Assembly: GCA_900317425.1 (NCBI GenBank)
Contig: ONGR01000005.1
Location: 26,641 to 90,640 of the forward strand
Length of the DNA stretch: 64,000 nucleotides
Reading direction: 5' to 3'
Source of the DNA: an uncultured Eubacteriales bacterium
GTDB taxonomy: Bacteria > Bacillota > Clostridia > Oscillospirales > Oscillospiraceae
Below are positions 1-64,000 of this stretch, piece by piece. The translations under genes and the position numbers were made by a program. The notes beneath the pieces were generated by a model. It was not told the DNA's origin. It worked only from the letters and a program-made list of their open reading frames with translations, and did no database searches. Within the stretch, counting starts at the first letter, position 1. Every line of letters begins with the position of its first letter.

Positions 1-76
1 CCATACCTCTCAACAATGATGTCGCGGATCGCTATTTGCTCGCAGGGTCCGCCTCGCAGGCCGTCGAAAACGCGGC

Positions 77-472
77 TTATGCCCGCTTCTCCACCTCCAG
101 GATGTGCTCCACGGGCACGTAGTGCTTGCGGCAGTTGGCGTAATAGACGACGGCGCAGTGGGCGTATTCCTCCTCCACCCGGGAAACCCGGGGGACCAGC
201 GGTCCGTCGGTCTCCTCCACGTCCGCCAGAAGAACAGCCCGGAGCAGGATATCCCGATAGCCCACGATCACGCCCCGGAAGGGCCGCTCCACATAGGCGT
301 GGTACGTCTTCTGCAGCCGCTCTCCCCGATAGCGGACCTCCTGAAGAACAGTCCTGCCGTGATCGGTCACGAACCGGCCGCAGAGGGGATCGTCCTTATC
401 CTGTACCAGGTGGCGTCCGTCCCGGACGGGGACCACGAAGCCGCCGCAGCGGACCAGATCAAACAGTTCCAT
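77..472 (-). CDS. Small hypothetical protein, distal gene of the AAA+/Hsp70 cluster
   Basis: A 131-residue soluble protein with no family I recognise. The start at 472 was chosen over an upstream in-frame codon at 505 because AAAGGAG sits seven bases before it and translation then begins MELFDLVRCGGF. The sequence looks like a compact beta-rich domain with many charged residues and three to four scattered cysteines, but no CxxC pair, signal peptide or membrane segment. It follows the large membrane protein gene after a 100-base gap that holds a stem-loop, so it may be translated or processed separately. Function unknown; membership in the cluster is inferred from orientation only. Confidence 0.55.
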   Translation of the reverse strand: MELFDLVRCGGFVVPVRDGRHLVQDKDDPLCGRFVTDHGRTVLQEVRYRGERLQKTYHAYVERPFRGVIVGYRDILLRAVLLADVEETDGPLVPRVSRVEEEYAHCAVVYYANCRKHYVPVEHILEVEKRA

Positions 473-534
473 GGGGATGCTCCTTTCGATCAAGCAGATT
501 GTCAATACGTCAGCATGAGGAAGTCTCCTGTGAT

Positions 535-566
535 CCGCAGGAGACGAATGCCGTTCTCTCCTGCGG
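535..566 (-). other. Stem-loop between the RCC1-like gene and the distal small gene
   Basis: A perfect 10-bp inverted repeat (CCGCAGGAGA at 535-544, TCTCCTGCGG at 557-566) lies just after the stop codon at 573. On the minus strand no run of T follows, so it is not a standard intrinsic terminator. It may protect the 3' end of the upstream message or set the ratio between the two genes. Confidence 0.4.
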
Positions 567-572
567 CGCCCA

Positions 573-3329
573 TCAGCTGCCGCTCAAATAGGCGGCCTGC
601 TGTTTCAAATCCTGCCAACCGATAATATGGATGGCACCGTCGGCCGTGTAGCCCACTGTGGTCGCGCCCATGGCCTCAATCCGGACGACGTCGGTCCAGT
701 CGCTGACGTCGCACTGGCCGTAGGTATTATCGCCCGCGGCCAGCACCGTTCCGTCGGACCGCAGGGCCACCAGGTGGTTGCTGCCGGCGGAGATGGCGGT
801 CACGTCGGTCCAGGAGGAGAGAACGCTCTCATCGAAAAGACTCTTTCCGTCGTCCCCCACCACGCCGCCATACAGCACTCTGCCGTCCCGGGTCAGGCCG
901 AAGACGTCCGTATGGTCACTGCAGGCGGCAACATCCCGAAGATCCGTCCAGCTCAGCACCGGCTGACCCCAGCTGCCGTGATAATAGGTGTACTCGTCCC
1001 AGGGTACGTCCACCGTGCCCTGTTCCGTCAGGGCAAAGACGGACAGGTCCTTGGCATGGGCGGCCGCCACCTTGACGATGCCGCTCATGCGTTGGCCGTC
1101 CCGGTTGAGGAGATAGCCCTCATCGTCGGAGTAGCCAACAGCGGAGCGCACGGTGCCGTCTGCGCACACGCCCAGCAGGCTACCGTAGCCGGGCGCACAC
1201 AGGGAGGTGATACCCTTCCAGTCACTGACGTCCACGGGATCGGCCTGCCAGTTGTCCACCAGGACGGTGCCGTCTTTTTTCACACCGGCCAGCACATAGG
1301 GGGACATGCAGCAGATGGAGGCCACGTCCTTCCAGGAGGAGTAATCCTCGTTTCCCGCGCCGCGGGTGCCGAAAGCTGTCACCCTGCCGTTGACGTCCAG
1401 GCAAAAGACGCCGTAGTAGGAGACCACCTGGCTGTATTCCCGGTTGGCAAGGCCCTGCTCCAGCTTCTCCTGCTCCTCGGTATAATAGGCGATCCGCTCC
1501 TGTTTATGCTTCGCCTGCTGCCGCAGGCCCTGATAGGCCGCGGTATCCACGTACATTGCCGGACGGACCAGGGCCTTGCTGTCCGGGGCGCAGTAATAGT
1601 ACACCTCCTTACCGAGGTCCGCACGGTACGCTGAGGCTATAATCCGGGACTCGCCAACGGGACATCTGAGCCACACCAGCGCGGCTCCGTCCTTCTGATA
1701 CTCGAAGGTCTCGGCGATCACCGCATCCGCTTCGGCGGTCATGGGCGCCGGGGCCGTCAGCATATAGGCGCTGCCATCCTCAATAAAGATCCTGTCGGCG
1801 GTGGTCTCCTGTTCCCCGGTTTTTTCAAAGAGAGAGTGTCCCTCTTCGTCGCTGAGGTAGCAGGTGGTCAGTTCCGTCTCGGGAATGACGCCCTGTTCCT
1901 CCGCGGTAAAGGCCCCGGTGTAGAACGTCCCGTTGAGCCAGCTGCGGATCGCGCTGTCGGCCCAGGAGTTGTCCTCGCCGCCCTCGTGATAGGACATCGC
2001 CGTCAGGCATGTATCGCACACCAGCAGGGCCCGTCCGCTCTCCACGGACTTGACGTGCCAGGAGATCCCTTCCGCTCCGTTGGCGGTGTCGCCGTCCTGT
2101 TCATAGCTGCCCAGGAGGACCGTTTCACCCGTCACGAGCCGGTCAAACGCCTGATACTTTGCCTCCGACCAGGTCGGGCCAAGGACAACGCCAATCACAG
2201 TGCCGAGGAAGAGGGGGGCCAGCCAGGAGCGCCAGCCGCTCTTCAGACGCTTGTCCTCCCTGCCCAGAAACTGCCACAGTTCCCCCGCCGCGCCGATCAA
2301 CATCAGCGCCAGGCCACCGAGAAACAGGCAGATGGAGATACGGTTCAGCGCGGCGCTGCCGAAGGAGTTGCCCACCGGCACACCGCCCATCAGAGCGATG
2401 GCGGCTGTCACCACCGCGGCGACGACGCCCATGAGGCGCAGGATGTTCCAGACGCCTCGTCCGTTATTCCCCAGCCAGCCGCCCAGGTTGGCGATGACCG
2501 TGCGGGACAGGCTGACCAGCAGGATCGCCGGCAGCACCGCCCAGGCGTGGGCCATGATCCACTCAGTCCCGCCGCTGCGGAACATGGTAAAGACAAACAG
2601 GGCTGTCAAAGCCAGATAGATCGGCAGCACGGTATAGCCCCTCTGCAGCCGTGTGTTCTGCTTTTTTTCCGTCCGGTTCGGCACGGACGGTTTGACGGTT
2701 ATCACAGGCGTGGGCTGCTGGGAAGGCCGGGTCGTCGTTACCGGTCTGGTGGTCGGCGTCGCCGGTCTGGGCGTTGGAGTCGCCGGTCTGGGCGTCGGCG
2801 TCACCGGCCTGGGCGTTGGAGTCGCCGGTCTGGGCGTCGGGGTCGCCGGCTTGGGCGTCGGCGTCACCGGCTTGGGTGTCGGGGTCGCCGGCTTGGGCGT
2901 CGGCGTCACCGGCTTGGGCGTCGGCGTCACCGGCTTGGGCGTCGGTCTGGTTCCCTCTCTGTCAATCAACTGTCCGAAGTCTTCCCAGCTCATCGGTCCC
3001 TGTCTTTTCGGGGGAGTGGACGGATTGCCGCTGGGCTGTTTGGTGGATGAGCCCGGCGTTTTGCCGGTCTTCGCAGCCTGCTCCGCCGCCAGTTCGGCTC
3101 TCCGGCGGTCGGCCTCGGCCTTCCACCTTCCATTCTTCGGAGATTCTGTTCTGGCTTTCCTTGTGATCTCCAGGGCCGAATTGTCCTTCGTCTTGACAAA
3201 GGCCGCCAGTTCGTCCAGGATCACGCTGTTGGACTTTCCCAGGAATACGATCGGATCCTTCTTTATGTCAAAGCCGCATCGGGAGCAACGGGTGTCACTC
3301 AGCTGCGCCCCGCATTTGGGACATTTCAT
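573..3329 (-). CDS. Five-TM protein: zinc ribbon, Thr-Pro repeats, DUF6273-like and RCC1-like domains
   Basis: A 918-residue membrane protein. Residues 3-18 form a CxxC...CxxC zinc ribbon. Residues 127-200 are a seven-residue Thr/Pro/Lys-Arg repeat. Five hydrophobic segments follow at about 233-250, 258-281, 295-316, 331-351 and 368-386. Residues 400-600 resemble the DUF6273 family (motif SWADSAIRSWLNGTFY). A short helical stretch precedes an RCC1-like beta-propeller at about 640-918 with recurring W-x-D-V and GTV/DG motifs. An odd number of helices with a zinc-ribbon N-terminus inside would put the propeller outside, so a sensor or surface-display role is plausible (inference). It lies directly downstream of the sigma/anti-sigma pair. 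It could instead be a structural anchor. Confidence 0.7.
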   Translation of the reverse strand: MKCPKCGAQLSDTRCSRCGFDIKKDPIVFLGKSNSVILDELAAFVKTKDNSALEITRKARTESPKNGRWKAEADRRRAELAAEQAAKTGKTPGSSTKQPSGNPSTPPKRQGPMSWEDFGQLIDREGTRPTPKPVTPTPKPVTPTPKPATPTPKPVTPTPKPATPTPRPATPTPRPVTPTPRPATPTPRPATPTTRPVTTTRPSQQPTPVITVKPSVPNRTEKKQNTRLQRGYTVLPIYLALTALFVFTMFRSGGTEWIMAHAWAVLPAILLVSLSRTVIANLGGWLGNNGRGVWNILRLMGVVAAVVTAAIALMGGVPVGNSFGSAALNRISICLFLGGLALMLIGAAGELWQFLGREDKRLKSGWRSWLAPLFLGTVIGVVLGPTWSEAKYQAFDRLVTGETVLLGSYEQDGDTANGAEGISWHVKSVESGRALLVCDTCLTAMSYHEGGEDNSWADSAIRSWLNGTFYTGAFTAEEQGVIPETELTTCYLSDEEGHSLFEKTGEQETTADRIFIEDGSAYMLTAPAPMTAEADAVIAETFEYQKDGAALVWLRCPVGESRIIASAYRADLGKEVYYYCAPDSKALVRPAMYVDTAAYQGLRQQAKHKQERIAYYTEEQEKLEQGLANREYSQVVSYYGVFCLDVNGRVTAFGTRGAGNEDYSSWKDVASICCMSPYVLAGVKKDGTVLVDNWQADPVDVSDWKGITSLCAPGYGSLLGVCADGTVRSAVGYSDDEGYLLNRDGQRMSGIVKVAAAHAKDLSVFALTEQGTVDVPWDEYTYYHGSWGQPVLSWTDLRDVAACSDHTDVFGLTRDGRVLYGGVVGDDGKSLFDESVLSSWTDVTAISAGSNHLVALRSDGTVLAAGDNTYGQCDVSDWTDVVRIEAMGATTVGYTADGAIHIIGWQDLKQQAAYLSGS
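2730..2951 (-). repeat. 21-bp tandem repeat encoding Thr-Pro stalk
   Basis: About ten tandem copies of a 21-base unit encode the seven-residue motif PTPKPVT and variants (K/R and V/A alternate). It lies between the zinc-ribbon region and the first membrane helix of the large membrane protein. Pro-Thr repeats of this kind are extended, and copy number of such DNA repeats often varies between strains. Confidence 0.9.
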
Positions 3330-3371
3330 TCTCTTTCCCTCCTGTTCTCTATCTGTCCAGGCCGCGGAGCG

Positions 3372-4070
3372 TCATCGCTCCACCATCACCGTGTACTTTC
3401 CCGGGCTGATGCCCTCGAACCGCACGTAGCAGATGGAGTCGTCGTATCGCACCAGTTCGATCATCTGCGGATCGGCATCGCCGTCATCCGGCAAGATGAG
3501 GACGCGGCTGCCGGCGGAATACTCCGCCGAATCGAAATACAGTGACAAGGTGCCGTCCAGTCCGATGCTGACCCGGTTCTTTTGTCTGTCGAACAGGCTG
3601 GACCGGATCACACTCTCGGTCTTTTCCACCTCGTCAGGCCCGGTGGCAGAGCGCATGACGGTCACCAGCCGGGGATAGGTCAGCGCTTCGGCGTTGATGC
3701 CGGCCAGCTCCCGCAGATTCTTCACCCGGAAGGACAGCCACAGTTTGAACCGTCTGCAGTCCTCCAGGATCTTCTCCCCCGCTTTTTCCGGCTCCGTAAT
3801 GAGCAGGGCGCGGAAGAGACGGATCAGCAGCTTCTCCTGCACGGTATCCACGGCGGCATATTCCTCCGCCCGGTCCCGCAGCGCCATCAGCCCGCGGTAC
3901 ATCTCGCCGCACGCCGGGCAGGACATCACGTGGCGGTTGATTCTGGCGGCAGTTTTGATAAAATCGCCGCCGCGGCCGTCCGAGAATACGTAATCGGCCA
4001 TCTCCTCGTAGGAGATGTGCTCCTCCGCCGCGGTTCGGCGGTCGGTCGTCTCAGTTCTCACGTTAGCCAT
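3372..4070 (-). CDS. Putative zinc-binding anti-sigma-like protein
   Basis: A 232-residue protein translated from an ATG that overlaps the end of the sigma-like gene by eight bases. Residues 47-54 carry the ZAS-type pattern H-x3-C-x2-C (HVMSCPAC), as in zinc anti-sigma factors of the RsrA/ChrR kind. The region before it has the EEMADYVFSD start often seen in such domains. The C-terminal part (about 130-232) looks like a beta-rich ligand or accessory domain, and no transmembrane helix is evident, so it would be cytoplasmic. Known: ZAS proteins hold their cognate sigma factor inactive. Inferred: it controls the partner encoded just upstream. I have not matched it to a named family. Confidence 0.6.
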   Translation of the reverse strand: MANVRTETTDRRTAAEEHISYEEMADYVFSDGRGGDFIKTAARINRHVMSCPACGEMYRGLMALRDRAEEYAAVDTVQEKLLIRLFRALLITEPEKAGEKILEDCRRFKLWLSFRVKNLRELAGINAEALTYPRLVTVMRSATGPDEVEKTESVIRSSLFDRQKNRVSIGLDGTLSLYFDSAEYSAGSRVLILPDDGDADPQMIELVRYDDSICYVRFEGISPGKYTVMVER

Positions 4071-4794
4071 TCTTCTGTTGCTCCTTCATCTTTGATACGA
4101 CCCAGTTGCTGCTGTCGGTAATGGTGCGGGGCGTGAGGTCAAACTTTCTGTCCGGGCACGCCTCCACCTTCTCCCTCAGCGGCGCCAGGACGGACACCGG
4201 GATGCTGCACGCAAGCGCTTGCGACAGATCCAGTGTCATGCGATGATACATCACCGCCAGAGGGACGCCCTCAAACTCCTCCACGATCCCCTTGGGAGAA
4301 CCGTTGCGGCCCAGCAGCGCGCCCAGCAGTCTGTTATAGACGAACGCCATGATCTTCTCCGGCGTGGTGGCGATGGCAAACGACCCTTTCAAAGCCTCCA
4401 GCAGCGCGTCGCGGGCAGCGATCCGCCGGACGAAATCGTCCTCCGTGTACTGACCGATGGCATCGTCATATTCCAGCTGCTCCAGTTCTCTGGTCTTTGC
4501 GCGGTAGTAATTGTTTTTCTCGTTCTCCACGATCGTCCGCAGCCAGGCGTTCCTCTCCCCGGGGGATTTGTCCGCCGACTGCTGGTAGAATCTGGGCAAG
4601 TTCCGGATGACCTTGCAGACGATATCCTGCAGCACGTCCTCGGCGTCCGCCCGGGACAGGCCGCGGCCGCGGCGCTTCAGAAGCGCGCCGGCATCATCGT
4701 ATATGATCCGGCACAACGAATCGTAGTCCGTCTCCTCCCCCTCTGACAGGGCTCGCCCGATCAGGCGGAACGTCTCATGCTCTCCAAACGTCAT
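4063..4794 (-). CDS. Sigma-70 family (ECF-like) RNA polymerase factor
   Basis: A 243-residue protein. Residues about 20-95 look like sigma region 2: a DYDSLCRIIYDDAGALLKRR stretch, then LSRADAEDVLQDIVCKVIRN, the acidic DAEDVLQD core typical of ECF sigma factors, then the aromatic/basic block around NAWLRTIVENEKNNYYR. Region 4 is less clear: the last 100 residues are helical but lack an obvious helix-turn-helix, so the protein is a divergent or degenerate sigma. The next gene encodes a zinc anti-sigma-like protein and overlaps it by eight bases. Inferred role: autoregulation of this operon. Moderate confidence because region 4 is atypical. Confidence 0.65.
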   Translation of the reverse strand: MTFGEHETFRLIGRALSEGEETDYDSLCRIIYDDAGALLKRRGRGLSRADAEDVLQDIVCKVIRNLPRFYQQSADKSPGERNAWLRTIVENEKNNYYRAKTRELEQLEYDDAIGQYTEDDFVRRIAARDALLEALKGSFAIATTPEKIMAFVYNRLLGALLGRNGSPKGIVEEFEGVPLAVMYHRMTLDLSQALACSIPVSVLAPLREKVEACPDRKFDLTPRTITDSSNWVVSKMKEQQKNG

Positions 4795-4839
4795 CTGTCT
4801 CTTGCCTCTCTCAACATATCAAACGCAGATCCGCCGGTT

Positions 4840-5481
4840 TTATCGGATCTCTCCGGGCGGTTCTTCGGTCTCCTCCGCCATCCGGCGCGTCGCTTCTTTC
4901 CAGGTCTCCAGGGTCTCCCGGTACGGTACGCCCACAAGAAAAGCGTCCCTGCCCGAAATAAAGATCTGGATATCCCGGCTCTTGCCCTCATACAGCTCCC
5001 GATGGGGGAGATATCTGGTGGTGATATAGTGGACCGTCTGGTTGCTGGAGCCCTTCAGGCTGCTCCCGTCATTTAGCGCATCCACGTATTCTCCGTCAAT
5101 GATCAGATCCGCCAGGGAATCGACGATCTCCAGGATCTGCGGATTCTCCGTCCGGCGGAGCTCCTCCATGGTGTTCCCGGTGTAGATGATCACGCCGAGA
5201 TCCGTCCGCTGCCGCACCGCTTTGAGCAGGCGGCATAGCGCCTCCGGCTGGAGGAACGGCTCGCCGCCGCTGACGGTGATGCCCTCAATATCCTTCGTCC
5301 GGCACACCGTTTCGATGAGATCCTCCAGCTCCCAGACCGTTCCGCCCTCCAGAGGACGGGAGGCAGGGGACATGCAGCCGGGGCATCTGCGCAGGCAGCC
5401 CTGAAACCAGATGACCATCCTGGTGCCCGGCCCCAGGGCGGTGGTATGGGTCACCAGATTGTGCAGTCTAACCGTGCTCAT
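4840..5481 (-). CDS. Radical SAM protein, NrdG-like activase
   Basis: A 213-residue radical SAM protein. The cluster-binding motif C-x3-C-x2-C is at residues 29, 33 and 36 (GCLRRCPGC), followed by VSGGEPFLQP, the usual SAM-binding GGEP motif, and a glycyl-radical-activase-like body. Family: anaerobic ribonucleotide reductase activating protein (NrdG) and related small activases. Length matches NrdG, but no nrdD or other glycyl-radical enzyme lies in the window, and the gene overlaps the preceding gene by four bases (ATGA). It is therefore more likely a dedicated activase or modifier for a protein of this cluster than a housekeeping NrdG (inference). No auxiliary cluster domain is visible. Confidence 0.75.
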   Translation of the reverse strand: MSTVRLHNLVTHTTALGPGTRMVIWFQGCLRRCPGCMSPASRPLEGGTVWELEDLIETVCRTKDIEGITVSGGEPFLQPEALCRLLKAVRQRTDLGVIIYTGNTMEELRRTENPQILEIVDSLADLIIDGEYVDALNDGSSLKGSSNQTVHYITTRYLPHRELYEGKSRDIQIFISGRDAFLVGVPYRETLETWKEATRRMAEETEEPPGEIR

Positions 5482-5972
5482 TCGTCTCCTCCGGCCATAT
5501 CATGCAGCCTCTTTCCCATCAGGGAAGAGACACCTTTTGCGTAATCAATATTGGAAATGATCTCGGAGATCTGGACGGACAGCATGGGATAAAGTCCCTC
5601 CACGGCGCCGATCTCCGCCATTTTTTCGTCAAAATCCGTCTCCGCCTTCTCCACCTCTCCCATCTCAACCCGGCCGGTCTGCCGCCGCTCATTTGCCAGC
5701 TCCAGCGTCCGGTTATTGAGCAGTCGGATCTCCTCGATCATCTGGTAGCAGGAAAAGTACAATCCCGCATCCCGGCCGAAGCAGGCCAGGACGGAATCCA
5801 CGCTGCCGTCCAGCAGATCTCGGATCACGCTGTCGGAGAATCTGCCCTCCAGCTGTGCAAAGCCGTTGTCCCGGGCAAAGGCACTGATGCCGGCGCGCAG
5901 CCTGTCCCGGTCCAGCGGCACGCCCTTCAGCGCGCCGGCCAACCGGTCAAAAAGATATCTCTCCACGTCCAT
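5478..5972 (-). CDS. Small helical protein paired with the radical SAM gene
   Basis: A 164-residue, mostly helical, cytoplasmic protein with no family I recognise. The start at 5972 is preceded by an AGGGGG site seven bases upstream; the longer reading from a TTG at 5990 would swallow that site. Its stop codon overlaps the radical SAM start (ATGA), so the two are translationally coupled. The region around residues 80-115 is Glu/Arg/Lys-rich and likely coiled coil. Two cysteines (in SVLACFGRD and FSCYQM) are present. It could be a substrate or adaptor of the radical SAM enzyme, which is inference from the coupling alone. Confidence 0.55.
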   Translation of the reverse strand: MDVERYLFDRLAGALKGVPLDRDRLRAGISAFARDNGFAQLEGRFSDSVIRDLLDGSVDSVLACFGRDAGLYFSCYQMIEEIRLLNNRTLELANERRQTGRVEMGEVEKAETDFDEKMAEIGAVEGLYPMLSVQISEIISNIDYAKGVSSLMGKRLHDMAGGDE

Positions 5973-5986
5973 GTCTGCGCCCCCTC

Positions 5987-6850
5987 TCAAAGATTATGAT
6001 CGTCCTTGTGCCGCTCCGACTCCTTGAAGGCGATCATCTCCGCCCGCTGGACCGTCAGCTCCAAGCGGGCCTGTTTGATCTTCTCCGGGTCGCTGCTGTA
6101 CTCCAGGACGTCCACGTTCCGGGAAAAACGGTCCCAGGCCGTCTCGTCACCGCCGTTGAGGCGGATCACCTCCTGCTTCAGCTGCTCCGCCCTTCCGCCG
6201 AAATAGGCCTCCTGGACGGTGCGGCTTCCCACCAGTCCCTCCAGCTCATAGGCCTTCCGCTGGGCCTCCGGATAGGCGTTGACCGCCCAGCAGGAGGTCA
6301 CTTCGCCACGGCGCTGCAGCTCCTGCATGGCGTAGCGCTCCGTGATCCCCTCGTTCAGGGCGCGGTTGCTGTCCTCGGTCAGCTTGCCGTTCTCATATGC
6401 CGCCTCCCGGATCCCGGAGCGGTACACCGCCCGGTGGGGATCGGTGTCGTCCAGCTCGTTGTAGGAGGTGAGGTGAAGGGCCTCATGGGTGGTAACGTGC
6501 CGAATGACCTCCGGCGAGCCCTCCCGCATATAGATGCGTCCCTCGGTATCGTAGTGGCCCAGGACGCTGGGGTCCTTCTTGGGAAAACGCTGGCTGTACT
6601 CCTCGGAGGACAAGACCACCGGCTTTTTCTCCTCCCGCTCGATATCGATCCGGACCCGCTGTTCCTCCGGCATGACGTCCCCAAAGGTCTCGGTCATATG
6701 GCCGATGGTCTTCTCGTACGTCTCCGCCGAGATTTTGGCCGAGGACGTCTCCCCATCCCTGCGGGTCGTTGTCTCCGGGAGGGTCCGCTTCTTCTCGTCC
6801 TCCCGGGTCTCCCTGCCGCCGGTCTCACGCAGCCGCCGAAAAATGGCCAT
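5987..6850 (-). CDS. HExxH metallopeptidase-like protein
   Basis: A 287-residue protein with the zinc-peptidase motif HEALH at residues 122-126, followed about 40 residues later by NEGITE (166-171), which could supply the glutamate third ligand as in gluzincins. The first 60 residues are charged and probably disordered; the C-terminal 100 residues are helical. There is no signal peptide, so it should act in the cytoplasm. It starts one base after the stop of the HerA-like ATPase gene, suggesting the two work together. Known: HExxH with a downstream Glu is a metalloprotease signature. Inferred: proteolytic activity. Substrate unknown; a non-catalytic fold is possible. Confidence 0.6.
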   Translation of the reverse strand: MAIFRRLRETGGRETREDEKKRTLPETTTRRDGETSSAKISAETYEKTIGHMTETFGDVMPEEQRVRIDIEREEKKPVVLSSEEYSQRFPKKDPSVLGHYDTEGRIYMREGSPEVIRHVTTHEALHLTSYNELDDTDPHRAVYRSGIREAAYENGKLTEDSNRALNEGITERYAMQELQRRGEVTSCWAVNAYPEAQRKAYELEGLVGSRTVQEAYFGGRAEQLKQEVIRLNGGDETAWDRFSRNVDVLEYSSDPEKIKQARLELTVQRAEMIAFKESERHKDDHNL

Positions 6851-6851
6851 A

Positions 6852-9359
6852 TTATCCCTCCGTGTATTCCATGTATCGGGCGATGATCCTTCTCTTCTCC
6901 CGCTGGCCCCGGCGGATGCCGCGGTCAGACAGCAGCGCGCCCAGCAGGCAGAGCCGCTGCTCGGCCGGCCAGCCCAGGTGGTCGGCCACGGCGTTCAGTT
7001 CCCGGGCCACAGCCGCCGGATCATAGGGATTCCGGCAGACCTGCTGGGCATAGAGGGCGGCACGGGGCACAGAGGCGGCCTTCACCGTGTCGAATCGGTC
7101 GCAGTACCCGCGCTGCGGGCAGAGCATACAGGCGATATTCTCCACGGGCCGCTGGGCAAACGCATCGATGGCCACCCGGGAAACCCACCGGCTCCCCCGG
7201 ATCGAGACCGCCGCCTGGCCGGTGGGCAGCGTGGGAAATACCCGCTTCTGGGCATCAGTGAGATTCAAGGCGAAGGCGACTTTGTCCACGTCCTCCCCGG
7301 ACACGATGCCGTGGATGATCTTGATCTTCGTGTTGGACACGGCCATGTCATGGATCTGCGAGGGGCCCTGGTCGGCGATGATGATACCGGTGCCATAGCC
7401 CCGGATCTGGGAGAGCATATTGCTGAAATACCGGCTGGCCTGGGCCTTGGGCGATCTGCCGGCGCCGGGTGCCGCGGCGGCAAAGACGTTGTGCGCCTCC
7501 TCCAGCACGATGGCGTTTTTCAGATCTGCGGCCGTATCTCCCTGGCGCAGATACTGATCCACCTTGATGAGGATCAGCATCGCCACAAACGGCTTGGTCT
7601 CCAGGGAGAGGTCCTCCAGCTCGATGAGAACCGACTTTTCACACAGCTCGCGGCCCGTGACACAGCGGCGGGCGTTCATCGCCCGTCCGATCACGCCGGA
7701 GTTGAGGGAGGAAAGCCGGTTCACCAGGGAGCCGTAGATATTGTCCCGCACCTCATCCCCATAGGGGAGATGGGTCCTGCAGTATTCCGGCAGGCTCTCC
7801 AGCAGATCGGCGATCCGGGGGAAATCGTTGCCGGTGTGGTAAGCGATATCTCCCGCGTCCCACCCGAACCGCCGGTATGTATATTTCAATAGTCCGTCCA
7901 GCGCCAGCCGCGTGGGCTCCTCCATCTCAAAGGCGCCGGAGAATGCATAGAGCAGGCTGTCAATGTGGTTGCCGATGATGACGCCGTCCTCCGGGGCCAG
8001 GGGATTGATCCCCGGCAGCTCCGCGTCCTGGCCGAAGGAGAAGATCCTCATATCCCGCAGTTCACCGGCCATGTGCCAGTAATCCTTTTTGGACGGCTCC
8101 ACAATGAGGACGGGAACGCCGGCATCATGGATCCCCTTGACCAGCGTTTTCACCGTATTGGTCTTGCCCGTTCCCGTGGCGCCTGTCACAAGGACGTGCT
8201 CCGTCACGTCGCGAAGAGAAACGGAGCAGGTCTCGCCCGTCTCGGCCACGGCTCCGATCCGGATGGCATTCCCCCGTCCTTTGCCGGCATGGATGTCAAA
8301 CAGCCGCAGGTTGTTCTCCCCCTTTGCCAGCTCAATGACGTCAAAGCCGTTCACCGTGTTGGCGGGAAGCTGCATCATGCTGGCAAGACGGGCCGAGGAG
8401 ACGTACGACACCAGCGAGGGCTTGAGCAGCGCCTCGGCTTCCGCATAGGTCACCTCGCCGTACAGCGCGGCAGGCAGGGACAATCTGCCCGAGCGGAGGG
8501 GGTTATCCGTGGTATAGAACACTCTCGCTCTCCCGCCCTCGGCGGCAGCGGCACTGAGGGCGCCTGCCACGGCATTTCCCACCGGGGCAAGGTTCTCCTG
8601 CCGTTCACAGCCGAACCAGATGCAGCTTTTCCAGAAGCTCTCCCGTCCGGCTCCGTAGTACTCCGCCATCTTGCGGGCGGTATCGGCGATCTCCGGCACA
8701 AAGGGGAAGGTCCGCTTGGTGGTCCTTCTGGTCTGGGAGGCATATGTCAGATCATTCTGCGTCAGATATTCCGCGGTCTGGCGGATCTGCTGCAGGGAAT
8801 CCGTATAGGCGGCGATCTCATCGTCGTCCATGGGAACGGCCAGCAGCGCTATCACACCGTTCACGCCGCGAAGGGCAGACAGCAGCCCGTCAGCGTACGG
8901 ATGCCTGCACGCCATATCTCCGCTTACGATACCGCCGTACCTGGCCAGCCGGCCGAGCTCCGCCGCAGGGAGAAAGCCCTGCCGGAAAGTCACGTCCGGC
9001 ACCGCCGCGGACAGGTTGTCCGCCAGCTTGTTGGCGGGCATGTCCTCGATCCCCATATAAACGGCGTATTCGCCGTCCCGGGAGACGATAAAATAGCCCA
9101 GCGCCGCTCCGCAGCCGGCGCAGTAGGCCACGTTGGCTCCCATGGCACGGCGGATGATATCCAGGTCATTTTGGACGTTCTCCGTCCGCCTGTATTGCAG
9201 GATCCGGACGAAGCTCATGAGACCGATCTCGATTCGATCCTGCCCGCAGTCCAGGACACGTCCCTCCAGGCCGTCCAGATAGGTGCCGGACAGACGGCCG
9301 GCGATCTCCCCGGCATGGTCGATGAACTGATTGTAGAGATTCGCGTAGTAATTCGCCAT
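6852..9359 (-). CDS. HerA/FtsK-type P-loop ATPase
   Basis: An 835-residue ATPase. Walker A is GATGTGKT at residues 393-400 and Walker B is NAIVLEEAHNVF at about 615-626; IADQGPSQI near 661 matches the post-Walker-B region of HerA/DUF87 helicase-like ATPases. The N-terminal 380 residues include a CAGC pair near 80 and a domain that may fold like the HAS-barrel region of HerA, and a Cys-rich CMLCPQRGYC lies at 744-753. Known: HerA-type ATPases are hexameric DNA translocases, often paired with nucleases. Here no NurA or other nuclease gene is adjacent; the next gene is an HExxH protein. DNA or protein translocation are both possible. Confidence 0.7.
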   Translation of the reverse strand: MANYYANLYNQFIDHAGEIAGRLSGTYLDGLEGRVLDCGQDRIEIGLMSFVRILQYRRTENVQNDLDIIRRAMGANVAYCAGCGAALGYFIVSRDGEYAVYMGIEDMPANKLADNLSAAVPDVTFRQGFLPAAELGRLARYGGIVSGDMACRHPYADGLLSALRGVNGVIALLAVPMDDDEIAAYTDSLQQIRQTAEYLTQNDLTYASQTRRTTKRTFPFVPEIADTARKMAEYYGAGRESFWKSCIWFGCERQENLAPVGNAVAGALSAAAAEGGRARVFYTTDNPLRSGRLSLPAALYGEVTYAEAEALLKPSLVSYVSSARLASMMQLPANTVNGFDVIELAKGENNLRLFDIHAGKGRGNAIRIGAVAETGETCSVSLRDVTEHVLVTGATGTGKTNTVKTLVKGIHDAGVPVLIVEPSKKDYWHMAGELRDMRIFSFGQDAELPGINPLAPEDGVIIGNHIDSLLYAFSGAFEMEEPTRLALDGLLKYTYRRFGWDAGDIAYHTGNDFPRIADLLESLPEYCRTHLPYGDEVRDNIYGSLVNRLSSLNSGVIGRAMNARRCVTGRELCEKSVLIELEDLSLETKPFVAMLILIKVDQYLRQGDTAADLKNAIVLEEAHNVFAAAAPGAGRSPKAQASRYFSNMLSQIRGYGTGIIIADQGPSQIHDMAVSNTKIKIIHGIVSGEDVDKVAFALNLTDAQKRVFPTLPTGQAAVSIRGSRWVSRVAIDAFAQRPVENIACMLCPQRGYCDRFDTVKAASVPRAALYAQQVCRNPYDPAAVARELNAVADHLGWPAEQRLCLLGALLSDRGIRRGQREKRRIIARYMEYTEG

Positions 9360-9411
9360 GTGAGATCACCTCGTCCTATCAAATGGTATAAATGGTATTG
9401 ATTCCGGCTCT

Positions 9412-10161
9412 CTATCTTCTGCGGAAGAAGATCCAATAGGCGAACAGCAGGATCAGCAGCGGAGACAGCGTGGCGATAAGCCTGCCGGCAAGTCCCAGCG
9501 TCACACCTACCAGCGTATTCAGAACCGTCCAGATCCCGCCGGACGTAAAGAACGAGAGCACCATGGACACAAAAAGCGCCACAAGTACCGCCACCGACAC
9601 GCTCAGCGCAATGACTGCGCCGCCGGGAATCTGGTCCTGGGGTCTCACGTCTGTTTTGATATCGTGGACATGAATGCTCTGCGCCTCCAGCCGGCCATTG
9701 CGCCGCACCGCGGTGATGGTCACGTCGTCGCCCACGTCCATCTCCCCCGGCTCCCCGTAGAAGATCAGCGCTCTCATCTCCTCGGGGATCCTGGAGCGAC
9801 AGATCTCCTCCAGCCGGATCACCGTCTCGTGCACGGGATTGCCCAGCTGGTACGGCCGCCCGCGGAACACCGCGTTGAACCACTTCACCGGAGACGTCAT
9901 AAACCGGGACGTGGGGGAGATGCTGACCACCATGCCGCGATAGATGATTTTTCTGCCGTCGCGGCTCTCAAAGACGGGATCCTCCGGGTTGGTTCTCCTT
10001 CTCTCCCCGGAATTCGGCGAAATGGGCCCTGCCGCCCGGCCTGCCGTGCCGTACCTTCCGTTCTCTCTCACGTAGGGAACCAGCGGCGCACCGCAATGCG
10101 GGCAACGGGATTCCACGTCATCATACAATTCAAGTCCCCGGCAGTTCGGGCATCGTTTCAT
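9412..10161 (-). CDS. Zinc-ribbon membrane protein with a beta domain
   Basis: A 249-residue protein. A start at 10161 is chosen because GAGGA sits seven bases before it; a GTG eight codons upstream is weaker. Residues 4, 7, 20 and 23 are two CxxC pairs forming a zinc ribbon. Residues about 65-175 look like a beta-rich domain (DDVTITAVRRNGRLEAQSIH suggests an OB-like barrel). The last 75 residues carry two or three strongly hydrophobic segments and end in RRR. Likely a cytoplasmic zinc-ribbon domain tethered to the membrane, perhaps an anchor for the soluble members of the cluster (inference). No named family recognised. Confidence 0.6.
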   Translation of the reverse strand: MKRCPNCRGLELYDDVESRCPHCGAPLVPYVRENGRYGTAGRAAGPISPNSGERRRTNPEDPVFESRDGRKIIYRGMVVSISPTSRFMTSPVKWFNAVFRGRPYQLGNPVHETVIRLEEICRSRIPEEMRALIFYGEPGEMDVGDDVTITAVRRNGRLEAQSIHVHDIKTDVRPQDQIPGGAVIALSVSVAVLVALFVSMVLSFFTSGGIWTVLNTLVGVTLGLAGRLIATLSPLLILLFAYWIFFRRR

Positions 10162-10192
10162 CGCACTATCCTCACATCCACACACAGCCGCC

Positions 10193-10750
10193 TCAACCGG
10201 CGGTCTTTTCCTCTGCCGTCAGATCCAGGGCGATCGGATCGCTCTTCGCCTGATCGGCAGGGATATCACCTACAAAGACGGTCAGGCGAAGATCCTTATC
10301 GATCTCCATCCCCACCCGCCAGGGCTTTTGACCCTGGGGCGGGGTGATCCGGGCGTCGGCCCTCTTCGCCGTTCCGGCGAAGGTATAGCCGATCTCCAGG
10401 GAGGTCTGCCGGCCGGCGCCAAGCTGGGACACCTCCACCGGCGAGATCACCGTCTTTTTATAGAGGTCATTTCCGGAGAGGCTCTTATCGAACAGCTCCA
10501 CCGCCGCCGGGGCGTCGTAGGCCTTCCGGCCGTCATTCCACCGGCTGCGGTATGCCTTCACGGAAAAAGCCTTCACATGGGAGAGGAGCTTCTTCCGATA
10601 ATCATTCCCCCGGCGATATTCCTTCACCAGCTGATCGACGCCGCTGTCTACGCTGTCATCCAGCGTGTCAAAGTTGGCAAAGCCGCAGTAGCTGCAGACA
10701 TACTCCGTTTCAAACTCGTCAAACGTGTTGCGGCAGCACAGACACTTCAT
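10193..10750 (-). CDS. Zinc-ribbon protein of the Hsp70-like cluster
   Basis: A 185-residue soluble protein with AAAGGAG before its ATG. Cysteines at 3, 5, 6, 19 and 22 (MKCLCC and CSYCGF) form a zinc ribbon. A basic helical segment covers about 40-75. The remaining 110 residues look beta-rich, with strands such as TSLEIGYTFAG and RLTVFVGDIP that recall the beta-sandwich substrate-binding region at the end of the nearby Hsp70-like protein. It may be a cofactor or substrate adaptor for that chaperone (inference). No J-domain HPD motif is present. Function unknown. Confidence 0.55.
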   Translation of the reverse strand: MKCLCCRNTFDEFETEYVCSYCGFANFDTLDDSVDSGVDQLVKEYRRGNDYRKKLLSHVKAFSVKAYRSRWNDGRKAYDAPAAVELFDKSLSGNDLYKKTVISPVEVSQLGAGRQTSLEIGYTFAGTAKRADARITPPQGQKPWRVGMEIDKDLRLTVFVGDIPADQAKSDPIALDLTAEEKTAG

Positions 10751-10769
10751 AATGGACTCCTTTCCGCTT

Positions 10770-11756
10770 TCAGCCGTTGGTCTCGGTCTCCACGGCCGTC
10801 AGCAGGGCGTTGTAAGTTTCCGCATAGGCGGACAGGCTCTTCTCCAGCCCGTTGTCCATGTCCCGGAACCATTCCTCCAGTTCCGCCAGACTGGTGATCT
10901 GCCGGTTAAAGGCCCGCAGGCCGCCGGCAGCCGAGAAAATCTCCGGCAGATCCGGCCGCTGGCTCATGACGCGCCAGGCGTTGCCCACCGCCTCCATCCG
11001 GGCGCGGAGTTCCTGCAGCTTTTTCAGCGTCGCCTCGTGCTCCCTGGAGAAGGCCTCCTTCCACTCCTGATACTCTGTCAACCACCGGGTGGCTTCGCCG
11101 ATCTTCTTCTCCAGGTCTTCCTTCTCGGCCGATGCCTTCTCCAGCTCCGCCTCTTTGACCATCATTGTCGCTGTCAGCTCTTTGTTCTGGGTGTTTGCCG
11201 CGGCGACCTTGCTCTCCAGGTCGGAGATCTGCGCCTGCCGCGTCTGGCAGGCGTCGCGCAGCGTCTTCTCTTTCTCCTCCAGATCCTCAAGAGAAATACT
11301 CTTCAGCTTTGTGATGAGCTCCGTCAGCTCGCCGATGGACCGATTCAGTTCAGCAGATCGGACCCGCACCGCCTCCAGGCGGGAGGCCTCGTTCTCCAGC
11401 GCCTTGTTGGTGGCTTCCAGATCCTCCAGCGTGGGCATCAGAGCCGTCAGCACACTCTGCACGCCTGTCAGCTTTTCCAGGGCGGTCTGATAGTTTCTCT
11501 TCTGCCGCTCGCTGATCCCCGCCAGGCTGTCCGTGTTGCTCTCGTAGGAGAGCATCGCCGCGTTCAGGGTCTTCAGCAGGCTGGTGGCAAACAGATCCTC
11601 GTGCTTGATGCCGTATGCGTTCACACCCTTCTTGCCGGACAGGGCATCCACGTCACTCAGCAAAAGGGAGATCGTCTCAAAGATATCGTCCGCCCCGATG
11701 GATTCCATCGATGCAAGGGCGTTCAGTTTTCTGTTCAGTCTTTCAAACGGTTCCAT
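10770..11756 (-). CDS. Coiled-coil protein next to the Hsp70-like gene
   Basis: A 328-residue protein that starts one base after the Hsp70-like gene's stop codon. Residues about 95-250 are a long Leu/Glu/Lys-rich coiled coil; helical segments flank it on both sides. There are no cysteines of note, no signal peptide and no membrane helix. The tight coupling suggests a stoichiometric partner of the Hsp70-like ATPase, comparable in principle to GrpE (a coiled-coil nucleotide exchange factor), but I see no GrpE sequence signature, so that is only an analogy. Function unknown. Confidence 0.55.
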   Translation of the reverse strand: MEPFERLNRKLNALASMESIGADDIFETISLLLSDVDALSGKKGVNAYGIKHEDLFATSLLKTLNAAMLSYESNTDSLAGISERQKRNYQTALEKLTGVQSVLTALMPTLEDLEATNKALENEASRLEAVRVRSAELNRSIGELTELITKLKSISLEDLEEKEKTLRDACQTRQAQISDLESKVAAANTQNKELTATMMVKEAELEKASAEKEDLEKKIGEATRWLTEYQEWKEAFSREHEATLKKLQELRARMEAVGNAWRVMSQRPDLPEIFSAAGGLRAFNRQITSLAELEEWFRDMDNGLEKSLSAYAETYNALLTAVETETNG

Positions 11757-11757
11757 G

Positions 11758-13527
11758 TTATCCCTCCTCTGCAGTATATGCCAATCCGCCCAGCAGGTCG
11801 TTGATATTGGTCAGTCTCTGGACGGTCACCTGGGGCTTCTTGTTCAACCCCCGCTCACCGTAATCATACACGTGCAGCGACAGGATATAATTCCTGTCCA
11901 GAGAGAAACCGATCTTGATGGTCCTCTGGCCGGGGAGGATCAGGTCTCTCGACGGCTGGCCGATGAAGCTGTCCCGGCCCACCGTCATCTTGATAAAGGG
12001 GATGTTGTCGGCACGGAATCGGACCTCCACGCTCTGTGTCCGGCCCTTCTCGTCCTTGCAGGGCTTGTGCGTCTTTTCGTCGATCTTGATCTTTCGGACG
12101 ATCTGGGGCTTGTCGAATTCGATCTCATCGTATTCATTGAATACCTCAAAGACCTCGCCCTCATAGGGGACCTTCTTCCCGTCCACCGTCCGGAAGGGCA
12201 GCAGATACAGGGAATAGGGGGCCTGGGTCTTGGAGGAGATCACACCGTTGGCCATCAGCGCCGCGCCGTAGGCCACCGCCTTCTCCCGCTCGCTGCCGTC
12301 GGCCAGGTACATGTCGAAATCCATATAGCGGCGATCATCATACAAACCGCCGCGGCCCAGACCCGGCGTTTTCTCCACCTGCTTCTGGGTGAGATAGAAA
12401 TTACAGAAGCCGCCTACCAGAGCGATCTTGAAGGTATCGCTCTGCTCGTTGGTATAGTCGATGCCCTTCTCGTCCAGTTTGTCCTTGACCTCCTGAAGCT
12501 TCTCCCGGAACACCGGCTCAATGGCCTGGTTATAGGAGCGGGACAGGGTCCCGTACGTAACGGGATACGTCTCGGCGTTGTAGGTGATGGTGCAGAATTC
12601 CTCGTCGATCTCATCGGGATCGCCGGCGCACTCCTCGTATACCTCCCTCACGTCGTCACCGCTCACCAGGAGAAGCGACTCCACGTTGTGGAGGCAGGAA
12701 TAGTAGGAATTGCTCAGTTCGATGTCCTCTTCCCGGACGCCGTTTTTGATCAGCGTGTTATTGACCACCGTCTCCAGGAAAGCCATGCCGGCATTGCCCA
12801 GCTTCTTCTGCTCGTTGGCTCCGGCGCCGGTCTTGAACACGATGGAGACCTCCGGCCGGTTGCCCCTGTTTTCAACCTGGCAGACCGCGATATCCAGCGT
12901 GCCGCCGCCGTAGTCGATCAGCAGGATATAACCGGAATAGTCCTTCCCGGTCTGGGCCTTATAGGTATGTACAAAATATGTGCAGGCCAGCTTGGGTTCG
13001 CTCTCCAGCTGCACCTTTCCTTTGCCGACGATGGATTCGGCAATCTCCTCCAGCTTGCCTCTGCTGTTGATGCTGGTGTTGAACCAGACCTCGGGGACGC
13101 CTACTACCAGCTTGTCGATGGTCTCACCCCGGGACAGGTATCTGCTTCGATACGCGTCGATCAGGGATTCCAGAAAATACTTCGTGACCTCATACGGCTC
13201 CTTCACGCCGGAGAAGCCGTTTTCCTTCAGCCGTTGGAGGCCCTCCTTATCGTTCTTCTCCGACAGGAGCATCTTGAATCCCTTGTAGATATGATAATTC
13301 TGCTGGGCCGTCCTCATGCGGGCGGCGATGCCGTAGTATTGCTTGTCCCGGGGAGAAACAGCCACGATGGAGTCCACGGTGGACGTCTGATTGCCGCCCT
13401 CTCCCAGATTGACCGCCTCGATGGTGTCGTACTTCCGTACCTCGCCCCGGGCGTCTCGCTCCACGCCTTTCAGCCTGGCTACAACGGAATACGTCGTTCC
13501 GAAGTCCAGGCCAATGCACTCACCCAT
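11758..13527 (-). CDS. Hsp70/DnaK-like ATPase
   Basis: A 589-residue actin/Hsp70-fold ATPase. Start at 13527, overlapping the upstream gene's end by eight bases; translation begins MGECIGLDFGTTYS. Residues 6-14 are the phosphate-1 loop, 205-212 (DYGGGTLD) the phosphate-2 loop, and 369-375 (ALVGGFC) the adenosine motif. The C-terminal 200 residues are beta-rich (about 420-560), consistent with a substrate-binding-like sandwich, though the linker and lid of DnaK are not recognisable. No dnaJ or grpE is nearby; instead it is sandwiched between coiled-coil genes. It is therefore a specialised Hsp70 relative rather than the housekeeping DnaK. Confidence 0.8.
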   Translation of the reverse strand: MGECIGLDFGTTYSVVARLKGVERDARGEVRKYDTIEAVNLGEGGNQTSTVDSIVAVSPRDKQYYGIAARMRTAQQNYHIYKGFKMLLSEKNDKEGLQRLKENGFSGVKEPYEVTKYFLESLIDAYRSRYLSRGETIDKLVVGVPEVWFNTSINSRGKLEEIAESIVGKGKVQLESEPKLACTYFVHTYKAQTGKDYSGYILLIDYGGGTLDIAVCQVENRGNRPEVSIVFKTGAGANEQKKLGNAGMAFLETVVNNTLIKNGVREEDIELSNSYYSCLHNVESLLLVSGDDVREVYEECAGDPDEIDEEFCTITYNAETYPVTYGTLSRSYNQAIEPVFREKLQEVKDKLDEKGIDYTNEQSDTFKIALVGGFCNFYLTQKQVEKTPGLGRGGLYDDRRYMDFDMYLADGSEREKAVAYGAALMANGVISSKTQAPYSLYLLPFRTVDGKKVPYEGEVFEVFNEYDEIEFDKPQIVRKIKIDEKTHKPCKDEKGRTQSVEVRFRADNIPFIKMTVGRDSFIGQPSRDLILPGQRTIKIGFSLDRNYILSLHVYDYGERGLNKKPQVTVQRLTNINDLLGGLAYTAEEG

Positions 13528-14959
13528 GCGCCACTTCTCCTTTCTTATGTAAACCAATGGTCTTTCTCGTCATATCCAGCCACTTGCTCCGGGCGGTCAC
13601 CTCCGCGGCCACTGCCCGGCCGGCAAAGGACGCGCTGTCTGCCACGTCCGGGGCTCCGCCGTGTTCCGGCATGGTCCGGATCCCGGCCTGGCCCAGAATT
13701 GCCGTCACATTGTCAGACAGGACGGCGCATTTCGCCGGATCGTCCCGCTCCGTGCCGCGGTCAAACGCCTGCCAGCTGCAGCGGGCCGTTCCCGGGCGGA
13801 GGGGGTCTGTACTCCGTTCCGGCGTGCAGATAACGGTCAGATGATACCCCTCCGGCCTGCGCAGAAGCATATAGACCGGTTTTCTCAGGTCATCCTCGTC
13901 GGTGTAGACACCCACCAGGTTCCACAAACCGCGATCGTTTTGATCCAACACCTCGTAGATCCGGCTCAGTTGCTCCAGGCACTCATAGTGGAGCCGTCTC
14001 TCATTTTCCTCAATGGTCTCGCAGACCGTCAGTTGGGCCTGCAGCGCCTGCAACTCCCGGGTCAATTCCGTCAGCCCTTCCCCGTCGTGGGCGTCCGCAA
14101 CCTCGCGAAACGTCTCTGCGCTCTGCTCCGCCTTTTGCCGAAGCTCCTCATACAGCTCCCGCACCCAGTAGACCGCGCCGTGTTTGTCGTCGTATTCCAC
14201 GCCGTTCTCCAGTGTCACCACGGTCTTCTTTTCGGCGGCCAGCTGACCCACGTGGTCCTCCACTTGGGAGAGCGTTTTCTCCGCCTCCGTCCGCGCCCGG
14301 AGGAAGGCGCTGTGGAAAAACTCCAGATGACCCAGCATTCTCGTGGCCTCGGGGATTCTGGTCAGGGCGACGCCGATGGCCGCCTCATAGTCCCCGTGTT
14401 CGATGTTGTCAAGCACGTATCCCAGTCCCGTCTGCAGCACGTAGAAGCCGGGCTGGAGCACGTCGGGGAACAGCAGCTCGTATTTCTCCGGGAACAGCTC
14501 CTGCACTCTCTTCACCAGTTCTCCGTAGCGGTCGCAGCAGCAGAGGGCCTGCTTCCTCTTGCCCTCCATCTGCTGGGCAAGGCGTCTGACCTCCCGGTCG
14601 ATTCTCTTCTCCAGAGCCCCGATCTGGCGGTTTACCTCTTCCAGGTCCCGCTTATTTCCCTCGGCCAGACGCCGGATCTCATCCAGCGCCCGTCTGGTCT
14701 CCACGGCCTGCCGCCCCAGCTGGAGCCCCAGCTCCACCCGCAGATCTTCCAGTTCCTTCTGCAAGGCCCGGTTGGCGTCGTCAAACCGCCGCTGCATCCT
14801 CTGCAGGTCGGCGGCGGACATACCGGAGGACTCCCTTCGGAGCTGATCCAGCTTTGCCGCCTCCTGTTTGACCTCGCTGTCGGCGGTCTTCTTCCGGCTG
14901 TCGGACTGCTGGGCCCGGTTCCGCATGGTGTTATATTGATTTCTGTTGACGTACGCCAA
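13520..14959 (-). CDS. Coiled-coil protein A with a conserved C-terminal domain
   Basis: A 479-residue protein read from a TTG start at 14959, preceded by GGTGAG at a suitable distance; the next ATG is eleven codons in without a clear site. Residues about 15-160 form a long coiled coil, a mid-region helix bundle follows, and the C-terminal 150 residues form an alpha/beta domain (NLVGVYTDEDDLRKPVYMLL onward) that parallels the end of the next upstream coiled-coil protein. Cytoplasmic. The pair looks like ancient paralogues that could co-assemble around the Hsp70-like ATPase encoded immediately downstream (overlap of eight bases). Function unknown. Confidence 0.6.
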   Translation of the reverse strand: MAYVNRNQYNTMRNRAQQSDSRKKTADSEVKQEAAKLDQLRRESSGMSAADLQRMQRRFDDANRALQKELEDLRVELGLQLGRQAVETRRALDEIRRLAEGNKRDLEEVNRQIGALEKRIDREVRRLAQQMEGKRKQALCCCDRYGELVKRVQELFPEKYELLFPDVLQPGFYVLQTGLGYVLDNIEHGDYEAAIGVALTRIPEATRMLGHLEFFHSAFLRARTEAEKTLSQVEDHVGQLAAEKKTVVTLENGVEYDDKHGAVYWVRELYEELRQKAEQSAETFREVADAHDGEGLTELTRELQALQAQLTVCETIEENERRLHYECLEQLSRIYEVLDQNDRGLWNLVGVYTDEDDLRKPVYMLLRRPEGYHLTVICTPERSTDPLRPGTARCSWQAFDRGTERDDPAKCAVLSDNVTAILGQAGIRTMPEHGGAPDVADSASFAGRAVAAEVTARSKWLDMTRKTIGLHKKGEVAHG

Positions 14960-14991
14960 GGTATCTCACCCTCTTCCCGGGTCGGGACAGG

Positions 14992-16368
14992 TCACGCCGT
15001 CCCGAAACTCTTTTTCCGTCTGGCCGCATTCAATGCCTGCGCCTTGGGCAGCGTATGGCGGATGAAGGCCTCCTTGTCGGGGTTCTCCCGGCAGTCCTCC
15101 AGATGCTGCGTCCCCTCGATGCGGATCCCCTCGTCGGCCAGAATCCCATGGACGTTGCGCTTGATGACGTCGGTGTGGGATTCCTTCCTCGTAAACGCCT
15201 CCAGGAAGATATTGGGCTGATCCGCCGAGGCGCCGGGAGCCACCACCATGGCGATACTGTTGCCCATCCCGTCCTTGTAAATCATGGTGTAGGGACTGCG
15301 GTCATCGCCATTCTCAAATCCGTGCTCCTCCAGCGACCAGTCATTTCCCTGGAGGGAGTCGCACAATCGGGCGGCAGTTTCCTGGGCGTTCAGACTTCCC
15401 AGCAGTTCCTGCCGCGCGCCGGTGTCGCACTGTTCCAGCTGCCGGCCCAATCTTTCCAGCTCTGTGCCCAGAGCCCCCAGCTGCTTCACAGGCATTTTGT
15501 CCTCTTTTGCCTGCTGAACACGGTCATAGAGCTGCTGAAACTCCTTCTTCAGTTTTCCGTAGTGCCCGCCGGACCAGTGCTCGATGTCATATTCAAACTC
15601 CATCTGCTCCCCGTCCAGATCGAAGGTGATCGCGCCCTCCATCTCCGGGCTCAGGATATCAAACCGCTCCTTGACGGAATCGGCCTTCCCGGCCACGTCC
15701 GCCAGAAGTCCGTCGTACTCCTCGTTGGACACGATCAGCTCCGCCAGCAGTACAGAGGCCTTGGAAACGCCGTTCTGGGCCGCGATCAGCGTAGCCTGGC
15801 TGCTGCCCGAGCGGTTGTTGGCATCCGCATCCCGGGAAATCTGCATCAGCTCGCGGTATTTTTCCGGAGCAAACGCCTGGGGATTCAGCTGGTCGATCTG
15901 GGTACAGATGGTATGGAGCTCATCCAGGAAAAGCCTTGCCCGCTCCCCGCTGCTCTCGTTCTGGCCAGCCAGTTCCGTGAGCACGCGGTTGAACTCCCGG
16001 GACAGCTTGCTGATCTGTCCGGAAGCGGCGGCTGTCCGGGCGCCGGTGGCTCTGATGTCCGCCCGAAGGCCCTCCAGCTCGCCGGCAAAGCCGGCCGCCT
16101 GCTTTTCGGCAGCTTCTTTGGATACCCCGGCCAGCTCCCTGACCGCCCTGGCGAAACCGCCCTGCAGCACGGCAACGGCGCTGTCCACCGTTTTCCGGGT
16201 CTGTTCCCGGGCCTCCTGCAGCAGCTGCTGGCGGCGCTGGATCTCCTTGCGGAGGCGCTCCGCCCGCTCATGCTGTCTTGCCACATAGGTATCCGTGTCC
16301 CGGACACACTTCTGGATCCGCGCCCACTCCTGGTCGCTGATGGAAATCGTCGTAATATAACTGCTCAT
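14992..16368 (-). CDS. Coiled-coil protein B with a conserved C-terminal domain
   Basis: A 458-residue cytoplasmic protein. Residues about 25-150 are a coiled coil; a central helical region follows; the last 150 residues start with an acidic/aromatic block (MEFEYDIEHWSGG) and end in an alpha/beta segment (SPYTMIYKDGMGNSIAMVV, then KRNVHGILADEGIRI) that resembles the corresponding part of the neighbouring coiled-coil protein. No catalytic motif is visible. Its place between the zinc-ribbon coiled-coil gene and the second coiled-coil gene suggests a structural scaffold in the same complex (inference). Confidence 0.6.
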   Translation of the reverse strand: MSSYITTISISDQEWARIQKCVRDTDTYVARQHERAERLRKEIQRRQQLLQEAREQTRKTVDSAVAVLQGGFARAVRELAGVSKEAAEKQAAGFAGELEGLRADIRATGARTAAASGQISKLSREFNRVLTELAGQNESSGERARLFLDELHTICTQIDQLNPQAFAPEKYRELMQISRDADANNRSGSSQATLIAAQNGVSKASVLLAELIVSNEEYDGLLADVAGKADSVKERFDILSPEMEGAITFDLDGEQMEFEYDIEHWSGGHYGKLKKEFQQLYDRVQQAKEDKMPVKQLGALGTELERLGRQLEQCDTGARQELLGSLNAQETAARLCDSLQGNDWSLEEHGFENGDDRSPYTMIYKDGMGNSIAMVVAPGASADQPNIFLEAFTRKESHTDVIKRNVHGILADEGIRIEGTQHLEDCRENPDKEAFIRHTLPKAQALNAARRKKSFGTA

Positions 16369-16391
16369 TGCTCGCTACCTCCGTCATCAAG

Positions 16392-17054
16392 TCACCGCGC
16401 CGATGCCGCCTTGCAATCCTTGCAGATGCTGGGGATATGAGACCAGTCCTCATGGTACCGGATGGACCTGCCGCATTTTCTGCACGTGGTCTCGTGCCAC
16501 TTGGCCCGCTCCCGCTCCTGGCACGATTTGCACAGGTCGGGAACCCGGTTCCAGTCCACCCGGTATCGGATCGTCCCGCCGCAGCACTTGCAGCTTTTTT
16601 CCTTCCAGTTGGCCCTCTCCCTCTCGTTGGCGGCCTTGACCGCCTGGAGCCTGGCCTGGAACGCGTCTCTGGCCCGCCGGAGTCTGTCCTTGGCGCTTCT
16701 CAGCTCGGACAGCGCGGCGTTGAACTCGCTCTTCGCCACCTCCATCTGGGTGTAGTAGCCCTTCTTGATGTCGTACTCACGCTGCAGAGCCTCCCGGAAG
16801 GACTGGGCACGATACTTGTGATTCTCCGCATCGTACTTGTTCCGGGCCTGATAACAGATCTTCATCGCCTCGTACTCGTTGTCCGCCGAGCGCTTCAGGT
16901 CGGCAATTCTGTCATTCGCCGCCTCGATCTGACTTCTGATCCCGTCCCGCCGGGCGCTGATGGGATCTAGCCTTGCCTTGGCGGAATCCACCGCCCTTCG
17001 GGCCGCGTCCCGCTCGTTTGCCAGTCTTTCCAGTTCGTAGTCTTTTCCTGCCAT
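16392..17054 (-). CDS. Coiled-coil protein ending in twin zinc ribbons
   Basis: A 220-residue protein. Residues 1-150 are a charged coiled coil. The C-terminus carries two tandem copies of a zinc-ribbon unit, CKCCGGTIRYRVDW...LCKSC and CRKCGRSIRYHEDW...ICKDC, so the unit C-x2-C...RYxxDWxxxPxxCKxC is clearly duplicated. No membrane segment. Zinc ribbons of this form bind nucleic acid or protein; which applies is unknown. It is the second gene of the operon, 67 bases after the giant AAA+/protease gene, with an AGGAGG site upstream. Confidence 0.6.
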   Translation of the reverse strand: MAGKDYELERLANERDAARRAVDSAKARLDPISARRDGIRSQIEAANDRIADLKRSADNEYEAMKICYQARNKYDAENHKYRAQSFREALQREYDIKKGYYTQMEVAKSEFNAALSELRSAKDRLRRARDAFQARLQAVKAANERERANWKEKSCKCCGGTIRYRVDWNRVPDLCKSCQERERAKWHETTCRKCGRSIRYHEDWSHIPSICKDCKAASAR

Positions 17055-17121
17055 AGCGTTTTTCCTCCTGAAATCGTACTTTCAACAAATAGGAACGTCG
17101 GTCTGGCAGAAAAGTCGGATC

Positions 17122-20100
17122 TTATTTCAAAAATTCTTTCCAGAAATAACGAACCGGTTTCATGTAGTTGTATTTGTTGAAATCCGCGCGGCCCTGGGGT
17201 CCTCTGGCGCCCCGGAGAACGCCGATCACACACCCGTCATGCCGGGCAATGATAGGGCCGCCGGAATCGCCGGGCTCGGCGTTGCCGGAGAAGTAATAGA
17301 TCTCGCCCAGTTCTCCGTCTCCCACCGACTCCCCTTCCGTGGAGACGGTGCCGGGTGCCTGCATGATGCCGACTCTGCCGCTGGGATATCCGTACAGGAC
17401 GCAGTCCTCGCCGAAGCGGATCTTGCGATCCTCCGGCGCCAGCTTCAGATAGGGCAGGGGCTCCTCCGTCCGGATCCGGATGAGGGCCATGTCCAGGTCG
17501 GGCCGCGTGTTTTTGATGACGAAATCACACACGGTGCCGTTCTGGAAGAAGGCCTTCCGCTTTTTCCGGGCCAGGTTGGCAAAGTTGCCCTTCTCGGAAA
17601 CGGCGTGGGCACAGGTGATGGCGTAACCGTCCGGGGAAATGACGAAGGCGGTGGCGGATCCGTATTCCGTCTCCAACCGGAGCACAGACGCTCTGCAGCG
17701 CTCCGGGAAGTCCTCGCTCCGGGCATCCTCGGAGCCATAGGGATCGGGCAGCTCCGCGATCACGGAGCGGGGGATCAGTCCCAATCCCGTTTCCACCGGC
17801 CGGGTCTCCTCCGCCGCAGCAGTCGGTTCCGAGCCACTCAGCGCGTCGATATATCTCCGGTACCCCTCCGGAATGTCCTCCGGAAGAATCGTGATGCGAT
17901 CCACGGCGCCGGTGGCGCCGCTCTCCACAATTCTGTCGGCCGCTCTGCCCACGCAGGCATCCAGATAACGCTTCACAGTGCGGGCGTTTCCGAACTCCTT
18001 GTCACGGCGCATAACGGACAGGGCATTCCGGGTCAGCGCAAGGAACTCCGGCGTCAGCTCCACGCCGGCGAAGTTGGGATCTGTCCGGGGCAGCAGCTTC
18101 ATGATCTCCATCAGCTCCTCGTCGGAATAATCCTCGAAGTCGATGGTCGCCTTGATCCGGCTCGCCATACCGCTGTTTGCCTCCTTAAAGATCTCCATCT
18201 TGTCCTTATAGCCAGCAAAGATGACGCAGATACGGGAGGCGTTGTCCTCCATGAACTTCATGATGGTGGTATAGGCCTCCTCGTCAAACTTGGAGGAGAA
18301 TTTGCCGTAGACACCGGGATCCGTATTGACCAGCTCGTAGGCCTCGTCCACGAACAGGACGCCGTCCAGCGCCTTGCGGCACTGCTCCCTGGCCTTGATG
18401 GACGACATGCCCACGTATTCGGCCACCAGGTCCGCCTTGGACACCTCTACGGTGTGGCCCTTTTTCAGCAGGCCGTTGGCCTTCAGGATCTCGCCCACCA
18501 TACGGGCCACCGCCGTCTTTCCGGTGCCGGGATTGCCGGCAAAGATGTAGCTGCCGGGTCCGTTTTTCGATTTGCTCATGACCAGCTTCCGGTTGATGAT
18601 CGTCTTCAGCTGCTTCTTGACGTTCTGCAGTCCGACCATCTCGTCCAGCTTTTGCATGGCCGCCTTCCGCATTTGAAGGCGCTCCTGTACGGTGTGACTC
18701 TCCTCTCTGTAATCCGCCGGGATATCCTCTTCCCGCAGCTCAAGGCTGGCCAGTCTGCTTCTGGCAGACCGCCGCGCCGCGTTGCCCCGGCAGTCGTCCA
18801 GGAAGTTTCTCACGTCGCCGGCATTGCCGAATTTTTCGTCCCGGTTTTCCCACATCTGCCGCAGGGCCGACTTCGCCAGGCCCGCAAAGCCATCCGTCAT
18901 GGGAAGGCCGTCGTTTTTCGCCATCAGGCGCAGGATCTCATACAGCTCCTCCGGCGAATAGTCCGGGAAGGTGATGATATTGCTCTCGGGGATCCGTCTG
19001 GACATGCCGTCATTGGCCTCTCTGAATCTCCGCATATCATGGGGGTAGCCGGCACAGATCACGCACAGACGCTTCCGGTTGTTCTCCATAAAGGCCATCA
19101 GCGTGGTATACGCCTCCCTGTCAAAGGGGGATGAGAACTTCTCGCTGGTGCTCTCATCGGTGTTGACCAGCTGATAGGCCTCGTCGATAAACAGGACGCC
19201 GTCCAGCGCCTCCTCGCACTTCTCCCGGGTCTTGATCCCGGATCCACCGATATGATCCGCCACGAGATCGGCCTTCATGACCTCCACCACGTGTCCCTTT
19301 TCCAGCAGGCCCTGGGCGTGAAGGATCTTGCCCATCAATCTTGCCACCACCGTCTTGCCGGTACCGGGATTGCCGGAGAAGATATAGTGGCCGGGGCCGG
19401 CGTCGCCGCCGTAGATGGCGTTGGCAAACGTCTCCTGCAGCTTTTCCTTCACCGCTTCCAGGCCGACCAGCTCGTTCAGTTCCCCGGACGCGCGCTCATA
19501 CTCGGCCTGCTTCTCGGAATCCGAGATCACAGCACGCCCGACGGGGGCCAGGCCGGTCGTCTTTTCCGTCCGGCTGGGGGCGGCGTAGATCCGTTCGAGG
19601 CTGGTGGCGCCCATGCCGGACACCGGGCGGATCTCTCTGTTCCACAGGTCGCCGGCTTTTTTCACCAGGGCCTTCACCACCTCGTCATCCCGGAGAGCTA
19701 CCTCCAGATTCCGCAGGGATCCCACGTACCAGGTGTTGTTGGCCAGATCCCGGAATTCCTCTTTCGTACGGTCGCTGGAATCACAGCGGGTGGTGATAAA
19801 TTCCGCCAGGGCGTAGATTTTTGCATAAGGCAGGTCGTCCAGACGCCGGTCACCCTTCACCTTCATGCGGATCAGCAGATTCGCGATCTCATCCTTGCCG
19901 GGGTGTCCGGCAGCAATGAAGATCCGGCCGTCTGCCGAAAGCTCGTCCACAAAGGCTTGGCAGTATGCTTTTGCCCCGCTGCTGCCCTGCAGCCGGGAAA
20001 CGGCTCGGTTGATGGTGTTGTCGACACGCTGAAATACCTCGGAGACAGCAGGAGAAAACAGGCGATAAAGGTCCTCCTCCTGGTCGGCGGTGATGATAAT

Positions 20101-22512
20101 GACGTTATTTCCCGCGGCTGTGATGTTTTCGTTCAGCCTGCGGATCACCATATTGGTCAGATAGCCCTGCTCCAGCAGCAGCTCCAGCGGCATCACGATG
20201 GCGGTTTTCAGAATATCGGATTTCAGCGCGGCGCAGACCTCCGTCGTGATGAAGGCCTCAAACAGCTCCTTGGGCTTTCTCTCTTCGCCGGCGGGCGACG
20301 CCGCTTGGCCCTGTCCGTTGGCGGAGGGGCGGATAATGGTGCGAATGACCCGCTTTCCGAACCGGGATACCGCCGTCTTTTTCTTCGCCGCAGGTGTTCT
20401 TCTTCCGCCCATCTGCGCGCGGATGGGGTTGTCCCCCTTGGCCGCGGCTTTGTCAAGGGAACGGCAGAACCCCTCAAAAGCCTCCGCAGACCGTTCCTGT
20501 CCGTCCCCGAAGGCCTCCTCAAACCGGGCCGCATGGAGGAAGGATTGCTGAGAGAGCTCATCATAGGCCAGCACGGGATAGTTATCGCCCTCGTCTTCGC
20601 TGGTATTCCCCACGATGATGACCCTCTGATACCCCTGCTCTTTCAGCAGGGCGTGGAGGAAGGCATTGTAGTCCAGGTACTCCAGGGCGTTGGTGGCGAA
20701 GTATTCGTTGCGGGGGGCAATCAAGTAATGGAGTCTGCTGATATTGGAGTCAAAGCAGCGGAATCTGGGGCCCTCGGCCAGCGGCGGTCTTTCTGTGGGG
20801 GCAAGGGTGCATCCCGGCTTTTCCTTTTCCGGCCGGGGCTGCTCCCCATGGGCAGCCATCTCCACCGTCTCCTCCGCAGCCGTATCCGGTGCGGCCACCA
20901 TTTTTGAAGTCTCGTCGGGTGCTTTCGGTCTTTCCGTTTCCTCCTTTGCGGCAGGGACCTCCGGCTGGAAGGCGGGAGTCTCCTCTTCCGCCGTCATCGG
21001 AACGGTGTCAGGTTCCGATTGAACAACAGGAACCTCCGGCTCGCGGGTAGGAGTTTCCTCTTCCTCTACCGTCATGGGAACGGTGGTGGGTTCCACCGGA
21101 GCAGCAGGCGTCTCCGGCTGGCGGGCGGGAGTTTCCTCTTCCTCTACCGTCATCGGGATGATGTCGGGCTCCGGTTGAACAACAGAAACCTCCGGCTGGC
21201 GGGCGGGAGTTTCCTCTTCCTCCACCGTCATGGGGATGGTGTCTGGCTCCGCCGGAACAGCGGGAGCCTCCGGCTGAGCAGCCGGTTTCTTCTCCTCAGC
21301 CACCGGAAGAACGGGTGTCTCCGGTTGGGACACAGGTGCGGCGGTATCTTTCGCCGCAGGAGCCGGTTCTTCTTTTTCGGGCAGGGGCTCCTTGGAATAG
21401 TCCCGCTTCACCATATCCTCGGTGATGGGGCCGAAAGGTTTCTTCGTTTTTGCAAAAAAGCCCAGGTCTCGATTGTTGGCCTTACAGGTGAGCTTCGTGC
21501 CGATCAGATCGTCTCTGCCCGAGAGGTAGCAGGCGTTTTTGTCCTGACCCTTGAACAGTAAATCGTCCTGGTCCCGGAACCACATATAGTAGAGCGATTC
21601 GGGACAGTCGGATGCCACCACCTCGGCCTGGAGGTAATTTCGCACCTTTCCCCGCTCCGTGCAGGGCTTGAAGTGGATCTGCACGTCGCCAGTTGGCTTA
21701 CTCTTGGGCGGCTGGTTGGTGCGGGGCGTGTTGACAGGGCCCTGCACCGGAGCGGCGGGGACCTCGTCCGGGCGGAGGGGCCCGTACTGGGCGGACAGGA
21801 CCTGCCCCGTCTCGTTGTTGGTCATCTCAACGATGATGGTCTTTCCCGCCATCCAGGGCTGCACGCGCAGAATATAACCCTTCTGGGGCAACGTGCCGTT
21901 TCTGCCCAAAACCTTCCACTGGCGGGTGTAGGCGAATCTGTCCTTGACGTCGCTCAGATTGGATTCCAGCAGGAACTCCTCCGCGCCGGTGGTCTCGTCG
22001 ATGCTGTTTCGGAACGTCAGCGTCAGGGTACCCCGGACACCGGAGATCTTCTCATTGATATACGTAATACCCAGCTGCAGAACGAGAGAAAAATTCTCCA
22101 AAATCTGATTTGTATCCGATGGGAGCAGCTGCTTCTCATACTCCAGGCGCGCCTCATATGCCTGCTCCGTTTCGTTGGGAGCTTTGCCCTCGTGGGCATA
22201 CTTGCTGCCGATCCGCTGAACGTTGCCGGCCGCATCCGCCAGAGGGATATTGTTCAATTTGATCAGAAACCTGTTGTCATGGAGGATCTCGCCTGCCATC
22301 GGCGCTCTGCCTCTGTTGAAGCCGCCGGAAATCCGCTCATAGAGATAGCGCAGAATGCCTTCGCTGGTCTTGCGAACCAGCCGGCAGCACTCCGCGTACT
22401 CCCCGGCGTTATATTTATCCTCGATCTCCCGGCAGTTGGCCGGCAGATCTCTGCTGCAGCTTTTATAATCCTCGTTGGTGATATGATTGATGATTTCGTA
22501 ATCGTAACTCAA
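17122..22512 (-). CDS. Giant fusion: HEPN-like, Ig-like, two CbxX AAA+ domains, trypsin-like protease
   Basis: A 1796-residue first gene of the operon, read from TTG with GGAGGG seven bases upstream. Residues 1-160 resemble DUF4145/HEPN domains and contain R100-x6-H107, the HEPN catalytic pattern. Residues 160-365 look like two Ig-like beta domains. Residues 375-580 are an acidic Pro-rich linker with repeats. Residues 580-965 are alpha/beta and may be a degenerate ATPase. AAA+ domain 1 has Walker A GNPGTGKT at 1047-1054 and Walker B at about 1107-1111; AAA+ domain 2 has GNPGTGKT at 1326-1333 and Walker B at about 1386-1390; both are of the CbxX/CfqX/SpoVK type. Residues 1605-1796 are a trypsin-like protease with H1636, D1674 and S1750 (GDSGGP). 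No signal peptide, so intracellular. Joining a remodelling ATPase to a serine protease suggests triggered proteolysis (inference). Confidence 0.85.
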   Translation of the reverse strand: MSYDYEIINHITNEDYKSCSRDLPANCREIEDKYNAGEYAECCRLVRKTSEGILRYLYERISGGFNRGRAPMAGEILHDNRFLIKLNNIPLADAAGNVQRIGSKYAHEGKAPNETEQAYEARLEYEKQLLPSDTNQILENFSLVLQLGITYINEKISGVRGTLTLTFRNSIDETTGAEEFLLESNLSDVKDRFAYTRQWKVLGRNGTLPQKGYILRVQPWMAGKTIIVEMTNNETGQVLSAQYGPLRPDEVPAAPVQGPVNTPRTNQPPKSKPTGDVQIHFKPCTERGKVRNYLQAEVVASDCPESLYYMWFRDQDDLLFKGQDKNACYLSGRDDLIGTKLTCKANNRDLGFFAKTKKPFGPITEDMVKRDYSKEPLPEKEEPAPAAKDTAAPVSQPETPVLPVAEEKKPAAQPEAPAVPAEPDTIPMTVEEEETPARQPEVSVVQPEPDIIPMTVEEEETPARQPETPAAPVEPTTVPMTVEEEETPTREPEVPVVQSEPDTVPMTAEEETPAFQPEVPAAKEETERPKAPDETSKMVAAPDTAAEETVEMAAHGEQPRPEKEKPGCTLAPTERPPLAEGPRFRCFDSNISRLHYLIAPRNEYFATNALEYLDYNAFLHALLKEQGYQRVIIVGNTSEDEGDNYPVLAYDELSQQSFLHAARFEEAFGDGQERSAEAFEGFCRSLDKAAAKGDNPIRAQMGGRRTPAAKKKTAVSRFGKRVIRTIIRPSANGQGQAASPAGEERKPKELFEAFITTEVCAALKSDILKTAIVMPLELLLEQGYLTNMVIRRLNENITAAGNNVIIITADQEEDLYRLFSPAVSEVFQRVDNTINRAVSRLQGSSGAKAYCQAFVDELSADGRIFIAAGHPGKDEIANLLIRMKVKGDRRLDDLPYAKIYALAEFITTRCDSSDRTKEEFRDLANNTWYVGSLRNLEVALRDDEVVKALVKKAGDLWNREIRPVSGMGATSLERIYAAPSRTEKTTGLAPVGRAVISDSEKQAEYERASGELNELVGLEAVKEKLQETFANAIYGGDAGPGHYIFSGNPGTGKTVVARLMGKILHAQGLLEKGHVVEVMKADLVADHIGGSGIKTREKCEEALDGVLFIDEAYQLVNTDESTSEKFSSPFDREAYTTLMAFMENNRKRLCVICAGYPHDMRRFREANDGMSRRIPESNIITFPDYSPEELYEILRLMAKNDGLPMTDGFAGLAKSALRQMWENRDEKFGNAGDVRNFLDDCRGNAARRSARSRLASLELREEDIPADYREESHTVQERLQMRKAAMQKLDEMVGLQNVKKQLKTIINRKLVMSKSKNGPGSYIFAGNPGTGKTAVARMVGEILKANGLLKKGHTVEVSKADLVAEYVGMSSIKAREQCRKALDGVLFVDEAYELVNTDPGVYGKFSSKFDEEAYTTIMKFMEDNASRICVIFAGYKDKMEIFKEANSGMASRIKATIDFEDYSDEELMEIMKLLPRTDPNFAGVELTPEFLALTRNALSVMRRDKEFGNARTVKRYLDACVGRAADRIVESGATGAVDRITILPEDIPEGYRRYIDALSGSEPTAAAEETRPVETGLGLIPRSVIAELPDPYGSEDARSEDFPERCRASVLRLETEYGSATAFVISPDGYAITCAHAVSEKGNFANLARKKRKAFFQNGTVCDFVIKNTRPDLDMALIRIRTEEPLPYLKLAPEDRKIRFGEDCVLYGYPSGRVGIMQAPGTVSTEGESVGDGELGEIYYFSGNAEPGDSGGPIIARHDGCVIGVLRGARGPQGRADFNKYNYMKPVRYFWKEFLK
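20953..21270 (-). repeat. 78-bp tandem repeat in the acidic linker of the giant AAA+ protein
   Basis: About four copies of a 26-residue unit with the core IPMTVEEEETPARQPE encode residues 415-520 of the giant protein. The copies differ at several positions, so the array is not freshly amplified. It forms a flexible acidic linker between the Ig-like and ATPase parts. Confidence 0.8.
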
Positions 22513-22879
22513 CGATCATCCCTCCCCATAAACTGCGGTATCGTCTCATAGTAAGGCAAAACGGCTGTCACCAGCTCTGCCGAATGATCTCGTCTATCTC
22601 AAACGCTTCCAGGGACCCTTCGTCGGACGGAATCACCGTTTTTTTGCAAAAAGTGCATCTTCCGGGAGGCCTCTCCGCTGCCAAACGGTCCCTATTCTGC
22701 CTATTATAATGGTTATTTTACTATACCACATGACAGCACAATGTTCCACTTTTTTTCGCAAAGATTTCCGCTGGCCCGACTCTTTTTTGCGGCTGCGCTC
22801 ATCTCACCGTTGCCGTTTTTTCCCGAAACTGTTATAATGCAAAAAACGGCGTGCCGAAGGTGGAAAGCGAGGTTATACC
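22513..22879. promoter_or_regulatory. Divergent intergenic control region of the cluster
   Basis: These 367 bases separate the heads of the operon (minus) and the second AAA+ gene (plus). There is no credible gene. The plus-strand promoter is clear (22810-22838). On the minus strand a TATAAT occurs at 22703-22708 and a TATAGT about 18 bases further upstream, but neither has a good -35; a GGAAC lies upstream at a spacing that an ECF-type sigma could use, which is only suggestive. The leader of the giant gene would be about 190 bases. Confidence 0.5.
22810..22838 (+). promoter_or_regulatory. Promoter of the divergent AAA+ gene
   Basis: TTGCCG at 22810-22815, a 17-base spacer, and a perfect TATAAT at 22833-22838. 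It sits 42 bases before the ATG at 22880, which has GAGG seven bases upstream. This is a housekeeping sigma-A type promoter. Confidence 0.75.
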
Positions 22880-25255
22880 ATGGATCAGCAGATAGAGGCC
22901 AAAACTGAAGAATACCTCTCCGAATTGGATACATATCACCTCTCCGCGGCAGATCAGGACGTTCTGCGGGGCTATTTCAGATATCTTTTCCAGGACAAGA
23001 TCCGTTCCATCCCCTATCACTTCCTGGTGCAGGCGGACACGGACAGCCGGGGGCTGGGTTTTTCCCTGAAGCTGATTGAGATCGTTGAATGCATCACCAG
23101 CCGAAGCCTGCTGGTGCAGCGGTTTACTGAGCCGGTCCTGCTGGATAAGCCTCAGCAGGACAAGTATGACAAGTGCGACGCCATGTTGGTGGGCGGCTGC
23201 TTTTCGGACCAGAGCTATTATCCCTCGGATGACGACAGCTCTGTCGACAAGTCGGCGAAGCGGAACTATGACTACCGTTGGGACAAGATCATGGCTTACT
23301 TCGATTACCGTCCCGAGAAGCTGTTCGTTCTGTACGGCCCACGCCAGATCCTCCAGGGGCGCATCCGGAATAATCACCGCATGTATTACCGCTTCTTCAA
23401 GCACCATATCACCTTGGGCAACATGACCGAGGAGGAGGTGCTGAAGCTTCTGACCAAGCGAATCTCCTCCAAAATCGGCAGATGCACCCCCGACTTTCAG
23501 GAGAGTCTCCGGGAATACGTGTATACCGTGTATCCCAAGGCCGATCTGAAGAACACGGAATTTGTGGACGATCTCTACAACTGGATGGTGGCCCTGACGT
23601 TCCAGAAAACAAAGGACTGCAGCTATTTCAGCAGCAGCAGCATCCCCTTCTATCACCGCAACGCCTCCTTTGAGAGCATCGACCGGGAATTCCAGCAGCT
23701 GGTCGGTCTGGAGGAGGTGAAGGAGACCTTCCGGAATATCGGTATGCTTTGCCAGAGCATGCCTGGGGCGGCGGAAAAGCCCTATCTCCACATGGTTTTC
23801 CGTGGCAATCCCGGAACGGGAAAAACCACCGTCGCCCGCCTGATGGCCAAGCTGCTGAGCTCTATGGGCGTTATCAGACGCAATCACGTGGAGGAGGTCA
23901 TGGCGTCGGATCTGCTGGGCGCCTACACCGGACAGACGGCGCCGAAGGTCCAGTCCATCCTGCAGCGCGCCGCCGGCGGCGTACTGGTCATCGACGAGGC
24001 GTATCTGCTGAACACAGATTCCGGCCAGGGGTACAGCCACAGCTACCGGGAGGAGTGCATCGGCGTACTCCTGAAGGCCATGGAGCAGCGCACGGATCCT
24101 GTCATCATTTTCGCCGGCTATCCCAAGGAGATGGACGCGTTTCTGAAGAGTAACCCCGGTCTGGGTTCCCGGATCGGTTACGATATCACCTTTGCCGATT
24201 ACAGCACCCAGCAGCTCCTGGATATTTTCAAGAGCATGTGCCAGCGCTCCGGCTACCAGTGCAGCGAGGATACCCTGGCCGCTGTGGAGCGGAAGATCAC
24301 CTCCCTGCGCTACGAGGAGCACTTCGGAAACGCCCGGTCGGTGGAAAACGTATTCAACCAGTCGGTCATTGAGTGCCTGCGCTCCGATCCGGAGAGCCGC
24401 ATGATCCTGCCGGAGCATATCGTGGTGAAAAAGGATCTGAAAACCATCGAGGAGCTTCAGGACCAGCTCAAAAAAATGGTGGGCATTGAAAATGCCAAGC
24501 GGACCGTTCTGGAGCAGATTATGAGCAACCGCTTCTCCAGGGAGATGGGGAAGCCGCTCCCCGTTTCCAACAACATGATCTTCGTGGGAAACGCCGGCAC
24601 GGGAAAGACCACCACCGCAAAGCTGTGCGCAGAGATGCTCTTCAGCATCGGCGCAGCCAAATCGCCCCGGACGAAGATGATCTCGGCAAAGGATCTGTAC
24701 GTCCAGGACGTGGCGGAAAAGCTGAACGACATCTGCAAGGAGACCATGGGCGGCGTCCTGTTTATCGACGAGATCTATCTCCTGCAGAGCAGCCCCTACA
24801 AGTGTGCAGAGGTGGTATCCGTTCTGCTGGAACTGCTGGAATCCCGAAAGGAGGACATCTCCTTTATCCTGGCCGGATACGATCAGCAGATGGAGGATTT
24901 CCTCAGCGAGAATCAAGGCCTGCGATCCCGGTTCCCCATCACCGTGCATTTTGATGACTTCACCGAGGACGAGCTCTGCCAGATCTTCGTCCAGAACTGC
25001 GAGAGCGGCGGCATGAGCGTCAACGACGCCGCCCTGGACCGGTTCCGCACCGTGATCAGGCGGGAGATGAAGAAGGACAACTTCGGCAACGGCAGAACGG
25101 TCCGGAACATCTACGAGCAGGCCTTCCGGCGCCACGCCGTGAACTTCTACGCAGGGGACAAACCCCTCGACGCCGCCACCATCACCGCCGAGGATATTGC
25201 CGAACTGACCGATGTGGGCGGCTCCGGCACACGGATCGGCTTCTCCGCCGAATAA
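22880..25255 (+). CDS. Tandem CbxX/CfqX-type AAA+ ATPase
   Basis: A 791-residue protein. Residues 1-265 form an alpha/beta region without a P-loop, possibly a degenerate ATPase. AAA+ domain 1 has GNPGTGKT at 309-316 and Walker B GGVLVIDEAYLL at about 366-377. AAA+ domain 2 has GNAGTGKT at 570-577 and GGVLFIDEIYLL at about 624-635. Both carry the FAGYPKEM / LAGYDQQM stretch and the arginine-containing segments typical of the CbxX/CfqX/SpoVK/EccA group. The domain order matches the ATPase core of the giant protein encoded divergently, so the two may co-assemble (inference). No protease or HEPN part. It ends at a strong terminator. Confidence 0.85.
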   Translation: MDQQIEAKTEEYLSELDTYHLSAADQDVLRGYFRYLFQDKIRSIPYHFLVQADTDSRGLGFSLKLIEIVECITSRSLLVQRFTEPVLLDKPQQDKYDKCDAMLVGGCFSDQSYYPSDDDSSVDKSAKRNYDYRWDKIMAYFDYRPEKLFVLYGPRQILQGRIRNNHRMYYRFFKHHITLGNMTEEEVLKLLTKRISSKIGRCTPDFQESLREYVYTVYPKADLKNTEFVDDLYNWMVALTFQKTKDCSYFSSSSIPFYHRNASFESIDREFQQLVGLEEVKETFRNIGMLCQSMPGAAEKPYLHMVFRGNPGTGKTTVARLMAKLLSSMGVIRRNHVEEVMASDLLGAYTGQTAPKVQSILQRAAGGVLVIDEAYLLNTDSGQGYSHSYREECIGVLLKAMEQRTDPVIIFAGYPKEMDAFLKSNPGLGSRIGYDITFADYSTQQLLDIFKSMCQRSGYQCSEDTLAAVERKITSLRYEEHFGNARSVENVFNQSVIECLRSDPESRMILPEHIVVKKDLKTIEELQDQLKKMVGIENAKRTVLEQIMSNRFSREMGKPLPVSNNMIFVGNAGTGKTTTAKLCAEMLFSIGAAKSPRTKMISAKDLYVQDVAEKLNDICKETMGGVLFIDEIYLLQSSPYKCAEVVSVLLELLESRKEDISFILAGYDQQMEDFLSENQGLRSRFPITVHFDDFTEDELCQIFVQNCESGGMSVNDAALDRFRTVIRREMKKDNFGNGRTVRNIYEQAFRRHAVNFYAGDKPLDAATITAEDIAELTDVGGSGTRIGFSAE

Positions 25256-25273
25256 GCCCTCACCTTCTATTAC

Positions 25274-25314
25274 AAAAGACCGGGACTGCCCGTAACGGGC
25301 AGTCCCGGTCTTTT
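25274..25314. terminator. Bidirectional intrinsic terminator
   Basis: A perfect 19-bp stem (25274-25292 with 25296-25314) with a three-base loop, flanked by A and T runs. It lies between the convergent AAA+ gene (plus) and the 2H phosphoesterase gene (minus) and would stop transcription both ways. It marks the edge of the accessory cluster. Confidence 0.95.
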
Positions 25315-25325
25315 TGACGATTATT

Positions 25326-25844
25326 TCATTGATAGCATCGCACATAGGAAGTTGGCTTCCAGATATGATAGAGATCCAGCCCGGTGACGTTGATCAAAAA
25401 CGGAAACTTCACGGTTTCTTGCATCCTTCTGTTCAGCGCCAGGATCTCCCCATGATCCTTACTGACGGCGAGGGTGATGTGCAGGAAGTCTGTCGTTGGA
25501 GCCTGTATCACTTTTTCCAATCCGGTGACCATCTCCGGGAAGCCCTCTGCCGGCTTCACCTTCAGATACAAAAGCAGACTGTTCTCTTCCCCGGGCATAA
25601 CGGCAGCCCCTGTGACGGCCAATCTGCACGGCTGAAAGCGGAAGTCCTCCAATCGCTTCAAATAGTACCCATCCCGGGCTTTTCCCCAGTGAAATACCGT
25701 TACGTGGTGCTTCAGGATTCTGTTGGCGGCTTCCCGGTCGCAGTCTCTTCCATAGGGGATCTTATTTGCCGGAAAAGCTCCCACGATCCAGCGGAACCGC
25801 TCGTATCCGGCCTCATCAAATCTTGTTACCAGCGTGTGGCCCAT
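25326..25844 (-). CDS. 2H phosphoesterase superfamily protein (2'-5' RNA ligase-like)
   Basis: A 172-residue protein with the two H-x-T motifs that define 2H phosphoesterases: HVT at residues 47-49 and HIT at 122-124. These enzymes hydrolyse 2'-5' or cyclic phosphodiester bonds in RNA or nucleotides. The start at 25844 has AGGA seven bases upstream; an upstream GTG at 25859 lacks a site. It follows rlmD by 25 bases and is the last gene of a three-gene operon with a methyltransferase and a beta-CASP nuclease, all RNA-related. Specific substrate unknown. Confidence 0.7.
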   Translation of the reverse strand: MGHTLVTRFDEAGYERFRWIVGAFPANKIPYGRDCDREAANRILKHHVTVFHWGKARDGYYLKRLEDFRFQPCRLAVTGAAVMPGEENSLLLYLKVKPAEGFPEMVTGLEKVIQAPTTDFLHITLAVSKDHGEILALNRRMQETVKFPFLINVTGLDLYHIWKPTSYVRCYQ

Positions 25845-25869
25845 ATCTCTGTCCTCATGCACTCCACGG

Positions 25870-27216
25870 TCACCGGTTACCCCGCTCCAGCAGCACGACG
25901 CTCTCCACGTTGGCGGTTCGCGGGAACAGATCCACCGCCGCGGCCCGGACGGCCCGGTAGCCGCAGTCGGCAAATCGCTTCACGTCCCTTCCCAGGGTGG
26001 CTGGATCGCAGGACACGTACACGATCCGCTCCGGCTCCATGGAGGCCGCCGCCTCCACCACCTCGGGGGTCAGGCCCTTCCGGGGCGGGTCCACGCAGAT
26101 CACGTCGGGCCGCAGATCCTTCGCGGCGAAATCCGCCGCCACTGCTGCCGCGTCGCCGCAGAAGAAACGGACGTTGTCGATGCCGTTGCGCCGGGCGTTC
26201 TCCCTGGCATCCTCAATGGCCTCGGGGACGATCTCCGCCCCGATGACCTCCCGGGCGTGGCGGGCCATCACCTGGGTGATGGTGCCGGCGCCGCAGTAGA
26301 GGTCCAGCACCGTCTCGGTGCCGGTGAGGGCGGCAAACTCCACCGCCTTTTTATAGAGCCGCTCCGCCTGGTCGTGGTTGACCTGGTAGAAGGACGGCAC
26401 CGACAGGCGGAACTGGAGGCCGCACAGGGTATCGGTGATGGTGTCCTCGCCCCAGAGGGTACGGTAGCGGTCTCCCAGGATGGCGTTTCCCTTCCGTGTG
26501 TTGACGCCCAGCACAATGCCCACGACACCGGGCACCTCCCGGCGGAGCAGCTCCACCAGTTCCGGCTCGCGGGGCAGGCGTTCCCCGTTCACCAGCAGAC
26601 AGATGAGGCACTCTCCCCTGACATTCGACCGGACGTACAGGTGCCGCAGCAGGCCCCGGCCGGTATTCTCATCATAGCAGGGCACGTCGAACTGCCGGAT
26701 ATACCGCCGCACCGCCTCGGCCGCCAAGTCGGCGGCGCTCTTTTGGATGAGGCAACGGTCGATATCCGTCACCTGATGGGTCCGGGCCCGGTAGAAGCCC
26801 ACGTTGCCGTCAGCGGCGACGGGGTACTGGCTCTTGTTGCGGTAGCGCTCCGTCGTGTCGGCGCCGATGATCTCCTCCACCTCCACGTCGCTGCCGCCCA
26901 GACGCCGGAGGGCGTCCTGGACCCGCTGGCGCTTGGCCCACAGCTCCTCGGCATAGTCCATGTGGCGGAAGTCGCAGCCGCCGCATTTGCCGTAATAAGG
27001 GCAGTCCGGCTCGGTGCGGTGGGGGGAGGGAGCGTGGATGGCGGCCACCTTGCCGAAGGCGGTATTTTTCAGCACCTTCAGGATCAGCACGTCGCAGTCC
27101 TCGCCCCGGACGGCCCGGTGGACGAACACCACCTGGCCATCGATCCGGGCGATGCCCAATCCCTCGGAGGAATAGCCCTCGATGACGGCGCGGTAAACTT
27201 GGTTTTTCTTCAGCAT
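25870..27216 (-). CDS. rlmD: 23S rRNA (uracil-C5) methyltransferase, RlmD/TrmA family
   Basis: A 448-residue RumA/TrmA-family enzyme that methylates C5 of a uracil in RNA (U1939 of 23S rRNA in E. coli RlmD). It shows a TRAM-like N-terminus, iron-sulfur cysteines at 72, 78 and 81 (CPYYGKCGGC) plus one near 154, a SAM-binding fold with VLDLYCGAGTITQ, and the catalytic CDPATLGRD near residue 400. It begins three bases after the end of the beta-CASP nuclease gene. Firmicutes often carry two or three paralogues, so the exact target base is uncertain. Confidence 0.85.
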   Translation of the reverse strand: MLKKNQVYRAVIEGYSSEGLGIARIDGQVVFVHRAVRGEDCDVLILKVLKNTAFGKVAAIHAPSPHRTEPDCPYYGKCGGCDFRHMDYAEELWAKRQRVQDALRRLGGSDVEVEEIIGADTTERYRNKSQYPVAADGNVGFYRARTHQVTDIDRCLIQKSAADLAAEAVRRYIRQFDVPCYDENTGRGLLRHLYVRSNVRGECLICLLVNGERLPREPELVELLRREVPGVVGIVLGVNTRKGNAILGDRYRTLWGEDTITDTLCGLQFRLSVPSFYQVNHDQAERLYKKAVEFAALTGTETVLDLYCGAGTITQVMARHAREVIGAEIVPEAIEDARENARRNGIDNVRFFCGDAAAVAADFAAKDLRPDVICVDPPRKGLTPEVVEAAASMEPERIVYVSCDPATLGRDVKRFADCGYRAVRAAAVDLFPRTANVESVVLLERGNR

Positions 27217-27219
27217 CGG

Positions 27220-28824
27220 TCAAAAGTCAAACTTTTCAATGATCTTATGCAGCGCCTCGGCGAAGGCGGCCAGGCTCTTGTTGTCCCGCCCGCTGCTGCG
27301 GCGGATGAGGGCCGCGAGCATCTCGCCCACCTGGACCAGCCGCTGATAGGCCGCGCTGTGCTTTGGCGCGCCCTCGAAGGTCCGGGTCTTCGGCTTGGGC
27401 AGATAGCCCGTCGCCGTCTGGCGGCAGGTAATCAGGTCATACTCCTCGGTGTACTGGGGTGCGTGGACGTCGAAGCCCAGCTCCTCCACGCTGCGCACGA
27501 ACACCGGCACCACCTCCCGGTCGCCGTGGACCACGAAGACGTGCTGGGGCTTGGGCTCCTTGAACCGGCCGATCCAGTCCAGCAGGTGATCCCGGTCGGC
27601 GTGGGAGCTGAGGCCGGGAAAGTTGACGATCTTGGCCCGGATGGCCACATCGTCGCCGAACAGCTTCACCGACTCGGCGCCGTCCAGCAGATGGCGGCCC
27701 AGGGTGCCCACGGCCTGGAAGCCCACGAACACCACGGCGCTGTCGGCTCGCCACAGGTTATACTTCAGATGATGGCGGATACGGCCCGCGTCGCACATGC
27801 CGCTGGCGGAGATGATGACCTTGGGGGTGGTGTCCGTGTTCAGCAGTTTGGACTCCTCGGTGGTCTCCGTCAGGCGCAGGCCCGGAAAACTGAATATGGA
27901 CGTGCCGTCCTTCACCAGATCCAGCGCCTCCTCATCCAGATAGCCCCGGAGATCGCCGCAGAAGATGGAGGTGGCGGCTCTGGCCAAGGGACTGTCTACG
28001 TACACTGGAAAGTCCTTAACGGAGGTGACCAGCCCCTTGTCCTTGATCTCCCGGATAAAATACAGCAGCTCCTGGGTACGGCCCACGGCAAAGGCGGGGA
28101 TCACCACGTTGCCGCCCTTGCCCAGCGTCTCGTCGATGATCTGGGCCAGTTCGTCGGTATAGCTCCACACCTCGGCGTGGTTGCGGTCGCCGTAGGTGCT
28201 CTCCATCACCACGTAGTCCGCGCCGGTGAAGAATTCCGGATCCCGGATGATAGGCTGATCCACGTTGCCGATATCGCCGGAGAAGACGATGGTACGGGTC
28301 TGGCCGTCCTCGGTGAGGGTCAGCTTGATGCTGGCGCTGCCCAGCAGGTGCCCGGCGTCGATGAATACGGCCCTGACGCCCTCGCACAGGTCCACCTCCT
28401 CGCCGTATTCGCAGGTGCGGATGAACTCCGGCACCCGCATGGCGTCGGCCAGAGTATAAAGGGGCTCCTCCGGCTCCCGGCCGGCCCGCTGGTTTTTGCG
28501 GTTTTTGTACAGGGCGTCGCTCTCCTGGATATGGGCGCTGTCCTGGAGCATGATGTCCAGCAGCTTGGCCGTAGCCCGGGTAGTGACGATCTCACCGGCG
28601 AAGCCCTCTTTGATCAGCAGCGGCACCCGGCCGGAGTGGTCGATATGGGCGTGGGTGATGAGCACGTAGTCTATGCTGCCGGGGTGGAAGGGCAGGCTGG
28701 TGTTGTCGATCTCATCCCGTCCCTGCTGCAAACCGCAGTCGATGAGGATCCGTTTGCCGTTGACCTCCAAACAGTGGCAGCTGCCGGTGACGCACTGGTC
28801 GGCGCCGAAAAAGCTCAGCTTCAT
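27220..28824 (-). CDS. Metallo-beta-lactamase/beta-CASP RNA nuclease
   Basis: A 534-residue cytoplasmic MBL-fold protein with the zinc motif THAHIDHSG near residue 55, a beta-CASP insertion (about 210-400) and a C-terminal RMMBL segment (about 420-460, HADRDHLL and VHGD motifs). Family: CPSF73/Ysh1-like bacterial RNA exo/endonucleases. The last 70 residues are a family extension. First gene of an operon with rlmD and a 2H phosphoesterase; AAAGGAG precedes the ATG. Distinct from RNase J, which is longer and has its own C-terminal domain. Physiological RNA target unknown. Confidence 0.85.
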   Translation of the reverse strand: MKLSFFGADQCVTGSCHCLEVNGKRILIDCGLQQGRDEIDNTSLPFHPGSIDYVLITHAHIDHSGRVPLLIKEGFAGEIVTTRATAKLLDIMLQDSAHIQESDALYKNRKNQRAGREPEEPLYTLADAMRVPEFIRTCEYGEEVDLCEGVRAVFIDAGHLLGSASIKLTLTEDGQTRTIVFSGDIGNVDQPIIRDPEFFTGADYVVMESTYGDRNHAEVWSYTDELAQIIDETLGKGGNVVIPAFAVGRTQELLYFIREIKDKGLVTSVKDFPVYVDSPLARAATSIFCGDLRGYLDEEALDLVKDGTSIFSFPGLRLTETTEESKLLNTDTTPKVIISASGMCDAGRIRHHLKYNLWRADSAVVFVGFQAVGTLGRHLLDGAESVKLFGDDVAIRAKIVNFPGLSSHADRDHLLDWIGRFKEPKPQHVFVVHGDREVVPVFVRSVEELGFDVHAPQYTEEYDLITCRQTATGYLPKPKTRTFEGAPKHSAAYQRLVQVGEMLAALIRRSSGRDNKSLAAFAEALHKIIEKFDF

Positions 28825-28892
28825 AATAGGGGCTCCTTTCCTTTTTTACTCTCTTCCGGTTATTTTATCACTTTTTCCCCCGGGGGGCAACA

Positions 28893-28921
28893 TTGCTTTT
28901 TCCCGCTCCAGCATATATAAT
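28893..28921 (+). promoter_or_regulatory. Promoter of the DapF-fold gene
   Basis: TTGCTT at 28893-28898, a 17-base spacer, and TATAAT at 28916-28921. It lies 32 bases before the ATG at 28954, in the divergent gap with the beta-CASP nuclease gene. Confidence 0.7.
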
Positions 28922-28953
28922 GGCAACAAGAATCTACGTCAGGGGGTTATGAC

Positions 28954-29757
28954 ATGGAGCTCCAATATACCGTCGCCGATCCCACCAAAAATATCACCCT
29001 GCTCGTCACCACGCCGGTGGAGCCCGCTCTTCGGGCCCAGGTGGGCGCCCGCCTGCTCCGGCAGGAGAAGGATGCCTGCCAGGCGGTCTTTCTGGACCGG
29101 GCGGACAGCATGCCGCGTCTGGCTGCGGCGGGCGGTGAGCTCGATGCGGGCGCCGTCATGGCTGCGGCCGCGCTGACCGCCTTTGAATCCCAGCTGGCTG
29201 TGGGCGAGAGCTGGGATCTCCGGCTGGCCGTCTCCGGTGTCAAAGAGCCCGTGGACTGCACGGTGACGCCGGTCTGGAGCTGCGATATGGTCACCGTGTC
29301 CATGCCCCTGCCGGAGAAGATCGCCGACGTGACCTTCCCCCTCACCGGCGGCTCCGTCACCTTCCCGGTGGTGTCCTTCCCCGGCGTGAGCCACATCATC
29401 GTCCCCGCCGGGGCGGTGGACCGCACCGCCGCCCGGGAGGTCCTGCGCTACTGGAGCGATCTCCTGCCCACCCCCGCCGTGGGGATGCTGTTCTGGAACG
29501 AGGGCGCCTCCTCTTTTGATCCCCTCCTCTACGTCAAGGCCACTGCGGCCACCCGCCGGGCCCCCAGCAGTGCCGACGGTGCCGCCGCCATCGCCGCGTG
29601 GCTGACTGTGCAGCGCCGGGCGGATCAATCCCTGTCCCTGAAGCAGCCCGGCGGCACCATCGCCGCCGTGACGCGGTGGAAGGACGGCCTCGCCTCTCTC
29701 ACCGTCAGCGGCACCGTGATCCTGAAAAAGGACAAGTCCGCCGACGTCGTATTCTGA
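28954..29757 (+). CDS. DapF-fold (diaminopimelate epimerase-like) protein lacking catalytic cysteines
   Basis: A 267-residue cytoplasmic protein that looks like the two-lobed DapF/CntK epimerase fold: the N-terminus KNITLLVTTPV parallels the GNxTxLV start of that group, and each lobe has a helix at the place of the catalytic loop. In DapF these loops carry a cysteine each. Here the corresponding stretches read DAGAVMAAAALTAF (about 64-77) and PSSADGAAAIAAWL (about 205-218), with no cysteine. So it is either a non-racemising member or a misassigned fold. Flanked by a promoter and a terminator, hence monocistronic. Confidence 0.5.
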   Translation: MELQYTVADPTKNITLLVTTPVEPALRAQVGARLLRQEKDACQAVFLDRADSMPRLAAAGGELDAGAVMAAAALTAFESQLAVGESWDLRLAVSGVKEPVDCTVTPVWSCDMVTVSMPLPEKIADVTFPLTGGSVTFPVVSFPGVSHIIVPAGAVDRTAAREVLRYWSDLLPTPAVGMLFWNEGASSFDPLLYVKATAATRRAPSSADGAAAIAAWLTVQRRADQSLSLKQPGGTIAAVTRWKDGLASLTVSGTVILKKDKSADVVF

Positions 29758-29775
29758 TCCGCAATATGTATATTC

Positions 29776-29814
29776 GGGCGTGCCGCAGAGCATTTTGCGG
29801 CATGCCCTTTCTTT
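29776..29814 (+). terminator. Intrinsic terminator after the DapF-fold gene
   Basis: A 12-bp stem (29776-29787 with 29796-29807, one G-T pair) followed by TTTCTTT. It lies 19 bases after the stop codon and before the secA promoter. Confidence 0.85.
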
Positions 29815-29827
29815 CGCCAGAATTCCT

Positions 29828-29856
29828 TTGCATATGCCGGTTTGTTGTGTTATACT
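29828..29856 (+). promoter_or_regulatory. Putative secA promoter
   Basis: TTGCAT at 29828-29833, a 17-base spacer, and TATACT at 29851-29856. The -35 matches consensus at only three positions. The leader to the ATG at 29921 is about 58 bases and contains AAAGGA about 11 bases before the start. Confidence 0.55.
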
Positions 29857-29920
29857 ATATTAGTTAAAATATGCTGATTTTTCCGATTCACCTTTAGCAA
29901 AAGAAAGGACGCAACGATAT

Positions 29921-32668
<2,748 letters not shown>

Positions 32669-32727
32669 AAAACTTCGCCCATCTGCGGATGCGAAATCTG
32701 CGATTTCTTTTCGTCACAGGAGGTTCC

Positions 32728-33522
32728 ATGTCCTTTCAAAACCATGAGCAAAACGGTCTGGTCTGGCTGACCAGCGACAATCTGCCCGGTATTCGCCACG
32801 GCTTTTCCACCCGCCGGGGCGGCGTCAGCACGCCTCCCTGGGACACGCTGAACCTGGGCACCGGCGGCGGAGACGATCCCCGCCGGGTATTGGAGAACTA
32901 CCGCCGCTTCTGCGCCGTGGTGGGCACGGAGCCGGAGCGCTGCGTCCTCAGCCGCCAGGTCCACGAGGACAAGGTCCGCCTGGTCACCGAAGCGGACTGC
33001 GGCAAGGGCCTGTTCCGGGAGCGGGATTATACCAGTGTGGACGCCATGATCTGTGACACTCCGGACGTGGCGCTGGTGGTGTTCTCCGGCGACTGCAACG
33101 TGATCCTGCTTCACGACCCCGTCCGCGGCGCCATCGGTGCGGCCCACGCCGGCTGGCGCGGTACGGCTCTGGGCATTGCCGCCAAGACGGTGCGCGCCAT
33201 GGTGGACAGCTTCGGCTGTGATCCCGCCCACATCCGCGCCGCCATCGGCCCCTCCATCGCCCAGTGCTGTTTCGAGACCGACGATGACGTTCCCGCCGCC
33301 CTGCGGGCGGCCCTGGACGACGCCGTGGAACCCTATATGACCCGGATCGGAGAAAAGTGGCACATCGATCTCAAGGGCATCAACGCCCTGTGGCTGCGCC
33401 GTGCGGGCGTGGAGCGGGTCGACATCTGCGACCACTGCACCGCCTGCCGTCCGGACCTCTACTGGTCCCACCGGAAGATGGGCAAGGCCCGGGGATCCCA
33501 GATCGCCATGATCGCCCTGTAA
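32728..33522 (+). CDS. pgeF: PgeF/YfiH-type multicopper-fold (laccase-domain) protein
   Basis: A 264-residue protein of the DUF152 family. Members act as purine nucleoside or peptidoglycan-editing enzymes. The conserved metal-site elements are present: SRQVHEDKV, VFSGDCNVILLHDP, and AHAGWRGTALGIA, and a late CDHCTAC segment. The start at 32728 is preceded by AGGAGG; the longer reading that overlaps secA has no site. It follows secA and precedes a peptide-binding lipoprotein in the same direction, with 13 bases between stop and next start. Substrate in this species unknown. Confidence 0.8.
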   Translation: MSFQNHEQNGLVWLTSDNLPGIRHGFSTRRGGVSTPPWDTLNLGTGGGDDPRRVLENYRRFCAVVGTEPERCVLSRQVHEDKVRLVTEADCGKGLFRERDYTSVDAMICDTPDVALVVFSGDCNVILLHDPVRGAIGAAHAGWRGTALGIAAKTVRAMVDSFGCDPAHIRAAIGPSIAQCCFETDDDVPAALRAALDDAVEPYMTRIGEKWHIDLKGINALWLRRAGVERVDICDHCTACRPDLYWSHRKMGKARGSQIAMIAL

Positions 33523-33535
33523 CAGGAGTTTTCCC

Positions 33536-35080
33536 ATGAAAAAACGACTATTTGCGCTGTTCCTGGCCGTCGCCATGCTCTGGCTCACCGGCTGCACGGA
33601 CCTAGATGGGCCCGAGGAGGATCCCTTCAGCGACCTGGCCCAGTACTACACTCCGGTGGACAACAGCGATTCCGCCCCGGCCCTGCGGAGCTTTGCCCTG
33701 CCCTATTTCAGCCAGACGACGCTGGACCCCGTCACCTGTCCCGACGGGCCCCACCAGACCATCGGCGCTCTGCTTTATGAAGGGCTCTTTTCCCTGGACG
33801 GGGCGTTTCAGCCCCAGCCGGTGCTCTGCGTCAGCTGCGCCTATGATGCCGCCTCCTTCACCTACACGATCACGCTGCGCCAGGGCGTCACCTTTTCCGA
33901 CGGCTCCGCTCTGACCGCCTCCGACGTGGTATCCACGCTGCAGCGGGCCAGGGGCTCCGCCCGGTACGGCGGCCGTCTGGCAGAGGTCAAGTCCGTCTCC
34001 GGCAGCGGCAATACCGTGACCGTCACCCTGAAGAGCGCCAACAGCAGCTTCGCCTCCCGTCTGGACATCCCCGTGGTCAAGGCCGGCACGGAGGACGATC
34101 CCGTCCCCACCGGCACCGGGCGCTACGTCTGGCGGGACGAGGACGGCGGTCCCTGCCTCATGGCCAACGAGAACTGGTGGCAGCAGAAGACCCTGCCCAT
34201 GGAGCGCATCGGCCTGCAGCAGTGCAAGGACAATGACTCCGTAGCCTATGCCTTCTATTCCCGGGAGATCCAGCTGATCGCCTGTGATCTGACCGGCACG
34301 GCCACCGCCAATGTATCCGGCGGAGGCGACTACACCGACGCCCCCACGGCGCTGATGCAGTACGTGGGCTTCAACGCCAAGTCCAAGCTGTTCTCCAACG
34401 GTGCCCTCCGCACCGCCATGAGCCTGGGCATCGACCGGGTGGGCTGCGTCAACGCCTACCTGCTGGGCCACGGCACCGCCGCCCAATTCCCCGTCTCCCC
34501 GGCCAGCCCCCTCTATCCCGTCGACCTGGAGCGGTCCTACTCCCCCGACGACTTTGCCGCCGCCATGGAGGCGGCCGGCTTCTCCACAGGCACGGAGCGC
34601 CCGGCCACCATGATCATCAGCTCGGAAAACCAGTTCCGGGTCCAGGCCGCCCGGAAGATCGCCGAGGATCTGTCCCGGTATGACGTGAAGATCACCGTCT
34701 CCGTTCTCCCCTGGGCCAGCTTCCAGCAGGCGCTGAAGGACGGCAAATACGATCTCTATTACGGGGAGTGCAAGCTCACCGCCGACTGGGATCTCACCCC
34801 CTTGCTGGGTAAGGACGGCGGGCTGAATTTCAGCGGCTACAGTGACGCGAAGAACCTGCCGCCCCTGCTGAGCGCCGCAGCCGCCGCCGATGCCGAGGCC
34901 CGGCCCGAAGCAGTCAAAAACCTGTGTGCCTACGTACAGCAGCAGGCCCCCTTCGCCCCGGTGTGCTTCAAGAACGTCTCCGTCCTGCTGCCCTCCGGGG
35001 CCGTGGACGAGATCACTCCCACCGCCGCCGATCCCTTCTGGAGTCTGGATCAGTGGGCTATGCACTGGGCTGAGGAATAA
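33536..35080 (+). CDS. Peptide ABC transporter substrate-binding lipoprotein (family 5)
   Basis: A 514-residue solute-binding protein of the OppA/DppA family (SBP_bac_5). The signal peptide ends in a lipobox, LTGC with the lipidated Cys at residue 20, so it is anchored outside the membrane. Body motifs include GLFSLDGAFQPQPVLC, the LRQGVTFSDGSALTASDV stretch typical of the family, and the late YDLYYGECK segment. No permease or ATPase genes accompany it, so it must use transporter parts encoded elsewhere or serve as a sensor. It ends at a strong terminator. Ligand unknown. Confidence 0.85.
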   Translation: MKKRLFALFLAVAMLWLTGCTDLDGPEEDPFSDLAQYYTPVDNSDSAPALRSFALPYFSQTTLDPVTCPDGPHQTIGALLYEGLFSLDGAFQPQPVLCVSCAYDAASFTYTITLRQGVTFSDGSALTASDVVSTLQRARGSARYGGRLAEVKSVSGSGNTVTVTLKSANSSFASRLDIPVVKAGTEDDPVPTGTGRYVWRDEDGGPCLMANENWWQQKTLPMERIGLQQCKDNDSVAYAFYSREIQLIACDLTGTATANVSGGGDYTDAPTALMQYVGFNAKSKLFSNGALRTAMSLGIDRVGCVNAYLLGHGTAAQFPVSPASPLYPVDLERSYSPDDFAAAMEAAGFSTGTERPATMIISSENQFRVQAARKIAEDLSRYDVKITVSVLPWASFQQALKDGKYDLYYGECKLTADWDLTPLLGKDGGLNFSGYSDAKNLPPLLSAAAAADAEARPEAVKNLCAYVQQQAPFAPVCFKNVSVLLPSGAVDEITPTAADPFWSLDQWAMHWAEE

Positions 35081-35096
35081 CTGGTAAATGAGATAA

Positions 35097-35130
35097 AAGA
35101 AGCCAGCGGAGTGAACTCCGCTGGCTTCTT
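35097..35130. terminator. Bidirectional intrinsic terminator
   Basis: Stem around AGCCAGCGGA / TCCGCTGGCT with a short loop and A and T runs outside. It lies between the convergent peptide-binding lipoprotein gene and lexA. Confidence 0.9.
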
Positions 35131-35141
35131 TGCTTTATCTT

Positions 35142-35789
35142 TCAGTAGGTTCGGATTACGGCGGACACCTTGCCCAGGATGGTGGCGTGGCGGCCGTCAA
35201 TGGGCTGGTAATCGGGGTTTTCCGGCAGGAGCCACACTTCGCTGCCCTTGCGCTGCAGGCGCTTCACTGTGGCCTCATCCTCCAGCAGGGCCACCACGAT
35301 CTCGCCGTTGCGGGCGTCCTGCTGCTGGTGGACCACCACCAGGTCGTCCGGCAGGATGCCGGCATAGAGCATGGACTCGCCCCGCACCCGCAGGGCAAAG
35401 TACTCCCCGTCCCGCCCGGCGGTGTCGAAGGTCAGATAGTCCTCGATGCACTCCTGAGCCAGAATGGGTGTTCCGGCGGCAACACTGCCCACGATGGGCA
35501 CCTTGCCGGCAGGGATCTCCGGCTCTACCGGCTGCGCCTTTACGGGCTCTACAGGAGCTGCCGCGGCAACCGGAGGCATCTGGACCAGGGTAATGGCCCG
35601 TCCCTTGCCGGCTCCCTTGGTCAGCACCCCCAGCTCCTCCATGTGCCTGAGGTGGAAGTGCACGGTGGAGGGGGATTTCAATCCCACCGCCTCGCCGATC
35701 TCCCGCACGGAGGGGGGGTAGCCCTGCCGCCGGATCATCTCGGCGATATAGTCATAGATGCGCTGCTGCATCTTCGTCATCTGTGCCAT
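35142..35789 (-). CDS. lexA: SOS repressor LexA
   Basis: A 215-residue LexA. Start at 35789, preceded by AAAGGAG; the longer reading from 35840 has no site. The N-terminal winged helix-turn-helix contains SVREIGEAVGLKSPSTVHFH. The Ala-Gly autocleavage bond is in SVAAGTPILAQE, the catalytic Ser in RGESMLYAGI, and the Lys in the ATVKRLQRK segment. An Ala/Pro/Val-rich insert lies between the domains, slightly longer than in Bacillus. It represses the SOS regulon and is cleaved with RecA filaments. Its own promoter carries a LexA-type box, so autoregulation is expected. Confidence 0.95.
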   Translation of the reverse strand: MAQMTKMQQRIYDYIAEMIRRQGYPPSVREIGEAVGLKSPSTVHFHLRHMEELGVLTKGAGKGRAITLVQMPPVAAAAPVEPVKAQPVEPEIPAGKVPIVGSVAAGTPILAQECIEDYLTFDTAGRDGEYFALRVRGESMLYAGILPDDLVVVHQQQDARNGEIVVALLEDEATVKRLQRKGSEVWLLPENPDYQPIDGRHATILGKVSAVIRTY

Positions 35790-35830
35790 ACGGTTCTCCT
35801 TTCCGCCCGCTCCCATAATCTCCTGCTGAC

Positions 35831-35859
35831 AGTATATCACATCCGTTTGTAAATTGCAA
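35831..35859 (-). promoter_or_regulatory. lexA promoter
   Basis: On the minus strand, TTGCAA at 35859-35854, a 17-base spacer, and TATACT at 35836-35831, about 40 bases before the lexA start. The -35 lies inside the LexA-type box, so bound repressor would block polymerase. Confidence 0.75.
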
Positions 35860-35868
35860 CATTTGTTC
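35856..35868. promoter_or_regulatory. LexA/DinR-type operator
   Basis: The minus strand reads GAACAAATGTTGC. This matches the Gram-positive SOS box core GAAC-N4-GTTC with one mismatch. It overlaps the -35 element of lexA. Confidence 0.7.
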
Positions 35869-35923
35869 TATATTTTTTCAGGGAAATCCGGTGGAATATC
35901 GGATAAAATCGGACAAAACCCCC

Positions 35924-35952
35924 TTGAATTTTACTCATGATTGTGGTAGTAT
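35924..35952 (+). promoter_or_regulatory. secG promoter
   Basis: TTGAAT at 35924-35929, a 17-base spacer, and TAGTAT at 35947-35952, about 59 bases before the secG start, with GAAGGAG near the ATG. Confidence 0.7.
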
Positions 35953-36010
35953 GTTTTGTACTGTGAGAAAGTGCCTTACGGCATGAAATACGTTTGAAGG
36001 AGTATCCGCT

Positions 36011-36259
36011 ATGTTGATTTTCGTTACCATTCTGCAGCTGCTGGTGGGTCTGATTCTGACCGCCATCGTGCTGTTCCAGTCCGGCAAGAGCCAGGGTCTG
36101 TCCGGTGCCATCGGCGGCATCGCTGACTCCTATATGGCAAAGAGCAAGGCCAAGTCCCTGGACGCCAAGCTGGCCAAGGCTACCAAGTGGGTGGCTGCCG
36201 CGTTCATCGTGCTGACCCTCATCCTCAACTGCATGGTCGCCGCCGGTGCCGTGAAGTAA
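36011..36259 (+). CDS. secG: Preprotein translocase subunit SecG
   Basis: An 82-residue SecG. Two transmembrane helices (about 2-22 and 58-80) flank the conserved cytosolic loop with VLFQSGKSQGLSGAIGG, the FxxGxGxG-like family hallmark. It assists SecA-driven translocation through SecYEG. The gene stands alone with its own promoter upstream and a strong terminator 18 bases after the stop. Confidence 0.95.
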   Translation: MLIFVTILQLLVGLILTAIVLFQSGKSQGLSGAIGGIADSYMAKSKAKSLDAKLAKATKWVAAAFIVLTLILNCMVAAGAVK

Positions 36260-36276
36260 GGCAAATTCCAATAAAA

Positions 36277-36315
36277 AAACACCGCGCTGTCGTTGACAGC
36301 GCGGTGTTTCTTTCT
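36277..36315. terminator. Bidirectional intrinsic terminator
   Basis: A perfect 15-bp stem (36277-36291 with 36295-36309) and a three-base loop, with A6 on one side and a T-rich stretch on the other. It separates the convergent secG and zinc-ribbon genes. Confidence 0.95.
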
Positions 36316-36324
36316 GTTTTTTCG

Positions 36325-37140
36325 TTACCGCAGGTCGAAGTACCAGCCGGCGGCGTAGTCGTCCCCGTGCCACTCATCCACCCGCAGGGCAAAGGGCTCC
36401 AGGCCATCGTACCCTTCGGCGTTAAAGTGAAGCAGAAGGCGGCCTTCGTCGGTGGTCTGGGTGGTCAGATCATTCAGTTCCTGCTCGACGCCCTCATCGT
36501 CGATACAGCAGAGCGTGGCATAGAATTCGTGGTCGCTGTCAGCAAAGGCCGCCTCCAGCTCCACGATGATCGCCTTCTCCTGATCGTCCCGGGTCCAGCT
36601 GTTCACGGTGATCGTCGTGCCATCCAACAGGACCAGCTCATCTCCCATGGGCGCGTCGTAGGAATACTCGTCAGCAGGGGTCACCACCACGCTGCCGGGC
36701 ACGGGATCGTCCTCGTGGAATCCTCCCTCAAAAACACGGTCTAGCACGTTGGTACCGGCCAGAATGGCCAGGATAATGGCCAACACAGCGCCCAGGATAC
36801 CGCTGCCCCTGGACCTCTTTTTCCTGCCCTTTCCGGCGGCAAGCTGGTTCAGAAACGCCGCCGCACTCTGACCGGCTTTGTGCGTCTCCTTCCGCTTGCC
36901 GTGGCGGGTCTGATCCTCATAGCAGACCTTCTCCTCGTGGCACTCCTTCTCCTCAAAGCAAACCTTGCCGGCAGCCTTGTTCCGCTTCTCATAGGCGGCG
37001 TCCGTCATATGCTGGATGGTGCCGTCGGGATTCACGCGCTCCCGCTTGGGCGGGCGGTTATAGGCGCCGCAGCCGGGGCAGCAGCCCTCTTTCTCATAGC
37101 TGTAGATCTTTCCACATGCCTTGCAGCGGATGTTAGCCAT
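36325..37140 (-). CDS. Zinc-ribbon single-pass membrane protein
   Basis: A 271-residue protein with an N-terminal zinc ribbon (CKAC and CPGC pairs at about 6-24), a charged Cys/Glu-rich stretch with a short repeat (CFEEKECHEEKVCYEDQT), one transmembrane helix at about 112-132, and an external beta domain of 130 residues rich in acidic residues. The external part resembles DUF4352/5067-like lipoprotein domains, but I do not recognise a named family. A TATAAT at 37277-37272 on the minus strand is a likely -10. The layout, zinc ribbon inside and beta domain outside, echoes proteins of the 22-kb cluster. Confidence 0.65.
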   Translation of the reverse strand: MANIRCKACGKIYSYEKEGCCPGCGAYNRPPKRERVNPDGTIQHMTDAAYEKRNKAAGKVCFEEKECHEEKVCYEDQTRHGKRKETHKAGQSAAAFLNQLAAGKGRKKRSRGSGILGAVLAIILAILAGTNVLDRVFEGGFHEDDPVPGSVVVTPADEYSYDAPMGDELVLLDGTTITVNSWTRDDQEKAIIVELEAAFADSDHEFYATLCCIDDEGVEQELNDLTTQTTDEGRLLLHFNAEGYDGLEPFALRVDEWHGDDYAAGWYFDLR

Positions 37141-37293
37141 AGGATCCCCTCCCTTTTCTGTTCTCTATCTGTGGAGATGATACCATCTCTCGGGCGATCT
37201 GTCTATCAACCTGGGGTTGCCGGTGGGCACTTTTTTCGTCGCCATAGCGCAACCTGAGGTTTCATGCTCTCATTATACCATAACGCTGCAACG

Positions 37294-37340
37294 AAAAACA
37301 CCCTTTTCTATGGGCACAGTCCATAGAAAAGGGTGTTTTT
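37294..37340 (-). terminator. Terminator of the S10-spc-alpha operon
   Basis: A perfect 20-bp stem (37294-37313 with 37321-37340) with a seven-base loop, ending in TTTTT on the minus strand. It lies 18 bases after the rplQ stop codon. Confidence 0.95.
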
Positions 37341-37358
37341 ATGTTCGGTATCTTCCGC

Positions 37359-37703
37359 TTACTTCACCAGTTCGATGATGGCGGTCTCAGCGGCGTCACC
37401 GCGGCGAACGCCGGTGCGGATGATGCGGGTATAACCGCCGTTGCGCTCAGCGTACTCCGGGGCGATCTGCTTGAACAGCTTGTTGGCAACGTCCTCTCTG
37501 GTGATGAAGGCCAGAGCCTGACGGTAAGCTGCCAGGTCGCCCTTCTTGCCGAGGGTGATCATCTTCTCGGCCATGGGCTTGATCTCCTTGGCGCGGGTGA
37601 TGGTGGTCTCCATCTGGCCCTTGTCCAGGAAATCGGTGACCTGCTGACGGAGCATCGCCATACGCTGATCGGTGGTCTTACCGAGCTTACGAGTTCCGGG
37701 CAT
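37359..37703 (-). CDS. rplQ: 50S ribosomal protein L17
   Basis: A 114-residue L17, the last gene of the ribosomal supercluster, next to rpoA as in most bacteria. It begins [18 protein letters not shown], the conserved N-terminus, and carries [17 protein letters not shown] in the middle. It binds near the exit side of the large subunit. An AGGAGG-type site precedes the ATG and a strong terminator follows. Confidence 0.97.
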
Positions 37704-37749
37704 TTCAGTTTCCTCCTTGTAAGGATATTCCGCGCGAAGCGCGAAGCAG

Positions 37750-38703
37750 TTAGTTGTTTTCTTCGCTGGCCAGGGACAGACCCATCATCGCCAGCTTGTT
37801 GATGACTTCCTCCAGAGACTTGCGTCCCAGGTTGCGCACCTTCATCATCTCGTCCTCGGTCTTGGAGATCAAGTCCTCGACGGTATTGATATTGGCGCGC
37901 TTGAGGCAGTTGAAGCTGCGAACGGACAGATCCAGCTCCTCGATGGTCAGCTCCAGCACCTTGTCACGCTGATCGGTGGATTTCTCCACGACGGTGGACT
38001 TGTCGCCCAGCGTATCGCTCAGGTCGGTGAAAAGGGCGAAGTGATCGCAGAGGATCTTCGCGCCCAGGGACACAGCGTCACGGGCGGAAATGGTGGAATC
38101 CGTCCAGACCTCCAGGGTCAGCTTGTCGAAGTCCGTCATGGTGCCAACGCGGGTGTTCTCCACCGTGTAGTTGACCTTGTACACGGGGGTATAGATCGAG
38201 TCGATGGGGATAACGCCGATCACGCCGCCCCGCAGCGCCTTGTTGCGGTCTGCGGACACGTAACCGCGGCCGTGATTCAGGGTGATCTCCATGCTCAGCG
38301 TGGCGCCCACGTCCAGAGTCGCAATGTGCAGCTCGGGATTCAGGACTTCCACCTCGCCGTCGCTCTTGATGTCGCCGGCCGTGACCTCACAGGGACCGAC
38401 AGCCTCGATAAAGACCGTCTTGGTGCCCTCGCAATACAGCTTGGTCAGCAGGTTCTTGACATTCAGAACGATCTCCGTCACGTCCTCTTTCACACCGGGA
38501 ATGGTGGAAAACTCGTGCTGGACGCCGGCGATCTTGATGCTGGTGGCGGCGGTTCCGGGCAGGGACGAGAGCATAATGCGGCGCAGCGCATTGCCCAGGG
38601 TCGTGCCGTAGCCGCGCTCCAGAGGCTCGATCACATATTTTCCATAGGAGGCATCGCCGGGTGTTTCAATACACTCGATCTGGGGCTTCTCAATTTCGAT
38701 CAT
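37750..38703 (-). CDS. rpoA: RNA polymerase alpha subunit
   Basis: A 317-residue alpha subunit. Start at 38703 ([13 protein letters not shown]) with GGAGGG upstream; the longer reading from 38754 is not supported. The N-terminal domain has [20 protein letters not shown] for dimer and beta contacts; the C-terminal domain (about 245-317) has the [23 protein letters not shown] helix-hairpin-helix that touches UP elements and activators. It is placed between rpsD and rplQ as usual. Confidence 0.97.
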
Positions 38704-38790
38704 GCAGTACCCTCCTTCAAATTCTCGTTGCAGCGCAGGACAAGTCCCGCGCATATTTGGATTCGTATGCTAATGAGGGTGGCGACCCTA

Positions 38791-39393
38791 TTACTTGGAG
38801 TACAACTCGACGATGAGGTGCTCTTCGATGGGCATGTCGATATCCTCGCGGGCGGGAAGCTTGGCAACAGTGCCCTTCAGGGCGTTCTTGTCGCGCTCCA
38901 GCCACTGGGGAACGGTGACCATGGGAGCATCTTCGGCGGTCAGGCGCTTGAAGGCGGCGTTGGAACGGCTGCCTTCCTTGACCTCGATCACATCGCCCAC
39001 ACGAACCAGATAGGAGGGGATGTTCACCTTCTGACCGTTCACGGTGAAGTGAGCGTGGTTCACCAGCTGACGGGCCTCACGGCGGGTCATGGCGAAGCCC
39101 AGACGGTACACCACGTTGTCCAGACGGCGCTCAACCAGGCTCAGCAGGTTCTCGCCGGTCTTGCCGGGCATACGGGAAGCCTTCTCATAGTACATATGGA
39201 ACTGCTTCTCCAAAATGCCATAGACGAACTTGACCTTCTGCTTCTCATTCAACTGAACAGCATACTCGCTCTTCTTCTTTCTCATCTGGCCGCCGGGGTT
39301 GCGCTTGGTCTCCTTCTTGGAGTAACCCATGACGGTAGGAGAAATGCCCAGCGCCTTGCAACGCTTGGCGATCGGCTGCATATTCTTAGCCAT
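38791..39393 (-). CDS. rpsD: 30S ribosomal protein S4
   Basis: A 200-residue S4 with an S4 RNA-binding domain at about 90-155 ([34 protein letters not shown]). This is the zinc-free form: the N-terminus has no CxxC set. It nucleates assembly of the 30S body. Its position within the alpha operon between rpsK and rpoA matches other Clostridia; in Bacillus it is elsewhere. Confidence 0.96.
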
Positions 39394-39416
39394 AATCTAA
39401 AATCCTCCTTCTTAAC

Positions 39417-39821
39417 TTACACGCGACGACGCTTGGGGGGACGGCATCCGTTGTGGGGGATGGGGGTGACGTCCTTGATCATCGTCACTTCCAGACCCAC
39501 GGCCTGCAGGGCGCGGATGGCAGCCTCACGACCCTGGCCGGGGCCCTTCACGAAGACCTCAACGGTCTTCAGGCCGTGCTCCATGGCCGCCTTGGCAGCG
39601 GTCTCGGCAGCACTCTGTGCAGCAAAGGGAGTGGACTTCTTGCTACCACGGAAACCCAGGCCGCCGGAGGAGGCCCAGCTCAGAGCGTTGCCCTGAGAGT
39701 CGGTAACGGTAACCATGGTGTTGTTGAAGGAAGAACGGATATGGACCTGTCCTTTTTCAACGTTTTTCTTTTCACGACGGCGGCGAATGACCTTCTTGCC
39801 GCTGTTCTTAGCAGTAGCCAT
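39417..39821 (-). CDS. rpsK: 30S ribosomal protein S11
   Basis: A 134-residue S11 with the conserved core [18 protein letters not shown], the [14 protein letters not shown] segment and the basic tail [13 protein letters not shown]. It lies in the 30S platform near the E site. Located 23 bases upstream of rpsD and 17 bases after rpsM. Confidence 0.97.
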
Positions 39822-39838
39822 ACTTGATTCTCCCCTCC

Positions 39839-40207
39839 TTACTTCTTCTTGTTAGCAATGGTCTTCTTGGGACCCTTGCGGGTACGGGCGTTGGTCTTGC
39901 TGCGCTGACCACGAACGGGCAGGCCGCGGCGATGACGGGTGCCGCGATAGCAGCCGATCTCCGTCAGACGCTTGATGTCCAGCGCCACCTGACGACGCAG
40001 ATCACCCTCGACCACGTACTCGTGGTCAATGGCCTCACGGAGCTTGTTCTCCTCGGCCTCGGTCAGATCCTTCACGCGGGTGTCAGGGTTAATGCCTGTT
40101 TTCGCCAGGATGTCCTGAGCGCTCTTTCTGCCAATACCATAGATATAGGTCAAACCGATTTCGATTCGCTTATCCTTGGGCAGGTCAATACCGGCAATAC
40201 GTGCCAT
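39839..40207 (-). CDS. rpsM: 30S ribosomal protein S13
   Basis: A 122-residue S13. Begins [24 protein letters not shown] and has the [21 protein letters not shown] basic tail split at conserved positions. It contacts tRNA and the 50S subunit at the top of the 30S head. It follows the tiny rpmJ gene by 26 bases. Confidence 0.97.
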
Positions 40208-40233
40208 ACTTTTAAAGCACCTCCACTTTCTAC

Positions 40234-40579
<346 letters not shown>

Positions 40580-40583
40580 GTGT

Positions 40584-40865
40584 TCATCCCTCCTGGTCTG
40601 GATTACCGCTGCTCACGGCAGCGATGGCTCTACGAAGCTCACTGTTGGTGATTTTTTCGTTGCTCCTGATCTTTTCGGCGACAGGGCTTTGGCTCCGGGC
40701 CACCAGCTCCACGTGCTTGCGCCGCTTCCGCTTGGGGCTCTCCAGCCGCCGCCGCTTGCCGTCGGCCAGCAGGAGGAAGTCACCCTCCGTCGCGAGGACG
40801 AAGAAGTAACTCCCCGTGTCCCTGCCGGCGATTGCTTTTACGATGTTTGATTTCGCAATGTCCAT
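40584..40865 (-). CDS. KOW-domain RNA-binding protein (L14e-like)
   Basis: A 93-residue basic protein with a KOW-type core ([20 protein letters not shown], then [20 protein letters not shown]). Firmicutes commonly encode such an L14e/L6e-like protein between map and infA; it is thought to bind RNA or ribosomes. Here it sits exactly in that place, with four bases to infA and four bases after map, so it is part of the operon. Precise role not known. Confidence 0.85.
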
Positions 40866-40869
40866 AGCG

Positions 40870-41631
40870 TTACACCAAAGACTTCTCGGGATCCGTCAGG
40901 ATCTCCGGCTCGCCGTCCGTGATGAGAATCGTATTCTCATAGTGGGCGGCGTTCTTGCCGTCGGCGGTCTTCACCGTCCAGCCGTCGCTCATCTGGATGA
41001 TCGACGCGGTACCGGCGTTCACCATGGGCTCCACGGCGATGGTCATGCCCCGCAGCAGGCGGGGACCGTGACCGGGCTCACCGTAGTTGGGGACCTCGGG
41101 CGCCTCGTGCATCTTCCGTCCGATGCCGTGACCGACATATTCCCGGACGATGCTGAAGCCCTGGGCCTCCACGTAGGTCTGTACGGCGTGGGAGATGTCC
41201 TTGATGTGGTACCCCTCCCGGGCGTACTTGATGCCCTCGAAGAAGCTCTGCTGGGTCACGCGGATCAGCCGCATGGCCTCCTCGGACACCTGACCGCAGG
41301 GGTAGGTGCCGGCGCAGTCCCCGTGGAATCCGCCGATGTAGGCGCCCACGTCCACGCTGACGATGTCGCCCTCGTGCAGCACCCGTTTGCCGGGAATGCC
41401 GTGGATGATCTCGTCGTTGACGCTGACGCACACGCTGGCGGGATAGCCGTTGTAGTTGAGAAACGACGGGACGGCTCCCTGGGACTTGATGAACTCGAAC
41501 ACTGCTTTGTCAATTTGGTGGGTTGTTACGCCGGGTTTTACCATTTCCCGTGCCACAGCACGGGCAGCCGCGGTAATTTTTCCCGCCCGGCGCATCAGTT
41601 CGATCTCGCGGTTGGATTTCAGTGTGATCAT
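40870..41631 (-). CDS. map: Methionine aminopeptidase type I
   Basis: A 253-residue MetAP that removes the initiator methionine. The metal site residues lie in [20 protein letters not shown] (two Asp), [13 protein letters not shown] (His) and VEPMVN (Glu). The ATG at 41631 overlaps the adk stop (ATGA), with GAGG eight bases upstream; the GTG three codons earlier is less likely. Placement adk-map-KOW-infA is typical of Clostridia. Confidence 0.97.
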
Positions 41632-42266
41632 TGTTCGCACCTCAATACCGCCAGGATCGCCTGTGTCGTATCCTCCACAGAGGGCTGATCCGGCACAGTT
41701 TTCAGAATCCCACGGGCCTCGTAGAAACCCTTCAGGGGCTCTGTCTCTTTATGATAGACCGACAGACGATCCAGGACCGTCTCCGGCTTATCATCCTTGC
41801 GCTGCACCAGCTTGCCGCCGCAGCTATCGCACACGCCTTCGACCTTGGAGGGAACACTGACGATGTGATAGCTTCTGCCGCAAACCTCGCACACGCGACG
41901 GCCGCTCATCCGCTGAACGATCTTCTCGTCCGGCACCTCGATGGCGACCACGGCGTCGAATCTGATACCGGCCTCCTCCAATGCCTCGGCCTGAGCGATC
42001 GTGCGGGGCACGCCGTCCAGGATGAAGCCGTTGGCACAGTCGGCCTCTTGTAAGCGCTCATTGATGACACCGATGATGACCTCATCGGGCACCAGATGTC
42101 CGGCGTCCATGTACTCCTTGGCCTTCAGGCCCACAGGCGTACCGTTCTTGATCGCCGCACGCAGGATGTTTCCGGTGGAAATCGTGGGGATCCCCAGGAT
42201 TTCCTTCAGAATTTCCGCCTGGGTGCCCTTACCGGCACCCGGAGCACCTAAAAGAATCAGTTTCAT
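41628..42266 (-). CDS. adk: Adenylate kinase
   Basis: A 212-residue adenylate kinase that interconverts ATP plus AMP and two ADP. P-loop [11 protein letters not shown] at residues 6-16, NMP site around [10 protein letters not shown], and a LID domain with the four zinc cysteines of Gram-positive enzymes (CEVCGRSYH and CDSCG). Lies between secY (10-base gap) and map (4-base overlap). Confidence 0.97.
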
Positions 42267-42276
42267 GATACACCTC

Positions 42277-43560
42277 TTATTCCAGGAACCCCTTGTACTG
42301 ACGCATCAGCATCTGAGACTCCAGGGCCTGGACGGTCTCCAGCGCAACACCCACGACGATGATGACGGAGGTGCCGCCGATAGCCAGGTTGGGAACGCTC
42401 ACGGCCTTGCCGATGATCAGCGGTAGGATCGCCACAACACCCAGATAGATGGCGCCGAACAGCGTCACCTTGTTCAACACCTTCCTGATGAAGTCTGTGG
42501 TGGGCTTGCCCGGACGGAAACCGGGGATGAAGCCGCCGTTCTTCTTCAGGTTGTTGGAGATCTCCACGGGGTTGAACTGGATGGTGGAGTAGAAATAGCT
42601 AAAGCCAATGATCAGAAGGAAGTAGATCAGCATGTACAGGACCGACTTGGTGTCGATGGCCTGCAGAACGCCGTACCAGAAGGTGCCCTCTGCCGGCGAC
42701 GGGAAGAACGCGGCGACGGTAGCGGGGATCATGGCGATAGACTGGGCGAAGATGATGGGCAGAACGCCGGACATGTTCACCTTCATGGGAAGGGTGGATG
42801 CCTGGCCGCCGTACATCTTGCGGCCCACCTGACGCTTGGCATACTGTACGGGGATGCGGCGCTCGGCGCCGTTGACCCAGGTGATCAGAACGATCAGGGC
42901 CAGCACACCCACGACGATCAGCAGCACCATCCACCACTTCAAGGTACCGGCACGCAGACCGGCGAACATCTGTCCGACCAGAGTGGGGACGCGGCTGAGA
43001 ATGCCGGCGAACAGGATGATGGAAATGCCGTTGCCGATGCCGAACTCGGTGATCTGCTCACCCATCCACATGACGAAGGCACTGCCGGCGATGAAGGAAA
43101 CAACGATCACCAGGAACGCCCAGAAGTGGTTGGCGGTCAGGATGTTGGCCCGGTTCATCAGCACGTAGTAGCCCCAGCCCTGCAGAACGGCAATGGCGAT
43201 GGTGGCATAGCGGGTAATGGACTGGATCTTCTTCTTGCCCTCCTCGCCGCCGTCGCGGGCCAGACGCTCCAGGGAGGGGATGGCGATGGTCAGCAGCTGG
43301 ATGATGATGGAGCTGTTGATGTAGGGCTGGACGCCCAGGGCGAAGATGGTGGCATTGGCAAAGGCGCCGCCGGACATCACGTTGTACAGGCCAAGCACCG
43401 TGGTGCTCATCTGATCGATGTACTGGCCCAGCAGACGGGTGTTCACATAGGGGGCGGGGATGGCGTTACCAATGCGGAAGATCAGCAGGATCAGCGCGGT
43501 AAAGACGATCTTCTTGCGAAGCTCGGGGATCCCCCACGCCTTGCGGATCGTTGCAATCAC
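42277..43560 (-). CDS. secY: Preprotein translocase subunit SecY
   Basis: A 427-residue SecY with ten predicted membrane helices, the channel of the Sec translocon. Conserved stretches include [17 protein letters not shown] and [13 protein letters not shown]. The start is GTG at 43560, one base after the rplO stop, with GAGGTG seven bases upstream. Partner genes secA and secG lie elsewhere in this window. Confidence 0.97.
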
Positions 43561-43561
43561 T

Positions 43562-44002
43562 TCAGATCACCTCGGCCTTTCCACCGGCCGCTTCGATGGC
43601 TTCCTTGGCGGCCTGGGAGAAGGCGTTGGCCTGCACGGTCACCTTCTTGGTCACGTTACCGTTACCCAGAACCTTGTAGCCGTACTCACACTTGCTCAGG
43701 ATACCCTTGGCAAGCAGAGCCTCTGCGGTGACGACCTCGCCGTCCTCAAACTTGTTGAGGGCGCTCAGGTTGATGATCTCCAGGGGCTTAGCGAAAATGT
43801 TGTTGAAACCGCGCTTGGGGATGCGGCGGGCCAGAGGCATCTGGCCGCCCTCAAAGCCGATGCGGGTGCCGCCGCCGGAGCGGGCCTTCTGACCCTTGTG
43901 GCCGCGGCCGGCGGTCTTGCCGTTACCGGAGCCGGCGCCCCGGCCCTTGCGATAGGCTTCCTTGGTGGAGCCAGCTGCGGGAGACAGTTCATTCAGTTTC
44001 AT
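43562..44002 (-). CDS. rplO: 50S ribosomal protein L15
   Basis: A 146-residue L15. N-terminal glycine/basic region [20 protein letters not shown] and the [15 protein letters not shown] segment are characteristic. It is a late-assembly protein of the 50S core. Sits between rpmD and secY as in other bacteria. Confidence 0.97.
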
Positions 44003-44016
44003 TCTCTCGCACCTCC

Positions 44017-44199
44017 TTATTCAGCTTCGGTGACCTGCAGCAGGTAACCGATCTTGGCGATCTTGCCGCGGGTCTGGTCATTGTCGGGCTGCACGGTGCT
44101 GTCGCCGATCTTGCGCAGACCCAGGGAATGGGCAGTAGCAATGTGCTTTTCCAGTCTGCCGTTGAGGCTCTTGACGAGCTTGATATTCAGATTAGCCAT
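44017..44199 (-). CDS. rpmD: 50S ribosomal protein L30
   Basis: A 60-residue L30 beginning [15 protein letters not shown] with the conserved [17 protein letters not shown] middle. A longer reading up to 44334 overlaps rpsE and is rejected. TTAAGGAGG precedes the ATG. Confidence 0.96.
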
Positions 44200-44210
44200 G
44201 GTTGCCCTCC

Positions 44211-44717
44211 TTAACCTACGATCTCGTCCGTGGTCTTGCCGCGGGTGCGGGCGACCTCTTCCGGCGTACGCAGGGCCTTCAGGCCCTCGAAGGTGGCAGC
44301 CACCACGTTGACAGCGGTGTTGGAGCGCAGGCACTTGGTACGGATATCCTTGATGCCGGCAGCCTCCATGATGATACGCACCGGACCGCCGGCGATCACA
44401 CCGGTACCGGGAGCGGCGGGCTTCATCAGCACGCGGCCGGCGCCAGCCTCACCGATCACCTCGTGGGGGATGGTGCTGCCGGACAGGGACACATTGATCA
44501 TGTTCTTCTTGGCGTCTTCAATGCCCTTGCGGATCGCCTCGGGCACCTCGGCGGCCTTGCCCAGGCCGAAACCGACCTTGCCCTTGCCGTCGCCGACGAC
44601 CATCAGAGCGGAGAACTTCATGACACGACCGCCCTTGACCGTCTTGGACACGCGGTTCGTGGCTACGACTTTCTCGATATACTCGCTGGGTTCTCTTTCA
44701 AATCTTGCCATTGTCAT
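44211..44717 (-). CDS. rpsE: 30S ribosomal protein S5
   Basis: A 168-residue S5 with the dsRBD-like N-terminal domain ([35 protein letters not shown]) and the C-terminal part with [19 protein letters not shown]. It shapes the mRNA entry path and decoding fidelity. Two in-frame ATGs (44717 and 44711) lie behind the same GGAGG, so the start may be two codons later. Confidence 0.97.
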
Positions 44718-44730
44718 TTATCCTCCTCTC

Positions 44731-45090
44731 TTAGAATTCCAGGCCGCCCTCGCGGGCGCCTTCGGCCAGCTCAGCAACGCGGCCGTGGTACACGTAACCG
44801 CCGCGGTCAAACACAACGGCGTCGATGCCCTTGGCCTTGCAGCGCTCGGCGACCAGCTTGCCCACGGCACGGGCTGCGGTCTTGTTGCCGCCGTTGCCTT
44901 CGATCTCCTTGTCCAGGGAGGAAGCGGAAACCAGCGTGTTGCCGGCCACGTCGTCGATCACCTGGGCATAGATATTCTTCTCGCTGCGGAACACGTTCAG
45001 ACGGGGACGCTCAGGAGTGCCGAACACCTTGGAGCGGACTCTCTTGTGGCGCTTCAAGCGCTGCGCGTTGGTATTGGGTCTCTTAATCAT
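44731..45090 (-). CDS. rplR: 50S ribosomal protein L18
   Basis: A 119-residue L18, a 5S rRNA-binding protein. The basic N-terminus ([20 protein letters not shown]), [20 protein letters not shown] and [20 protein letters not shown] are diagnostic. Located 13 bases upstream of rpsE. Confidence 0.97.
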
Positions 45091-45105
45091 TTACGGCACA
45101 CCTCC

Positions 45106-45651
45106 TTACTTCTTGGCGCCAGTCTTACCCACCTTGCGGCGGATGACTTCATCAACATACTTGATACCCTTGCCCTTATAAGGCTCGGGAGGACGCTTCT
45201 CGCGGACTTCCGCCGCGAACTGGCCCACCTTCTGCTTGTCGCAGCCGGAGATCACGATCTTGTTGGCGGCGGGAACGTCGATGGTGATACCATCGATCTC
45301 GGGCACGATGACCTGATGGGAATAACCCAGGTTCATGACCAGCTTGTCGCCTTCCTTAGTGGCACGGTAACCGACACCGTTGATCTCCAGCTCCTTCTTG
45401 AAGCCTTCGCTGACGCCGACGACCATGTTGTGCAGCAGAGCGCGGGTCATGCCGTGCAGAGCGCAGTGAGCCTTGTCGTCGGAGGGGCGCTTAACATGGA
45501 TGACGTTGCCTTCCTGCTCCAGGATCATCTCGGGGTGCAGGGCCTGAGTCAGGGTACCCTTGGGGCCCTTGACGGTGACAACGTTGTTCTCCGCCACGGT
45601 GACTTCCACACCGGCGGGGACGGTAATGGGCATTCTACCAATTCTAGACAT
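45106..45651 (-). CDS. rplF: 50S ribosomal protein L6
   Basis: A 181-residue L6, which lies near the factor-binding site of the 50S. It starts [17 protein letters not shown], shows the two-domain repeat typical of L6, and ends with the [18 protein letters not shown]-like motif of the family (here [14 protein letters not shown]). Between rpsH and rplR as usual. Confidence 0.97.
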
Positions 45652-45666
45652 TGTTCAAATACCTCC

Positions 45667-46065
45667 TTACCATACGAATGCCAGGACTTCGCCGCCGACG
45701 TGAGCTGCGCGAGCAGCCTTATCGGTCATGACGCCCTTGGAAGTGGATACGATTGCGATGCCCAGACCACGCAGCACGCGGGGCAGTTCATCGGCGCCCA
45801 CGTAAACACGCAGGCCGGGCTTGGACACGCGGCGCAGACCGGAAATGACCTTCTCCTTGCCGGCGTTGTACTTCAGGGTGATGCGGATGATGCCCTGGGT
45901 ACCGTCGTCCACGATCTGGAAGGCCTTGATGTAGCCCTCGTCCAGCAGGATCTGAGCGATGCTCTTCTTCATGTTGGAGGCGGGAACGTCAACGGTCTCA
46001 TGCTTGGCGTTGTTGGCGTTGCGGATACGGGTCAGCATATCGGCAACAGGATCAGTGATGTGCAT
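45667..46065 (-). CDS. rpsH: 30S ribosomal protein S8
   Basis: A 132-residue S8, a primary 16S rRNA binder. It starts [20 protein letters not shown] and ends with the conserved [20 protein letters not shown] segment. In enteric bacteria S8 regulates the spc operon; here a 186-base spacer precedes the gene and might hold an equivalent site (inference). Confidence 0.97.
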
Positions 46066-46251
46066 TTTGTTATCCTCCTATTTTAGAGTTACAGGCGTTT
46101 GCCTGTTTAGGCAGCGAGGTATCACTGCTAATTTGGAGCATCCGCGGACGGACACGTAATTAACAGTGACCTTTCGCCATCCTTTTATGTTACCAAGAGG
46201 GTGCCCCCTCTGCGGTACGGGTTTGGTTGCCCTTGCGGGCGGTTGGGTGAT
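46066..46251 (-). other. Long spacer between rpsZ and rpsH
   Basis: A 186-base gap inside the ribosomal cluster where neighbours have 10-25 bases. It has no plausible gene. A small stem (CAGGC-AAAC-GCCTG) occurs about 20 bases before the S8 ribosome binding site, and a G-rich block lies near the rpsZ end. It may be a control or processing site. Confidence 0.6.
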
Positions 46252-46437
46252 TTACCAGGAAGCCTTGCGGACACCGGGGATCTCGCCCTTGTAAGCCAGG
46301 GTCCGGAAGCAGATACGGCAGACACCGTAGTCACGCAGATAGGCGTGAGGACGGCCGCAGATCTTGCAGCGGTTGTACTTACGGGTGGAGAACTTCGCGG
46401 GAGCCTTCTGCTTCAGCTTCATAGACAGCTTTGCCAT
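46252..46437 (-). CDS. rpsZ: 30S ribosomal protein S14, zinc type
   Basis: A 61-residue S14 of the short zinc-binding form, with [20 protein letters not shown] (C-x2-C...C-x2-C). It ends RKASW as is typical. No second zinc-free S14 is seen here. Between rplE and rpsH. Confidence 0.96.
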
Positions 46438-46454
46438 GTTCGTACTCCTCCTAA

Positions 46455-46994
46455 TCAGCGTTCAAAGGGAGCGCCGACCAGGGTCAGCAGCTCACGAGCT
46501 TCTTCATCGGTCTGGGCCGTGGTGCAGATGACGATATCCATGCCGCGGATCTTGTCGATCTTGTCGTACTCGATCTCGGGGAAAATCAGCTGCTCCTTGA
46601 CACCCAGGGCATAGTTGCCGCGGCCGTCGAAGGCGTTGGCGCTGATGCCGCGGAAGTCGCGGACACGGGGCAGAGCCACGTTGAACAGACGATCCAGGAA
46701 CTCCCACATCTTGTCGCCGCGCAGCGTCACCTTGGCGCCGACGGGCATGCCCTCACGCAGCTTGAAGTTAGCCACGGACTTCTTGGCGATGGTGATGATA
46801 GCCTTCTGGCCGGTGATGGCGCTCAGGTCTTTCACCACGGCATCCAGGACCTTGGGGTTCTCACGAGCCTCGCCGCAGCCCACGTTCACGACGACCTTGT
46901 CGATCTTGGGAATCTGCATGGTGGACTTGTAACCGAACTTCTTGAAGAGAGCGGGAGCCACTTCCTCAGTGTACTTAACTTTCAGACGTGCCAT
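46455..46994 (-). CDS. rplE: 50S ribosomal protein L5
   Basis: A 179-residue L5, which binds 5S rRNA and the P-site tRNA. Landmarks are [34 protein letters not shown] and [10 protein letters not shown]-like [13 protein letters not shown]. It overlaps nothing and follows rplX by 19 bases. Confidence 0.97.
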
Positions 46995-47013
46995 TTTTCA
47001 CTACTCTCCTTTC

Positions 47014-47328
47014 TCAAAGCTCGGCGCCGCAGTGCTTGCACACGCGGACCTTCTTGCCGTCCTTCACCTGGAAGGCGACGCGGGTGGCCTTGTCGCACTT
47101 GGGGCAGACGACCTGGACCTTGCTGGCGTACAGAGCGGCCTCACGCTTGACGATGCCGCCCTCCTCGCCCTGACGGTGGGGCTTGATGTGGCAGGTCACC
47201 ATGTTGACGCCCTCGACAACGACCTTGCGCTCGCTGGGGATGGTGCCCAGGACCTTGCCGGTCTTGCCCTTGTCCTTGCCGGACAGAACGACGACCTTGT
47301 CGTTCTTCTTGATCTTCAGACTATTCAT
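47014..47328 (-). CDS. rplX: 50S ribosomal protein L24
   Basis: A 104-residue L24 with an N-terminal KOW motif (KNDKVVVLSGKDKGKTGKVL). The C-terminus has a zinc-ribbon-like CPKC...CKHC pair, a feature of several Firmicutes L24 proteins. It initiates 50S assembly. Between rplN and rplE. Confidence 0.97.
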   Translation of the reverse strand: MNSLKIKKNDKVVVLSGKDKGKTGKVLGTIPSERKVVVEGVNMVTCHIKPHRQGEEGGIVKREAALYASKVQVVCPKCDKATRVAFQVKDGKKVRVCKHCGAEL

Positions 47329-47343
47329 TTCTCTGGCCCCTCC

Positions 47344-47712
47344 TTACACAACTTCGGGAGCGAGGGACAGGATCTTCATGTAATCCTTGTCGCGCAGCTC
47401 ACGAGCAATGGGCCCAAAGATACGGGTACCTCTGGGGTTCTTGTCGTCCTTGATCAGGACGGCGGCGTTGTCGTCAAAACGGACGTAGGTGCCGTCAGCG
47501 CGGCGGACACCCTTGGCGCTGCGGACGATAACGGCCTTGACGACCTCACCCTTCTTCACCTGGCCGCCGGGGGTGCTCTTGCGCACGGAGGCGACGATCA
47601 CGTCACCGATGTTGCCGTACTTGCGCTTGGAGCCGCCCAGCACCCGGATGCACTTGATTTCCTTGGCGCCGGTATTATCGGCGACCTTCAGATAGCTTTC
47701 AGGCTGAATCAT
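47344..47712 (-). CDS. rplN: 50S ribosomal protein L14
   Basis: A 122-residue L14, which forms part of the intersubunit bridges. It begins [19 protein letters not shown] and has [18 protein letters not shown] and the [19 protein letters not shown] end. 12 bases after rpsQ. Confidence 0.98.
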
Positions 47713-47724
47713 ACTGGCACCTCC

Positions 47725-47988
47725 TTACTTGGCCTTCTCAACGATCTCGACCACGCGCCATCTCTTGTCCTTGGACAGGGGGCGGGTCTCCATCACCTTC
47801 ACAACATCGCCTACACCGCAGGTATTGTTCTCGTCATGGGCCTTCAGCTTGTAGGTCCGGCCGACGATCTTCTTATACAGCGGGTGAGCGACGCGGTCCT
47901 CGATGGCCACGACCACGGTCTTATCCATCTTGTCGGACACCACTTTGCCCACACGAACCTTGCGGGAGGAAATTCTCTTCTCTTCCAT
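47725..47988 (-). CDS. rpsQ: 30S ribosomal protein S17
   Basis: An 87-residue S17, an OB-fold early assembly protein. Start at 47988 ([14 protein letters not shown]) rather than the upstream codon at 48039. Motifs [19 protein letters not shown] and [18 protein letters not shown] are diagnostic. It begins one base after the rpmC stop. Confidence 0.97.
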
Positions 47989-47989
47989 G

Positions 47990-48181
47990 TTACTTCTCCT
48001 CCTTTTCACGGATAACGGTCTTGACGCGGGCAATATCACGCTTGGTTTCAGCGATCTTGAGAGGATTGTCCAGCTGATTGGTTGCGTGCTGCATACGCAG
48101 GAAGAACAGATCCTTCTTCAGGGAGTCGAGCTTTTCGTTGAGCTGCTCAACGCTCATTGCACGTACTTCAGTTGCCTTCAT
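47990..48181 (-). CDS. rpmC: 50S ribosomal protein L29
   Basis: A 63-residue L29, a helical hairpin at the peptide exit site. ATG at 48181 ([14 protein letters not shown]) has AGGTG six bases upstream; the GTG at 48190 is a less likely start. It overlaps the rplP stop region closely (one base apart), indicating coupling. Confidence 0.95.
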
Positions 48182-48182
48182 C

Positions 48183-48617
48183 TCATTCACCTACTTCCTC
48201 AGCGGCGAGCTCCTCGCGCTTGACGATCTTCGTCTTGATGGGCAGCTTGTGGCTGGCCAGACGCAGAGCCTCGCGAGCGACCTCTTCGGAGACACCGGCG
48301 ATCTCAAACATGACACGGCCGGGCTTAACGACTGCGACCCAGTACTCGGGAGAACCCTTACCGGAACCCATACGGGTCTCAGCGGGCTTCTCGGTGATGG
48401 GCTTATCAGGGAAGATCTTGATCCACACCTGACCGCCACGCTTGGTGTAACGAGTCATGGCGATACGGGCAGCTTCGATCTGATTGCTGGTGATCCACGC
48501 GGGCTCACAAGCGACGAGGCCGAATTCACCGTAAGTAACGGTGTTGCCTCTCATGGCCTTGCCGGTGAGGCGGCCACGGTGTACTCTGCGGTACTTAACT
48601 CTCTTAGGCAGAAGCAT
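48183..48617 (-). CDS. rplP: 50S ribosomal protein L16
   Basis: A 144-residue L16, which lines the A site of the 50S. It starts [20 protein letters not shown] and contains [20 protein letters not shown] and [19 protein letters not shown]. Its ATG shares a base with the rpsC stop codon (TAATG). Confidence 0.98.
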
Positions 48618-49480
48618 TACTGAGCGCCTCCTTCTTTCTTTTCTGCGGGCTTGCGGAAACCGCCCTCGGGACGAGGACCGCGGTTGTAACCGCCCTCACG
48701 GCGCTGGCCGTCGCGGTTGTAACCGCCCTCGCGGCGCTGACCGTCACGGTTGTAACCGCCACGACGATCGCCGTCACGGCGGCCGCGGCGCTCACGGCGC
48801 TCCTGATAGGGCTTGGTGGTATCCAGGGTGCGGGGGGTGGTGCGCAGGGTCTGGGTCAGGATCTCGCCCTTGTAGATCCACACCTTCACGCCGATGCGGC
48901 CGAAGGTGGTAGCAGCCTCGGCGAAGCCGTAGTCGATGTCGGCGCGCAGGGTCTGCAGGGGGATGGTACCCTCGTGATAGTGCTCGGTACCGGCGATCTC
49001 GCGGCCGCCCAGACGGCCGTTGCAGTTGCACTTGATGCCCTTGGCGCCGGCGCGCATGGCGCGGCCCATGGCATTCTTCATGGCGCGGCGGTGAGAGATG
49101 CGCTTCTCGATCTGAGCGGCGATGTTCTCAGCCACCAGCTGAGCGTCCATATCGGGGTTGCGGACCTCGACGATGTTCAGCTTCACGGTCTTGCCGATCA
49201 GCTTCTCAACGCTCTTGCGATACTCCTCGACCTGCTCGCCGCCCTTGCCGATCACGACGCCGGGACGGGCCACGTGCAGATAGATGGTAACGACCTCGCT
49301 GCTGCGCTCGATCTCGATCTTGGAGACGCCTGCAGCAAACAGGAGCTTCTTCAGGTACTGACGGATCTTGTGGTCCTCGACCAGCAGATCGCCAACCTTC
49401 TCATTGCTGGCATACCAACGGGAATCCCAGTCTTTGATGACGCCCACGCGCATGCCGTGGGGATTAACTTTCTGTCCCAT
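48617..49480 (-). CDS. rpsC: 30S ribosomal protein S3 with an Arg/Gly-rich C-terminal extension
   Basis: A 287-residue S3, part of the mRNA entry helicase. It begins [20 protein letters not shown], has a KH domain with the [12 protein letters not shown] GxxG loop near residue 80, and the conserved C-terminal domain to about residue 224. Typical S3 proteins end near 215-235. Here a further 63 residues follow, rich in Arg, Gly and Tyr, with an 11-residue unit ([11 protein letters not shown]) repeated. The tail looks like an RNA-binding RGG-type disordered segment (inference). Confidence 0.96.
48620..48808 (-). repeat. Arg/Gly repeat tail of S3
   Basis: This DNA encodes residues 225-287 of S3. 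Within it a 33-base unit for [11 protein letters not shown] occurs twice, plus a partial third copy. The repeats are nearly identical at DNA level. Confidence 0.85.
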
Positions 49481-49497
49481 AAAACTGTCTCCTCCCT

Positions 49498-49833
49498 TTA
49501 GTCTCTCTCAGCGACGGCCAGCGTCACGTGAGAGGTTCTCTTGTTGATGCGATAGGCGCGGCCCTGAGCGCGGGGCATCATGCGCTTCAGGATGGGGCCG
49601 GCAGTGGCGTACACCTGGGTGACAACCAGCTTGTCGGCGTCCATGTGGAAGTTGTTCTCCGCATTGGCGCAGGCGCTCTTGAGCAGCTTGATCAGGGGCT
49701 CGGAGGCGGCCTTGGGGGTGCTCATCAGGATGGCCATGGCGGTCTTGGTGTCCTTGCCGCGGATCAGATCGCACACGATCTGGACCTTACGGGGAGAGAT
49801 GCGGACGTATCTCAAATAAGCTTTAGCTTCCAT
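49498..49833 (-). CDS. rplV: 50S ribosomal protein L22
   Basis: A 111-residue L22, whose hairpin lines the exit tunnel. The start at 49833 ([17 protein letters not shown]) is nine bases after GGAGG; the ATG at 49842 directly abuts that site and is unlikely. The tunnel loop [17 protein letters not shown] is intact. Confidence 0.96.
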
Positions 49834-49847
49834 GTTCTGCATCCTCC

Positions 49848-50111
49848 TTACTTAGACTTGGCGTGGCCGCGGAAGGTGCGGGTGGGAGCGAACTCACCCA
49901 GCTTGTGGCCGACCATATCCTCCTGGATATAGACGGGCACGTGACGGCGGCCGTCGTGCACTGCGATGGTGTGGCCGACGAAGGAGGGGAAGATGGTGGA
50001 GCTGCGGCTCCAGGTCTTCAGCACGTTCTTCTCGCCGGTCTTGTTCATTTCTTCAACCCGCTTCAGAAGCTCAGGGGCAACATACGGGCCTTTTTTGATA
50101 GATCTGCTCAT
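49848..50111 (-). CDS. rpsS: 30S ribosomal protein S19
   Basis: An 87-residue S19, which binds S13 at the top of the 30S head. Motifs [36 protein letters not shown] and [15 protein letters not shown] are diagnostic. Between rplB and rplV. Confidence 0.98.
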
Positions 50112-50126
50112 ATTAACTTGCCTCCT

Positions 50127-50963
50127 TTACTTCACGTTGCGACGCTTGACAATAAACTTGTCGGTGGGATTCTTCTTGCTGCGGGTCTTGTAACCCAGAG
50201 CGGGCTTGCCCCAGGGGGTCACAGGGCCGGGACGGCCGACGGGGGACTTGCCCTCACCACCGCCGTGGGGGTGATCGCAGGGGTTCATGACGCTGCCGCG
50301 AACGGTGGGACGCCAACCCATGTGACGCTTACGACCGGCCTTACCGATCTGGATGTTCTCGTGCTCCAGGTTGCCGACCTGACCGATGCAGGCCATGCAG
50401 TTGGTGCGGATGATGCGGACCTCGCCGGAAGGCATACGGATCTGGGCGTTGTCGCCCTCCTTGGCCATCAGCTGAGCGTAGGCACCGGCGCTGCGGACCA
50501 GCTGGGCGCCCTTGCCGGGGTGCATCTCGATGTTGTGGATCACAGTACCAACGGGGATGTTGGCGATGGGCAGGCAGTTGCCGGGCTTGATGTCGGCAGC
50601 GGCGGAGGAGATCACCTTGTCACCGGCGGCCAGGCCGACGGGGGCGATGATGTAGCGCTTCTCGCCATCCTCATACTGCACCAGCGCGATGTTGGCGCTG
50701 CGGTTGGGATCGTACTCCAGACGCACCACAGTGGCTTCCATATCCATCTTGTCGCGCTTGAAGTCGATGATACGATACTTCCGCTTCTCGCCGCCGCCGC
50801 GATGACGGACGGTGATGCGGCCATAGCTGTTGCGACCAGCGTTCTTCTTCAGGACCTCGACCAGGCTGGCTTCGGGCTTGGCGTGCTTGTCGATGCCGTC
50901 AAAGCCGGAAACGGTCATGTGACGACGGGAAGGGGTGGTCGGCTTAAAAGTTTTCACAGACAT
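50127..50963 (-). CDS. rplB: 50S ribosomal protein L2
   Basis: A 278-residue L2 needed for subunit joining and peptidyl transferase. Contains the RNA-binding core ([20 protein letters not shown]) and the C-terminal [19 protein letters not shown] with the essential histidine. 20 bases after rplW. Confidence 0.98.
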
Positions 50964-50983
50964 TTCTTACACTCCTTCCTTTC

Positions 50984-51280
50984 TTACACCATACCCTCGA
51001 AGAACTCGATGGTCTTGGAATCCTCAGTCAGCTGAACGTAAGCTTTCTTCCAGCTCTTGCGGCGGCCCGGACGGGCAGCGCCAAGGCGCTTGGCCTTGCC
51101 ATCATAGTTGATGGTGTTGACCTTGGCCACTTTCACGCCGAAGATCTGCTCCACGGCGTTCTTGATCTCGACCTTGCCGGCGTCGGGAGCCACTTCGAAG
51201 ACGTACTTCTTCTCGCCGGTGGCAGCCATGGAACGCTCGGTGATAATGGGCCGGATGATGATGTCGTATACGTTAGCCAT
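50984..51280 (-). CDS. rplW: 50S ribosomal protein L23
   Basis: A 98-residue L23, the docking site for trigger factor and SRP at the exit. Starts MANVYDIIIRPIITERSMA; ends with the family's basic loop AARPGRRKSWKKAYVQL. Its ATG shares one base with the rplD stop (TAATG). Confidence 0.97.
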   Translation of the reverse strand: MANVYDIIIRPIITERSMAATGEKKYVFEVAPDAGKVEIKNAVEQIFGVKVAKVNTINYDGKAKRLGAARPGRRKSWKKAYVQLTEDSKTIEFFEGMV

Positions 51281-51903
51281 TATGCGAACACCTCCTCGAT
51301 TACTGCGAGGGCTTCCTTATCCAGGACCAGGTTCTTGGCCTTCAGGATGTCATAGACATTGATCAGGTTGGCCATGCTGACCTCGACGCCGGGGATATTG
51401 CGTGCGCTCTTGATGACGATGTCGTTCTTGGCGGGGGTGACCACCAGAGACTTGCCGTCAGCCTTAACGGCGTTCAGGAAAGCGCGGAAGTCCTTGGTCT
51501 TGATGCTGTCGAGCTTGATGGAGTCGACAACGATGATCTCGCCGGCAGCCGCCTTGGCGGACAGGGCGGATTTCATAGCCAGTCTCTTGACCTTCTTGTT
51601 CAGAACGTAAGAGTAGCTGCGGGGCTTGGGGGCAAACACGATGCCGCCGTGGGTCCACTGGGGAGCGCGGGTGCTGCCCTGACGGGCGTGACCGGTGCCC
51701 TTCTGGCGCCAGGGCTTCTTGCCGCCGCCGGAGACCTCGCCGCGGGTCAGAGCGCTCTGGGTGCCCTGTCTGCAATTTGCCAGGTGGTTCTTCACCACTT
51801 CATGCACAACGGCTTCGTTCGGCTCGATACCGAAGATGCCATCGTTCAGTTCCACGGTACCGACGACCTCGCCGGTCATGTTCAAAACATTGATCGTAGA
51901 CAT
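51280..51903 (-). CDS. rplD: 50S ribosomal protein L4
   Basis: A 207-residue L4. The start at 51903 (MSTINVLNMTGEVVG) is behind AAAGGAG; a GTG four codons upstream overlaps that site. The tunnel loop (GGGKKPWRQKGTGHARQGS) is present. In enteric bacteria L4 represses the S10 operon through its leader; the long leader here would allow a similar control, which is unproven. Confidence 0.97.
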   Translation of the reverse strand: MSTINVLNMTGEVVGTVELNDGIFGIEPNEAVVHEVVKNHLANCRQGTQSALTRGEVSGGGKKPWRQKGTGHARQGSTRAPQWTHGGIVFAPKPRSYSYVLNKKVKRLAMKSALSAKAAAGEIIVVDSIKLDSIKTKDFRAFLNAVKADGKSLVVTPAKNDIVIKSARNIPGVEVSMANLINVYDILKAKNLVLDKEALAVIEEVFA

Positions 51904-51923
51904 TTCCGTAAGCACTCCTTTCC

Positions 51924-52643
51924 TTACTTATTACGGGCGGAAGCCTTCTGGGGATTACGGCCGGAAGCCTTCTGCGGGTTGTTGCTGATGCCGGACTCGA
52001 CATTCTTGACGCGGTGGACCTTGACGGTGGTCTTCAGGGTGACCAGGCCGCCCTTGGGGCCGGGGATCGCGCCGCGAACGGCGATCAGGTTCAGCTCGGG
52101 ATCCACTTTCACGATGTCCAGGTTCTGGACGGTGACGGTGTCAACGCCCATCTGGCCGGCGCCGATCTTGCCCTTGAAGATACGGGAGGGATCGGTGGTG
52201 GAGCCCATGGAACCAGCGTGACGATGGACGGGGCCGCCGCCGTGGCTGGTGGGGGTGCGCTGGGCGCCCCAGCGCTTGATGACGCCCTGGTAGCCGTGAC
52301 CCTTGCTGGTGCCGGTAACGTCAACAAAGTCGCCCTCTTTGAAGGTGTCGGCCTTGATGATGTCGCCCACGTTCAGCTCGGCCGCGTTCTCCAGGTCAAA
52401 TTCACGCAGGTACTTCTTGGGGGCCACGCCAGCCTTGTTCAGGTGGCCCATTTCGGGCTTGGTCAGCTTCCGCTCGGGAACGTCCTCAAAGCCCAGCTGG
52501 ACGGCCTCATAGCCTTCCTTCTCGGAAGTCTTCTTCTGGACGACGACGCAGGGACCCGCCTCGATGACGGTGACGGGGATCACCTTGCCGTTTTCGTCGA
52601 AGATCTGAGACATGCCAACTTTCTTGCCGATGATTGCTTTCAT
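51924..52643 (-). CDS. rplC: 50S ribosomal protein L3
   Basis: A 239-residue L3 that reaches the peptidyl transferase centre. It starts MKAIIGKKVGMSQIFDENGK and has the SHGGGPVHRHAGSMGSTTDP loop. The last 30 residues carry a duplicated NPQKASGRNPQKASARNK tail, an extension beyond the usual end. A 196-base spacer separates it from rpsJ. Confidence 0.97.
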   Translation of the reverse strand: MKAIIGKKVGMSQIFDENGKVIPVTVIEAGPCVVVQKKTSEKEGYEAVQLGFEDVPERKLTKPEMGHLNKAGVAPKKYLREFDLENAAELNVGDIIKADTFKEGDFVDVTGTSKGHGYQGVIKRWGAQRTPTSHGGGPVHRHAGSMGSTTDPSRIFKGKIGAGQMGVDTVTVQNLDIVKVDPELNLIAVRGAIPGPKGGLVTLKTTVKVHRVKNVESGISNNPQKASGRNPQKASARNK

Positions 52644-52839
52644 GTATGATCCTCCTTAAAGGTTATTGGTCGACATAGGTTCAATCCGCATTGGGTACGG
52701 ACCGCTTGCTCTGTCGACGTAACCCGTCCGCCTCACGCAAGTCAGCGGACTGCGGGTAGCAAGCAATTTAATATTGTGTGCCGCTTGCGTCAGGCGGCGG
52801 GGACTCGGTTTGAGATGGGCTGTAATTGAATACTGTATG
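52644..52839 (-). other. Long structured spacer between rpsJ and rplC
   Basis: A 196-base gap inside the ribosomal operon with no credible gene. It contains a 14-base inverted repeat with one mismatch (52728-52741 with 52784-52797) and smaller repeats such as two GTCGAC sites and two GCAAGCGG words. The stem would enclose about 42 bases. It could be an RNA control element or a small decayed insertion. Confidence 0.6.
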
Positions 52840-53148
52840 TTACAGCTTGATCTCGATCTCCACACCGGCGGGCAGATCCAGGGCCATCAGGGCCTCGACC
52901 GTCTTGGGGGTGGACTTGGTGATGTCGATCAGTCTCTTGTGGGTGCGGCGCTCGAACTGCTCACGGCTGTCCTTATACTTGTGCGTAGCACGCAGGATGG
53001 TGACGATCTCCTTCTTGGTGGGCAGAGGAATGGGGCCGGACACGGTGGCGCCGGTGCGCTTGGCGGTCTCGACGATCTTCTCTGCGCTCTGGTCGATGAC
53101 CTGGTGGTCATAGGCCTTCAGACGAATGCGAATCATTTCTTTTGCCAT
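52840..53148 (-). CDS. rpsJ: 30S ribosomal protein S10
   Basis: A 102-residue S10, first gene of the ribosomal cluster, also a transcription elongation partner (NusE). It starts [19 protein letters not shown] at 53148 with GGAGGAG upstream, and contains [20 protein letters not shown] and [18 protein letters not shown]. No tuf, fusA or rpsL genes precede it; proS lies upstream instead. Confidence 0.97.
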
Positions 53149-53437
53149 TTTGGTTTGCTCCTCCATTGTTTCGTACGGTTTTTTTGCTTTGACCTACTGC
53201 CGTACGGCGAGAGTTTTCTTATCCGCCGTTCCGTGCGTATCATTCCGGCTCATAAGAAACACCGGCTCAATCCGGCCGGTGTCCTTCTGGCACAGCGATC
53301 TACGCTGACGCACAGAATCCTCTCAGCCGCCCGATTATCGGACATACTCCCCGGAAGTTACCTCCTCTCGGAGCAATCTCCCGGTTCATCGCAGTTGTAA
53401 ACGCCTCCGGGTGTGCTCACACCCTTTACGCGCGTAC
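53149..53437 (-). ncRNA. Leader of the S10 operon with stem-loops
   Basis: About 289 bases lie between the predicted transcription start and the S10 ATG and hold no gene. An 8-bp stem (ACACCGGC with GCCGGTGT, 53282-53275 with 53266-53259 on the minus strand) is followed by TTTCTTAT and looks like an attenuator-type terminator. Other short stems are visible upstream. A ribosomal protein (L4 by analogy) could regulate here; I could not match it to a named leader family. Confidence 0.5.
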
Positions 53438-53443
53438 CTGCAT

Positions 53444-53472
53444 ATAATAAAGGAAAATCCCCTTGTTGTCAA
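53444..53472 (-). promoter_or_regulatory. Promoter of the S10-spc-alpha operon
   Basis: On the minus strand: TTGACA at 53472-53467, a 17-base spacer and TATTAT at 53449-53444. This is near-perfect sigma-A consensus. The -35 lies within a palindrome (53453-53482). Confidence 0.85.
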
Positions 53473-53482
53473 GGGGATTTTC
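53453..53482. terminator. Hairpin overlapping the S10 promoter
   Basis: A perfect 13-bp inverted repeat (53453-53465 with 53470-53482) with a TTGT loop. On the minus strand it follows proS and is trailed by a T-rich stretch, so it can end proS transcription; the same bases contain the -35 of the ribosomal promoter. Confidence 0.7.
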
Positions 53483-53634
53483 TCTTATTTTTCTAAAATT
53501 TTTCAAAAATTTTCGTTGGGATGCACAAAGCATTTTGAATCATTTTTTGCCGCGGCGTGTACGTGGCAAAAAAACCTCTCAGGCTGCAAAGTGTGCGAGC
53601 GCAGTGAGTGCGCGAAGCAGGCTGCAAATCTTTC

Positions 53635-53662
53635 TCGTCCGAAATCCTCAGATTTCGGACGA
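53635..53662 (-). other. Stem-loop just after proS
   Basis: A perfect 12-bp stem (53635-53646 with 53651-53662) with a CTCA loop, seven bases after the proS stop. No T run follows on the minus strand, so it is more likely an RNA-stabilising 3' hairpin than a stand-alone terminator. Next to it AGGCTGCAAA occurs twice (near 53581 and 53619). Confidence 0.5.
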
Positions 53663-53668
53663 AATGTT

Positions 53669-55108
53669 TTAATACGCCACGCCCCAGTAGATGTCGGTGG
53701 TGCACTCCTTGCCGCACACCGGGCACTTGCCGGTGGTGCCGGACTGCTTGAGCGGCATGCAGCGGCTGGACACGCCGGCCTTCTCCTTCATGGCCAGCTC
53801 GCACTCCAGGCTGCCGCACCACTTGGTCCGGGCGAAGCCGCCCTTGCCCTCGGCCATGGCCTTGACCTCCTCCCAGGAGGTCATATCAAAGGTGTTGTCC
53901 TCCAGGTTCTTCTCCGCCATGGCGTACAGGTTGTCGTGGACCTGCTGCAGCAGATTGGCCACGGCACTCTCCAGGTCGGCCAGGGGCACGAATACCTTCT
54001 CGCCGGTATCGCGGCGGGCAATGCAGCACTGCTCCTTTTCCATGTCCTTGGGGCCGATCTCCACGCGCAGGGGCACACCCTTCATCTCGTACTGGGCAAA
54101 CTTCCAGCCGGCGGACTGATCGCTGTCGTCCATGCTGACCCGCAGACCGGTCTTTATCAGCCGATCCTTCAGAGCGGCGGCGGCATCCAGGACGCCGGGC
54201 TTATGCTGAGCGATGGGGATCACCACCACCTGGGTCGGTGCGACGGCGGGAGGCAGCACCAGGCCGTTGTTGTCGGAGTGGGTCATGATGAGGCCGCCGA
54301 TCAGGCGCGTAGACGCGCCCCAGCTGGTCTGGAACGGATACTGCAGGGTGTTGTCCCGGCCGGTGAAGGTCACGTCGTAGGCTCGGGAGAACTTGTCGCC
54401 GAAGTAATGGCTGGTGCCGGACTGGAGGGCCTTGTGGTCCTTCATCATGCACTCGATGGTATAGGTGGCCTCGGCGCCGGCGAACTTCTCCTTGTCGGTC
54501 TTGCGGCCCTTCACCACCGGCATGGCCAGGACGTCGCGGCAGAAGTCGGCGTAGCAGTTGAGCTGCTGCTCCGTCTCAGCGATGGCCTCCTCGGCGGTCT
54601 CGTGGATGGTGTGGCCCTCCTGCCACCAGAACTCGCGGGAGCGCAGGAAGGGGCGGGTGGTCTTCTCCCAGCGGATCACGGAGCACCACTGGTTATACAG
54701 CATGGGCAGCTGACGCCAGGTGTGGAGCACCTGGGCGAAGTGATCGCAGAACATGGTCTCGGAGGTGGGGCGGAACGCCAAGCGTTCCTCCAGCTTCTCG
54801 CTGCCGCCGTGGGTGACCCAGGCCACCTCGGGGGCGAAGCCCTGGACCAGCTCGCCCTCCTTCTTCAGCAGGCTCTCGGGGATCAGCACCGGCATTGCTA
54901 CGTTCTGATGCCCGGTCTTCTTGAACTCCGCATCCATCAGGCGCTGGATGTTCTCCCAGATGGCATAGCCATAGGGGCGCAGGATCATAAAGCCCTTGAC
55001 GCTGGAATAGTCCACCAACTCCGCCTTCAGGCAGATATCCGTATACCACTTGGCGAAATCCTCCTCCATGGGAGTGATCGCGTCCACTTTTCTCTGATCT
55101 TTGGCCAT
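53669..55108 (-). CDS. proS: Prolyl-tRNA synthetase (archaeal/eukaryal-type)
   Basis: A 479-residue class II ProRS of the short type without the editing insertion domain. ATG at 55108 (MAKDQRKVDAI) is preferred to the TTG at 55117. Motif 2 and 3 regions (FRPTSETMFCDHFAQ, RWEKTTRPFLRSREFWWQEG) are clear, and the C-terminus ends in the zinc-type domain with CGSLECELAM, CPVCGKE and a final Tyr. It charges tRNA-Pro. The absence of an editing domain makes a separate trans-editing factor such as the YbaK-like protein nearby relevant. Confidence 0.95.
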   Translation of the reverse strand: MAKDQRKVDAITPMEEDFAKWYTDICLKAELVDYSSVKGFMILRPYGYAIWENIQRLMDAEFKKTGHQNVAMPVLIPESLLKKEGELVQGFAPEVAWVTHGGSEKLEERLAFRPTSETMFCDHFAQVLHTWRQLPMLYNQWCSVIRWEKTTRPFLRSREFWWQEGHTIHETAEEAIAETEQQLNCYADFCRDVLAMPVVKGRKTDKEKFAGAEATYTIECMMKDHKALQSGTSHYFGDKFSRAYDVTFTGRDNTLQYPFQTSWGASTRLIGGLIMTHSDNNGLVLPPAVAPTQVVVIPIAQHKPGVLDAAAALKDRLIKTGLRVSMDDSDQSAGWKFAQYEMKGVPLRVEIGPKDMEKEQCCIARRDTGEKVFVPLADLESAVANLLQQVHDNLYAMAEKNLEDNTFDMTSWEEVKAMAEGKGGFARTKWCGSLECELAMKEKAGVSSRCMPLKQSGTTGKCPVCGKECTTDIYWGVAY

Positions 55109-55174
55109 AATGTTCAACCTCTACCTTATATTATTATAATGTGTCAATCGAAAACAGGTTTCTGTCGAATGTCT

Positions 55175-55203
55175 ATTGTATCGACACAGCCGCCTGTTGT
55201 CAA
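55175..55203 (-). promoter_or_regulatory. proS promoter
   Basis: Minus strand: TTGACA at 55203-55198, a 17-base spacer, and TACAAT at 55180-55175. It lies just after the asparaginase gene's end, about 60 bases before the proS ATG. Confidence 0.8.
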
Positions 55204-55208
55204 GCAAA

Positions 55209-56207
55209 TCATTCCAGCTCCACGGAATACAGGATATCCCGACCCACAGGGCGATAAAACAGCCGCTGGGCCTGGGCAAAGTCGCGGGTCTGGCCCATGA
55301 TCCACATCAGCTTGCACACCGCCGCCTCGGTGGTCATGTCATAGGCCTCCAGCAGGTGGAGGGTGCTCTTGATGTGCCCGCCCACGTGGTAGACCGTCAG
55401 GTCGCTGCCCTCGTTGGGCACCTGGGTGGTCATGACGATAAGCTTGCCCCGCTCCACGCCGGAGCGCAGCACCTCATAGAACCCCTCGTATTCCGGCAGA
55501 CCGCCCACGCCGAAGCTCTCGATCACCAGTCCGTCGTAGTGATCCACCATGAAGGCCAGCAGGTCCCGGCTGGTGCCGGGGATCAGCTTCAGCAGGCCCA
55601 CGCTGGTCTCCAGCTTGTCGTAGAAGACAGGCTCCTCCCCCACCGGACAGGTGAGATACTGGAGCAGATGCTCGTCCTGGATCAGCGCCAGGTCCGGGTG
55701 ATTCACGCTGGAGAAGGCCTGGAAGCTCTTGGAGTAGGTCTTCCGGGCCCGGGTGCCCAGGATCACTTTGCCGTTGAACACGATCTGGACGCCGCCGCCG
55801 CCCCGGCAGGCATAGAGGAATGCGTCGGTCAGATTCCGCTTGGAGTCGGTACCGTCGAACCAGATGGGCTTCTGGGCGCCGGTGAGTACGATGGGCTTGG
55901 GGCTGTCCTGGATGAGATAGCTCAAGGCCGCGGCGGTATAGGCCATGGTGTCGGTGCCGTGGCTGATGACGAAGCCGTCGTATTGTTCGTAGTTCTCCCG
56001 GATGGTCCGGGCGATGCCCAGCCAGTGCTCCGGGCGGATGTTGGTGCTGTCCAGCGCGTAGAGCTGGATGCAGTCCACCTCGCAGATCTGGGCGATCCGG
56101 GGCACCGCCGACAGCAGCTGCTCCGTGTTCAGCTCCGGCGCCAGACCGTCCGGCGTGATATCCGAGGCGATGGTGCCGCCCGTGCCGATCATCAGGATCT
56201 TTTTCAT
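55209..56207 (-). CDS. ansA: L-asparaginase, type I
   Basis: A 332-residue cytoplasmic asparaginase. The two catalytic threonine motifs are present: GTGGTIAS at about 8-15 and HGTDTMAYTA at about 84-93. It hydrolyses asparagine to aspartate and ammonia. No signal peptide, so type I. Start at 56207 with GAGGG eight bases upstream; the GTG at 56222 overlaps the upstream stop and lacks a site. Last gene of the rny operon. Confidence 0.93.
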   Translation of the reverse strand: MKKILMIGTGGTIASDITPDGLAPELNTEQLLSAVPRIAQICEVDCIQLYALDSTNIRPEHWLGIARTIRENYEQYDGFVISHGTDTMAYTAAALSYLIQDSPKPIVLTGAQKPIWFDGTDSKRNLTDAFLYACRGGGGVQIVFNGKVILGTRARKTYSKSFQAFSSVNHPDLALIQDEHLLQYLTCPVGEEPVFYDKLETSVGLLKLIPGTSRDLLAFMVDHYDGLVIESFGVGGLPEYEGFYEVLRSGVERGKLIVMTTQVPNEGSDLTVYHVGGHIKSTLHLLEAYDMTTEAAVCKLMWIMGQTRDFAQAQRLFYRPVGRDILYSVELE

Positions 56208-56218
56208 CTCTCTATCCC

Positions 56219-57310
56219 TCACATTTCCCGATTATCCATGGCGGCCAGGCCGAAGCGCACCGCCTGTTCGATCTTTCGGCGGCCCTCGTCGTCCGCCGCC
56301 GCATCATAGGCCTGCCGCATCTGCTGCAAAAACAGGCCCCGCAGGGAGTCGTCCCCGCATTTGGCCCAGATATCCTGCTTCATGCGGGTCTGGTCCCGGA
56401 TCTCCAGGGCGTAGAACCGGTCCGCCAGTTCCTGCCGCAGCCGCTCCGGGCGAATGGGCTCCGCCGTCTCGCCGGTGAGCAGGATGCGGTAAATATCCTG
56501 CTCCGTGTCCCGGGGCAGGGCGGCGGACACCGCCGCCAGCGGCTCGCTGTCCGTCACGTCCACCGTGACGATCTCGTAGCGCCGCCGGCCGAAGGGGACG
56601 AACTGCAGCTGCGCCTTGCCGGTGGCCACCGTGCCGCAGAGGATCCCTTTCTCCCCCGTCTCGTCAAAGCCCCGGCCCTCGACACAGCCGGGGTAGGCGT
56701 AATATGTATCGCCGGTACGGCGCAGGCCGGAGAAGGCGTGCTGGTGGCCCAGAGCCACGTAATCCGCGCCGGTGGCCGCCAGCTGCTCCTCGGTCAGCGG
56801 ACGGTAGGGGCTGTCCTTGCCGCCCAGATCGCCGTGGAGCACCAGCAGGTGGACACGACCGTCGTCCGGGACGGTGAAGCCGTCCAGCACCGAGCCGTCC
56901 GGCACCGACGCTGCCGTGAACGCCGCACCGTAAACGGTGCAGTCATACTGGGGAAAGTCGATTTTTGTCAGCTTATCTTCCGTGAAGACATGGACGTTTT
57001 CCGGCCAGAGGATCCGTCCGTAGGCCCCGGCGGAGTCGTAGCAGTCGTGGTTGCCGGGGGCGATGACCGCGTGGCCCTTCAGCCGCCCCAGAGCCAACGC
57101 CAGATCGTCGCCGGTCTGGCCGAAGATGTCATCGGAGTCGAAGAGGTCTCCCGCCAGAAGCATCAGCTCCACGCCCTGCTCGTTGGCGTAGTCCACCAAG
57201 CGCTGCACCAGCTCCCGGCTCTCCTGCCGGCGCTGGCGGGCCTGTTCCTCGCCCAGGGCGCCGAAGGCGCTGTCCAGATGGAAGTCCGCCGCGTGCAGAA
57301 TCTTGACCAT
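56219..57310 (-). CDS. SbcD/Mre11-type DNA repair exonuclease
   Basis: A 363-residue calcineurin-fold metallophosphoesterase of the YhaO/SbcD/Mre11 family. Metal-binding motifs: HAADFHLDS near 6, LLAGDLFDSDD near 52, APGNHDCYD near 87, VLHGDLGG near 160 and ALGHQHAF near 197. It begins at an ATG sharing one base with the upstream stop (TGATG). No SbcC/YhaN ATPase partner is adjacent, which is unusual for this family, since the second gene often follows. It could pair with an ATPase elsewhere. Confidence 0.85.
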   Translation of the reverse strand: MVKILHAADFHLDSAFGALGEEQARQRRQESRELVQRLVDYANEQGVELMLLAGDLFDSDDIFGQTGDDLALALGRLKGHAVIAPGNHDCYDSAGAYGRILWPENVHVFTEDKLTKIDFPQYDCTVYGAAFTAASVPDGSVLDGFTVPDDGRVHLLVLHGDLGGKDSPYRPLTEEQLAATGADYVALGHQHAFSGLRRTGDTYYAYPGCVEGRGFDETGEKGILCGTVATGKAQLQFVPFGRRRYEIVTVDVTDSEPLAAVSAALPRDTEQDIYRILLTGETAEPIRPERLRQELADRFYALEIRDQTRMKQDIWAKCGDDSLRGLFLQQMRQAYDAAADDEGRRKIEQAVRFGLAAMDNREM

Positions 57311-57801
57311 CACTGTTCGCCCTCCGTCTGCCATGCCTTGCACACGTCCACCCAGCCGGCAAAGCTGCTGCCGCAGCACTTCTCCAGCTCGTCACAGGTA
57401 AACTCGGCCATAGCATCCTCACTGCCGGCACCGGGAAAAACGGTTTCAAAGCGCTGCAGCGATACGTCCAGATAGGCGGGCACACCCGCCGGCAGGGCGA
57501 AGGGACACACACCGCCCACGGCGTGGCCGGTCTGCTCCACCGCCTCGTCACGGCTCAGCATCCGGGCCTTGACGCCGAAGCGGTTTTTGAACTTGGCGTT
57601 GTCCACCTTGGCGTCGCCGGCGGCTACCACCAGGATCGGACCGTCCACCCCCCGGAAGCTCAGGGTCTTGGCGATGCGGTTGGTCTCCACCCCCAGAGCG
57701 AGGGCCGCCAGCTCCACCGTGGCGCTGGACACCGTAAACTCCCGGATCCGATCCGCCAGGCCGAAGCCGGACAGGTATTCTCTCACTTTTTCCACCGACA
57801 T
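57310..57801 (-). CDS. YbaK/EbsC-type aminoacyl-tRNA deacylase
   Basis: A 163-residue YbaK-domain protein. These hydrolyse mischarged Cys- or Ala-tRNA-Pro or similar. Features: KTLSFRGVDGPILVVAAGDAKVD with the key lysine region, GGVCPFALP and a DVSLQRFETVFPGAG segment. Start at 57801 after GGGAGG. The proS in this window belongs to the type that lacks an editing domain, so a trans-editing role is natural (inference). Confidence 0.85.
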   Translation of the reverse strand: MSVEKVREYLSGFGLADRIREFTVSSATVELAALALGVETNRIAKTLSFRGVDGPILVVAAGDAKVDNAKFKNRFGVKARMLSRDEAVEQTGHAVGGVCPFALPAGVPAYLDVSLQRFETVFPGAGSEDAMAEFTCDELEKCCGSSFAGWVDVCKAWQTEGEQ

Positions 57802-57824
57802 GATCCCATCCTCCCGTTTTCTCT

Positions 57825-58601
57825 TTATCGGATGTCCACCCGTTCCACTGCCGTGCAAAGGCCGGTGGCGTCGTCCAGGGTGAAAACACAGCCCTCGGCC
57901 TTGCAGGGCCCCTCCGCCGGACGGTATCGTCCCGGCAGACCGCCCAGAAAATTCTCCACCGACTGCTCCGGCCTCACGCCCAGCACCGACTCGATGGGAC
58001 CGGTCATGCCCAGGTCGGTGATGTAGCCGGTGCCCTTGGGGAACACCCGCTCGTCGGCGGTGGGCACGTGGGTATGGGTGCCCCACAGAGCGCTGACCCG
58101 GCCGTCCAGATAGTAGGCCAGAGCCAGCTTCTCGCTGGTGGCCTCGGCGTGGAAATCGATCAGCGTAAAGGTGGGTCTCTCCCCCTCCCGCAGCAGCTTG
58201 TCCGCCGCGGCAAAGGGATCGGCGGCCTTCCAGTCCAGGTTGCAGCGGCCGATGAGATTCATCACACCGATGCGGATACGTCCGCAGTCATAGACGCCCC
58301 AGCCCCGGCCGGGGGTACGGGGCGAATAGTTGGCGGGACGCAGAATGTAGGGGCTGTCCTCCAGATAGTCGCCGATCTGCATCCGTCCCCAGGTGTGGTT
58401 GCCCAGGGTGATCACGTCGGCGCCGGCGGCGAACAGATCCTCCGCCTGCTCCGGCGTCAATCCCACGCCGGACACGTTCTCCCCGTTGATGACGGTGAAG
58501 GCGATATTCTTCAGGCGCTTGAAGGCGCTCAGGTGCTTCTGCAGGTGGCGCACACCGCTCTCGCTGGTGACGTCCCCCAGAGCAAGGATGTGATAAAGCA
58601 T
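57825..58601 (-). CDS. ymdB: YmdB-type metallophosphoesterase
   Basis: A 258-residue metallophosphoesterase of the TIGR00282/YmdB family (2',3'-cyclic nucleotide phosphodiesterase in Bacillus). Metal-binding segments are LGDVTSESG near 8, NGENVSGVG near 38, TLGNHTWG near 68 and DFHAEATSEK near 150, GTHTHVPTAD near 178. Start at 58601 after AGGAAGG. It sits downstream of rny, as in Bacillus, though here a lipoprotein gene lies between them. Confidence 0.93.
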   Translation of the reverse strand: MLYHILALGDVTSESGVRHLQKHLSAFKRLKNIAFTVINGENVSGVGLTPEQAEDLFAAGADVITLGNHTWGRMQIGDYLEDSPYILRPANYSPRTPGRGWGVYDCGRIRIGVMNLIGRCNLDWKAADPFAAADKLLREGERPTFTLIDFHAEATSEKLALAYYLDGRVSALWGTHTHVPTADERVFPKGTGYITDLGMTGPIESVLGVRPEQSVENFLGGLPGRYRPAEGPCKAEGCVFTLDDATGLCTAVERVDIR

Positions 58602-58678
58602 GTGTCGTCCTTCCTGGTACGGTATTCTTCCTGTTGGAATCATTATACCATATTTTACCCGGCTTGCAACCGGGCCAG

Positions 58679-59878
58679 TCAATCGTTCCAGCCGTAGATC
58701 TTCACCAGCCAGTGGCCGGTGTAGTAATAGGCCCCAGCGGGGAAATTGCGGTAGTTGGTGGTGTTGGAGCAGAGCAGATAGTCGATGGTCTGTCCCGCCT
58801 CATCCCGGACGAGACCGCAGATCTCCGTGGTGTGGTGCAGTCCGTCGATGCCCACCAGCAGCAGGTCGCCCACCTCGCCGCTATAGTAGTTGGCGTCGGC
58901 GTCGGCCACAAGACCGTAGCCCGTGTTGCACTCGGCGTATTCCATGAACCACCCCACGTTGACAAAGGTGTCGGTGACGCCCCACTCCCCGTCGCTGTAC
59001 CAGCAGTCGTAGCCGCTGTAGTCCATGGGGATCCCCCCCGCCAGCAGCACCTGGGAGCCGAAGTTCATGCAGTTGCCTCCCTCGTCGTCATAGGCGTGCC
59101 ATTCCTCGTTCCGGTGGTCGGCGTAGGTCAGCATGTATTGTAGCGCCGCCTGCCGGTCATAGGGGTGGTCGCACTTCAGCTCGGCCGCCGGCTCACGGGG
59201 CAGGGCCCGGCGCTGGGCGATGTTCGCCATGATATCGTCAAAATTGCTGTCTACCCCGGTCTCCTCGTCATAGGAAAAGCTGGAATAGGGGTTGTCGTCC
59301 GCCTCGTGGTAGAGAATGCGGCACGTATCCCCCTCCCCCGTCACCGCAAAGATATGGGGCAGGTCGAACAGCTCTCTCCGGATGCCGGGGAGTCCCGCAA
59401 ACTGCATCACGTTGGTCTCCTTGGCACTAATGATATCCCAGGAGACATCCGTCACGGTGAGGGTGACCTGGCAGTCGGTCAGGTGCAGATCCTCCGGGGC
59501 GGCGGCACGGATAGCGGCCTGGGTGCGGCAGCTGGCGGCATGGCGCAGCGCCTCCTCTTCCCCCCGGAAAACCGGCCCAAAGTCCTGGATCTCGAAACTG
59601 CCGACGGAGCGGTACCATCGGATCATAAAGTCCTCCAGCACCCGTCTCTCCCCGTCGGAGAGCAGGCCGCCGTCCTCGATGGTCACCGTCACGGTCAGCT
59701 CCGCCGCGGCCCGGTCCGGCGCGCTCTCCATCGGTTTTTCCAGCGGCGCGGATGCCTCTGTCCGAGGCTCGTCCGGCAGGTTCATCTCCACGTTGTCCGT
59801 CCCTCCGGCGGCGGAGCAGCCCAACAGCAGCAGTACCGTCAGCAGGAGTTTCGCCAGGAGCCGTGCGTGTCTCTTCAT
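58679..59878 (-). CDS. Lipoprotein with Amidase_6-type domain
   Basis: A 399-residue secreted lipoprotein. The signal peptide LLLTVLLLLGC ends in a lipobox with Cys at about 21. A middle domain of about 170 residues is beta-rich. The C-terminal 160 residues match the putative amidase_6 (CHAP-like) pattern: YDRQAALQYMLTYADHRNEEW, the nucleophile-like GGNCMNFGSQVLLAGG, and the late HHTTEI and NTTNYRNFP parts. It may cut peptidoglycan. It occurs between rny and ymdB, inside a normally tight pair, after a strong hairpin. Confidence 0.8.
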   Translation of the reverse strand: MKRHARLLAKLLLTVLLLLGCSAAGGTDNVEMNLPDEPRTEASAPLEKPMESAPDRAAAELTVTVTIEDGGLLSDGERRVLEDFMIRWYRSVGSFEIQDFGPVFRGEEEALRHAASCRTQAAIRAAAPEDLHLTDCQVTLTVTDVSWDIISAKETNVMQFAGLPGIRRELFDLPHIFAVTGEGDTCRILYHEADDNPYSSFSYDEETGVDSNFDDIMANIAQRRALPREPAAELKCDHPYDRQAALQYMLTYADHRNEEWHAYDDEGGNCMNFGSQVLLAGGIPMDYSGYDCWYSDGEWGVTDTFVNVGWFMEYAECNTGYGLVADADANYYSGEVGDLLLVGIDGLHHTTEICGLVRDEAGQTIDYLLCSNTTNYRNFPAGAYYYTGHWLVKIYGWND

Positions 59879-59897
59879 ACCGTCTCTCCTTATAGGA

Positions 59898-59924
59898 GTG
59901 CGGCACCGCAATGCGGTGCCGCAC
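59898..59924 (-). other. Perfect hairpin between rny and the lipoprotein gene
   Basis: A 13-bp perfect inverted repeat (59898-59910 with 59912-59924), nearly without a loop, immediately upstream of the lipoprotein ribosome binding site. Without a T run it is more likely an RNA processing or stabilising element than a terminator. Confidence 0.55.
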
Positions 59925-59936
59925 AATGACTTCCTA

Positions 59937-61490
59937 TTACTTGGCGTATTCCACGACCTTGGTCTCACGCAGCACGTGGACCTTGATCTGGCCGGGATAT
60001 TCCAACTCGTTTTCGATGCGCTTGGCCAGCTCCCGGGCCAGGATGACCATCTCGTCCTCGCTGACCTGCTCGGGCTTGACCATGACCCGGACCTCGCGTC
60101 CGGCCTGGATGGCGTAGCTCTTCTCCACGCCGGGATAGCTGCCGGTGATCTCCTCCAGCTTCTCCAGACGCTTGATATAGTTCTCCAGGTTCTCGCGGCG
60201 GGCGCCGGGACGGGCGGCGGAGATGGCGTCGGCTGCCTGGACCAGGCAGGCCACCAGCGTCTTGCACTCCACGTCGCCGTGGTGGGCCTGGACGGCATGG
60301 ATGATGTCCTCTTTCTCCTTGTACTTGCGCAGATACTCCACGCCCAGAGCCACGTGGGTGCCCTCGAACTCGTGGTCCAGAGCCTTGCCGATGTCGTGCA
60401 GGAGGCCTGCCCGCTTGGCGGCGTGGACGTCGGCGCCCAGCTCGGCGGCCATCATGCCGGCGATGTGGGACACCTCGATGGAGTGCTGCAGCACATTCTG
60501 ACCGTAGCTGGTGCGGTAATGCAGCTTGCCCAGCAGCTTCTGCAGCTCGGGATGCAGGCTGCGCACGCCGGTCTCCAGCACGGCCCGCTCACCCTCGGAG
60601 CGGATGACGGCGTCCACCTCGCGGCGGGCCTTCTCCACCATCTCCTCGATGTGGGTGGGATGGATGCGTCCGTCGGCGATCAGCTTCTCCAGAGCCACAC
60701 GGGCCACCTCGCGGCGGACGGGCTCGAAGCAGGAGACGGTGATGGCCTCCGGCGTATCGTCGATGATCAGATCCGCGCCGGTCAGGGTCTCCAGGGTGCG
60801 GATGTTGCGTCCCTCGCGGCCGATGATGCGGCCCTTCATCTCGTCATTGGGCAGGGGAACCACACTGACGGTAATCTCGGCGGCATGATCGGTGGCGCAG
60901 CGCTGAATGGCGGTGGCCACGATCTCGCGGGCGCGCTGATCGGCCTCCTCCTTGGCACGGGCCTCGATCTCCTTGATCTTGAGGGCGGTCTCATGGGTGA
61001 CATCGGCCTCCACCTGCTCGATGAGGTAGGCCTTGGCCTGCTCGGCGGTGAAGCCGGAGATGCGCTCCAGCATCTCGGTCTGGCTGCGCTTGATGAGCCG
61101 GATCTCCTCCTGCTCCTTGTCGGCAGCGGCGTGCTTGGCGGCCAGGGCCTCTTCCTTGCGCTCGATGGCCTCGGTCTTGCGGTCGATGTTCTCTTCTTTC
61201 TGCTGCAGTCTGCGCTCCTGCTTCTGCAGGTCGGCGCGGCGCTCCTTGACTTCCTTCTCGTATTCAGTACGAGAGCGCAGGATCTCCTCCTTGGCTTCCA
61301 CCATGGCTTCCCGCTTCTTGCTCTCGGCATTCTTGATGGCCTCGTTGACGATACGAAGCGCTTCCTCCTCAGCGTCGGCGATCTTTCGCTCATCGCGCTT
61401 CGTCTTCTGCTGATAGGCCAGAATACAAGCCAGGATGCCAAGACCAAACGCCGCGACCGCTATCACAATAGCGATCCAAAGTTTAATCAT
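59937..61490 (-). CDS. rny: Ribonuclease Y
   Basis: A 517-residue RNase Y, the main mRNA endonuclease of many Firmicutes. N-terminal membrane helix ([20 protein letters not shown]) at 3-22, a long coiled coil (about 30-190), a KH domain with the [15 protein letters not shown] loop (about 205-260) and an HD domain with the metal pair [15 protein letters not shown] (about 350-365). Start at 61490 with GAGG six bases upstream. Head of an operon running to ansA. Confidence 0.97.
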
Positions 61491-61625
61491 TGGTTTCCTC
61501 CTGACAGTCTGTTGGTGTATCAAAACGGTTTTCCGTTCACATGTAGAAAACAATCGAATGATTCCCCTGAAACGGGCGCCCGGCAACAGGCTCCCATCTC
61601 CATCATTCAATAATAATCCTCGATA

Positions 61626-61654
61626 ATTTTAACCGCTTTCCATAAAACTGTCAA
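61626..61654 (-). promoter_or_regulatory. rny operon promoter
   Basis: Minus strand: TTGACA at 61654-61649, a 17-base spacer, and TAAAAT at 61631-61626. The leader is about 130 bases to the rny start. Confidence 0.8.
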
Positions 61655-61682
61655 GAAGAAACCGAAAAAGCAGCGGGGTTTT

Positions 61683-62429
61683 CTATGCTAACCGGATATA
61701 ATCCCCGGACACGAAGCCCTCGACGCCGTTGTAGACAACCGAGTACCAGCCGTTATAGGTGCCGCAGACGGTGATGGCGGTGCCGTTGGGGATCTGGGCG
61801 AGGATGGCGTTGTCGGTGGATGGGCCGCTCCGGAGGTTCAGATTGCCGCCCTGGGTGGTCACTACGGCCTCCCGGTCCATGCATTCGTCCACAAACGGGA
61901 TACCGAAATACTGTGTCAGCGCCCGGACCAGCTGACGGGCGATGGACACCACGTTGCTCTCGATCCACAGGGCGTCGGCTACGTTGTCGTGGTAGCCGAT
62001 CTCCACCAGCACCGCCGGCATGGTGGGCTGGCGCACCTCTCCCAGGGAGGTGGTGGAGCGGATATTCACCTGATCCGGCAGTGGGTAGATGGGCCGCAGA
62101 TTCTGCACGATCAGCTCCGCGCCCCGCCGGCCGTTGGTGCTGGTGGGGTAGTAGAAGGCGATGATCCCCCTGGCCCGGCCCTCGCTGGCGCCGTCGCCGG
62201 AGGCATTGGAATGGAGGGCCAGGTAGAAGTCATAATTCCCTTGATTCCCCTGCCGGATGGATGCGGCGGCGGAGGTGGACGGGTCGTTGCGGCCGAAGCT
62301 GATGCCGCTGGAGCGGAGATAGGGCTCCATGGCGTCGGCGATCTGGTTCATCCAGTACTCCTCGCTGCCGCTGCCGGTGATGTAAGGGTTATACTCCTGG
62401 GTGGAGGGACTCAAAAATACGCTGGGCAT
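61683..62429 (-). CDS. N-acetylmuramoyl-L-alanine amidase (Amidase_3) with SH3 domain
   Basis: A 248-residue protein with an Amidase_3 catalytic domain (1-185) and an SH3b domain (about 190-248). It cuts the amide between MurNAc and the stem peptide. The zinc-site elements LALHSNA and AVLVEIGYHDN are present. The usual N-terminal DPGHGG histidine is replaced by SPSTQEYNPY, a variant known among clostridial amidases, where a nearby residue must supply the ligand or activity is reduced. No signal peptide, so export would be unconventional or lysis-linked. Confidence 0.85.
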   Translation of the reverse strand: MPSVFLSPSTQEYNPYITGSGSEEYWMNQIADAMEPYLRSSGISFGRNDPSTSAAASIRQGNQGNYDFYLALHSNASGDGASEGRARGIIAFYYPTSTNGRRGAELIVQNLRPIYPLPDQVNIRSTTSLGEVRQPTMPAVLVEIGYHDNVADALWIESNVVSIARQLVRALTQYFGIPFVDECMDREAVVTTQGGNLNLRSGPSTDNAILAQIPNGTAITVCGTYNGWYSVVYNGVEGFVSGDYIRLA

Positions 62430-62538
62430 GACGATTCCCCTTTCGGTTTATTTTCCGCCCCAGTATATGGCCTTTCCCGGAAAGATGTGATACAATAGCG
62501 GCACAAAATGAGAAAAAACGGAAAGGCAGCTGCAGAAC

Positions 62539-63768
62539 ATGAAAGCAAATCGTCCCTATATTCCGGTTACCATCACAGCCAAGGGGCAGGCAGCCCTGGC
62601 TGGCGGCCACCCCTGGGTCTACGAGGGGGAGGTCACCGGCGTAGGCGGTGCCGTCACCGACGGGGATCTGGTGGACGTGATCGGCCCCAAGGGCGCCTAT
62701 CTCGGTACCGGTTTCTATAACTCCCACTCCAGGATCCGGGTCCGCGTCCTGTCCCGCAACGCCAACGACAAATTCGACGAGGCCTTCTGGCGCCGCCGCA
62801 TCCAGTACGCCTGGGACTACCGCAAAACCGTCATGGGAGCCGCCGACAGCCGCTGCTGCCGCATCATCTTCGGTGAGGCGGACCAGTTCCCGGGTCTGAC
62901 GGTGGACCGGTTCGAGAGCGTTCTGGTGGCCCAGGTGCTGAGCCTGGGCATGGAGCGGCTCAAGCCCATGCTGTTCAGGCTGCTGGCGGAGGTCCTCCGC
63001 TCTGACGGACAGGAGATCGCCGGGGTCTATGAGCGCAACGACGTGGCCATCCGGACCCTGGAGGGCATGGAGCAGAGCAAGGGCTGGTATCCCCTGCCCG
63101 GCGAGGCCGTCCCGGACTTTACGTCGGTTGACATAACAGAGAACGACATCGTCTACACGGTGGATTTTGAGAACGGCCAGAAAACCGGATTCTTCCTGGA
63201 TCAGAAGTACAACCGCCGGGCCGTAGCCAAGATCGCGGCGGGCCACACGGTGCTGGACTGCTTCACCCACACCGGGTCCTTCGCTCTCAACGCCGCCAGG
63301 GGCGGCGCCAAACACGTCACCGCCGTGGACGTCAGCGAATACGCGGTGGCGTGCGCCCGGGAAAACGCCCGCCGCAACGGTCTGGACGGCGTCATGGACT
63401 GCGTATGCGCCAACGTCTTTGACCTGCTGCCGAAGCTGGCGGAGGAACCCGCCAAGTATGACTTCATCATTCTGGATCCGCCGGCCTTCACCAAGAGCCG
63501 CAAGACCACCGACAGCGCCATGCGGGGCTACAAGGAGATCAACTACCGGGCCATGAAGCTGCTGCCTCGGGGCGGATATCTGGCCACCTGCTCCTGCAGC
63601 CACTTTGCCACGGAGGAGCTGTTCGTGAAGATGCTCCGCAGCGCCGCCAGGGACGCCGGGGTACAGCTGCGGCAGATCGAGGCCCGGCAGCAGTGCGCCG
63701 ACCATCCCATCCTCTGGGGCGTGGAGGAGACGAATTATCTGAAGTTCTTCATATTTCAGGTGGTGTGA
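62539..63768 (+). CDS. Class I SAM-dependent rRNA methyltransferase (RlmI-like)
   Basis: A 409-residue protein with an N-terminal PUA domain (about 1-80), a linker, and a Rossmann methyltransferase domain with DCFTHTGSFALNAARGG near 237 and the DPPAFTKSR motif near 316. It resembles RlmI (m5C1962 of 23S rRNA) and YccW-type enzymes. A TACAAT at 62491-62496 could be a -10, with a poor -35. The spacing of the ribosome site (AAAGG, 12 bases before ATG) is long. Confidence 0.9.
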   Translation: MKANRPYIPVTITAKGQAALAGGHPWVYEGEVTGVGGAVTDGDLVDVIGPKGAYLGTGFYNSHSRIRVRVLSRNANDKFDEAFWRRRIQYAWDYRKTVMGAADSRCCRIIFGEADQFPGLTVDRFESVLVAQVLSLGMERLKPMLFRLLAEVLRSDGQEIAGVYERNDVAIRTLEGMEQSKGWYPLPGEAVPDFTSVDITENDIVYTVDFENGQKTGFFLDQKYNRRAVAKIAAGHTVLDCFTHTGSFALNAARGGAKHVTAVDVSEYAVACARENARRNGLDGVMDCVCANVFDLLPKLAEEPAKYDFIILDPPAFTKSRKTTDSAMRGYKEINYRAMKLLPRGGYLATCSCSHFATEELFVKMLRSAARDAGVQLRQIEARQQCADHPILWGVEETNYLKFFIFQVV

Positions 63769-63800
63769 ATTTCAAAAAGTGCAAAAAAGAGGGATGCCCG

Positions 63801-63833
63801 GAAGGAGGCACTTCTTAAGGAAGCGCCTCCTTC
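63801..63833 (+). terminator. Possible terminator after the RlmI-like gene
   Basis: A 9-bp stem (63801-63809 with 63825-63833) with an inner stem in its loop. No clear T run follows, so it is weak. Confidence 0.35.
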
Positions 63834-64000
63834 TGCCTCAAGTGCAAGGTAATTGACTACGTCGGTCAACAATAGTATATGACCAAAACAAATCTTGCTA
63901 ATGTTTGTCAAGCAGATTTTTGAAGATTTCGAGTACCTTGAGAACAGAAAAAAGAGTAACCTTAATAAGACCTGCTGTTGCAGGCCATTTAAAAACGGCT
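63834..64000. other. AT-rich edge without a recognised gene
   Basis: These last bases are markedly richer in A and T than the rest of the window and have no open reading frame I trust. A gene or element may start outside the window. Confidence 0.5.

What the first reader, a model, noticed from the sequence alone, without database searches (positions are those of the whole stretch)
77..25255. A candidate undescribed 17-gene protein-remodelling system
One apparent 22-kb operon combines a HEPN-like/AAA+/trypsin fusion, an Hsp70-like ATPase with coiled-coil partners, a HerA-like ATPase with an HExxH protein, a radical SAM activase, sigma/anti-sigma genes and a membrane RCC1-like protein; a second tandem AAA+ gene is divergent. 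I know of no described system with this set. Known: AAA+ proteins, trypsin-like proteases and HEPN domains recur in NTP-dependent conflict systems; Hsp70s and AAA+ also recur in stress and assembly machines. Inferred: a triggered proteolysis/remodelling machine tethered to the membrane. Signal peptides are absent, so most components act inside the cell.
Basis: partly seen in the sequence, partly recalled or inferred. Interest (0 to 1): 0.95.

Follow-up and report, generated by a model that had tools for sequence, protein, structure and literature searches.

The report
Hsp70–AAA+–protease gene system, undescribed
A bacterial operon built around a shortened heat-shock-type chaperone, a radical enzyme, coiled-coil proteins and a giant motor-plus-protease protein turns out to have a five-gene core that recurs in distant bacteria, so it looks like a real, unnamed molecular machine, possibly one that responds to invaders.

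Summary
The gene set is real: fifteen minus-strand genes with gaps of at most 67 bp lie at 573-22512, plus a small ORF downstream and a divergent tandem-AAA+ gene. It is not an accident: a locus from another clostridium (L016; Hsp70-like proteins 41% identical) keeps 14 of them in the same order. The unit that recurs widely is smaller: a lidless Hsp70-like ATPase, a coiled-coil protein, an NrdG-like radical-SAM enzyme, a second coiled-coil protein, and a tandem AAA+ ATPase, which in six clostridial loci carries a complete trypsin domain. It occurs in Clostridia, Cyanobacteria (once on a mobilizable plasmid), Chloroflexi, Brocadia and Thiomargarita. Another 53 loci hold a related Hsp70 with other partners and no radical-SAM gene. 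Eight literature searches found no description; the nearest published kinds, the NTPase-chaperone conflict systems of Kaur et al. 2020 and CoCoNuTs, have defining features that the window lacks. Best reading: a chaperone-gated unfoldase/protease switch, probably an anti-invader system; function is untested. The HEPN claim is undecided. HerA, HExxH, sigma/anti-sigma and RCC1 genes are accessory.

The parts
17122..22512 (-). g16 giant, 1796 aa: helical N-terminus of unknown type, low-complexity Pro/Glu linker, AAA+-like module without P-loop (about 585-960), two AAA+ domains of SpoVK/CbxX type with Walker A and B motifs, C-terminal trypsin-like protease (TCAH, GDSGGP)
11758..13557 (-). g12 Hsp70-like ATPase, lidless (NBD + SBD-beta); likely start at the ATG eleven codons in; core
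10770..11756 (-). g11 coiled-coil protein directly after Hsp70 (ccN); core
4840..5481 (-). g05 NrdG-like radical-SAM enzyme (CX3CX2C); core
14992..16368 (-). g14 coiled-coil + small beta domain (ccC); core
13520..14959 (-). g13 paralogue of g14
16392..17054 (-). g15 coiled-coil with C-terminal zinc-ribbon-like repeats (by eye), 70% identical in L016
10193..10750 (-). g10 zinc-ribbon protein (by eye); weak blastp relatives in 15 of 79 loci, 13 of them type B
9412..10185 (-). g09 zinc-ribbon membrane protein (three hydrophobic C-terminal segments)
6852..9359 (-). g08 HerA-like ATPase; accessory (window, L016, G692)
5987..6850 (-). g07 HExxH protein (putative metalloprotease)
5478..5990 (-). g06 small protein of unknown function, conserved in L016
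4063..4794 (-). g04 ECF-like sigma factor (region 2)
3372..4070 (-). g03 putative zinc-binding anti-sigma factor (Hx3Cx2C by eye; Pfam zf-HC2 E 0.07, below cut-off)
573..3329 (-). g02 membrane protein: zinc ribbon, four hydrophobic segments, DUF6273, RCC1 repeats
22880..25255 (+). g17 divergent tandem AAA+ (SpoVK/CbxX type); membership untested
77..505 (-). g01 small ORF at operon end, no Pfam family; membership doubtful

Best explanation
An Hsp70-like ATPase that has the nucleotide-binding and beta substrate-binding parts but no alpha-helical lid works with its coiled-coil partner to hold a client, either a sensor/inhibitor or an invader's protein. It hands the client to a ring of the tandem SpoVK/CbxX-type AAA+ protein, which unfolds or remodels it; in many clostridial forms the fused trypsin domain cuts what is unfolded. 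The radical-SAM enzyme modifies a member of the set and so arms it or sets its redox state. The window adds regulation (sigma/anti-sigma), a HerA pump with a metalloprotease-like partner, and membrane proteins. Such a triggered switch most likely serves in conflict with phages or plasmids. Shown: gene content, conservation, intact ATPase and protease motifs. Inferred: client hand-over, order of action, radical modification, anti-invader role.
For: Gene set kept: 14 genes in the same order in L016, 26-70% identity. Core kept: of 79 loci found with the Hsp70-like profile alone, 15 hold a g05-like radical-SAM gene by blastp (E<=1e-4) within the fetched flanks, 14 a giant-like protein of 73 bits or more, 12 both; none of the 53 type B loci has the radical-SAM gene. 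In Thiomargarita (L067) the radical-SAM, ccC and full AAA+ genes lie just beyond the first fetched flank, on the same contig, so 16 of the 26 other loci have it nearby. The window's genome has one other g05-like gene, far weaker (48 vs 481 bits). Same strand in 17 of 17 loci examined, 2 gene steps apart in 12 of 17 (counting from any Hsp70-family gene in the locus). CX3CX2C in 18 of 18 radical-SAM proteins; the two phosphate motifs in 79 and 80 of 80 Hsp70-like rows. Alignment to DnaK ends at residue 464 of 615. Conflict flavour: sparse (2 of 150 family, 2 of 295 order, 2 of 391 class genomes, own included); mobilizable plasmid in Calothrix; neighbours elsewhere: WD40-TIR, DO-GTPase2, GAP1-N2/M in Brocadia, EAD4-TPR and FGE-sulfatase in Tychonema, type I restriction-modification genes in Viridilinea, a McrB-like gene (by eye and motif) and a DUF2357 (McrC N-terminal) protein in one bacterium.
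Against: No function is tested. The window itself sits among housekeeping genes (by eye: rpoB/rpoC on one side; rRNA-methyltransferase-like and metallo-hydrolase-like genes on the other), not in a defence island; PADLOC gives only low partial scores (10 of 17 proteins scanned). Many neighbours in other loci are ordinary genes (aldehyde dehydrogenase, SecA, alkaline phosphatase, UbiA), neighbours were picked by hand and no enrichment was tested. Loci L064, L091 and L092 have neither radical-SAM nor giant in the fetched flanks, L075 only a weak giant hit. Of six genomes searched, those of L064 and L091 hold a strong radical-SAM relative, but on another contig; those of L092 and L050 only weaker ones (143 and 132 bits), elsewhere; that of L075 none. 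The DO-GTPase2 hit in Thiomargarita is below its cut-off (22.4 vs 27 bits). Eight AAA+ proteins lack the trypsin motif. CbxX-type AAA+ genes are common in the class (83 of 391 genomes), so that member alone is weak evidence. The glycyl-radical motif search in the 17 proteins gave only one hit, a chance-looking one in g01, so the radical-SAM substrate is unknown.
Confidence: 0.5

Rival explanations
1. A stress or protein quality-control machine: Hsp70-like plus AAA+ protease removes damaged or aggregated protein under a dedicated sigma factor, with no role in conflict.
For: Hsp70, AAA+ and trypsin-like proteases are classic quality-control parts (established knowledge); sigma/anti-sigma pair; window among housekeeping genes (by eye).
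Against: Very sparse distribution, plasmid carriage and conflict-type neighbours in several phyla.
Confidence: 0.25
2. An assembly, cytoskeletal or secretion device: Hsp70-like and long coiled-coil proteins build a scaffold, SpoVK/EccA-like AAA+ and HerA energise assembly or export, and membrane proteins anchor it.
For: Several coiled-coil proteins; SpoVK, CbbX and EccA models score highest on the AAA+ parts; g08 passes the Pfam cut-off of a type IV coupling-protein model in its ATPase region (TrwB_AAD_bind, 22.4 vs 20.5 bits); membrane proteins g02, g09.
Against: HerA and the membrane proteins are not in the recurring core (HerA and g09 relatives in 1 of 79 loci; G692 besides); the only WXG100 hit, in g13, is far below its cut-off (14.1 vs 27.3 bits).
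Confidence: 0.15
3. A chance mosaic: unrelated genes gathered in one place.
For: The full set beyond the core is seen only in L016 and in part in G692 and L050.
Against: 14-gene colinearity with L016 and recurrence of the core in several phyla.
Confidence: 0.03

Closest known systems
GAP1-N2 GTPase-centric conflict systems with HSP70 (Kaur et al. 2020, PMC7159879; outline, passages and sections 27-29 seen)
   Same: HSP70-type chaperone in mobile neighbourhoods of Firmicutes and others; the related Brocadia locus L060 has DO-GTPase2 and GAP1-N2/M neighbours, Thiomargarita a sub-threshold DO-GTPase2 hit
   Different: No DO-GTPase, GAP1, GrpE or FNIII family among the Pfam hits shown for the 17 window proteins (for g17 the best 25 of 41); the parts read do not describe radical-SAM with tandem SpoVK-type AAA+ and Hsp70
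CoCoNuT / NxD McrBC systems (PMC11090510; passages and section 10 seen)
   Same: Hsp70-like NBD/SBD, coiled-coils, sometimes SpoVK-like AAA+; L069 has a McrB-like gene with an NxD-type motif and a DUF2357 protein directly before the core
   Different: No DUF2357 or McrB family among the hits shown for the window; the paper reports degenerate Walker-type motifs in CnuD, whereas the phosphate motifs are kept here
DnaK/Hsp70 chaperones
   Same: NBD and SBD-beta by profile comparison
   Different: No lid; 21% identity in that alignment; special neighbours
SpoVK / CbbX / EccA AAA+ ATPases
   Same: Best NCBIfam models for g16 and g17
   Different: Below these models' cut-offs; tandem AAA+ with a degenerate third module and, in g16, a trypsin domain
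NrdG / pyruvate-formate-lyase activase radical-SAM enzymes
   Same: Fer4_12, CX3CX2C
   Different: Below the NrdG cut-off (94.3 vs 126.1 bits); no convincing glycyl-radical partner in the operon

Membership tests
GAP1-N2 GTPase-centric conflict system | DO-GTPase and GAP1 proteins | tested here: not met
   No PF19993/PF19975/PF20013/PF20014 among the hits shown for 17 window proteins (g17 list cut at 25 of 41)
GAP1-N2 GTPase-centric conflict system | HSP70 (with GrpE) in one theme of these systems | tested here: inconclusive
   Hsp70-like present; no GrpE family hit shown, coiled-coil partners could be analogues
MoxR-vWA ternary systems | MoxR AAA+ with vWA protein | tested here: not met
   No vWA family shown; AAA+ are SpoVK/CbxX type
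CoCoNuT | NxD McrB-like GTPase and McrC N-terminal DUF2357 | tested here: not met
   Not among hits shown for the window; next to the related core only in L069, by a motif search over 28 locus ids and blastp over the ORFs of 82
Hsp70 | ATPase domain with phosphate-binding motifs | tested here: met
Hsp70 | beta substrate-binding domain | tested here: met
   alignment to DnaK reaches residue 464; weak in this part
Hsp70 | alpha-helical lid | tested here: not met
   protein ends 31 residues after the aligned part
HEPN RNase | HEPN fold with R-x4-6-H | tested here: inconclusive
   no family hit, low-confidence helical model; motif seen by eye only
Trypsin-like protease | catalytic His and GDSGG Ser | tested here: met
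Known PADLOC defence systems | full match of system proteins | tested here: not met
   10 of 17 proteins scanned; only partial low-score hits

The most novel reading that the evidence does not exclude
A new class of prokaryotic immune or cell-death switch in which a lidless Hsp70, armed by a radical-SAM enzyme, gates a tandem AAA+ unfoldase that carries or recruits interchangeable effectors (trypsin in Clostridia; WD40, TIR or EAD proteins elsewhere), found in five named phyla and on a plasmid, with a sister branch (type B) in gut Clostridia that has other AAA+ proteins in place of the radical-SAM/tandem AAA+ part.
Probability: 0.35. Interest if true: 0.88.

Novelty: new variant of a known kind. 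Interest (0 to 1): 0.7.

Why it matters
If right, it adds a chaperone-gated proteolytic switch to the known range of bacterial conflict systems and links an Hsp70 to a radical enzyme, a pairing I recall from no described system. The core is small (five genes) and occurs in a named culture-collection strain (Catenibacillus scindens DSM 106146) and on a natural plasmid, so it can be tested. It also gives partners to genes now annotated only as 'Hsp70 family protein', '4Fe-4S single cluster domain-containing protein' and 'AAA family ATPase'.

Tried and rejected
Chance cluster: rejected by L016 colinearity. Known defence system: PADLOC scan, low partial hits only (10 of 17 proteins given). HEPN test: Pfam on the isolated N-terminus, PDB sequence search, structure model; none decides. 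Structure search of the giant's first 1010 residues: weak AAA+ matches, best E 0.01, so 'degenerate AAA+' is tentative. Structure search of g14: no credible match. Empty-site test in two same-genus genomes: in G125 (2 contigs) the two flanking genes lie about 550 kb apart, in G036 on different contigs; the stretches fetched show no simple empty site, so insertion is unproven. HerA as anchor: 17 of 391 genomes match, but apart from own and G692 the listed places align only from residue 309 onward, the ATPase part; whether those genes lie near Hsp70-like genes was not examined. AAA+ as anchor: too common. Plasmid search with the window's own Hsp70-like protein: no match; with the Calothrix one, one match over 98% of the query, 46 further records with weaker ones. 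Glycyl-radical motif: only a chance-looking hit in g01. First Hsp70 tree used a wrong outgroup (an antisense ORF); with true DnaK the A and B labels separate by one change, support 85, 0 of 500 shuffles as low (one partial row, L053, dropped; L014, labelled A, falls beside the B rows on a long branch; 10 rows in no group). My first reading that Thiomargarita lacks the radical-SAM gene was an edge effect and is corrected.
Full report
What is there. Fifteen minus-strand genes, g16 (giant) to g02 (RCC1), run from 22512 to 573 with gaps of -38 to 67 bp; a small ORF (g01) follows 67 bp on, and a tandem AAA+ gene (g17) lies divergent at 22880-25255. G+C at third positions is 0.74-0.86 in these genes.

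The set is kept as a set. The closest, L016 (an uncultured clostridium), holds g16, g15, g14, g13, g12, g11, g10, g09, g08, g07, g06, g05, g04 and g03 in this order, with one extra gene between g09 and g08 that matches g02 only over its first 43 residues; identities run from 26 to 70%. At such divergence a shared order of 14 genes is strong evidence for a working unit.

The recurring core. By plain blastp with window proteins, 15 of the 79 loci hold a g05-like radical-SAM gene, 14 a giant-like protein of 73 bits or more, 12 both. Clustering of the genes of 82 locus ids (the 79, plus G203 and both halves of G692) shows the order Hsp70-like, coiled-coil ccN, radical-SAM, coiled-coil ccC, tandem AAA+, or a rearrangement of it. 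Profiles built from these members list all five in L016, L060, L069, L076, L078, L079, L082, L083, L084, L089, L094 and L011 (most members were part of the profiles, so this is a listing, not a test; ccN is weak in L016, L069, L089 and L094). Thiomargarita (L067) joins them: its radical-SAM, ccC and AAA+ genes lie on the same contig, partly beyond the first fetched stretch. Hosts are Bacillota, Cyanobacteriota, Chloroflexota, Planctomycetota, Pseudomonadota and an unassigned bacterium. L064, L091 and L092 lack both radical-SAM and giant in the fetched flanks and L075 has only a weak giant hit; the genomes of L064 and L091 hold a strong radical-SAM relative on another contig, those of L092 and L050 weaker ones, that of L075 none. 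A Calothrix plasmid typed as mobilizable carries Hsp70, a TPR protein part of which matches ccN, the radical-SAM protein, ccC and AAA+ on one strand.

A second branch. 53 of the 79 loci carry, beside a related Hsp70-like protein, other families (F1 zinc-ribbon, F2, F4 or F5; often AAA+ proteins F3, named by eye) and no g05-like gene. F2 is weakly related to the AAA+-like module without P-loop in the giant. On a tree of Hsp70-like proteins the two gene contents separate by a single change. This branch is the internal control for the radical-SAM association: 0 of 53 against 15 of the other 26 loci, 16 with Thiomargarita.

Rarity. With the single protein, matches at 1e-10 were in 2 of 150 family, 2 of 295 order and 2 of 391 class genomes, own included each time; distant members may be missed. 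The class is not named by the tools; that it is clostridial is inferred from L065, whose contig has the length of the one in same-family genome G134.

Molecular reading. Hsp70-like: phosphate motifs kept, profile alignment with DnaK over the nucleotide-binding and beta substrate-binding parts, no room for the lid. Giant: two AAA+ domains with Walker A and B motifs; a well-modelled 585-960 module that resembles AAA+ only weakly and has no P-loop motif; trypsin with His and Ser motifs in the window, L016, L078, L083, L011 (G203) and L015 (G692), and the start of one in L076 at the edge of the fetched stretch; none in L060, L067, L069, L077, L079, L082, L084, L089; L094 is cut off. The N-terminus differs between window and L016, which would suit a variable sensor or effector part; HEPN is undecided. 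Radical-SAM: 18 of 18 keep CX3CX2C; no convincing glycyl-radical motif in the operon, so a target within the set is inference.

Role. Neighbours in other loci include WD40-TIR, TPR, DO-GTPase2 and GAP1-N2/M in Brocadia, a sub-threshold DO-GTPase2 hit in Thiomargarita, EAD4-TPR and FGE-sulfatase in Tychonema, type I restriction-modification genes, an AAA_21 gene and a sub-threshold HNH hit in Viridilinea, and in L069 a McrB-like gene whose motif reads NxD (by eye) with a DUF2357 protein, in one tight run with the core. These are parts of published or predicted conflict systems (Kaur et al. 2020, PMC7159879; CoCoNuTs, PMC11090510). Ordinary genes also occur nearby, neighbours were chosen by hand, and no enrichment test was made. 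Conflict is therefore the favoured but unproven reading.

Comparison with print. Searches found no paper describing this set. Seen: outline, passages and sections 27-29 of PMC7159879, passages of PMC8195603, passages and section 10 of PMC11090510, term look-ups in PMC13092281 and PMC12839542 with no occurrence. Most subscription papers and bioRxiv preprints are outside this library, so absence from print is limited to it.

Verdict. A real, conserved and apparently unnamed system; novelty lies in the five-gene core, not in a 17-gene machine. I class it as a new variant of the NTPase-chaperone-gated conflict kind, with about one chance in three that it deserves its own class.

Noticed in passing
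window 2704-2793 (+): ARAGORN calls a tRNA-Asn antisense inside the RCC1 gene; probably a false positive.
   Followed up: no
L069:2-6042: McrB-like gene with an NxD-type motif and a 1386-aa DUF2357 protein run straight into the radical-SAM/ccC/AAA+/Hsp70 genes: a possible bridge between this core and CoCoNuT-like systems.
   Followed up: partly
L073, L078, L083: Three extra tandem Hsp70-family genes precede the core in ruminococci.
   Followed up: no
L017-L059 and others (type B loci): A large second gene set around a related Hsp70-like protein: F2, coiled-coil, zinc-ribbon, F5, F4 and often two AAA+ proteins, at times with RCC1 proteins; not looked up in print as such.
   Followed up: partly
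L077:10314-11098: A nucleotidyltransferase-like and a HEPN-like small gene pair (read by eye) after the Tychonema core.
   Followed up: no
L060:13890-16934: DO-GTPase2 and GAP1-N2/M genes lie next to the Brocadia Hsp70-like core, joining this family to the GTPase-centric systems.
   Followed up: partly
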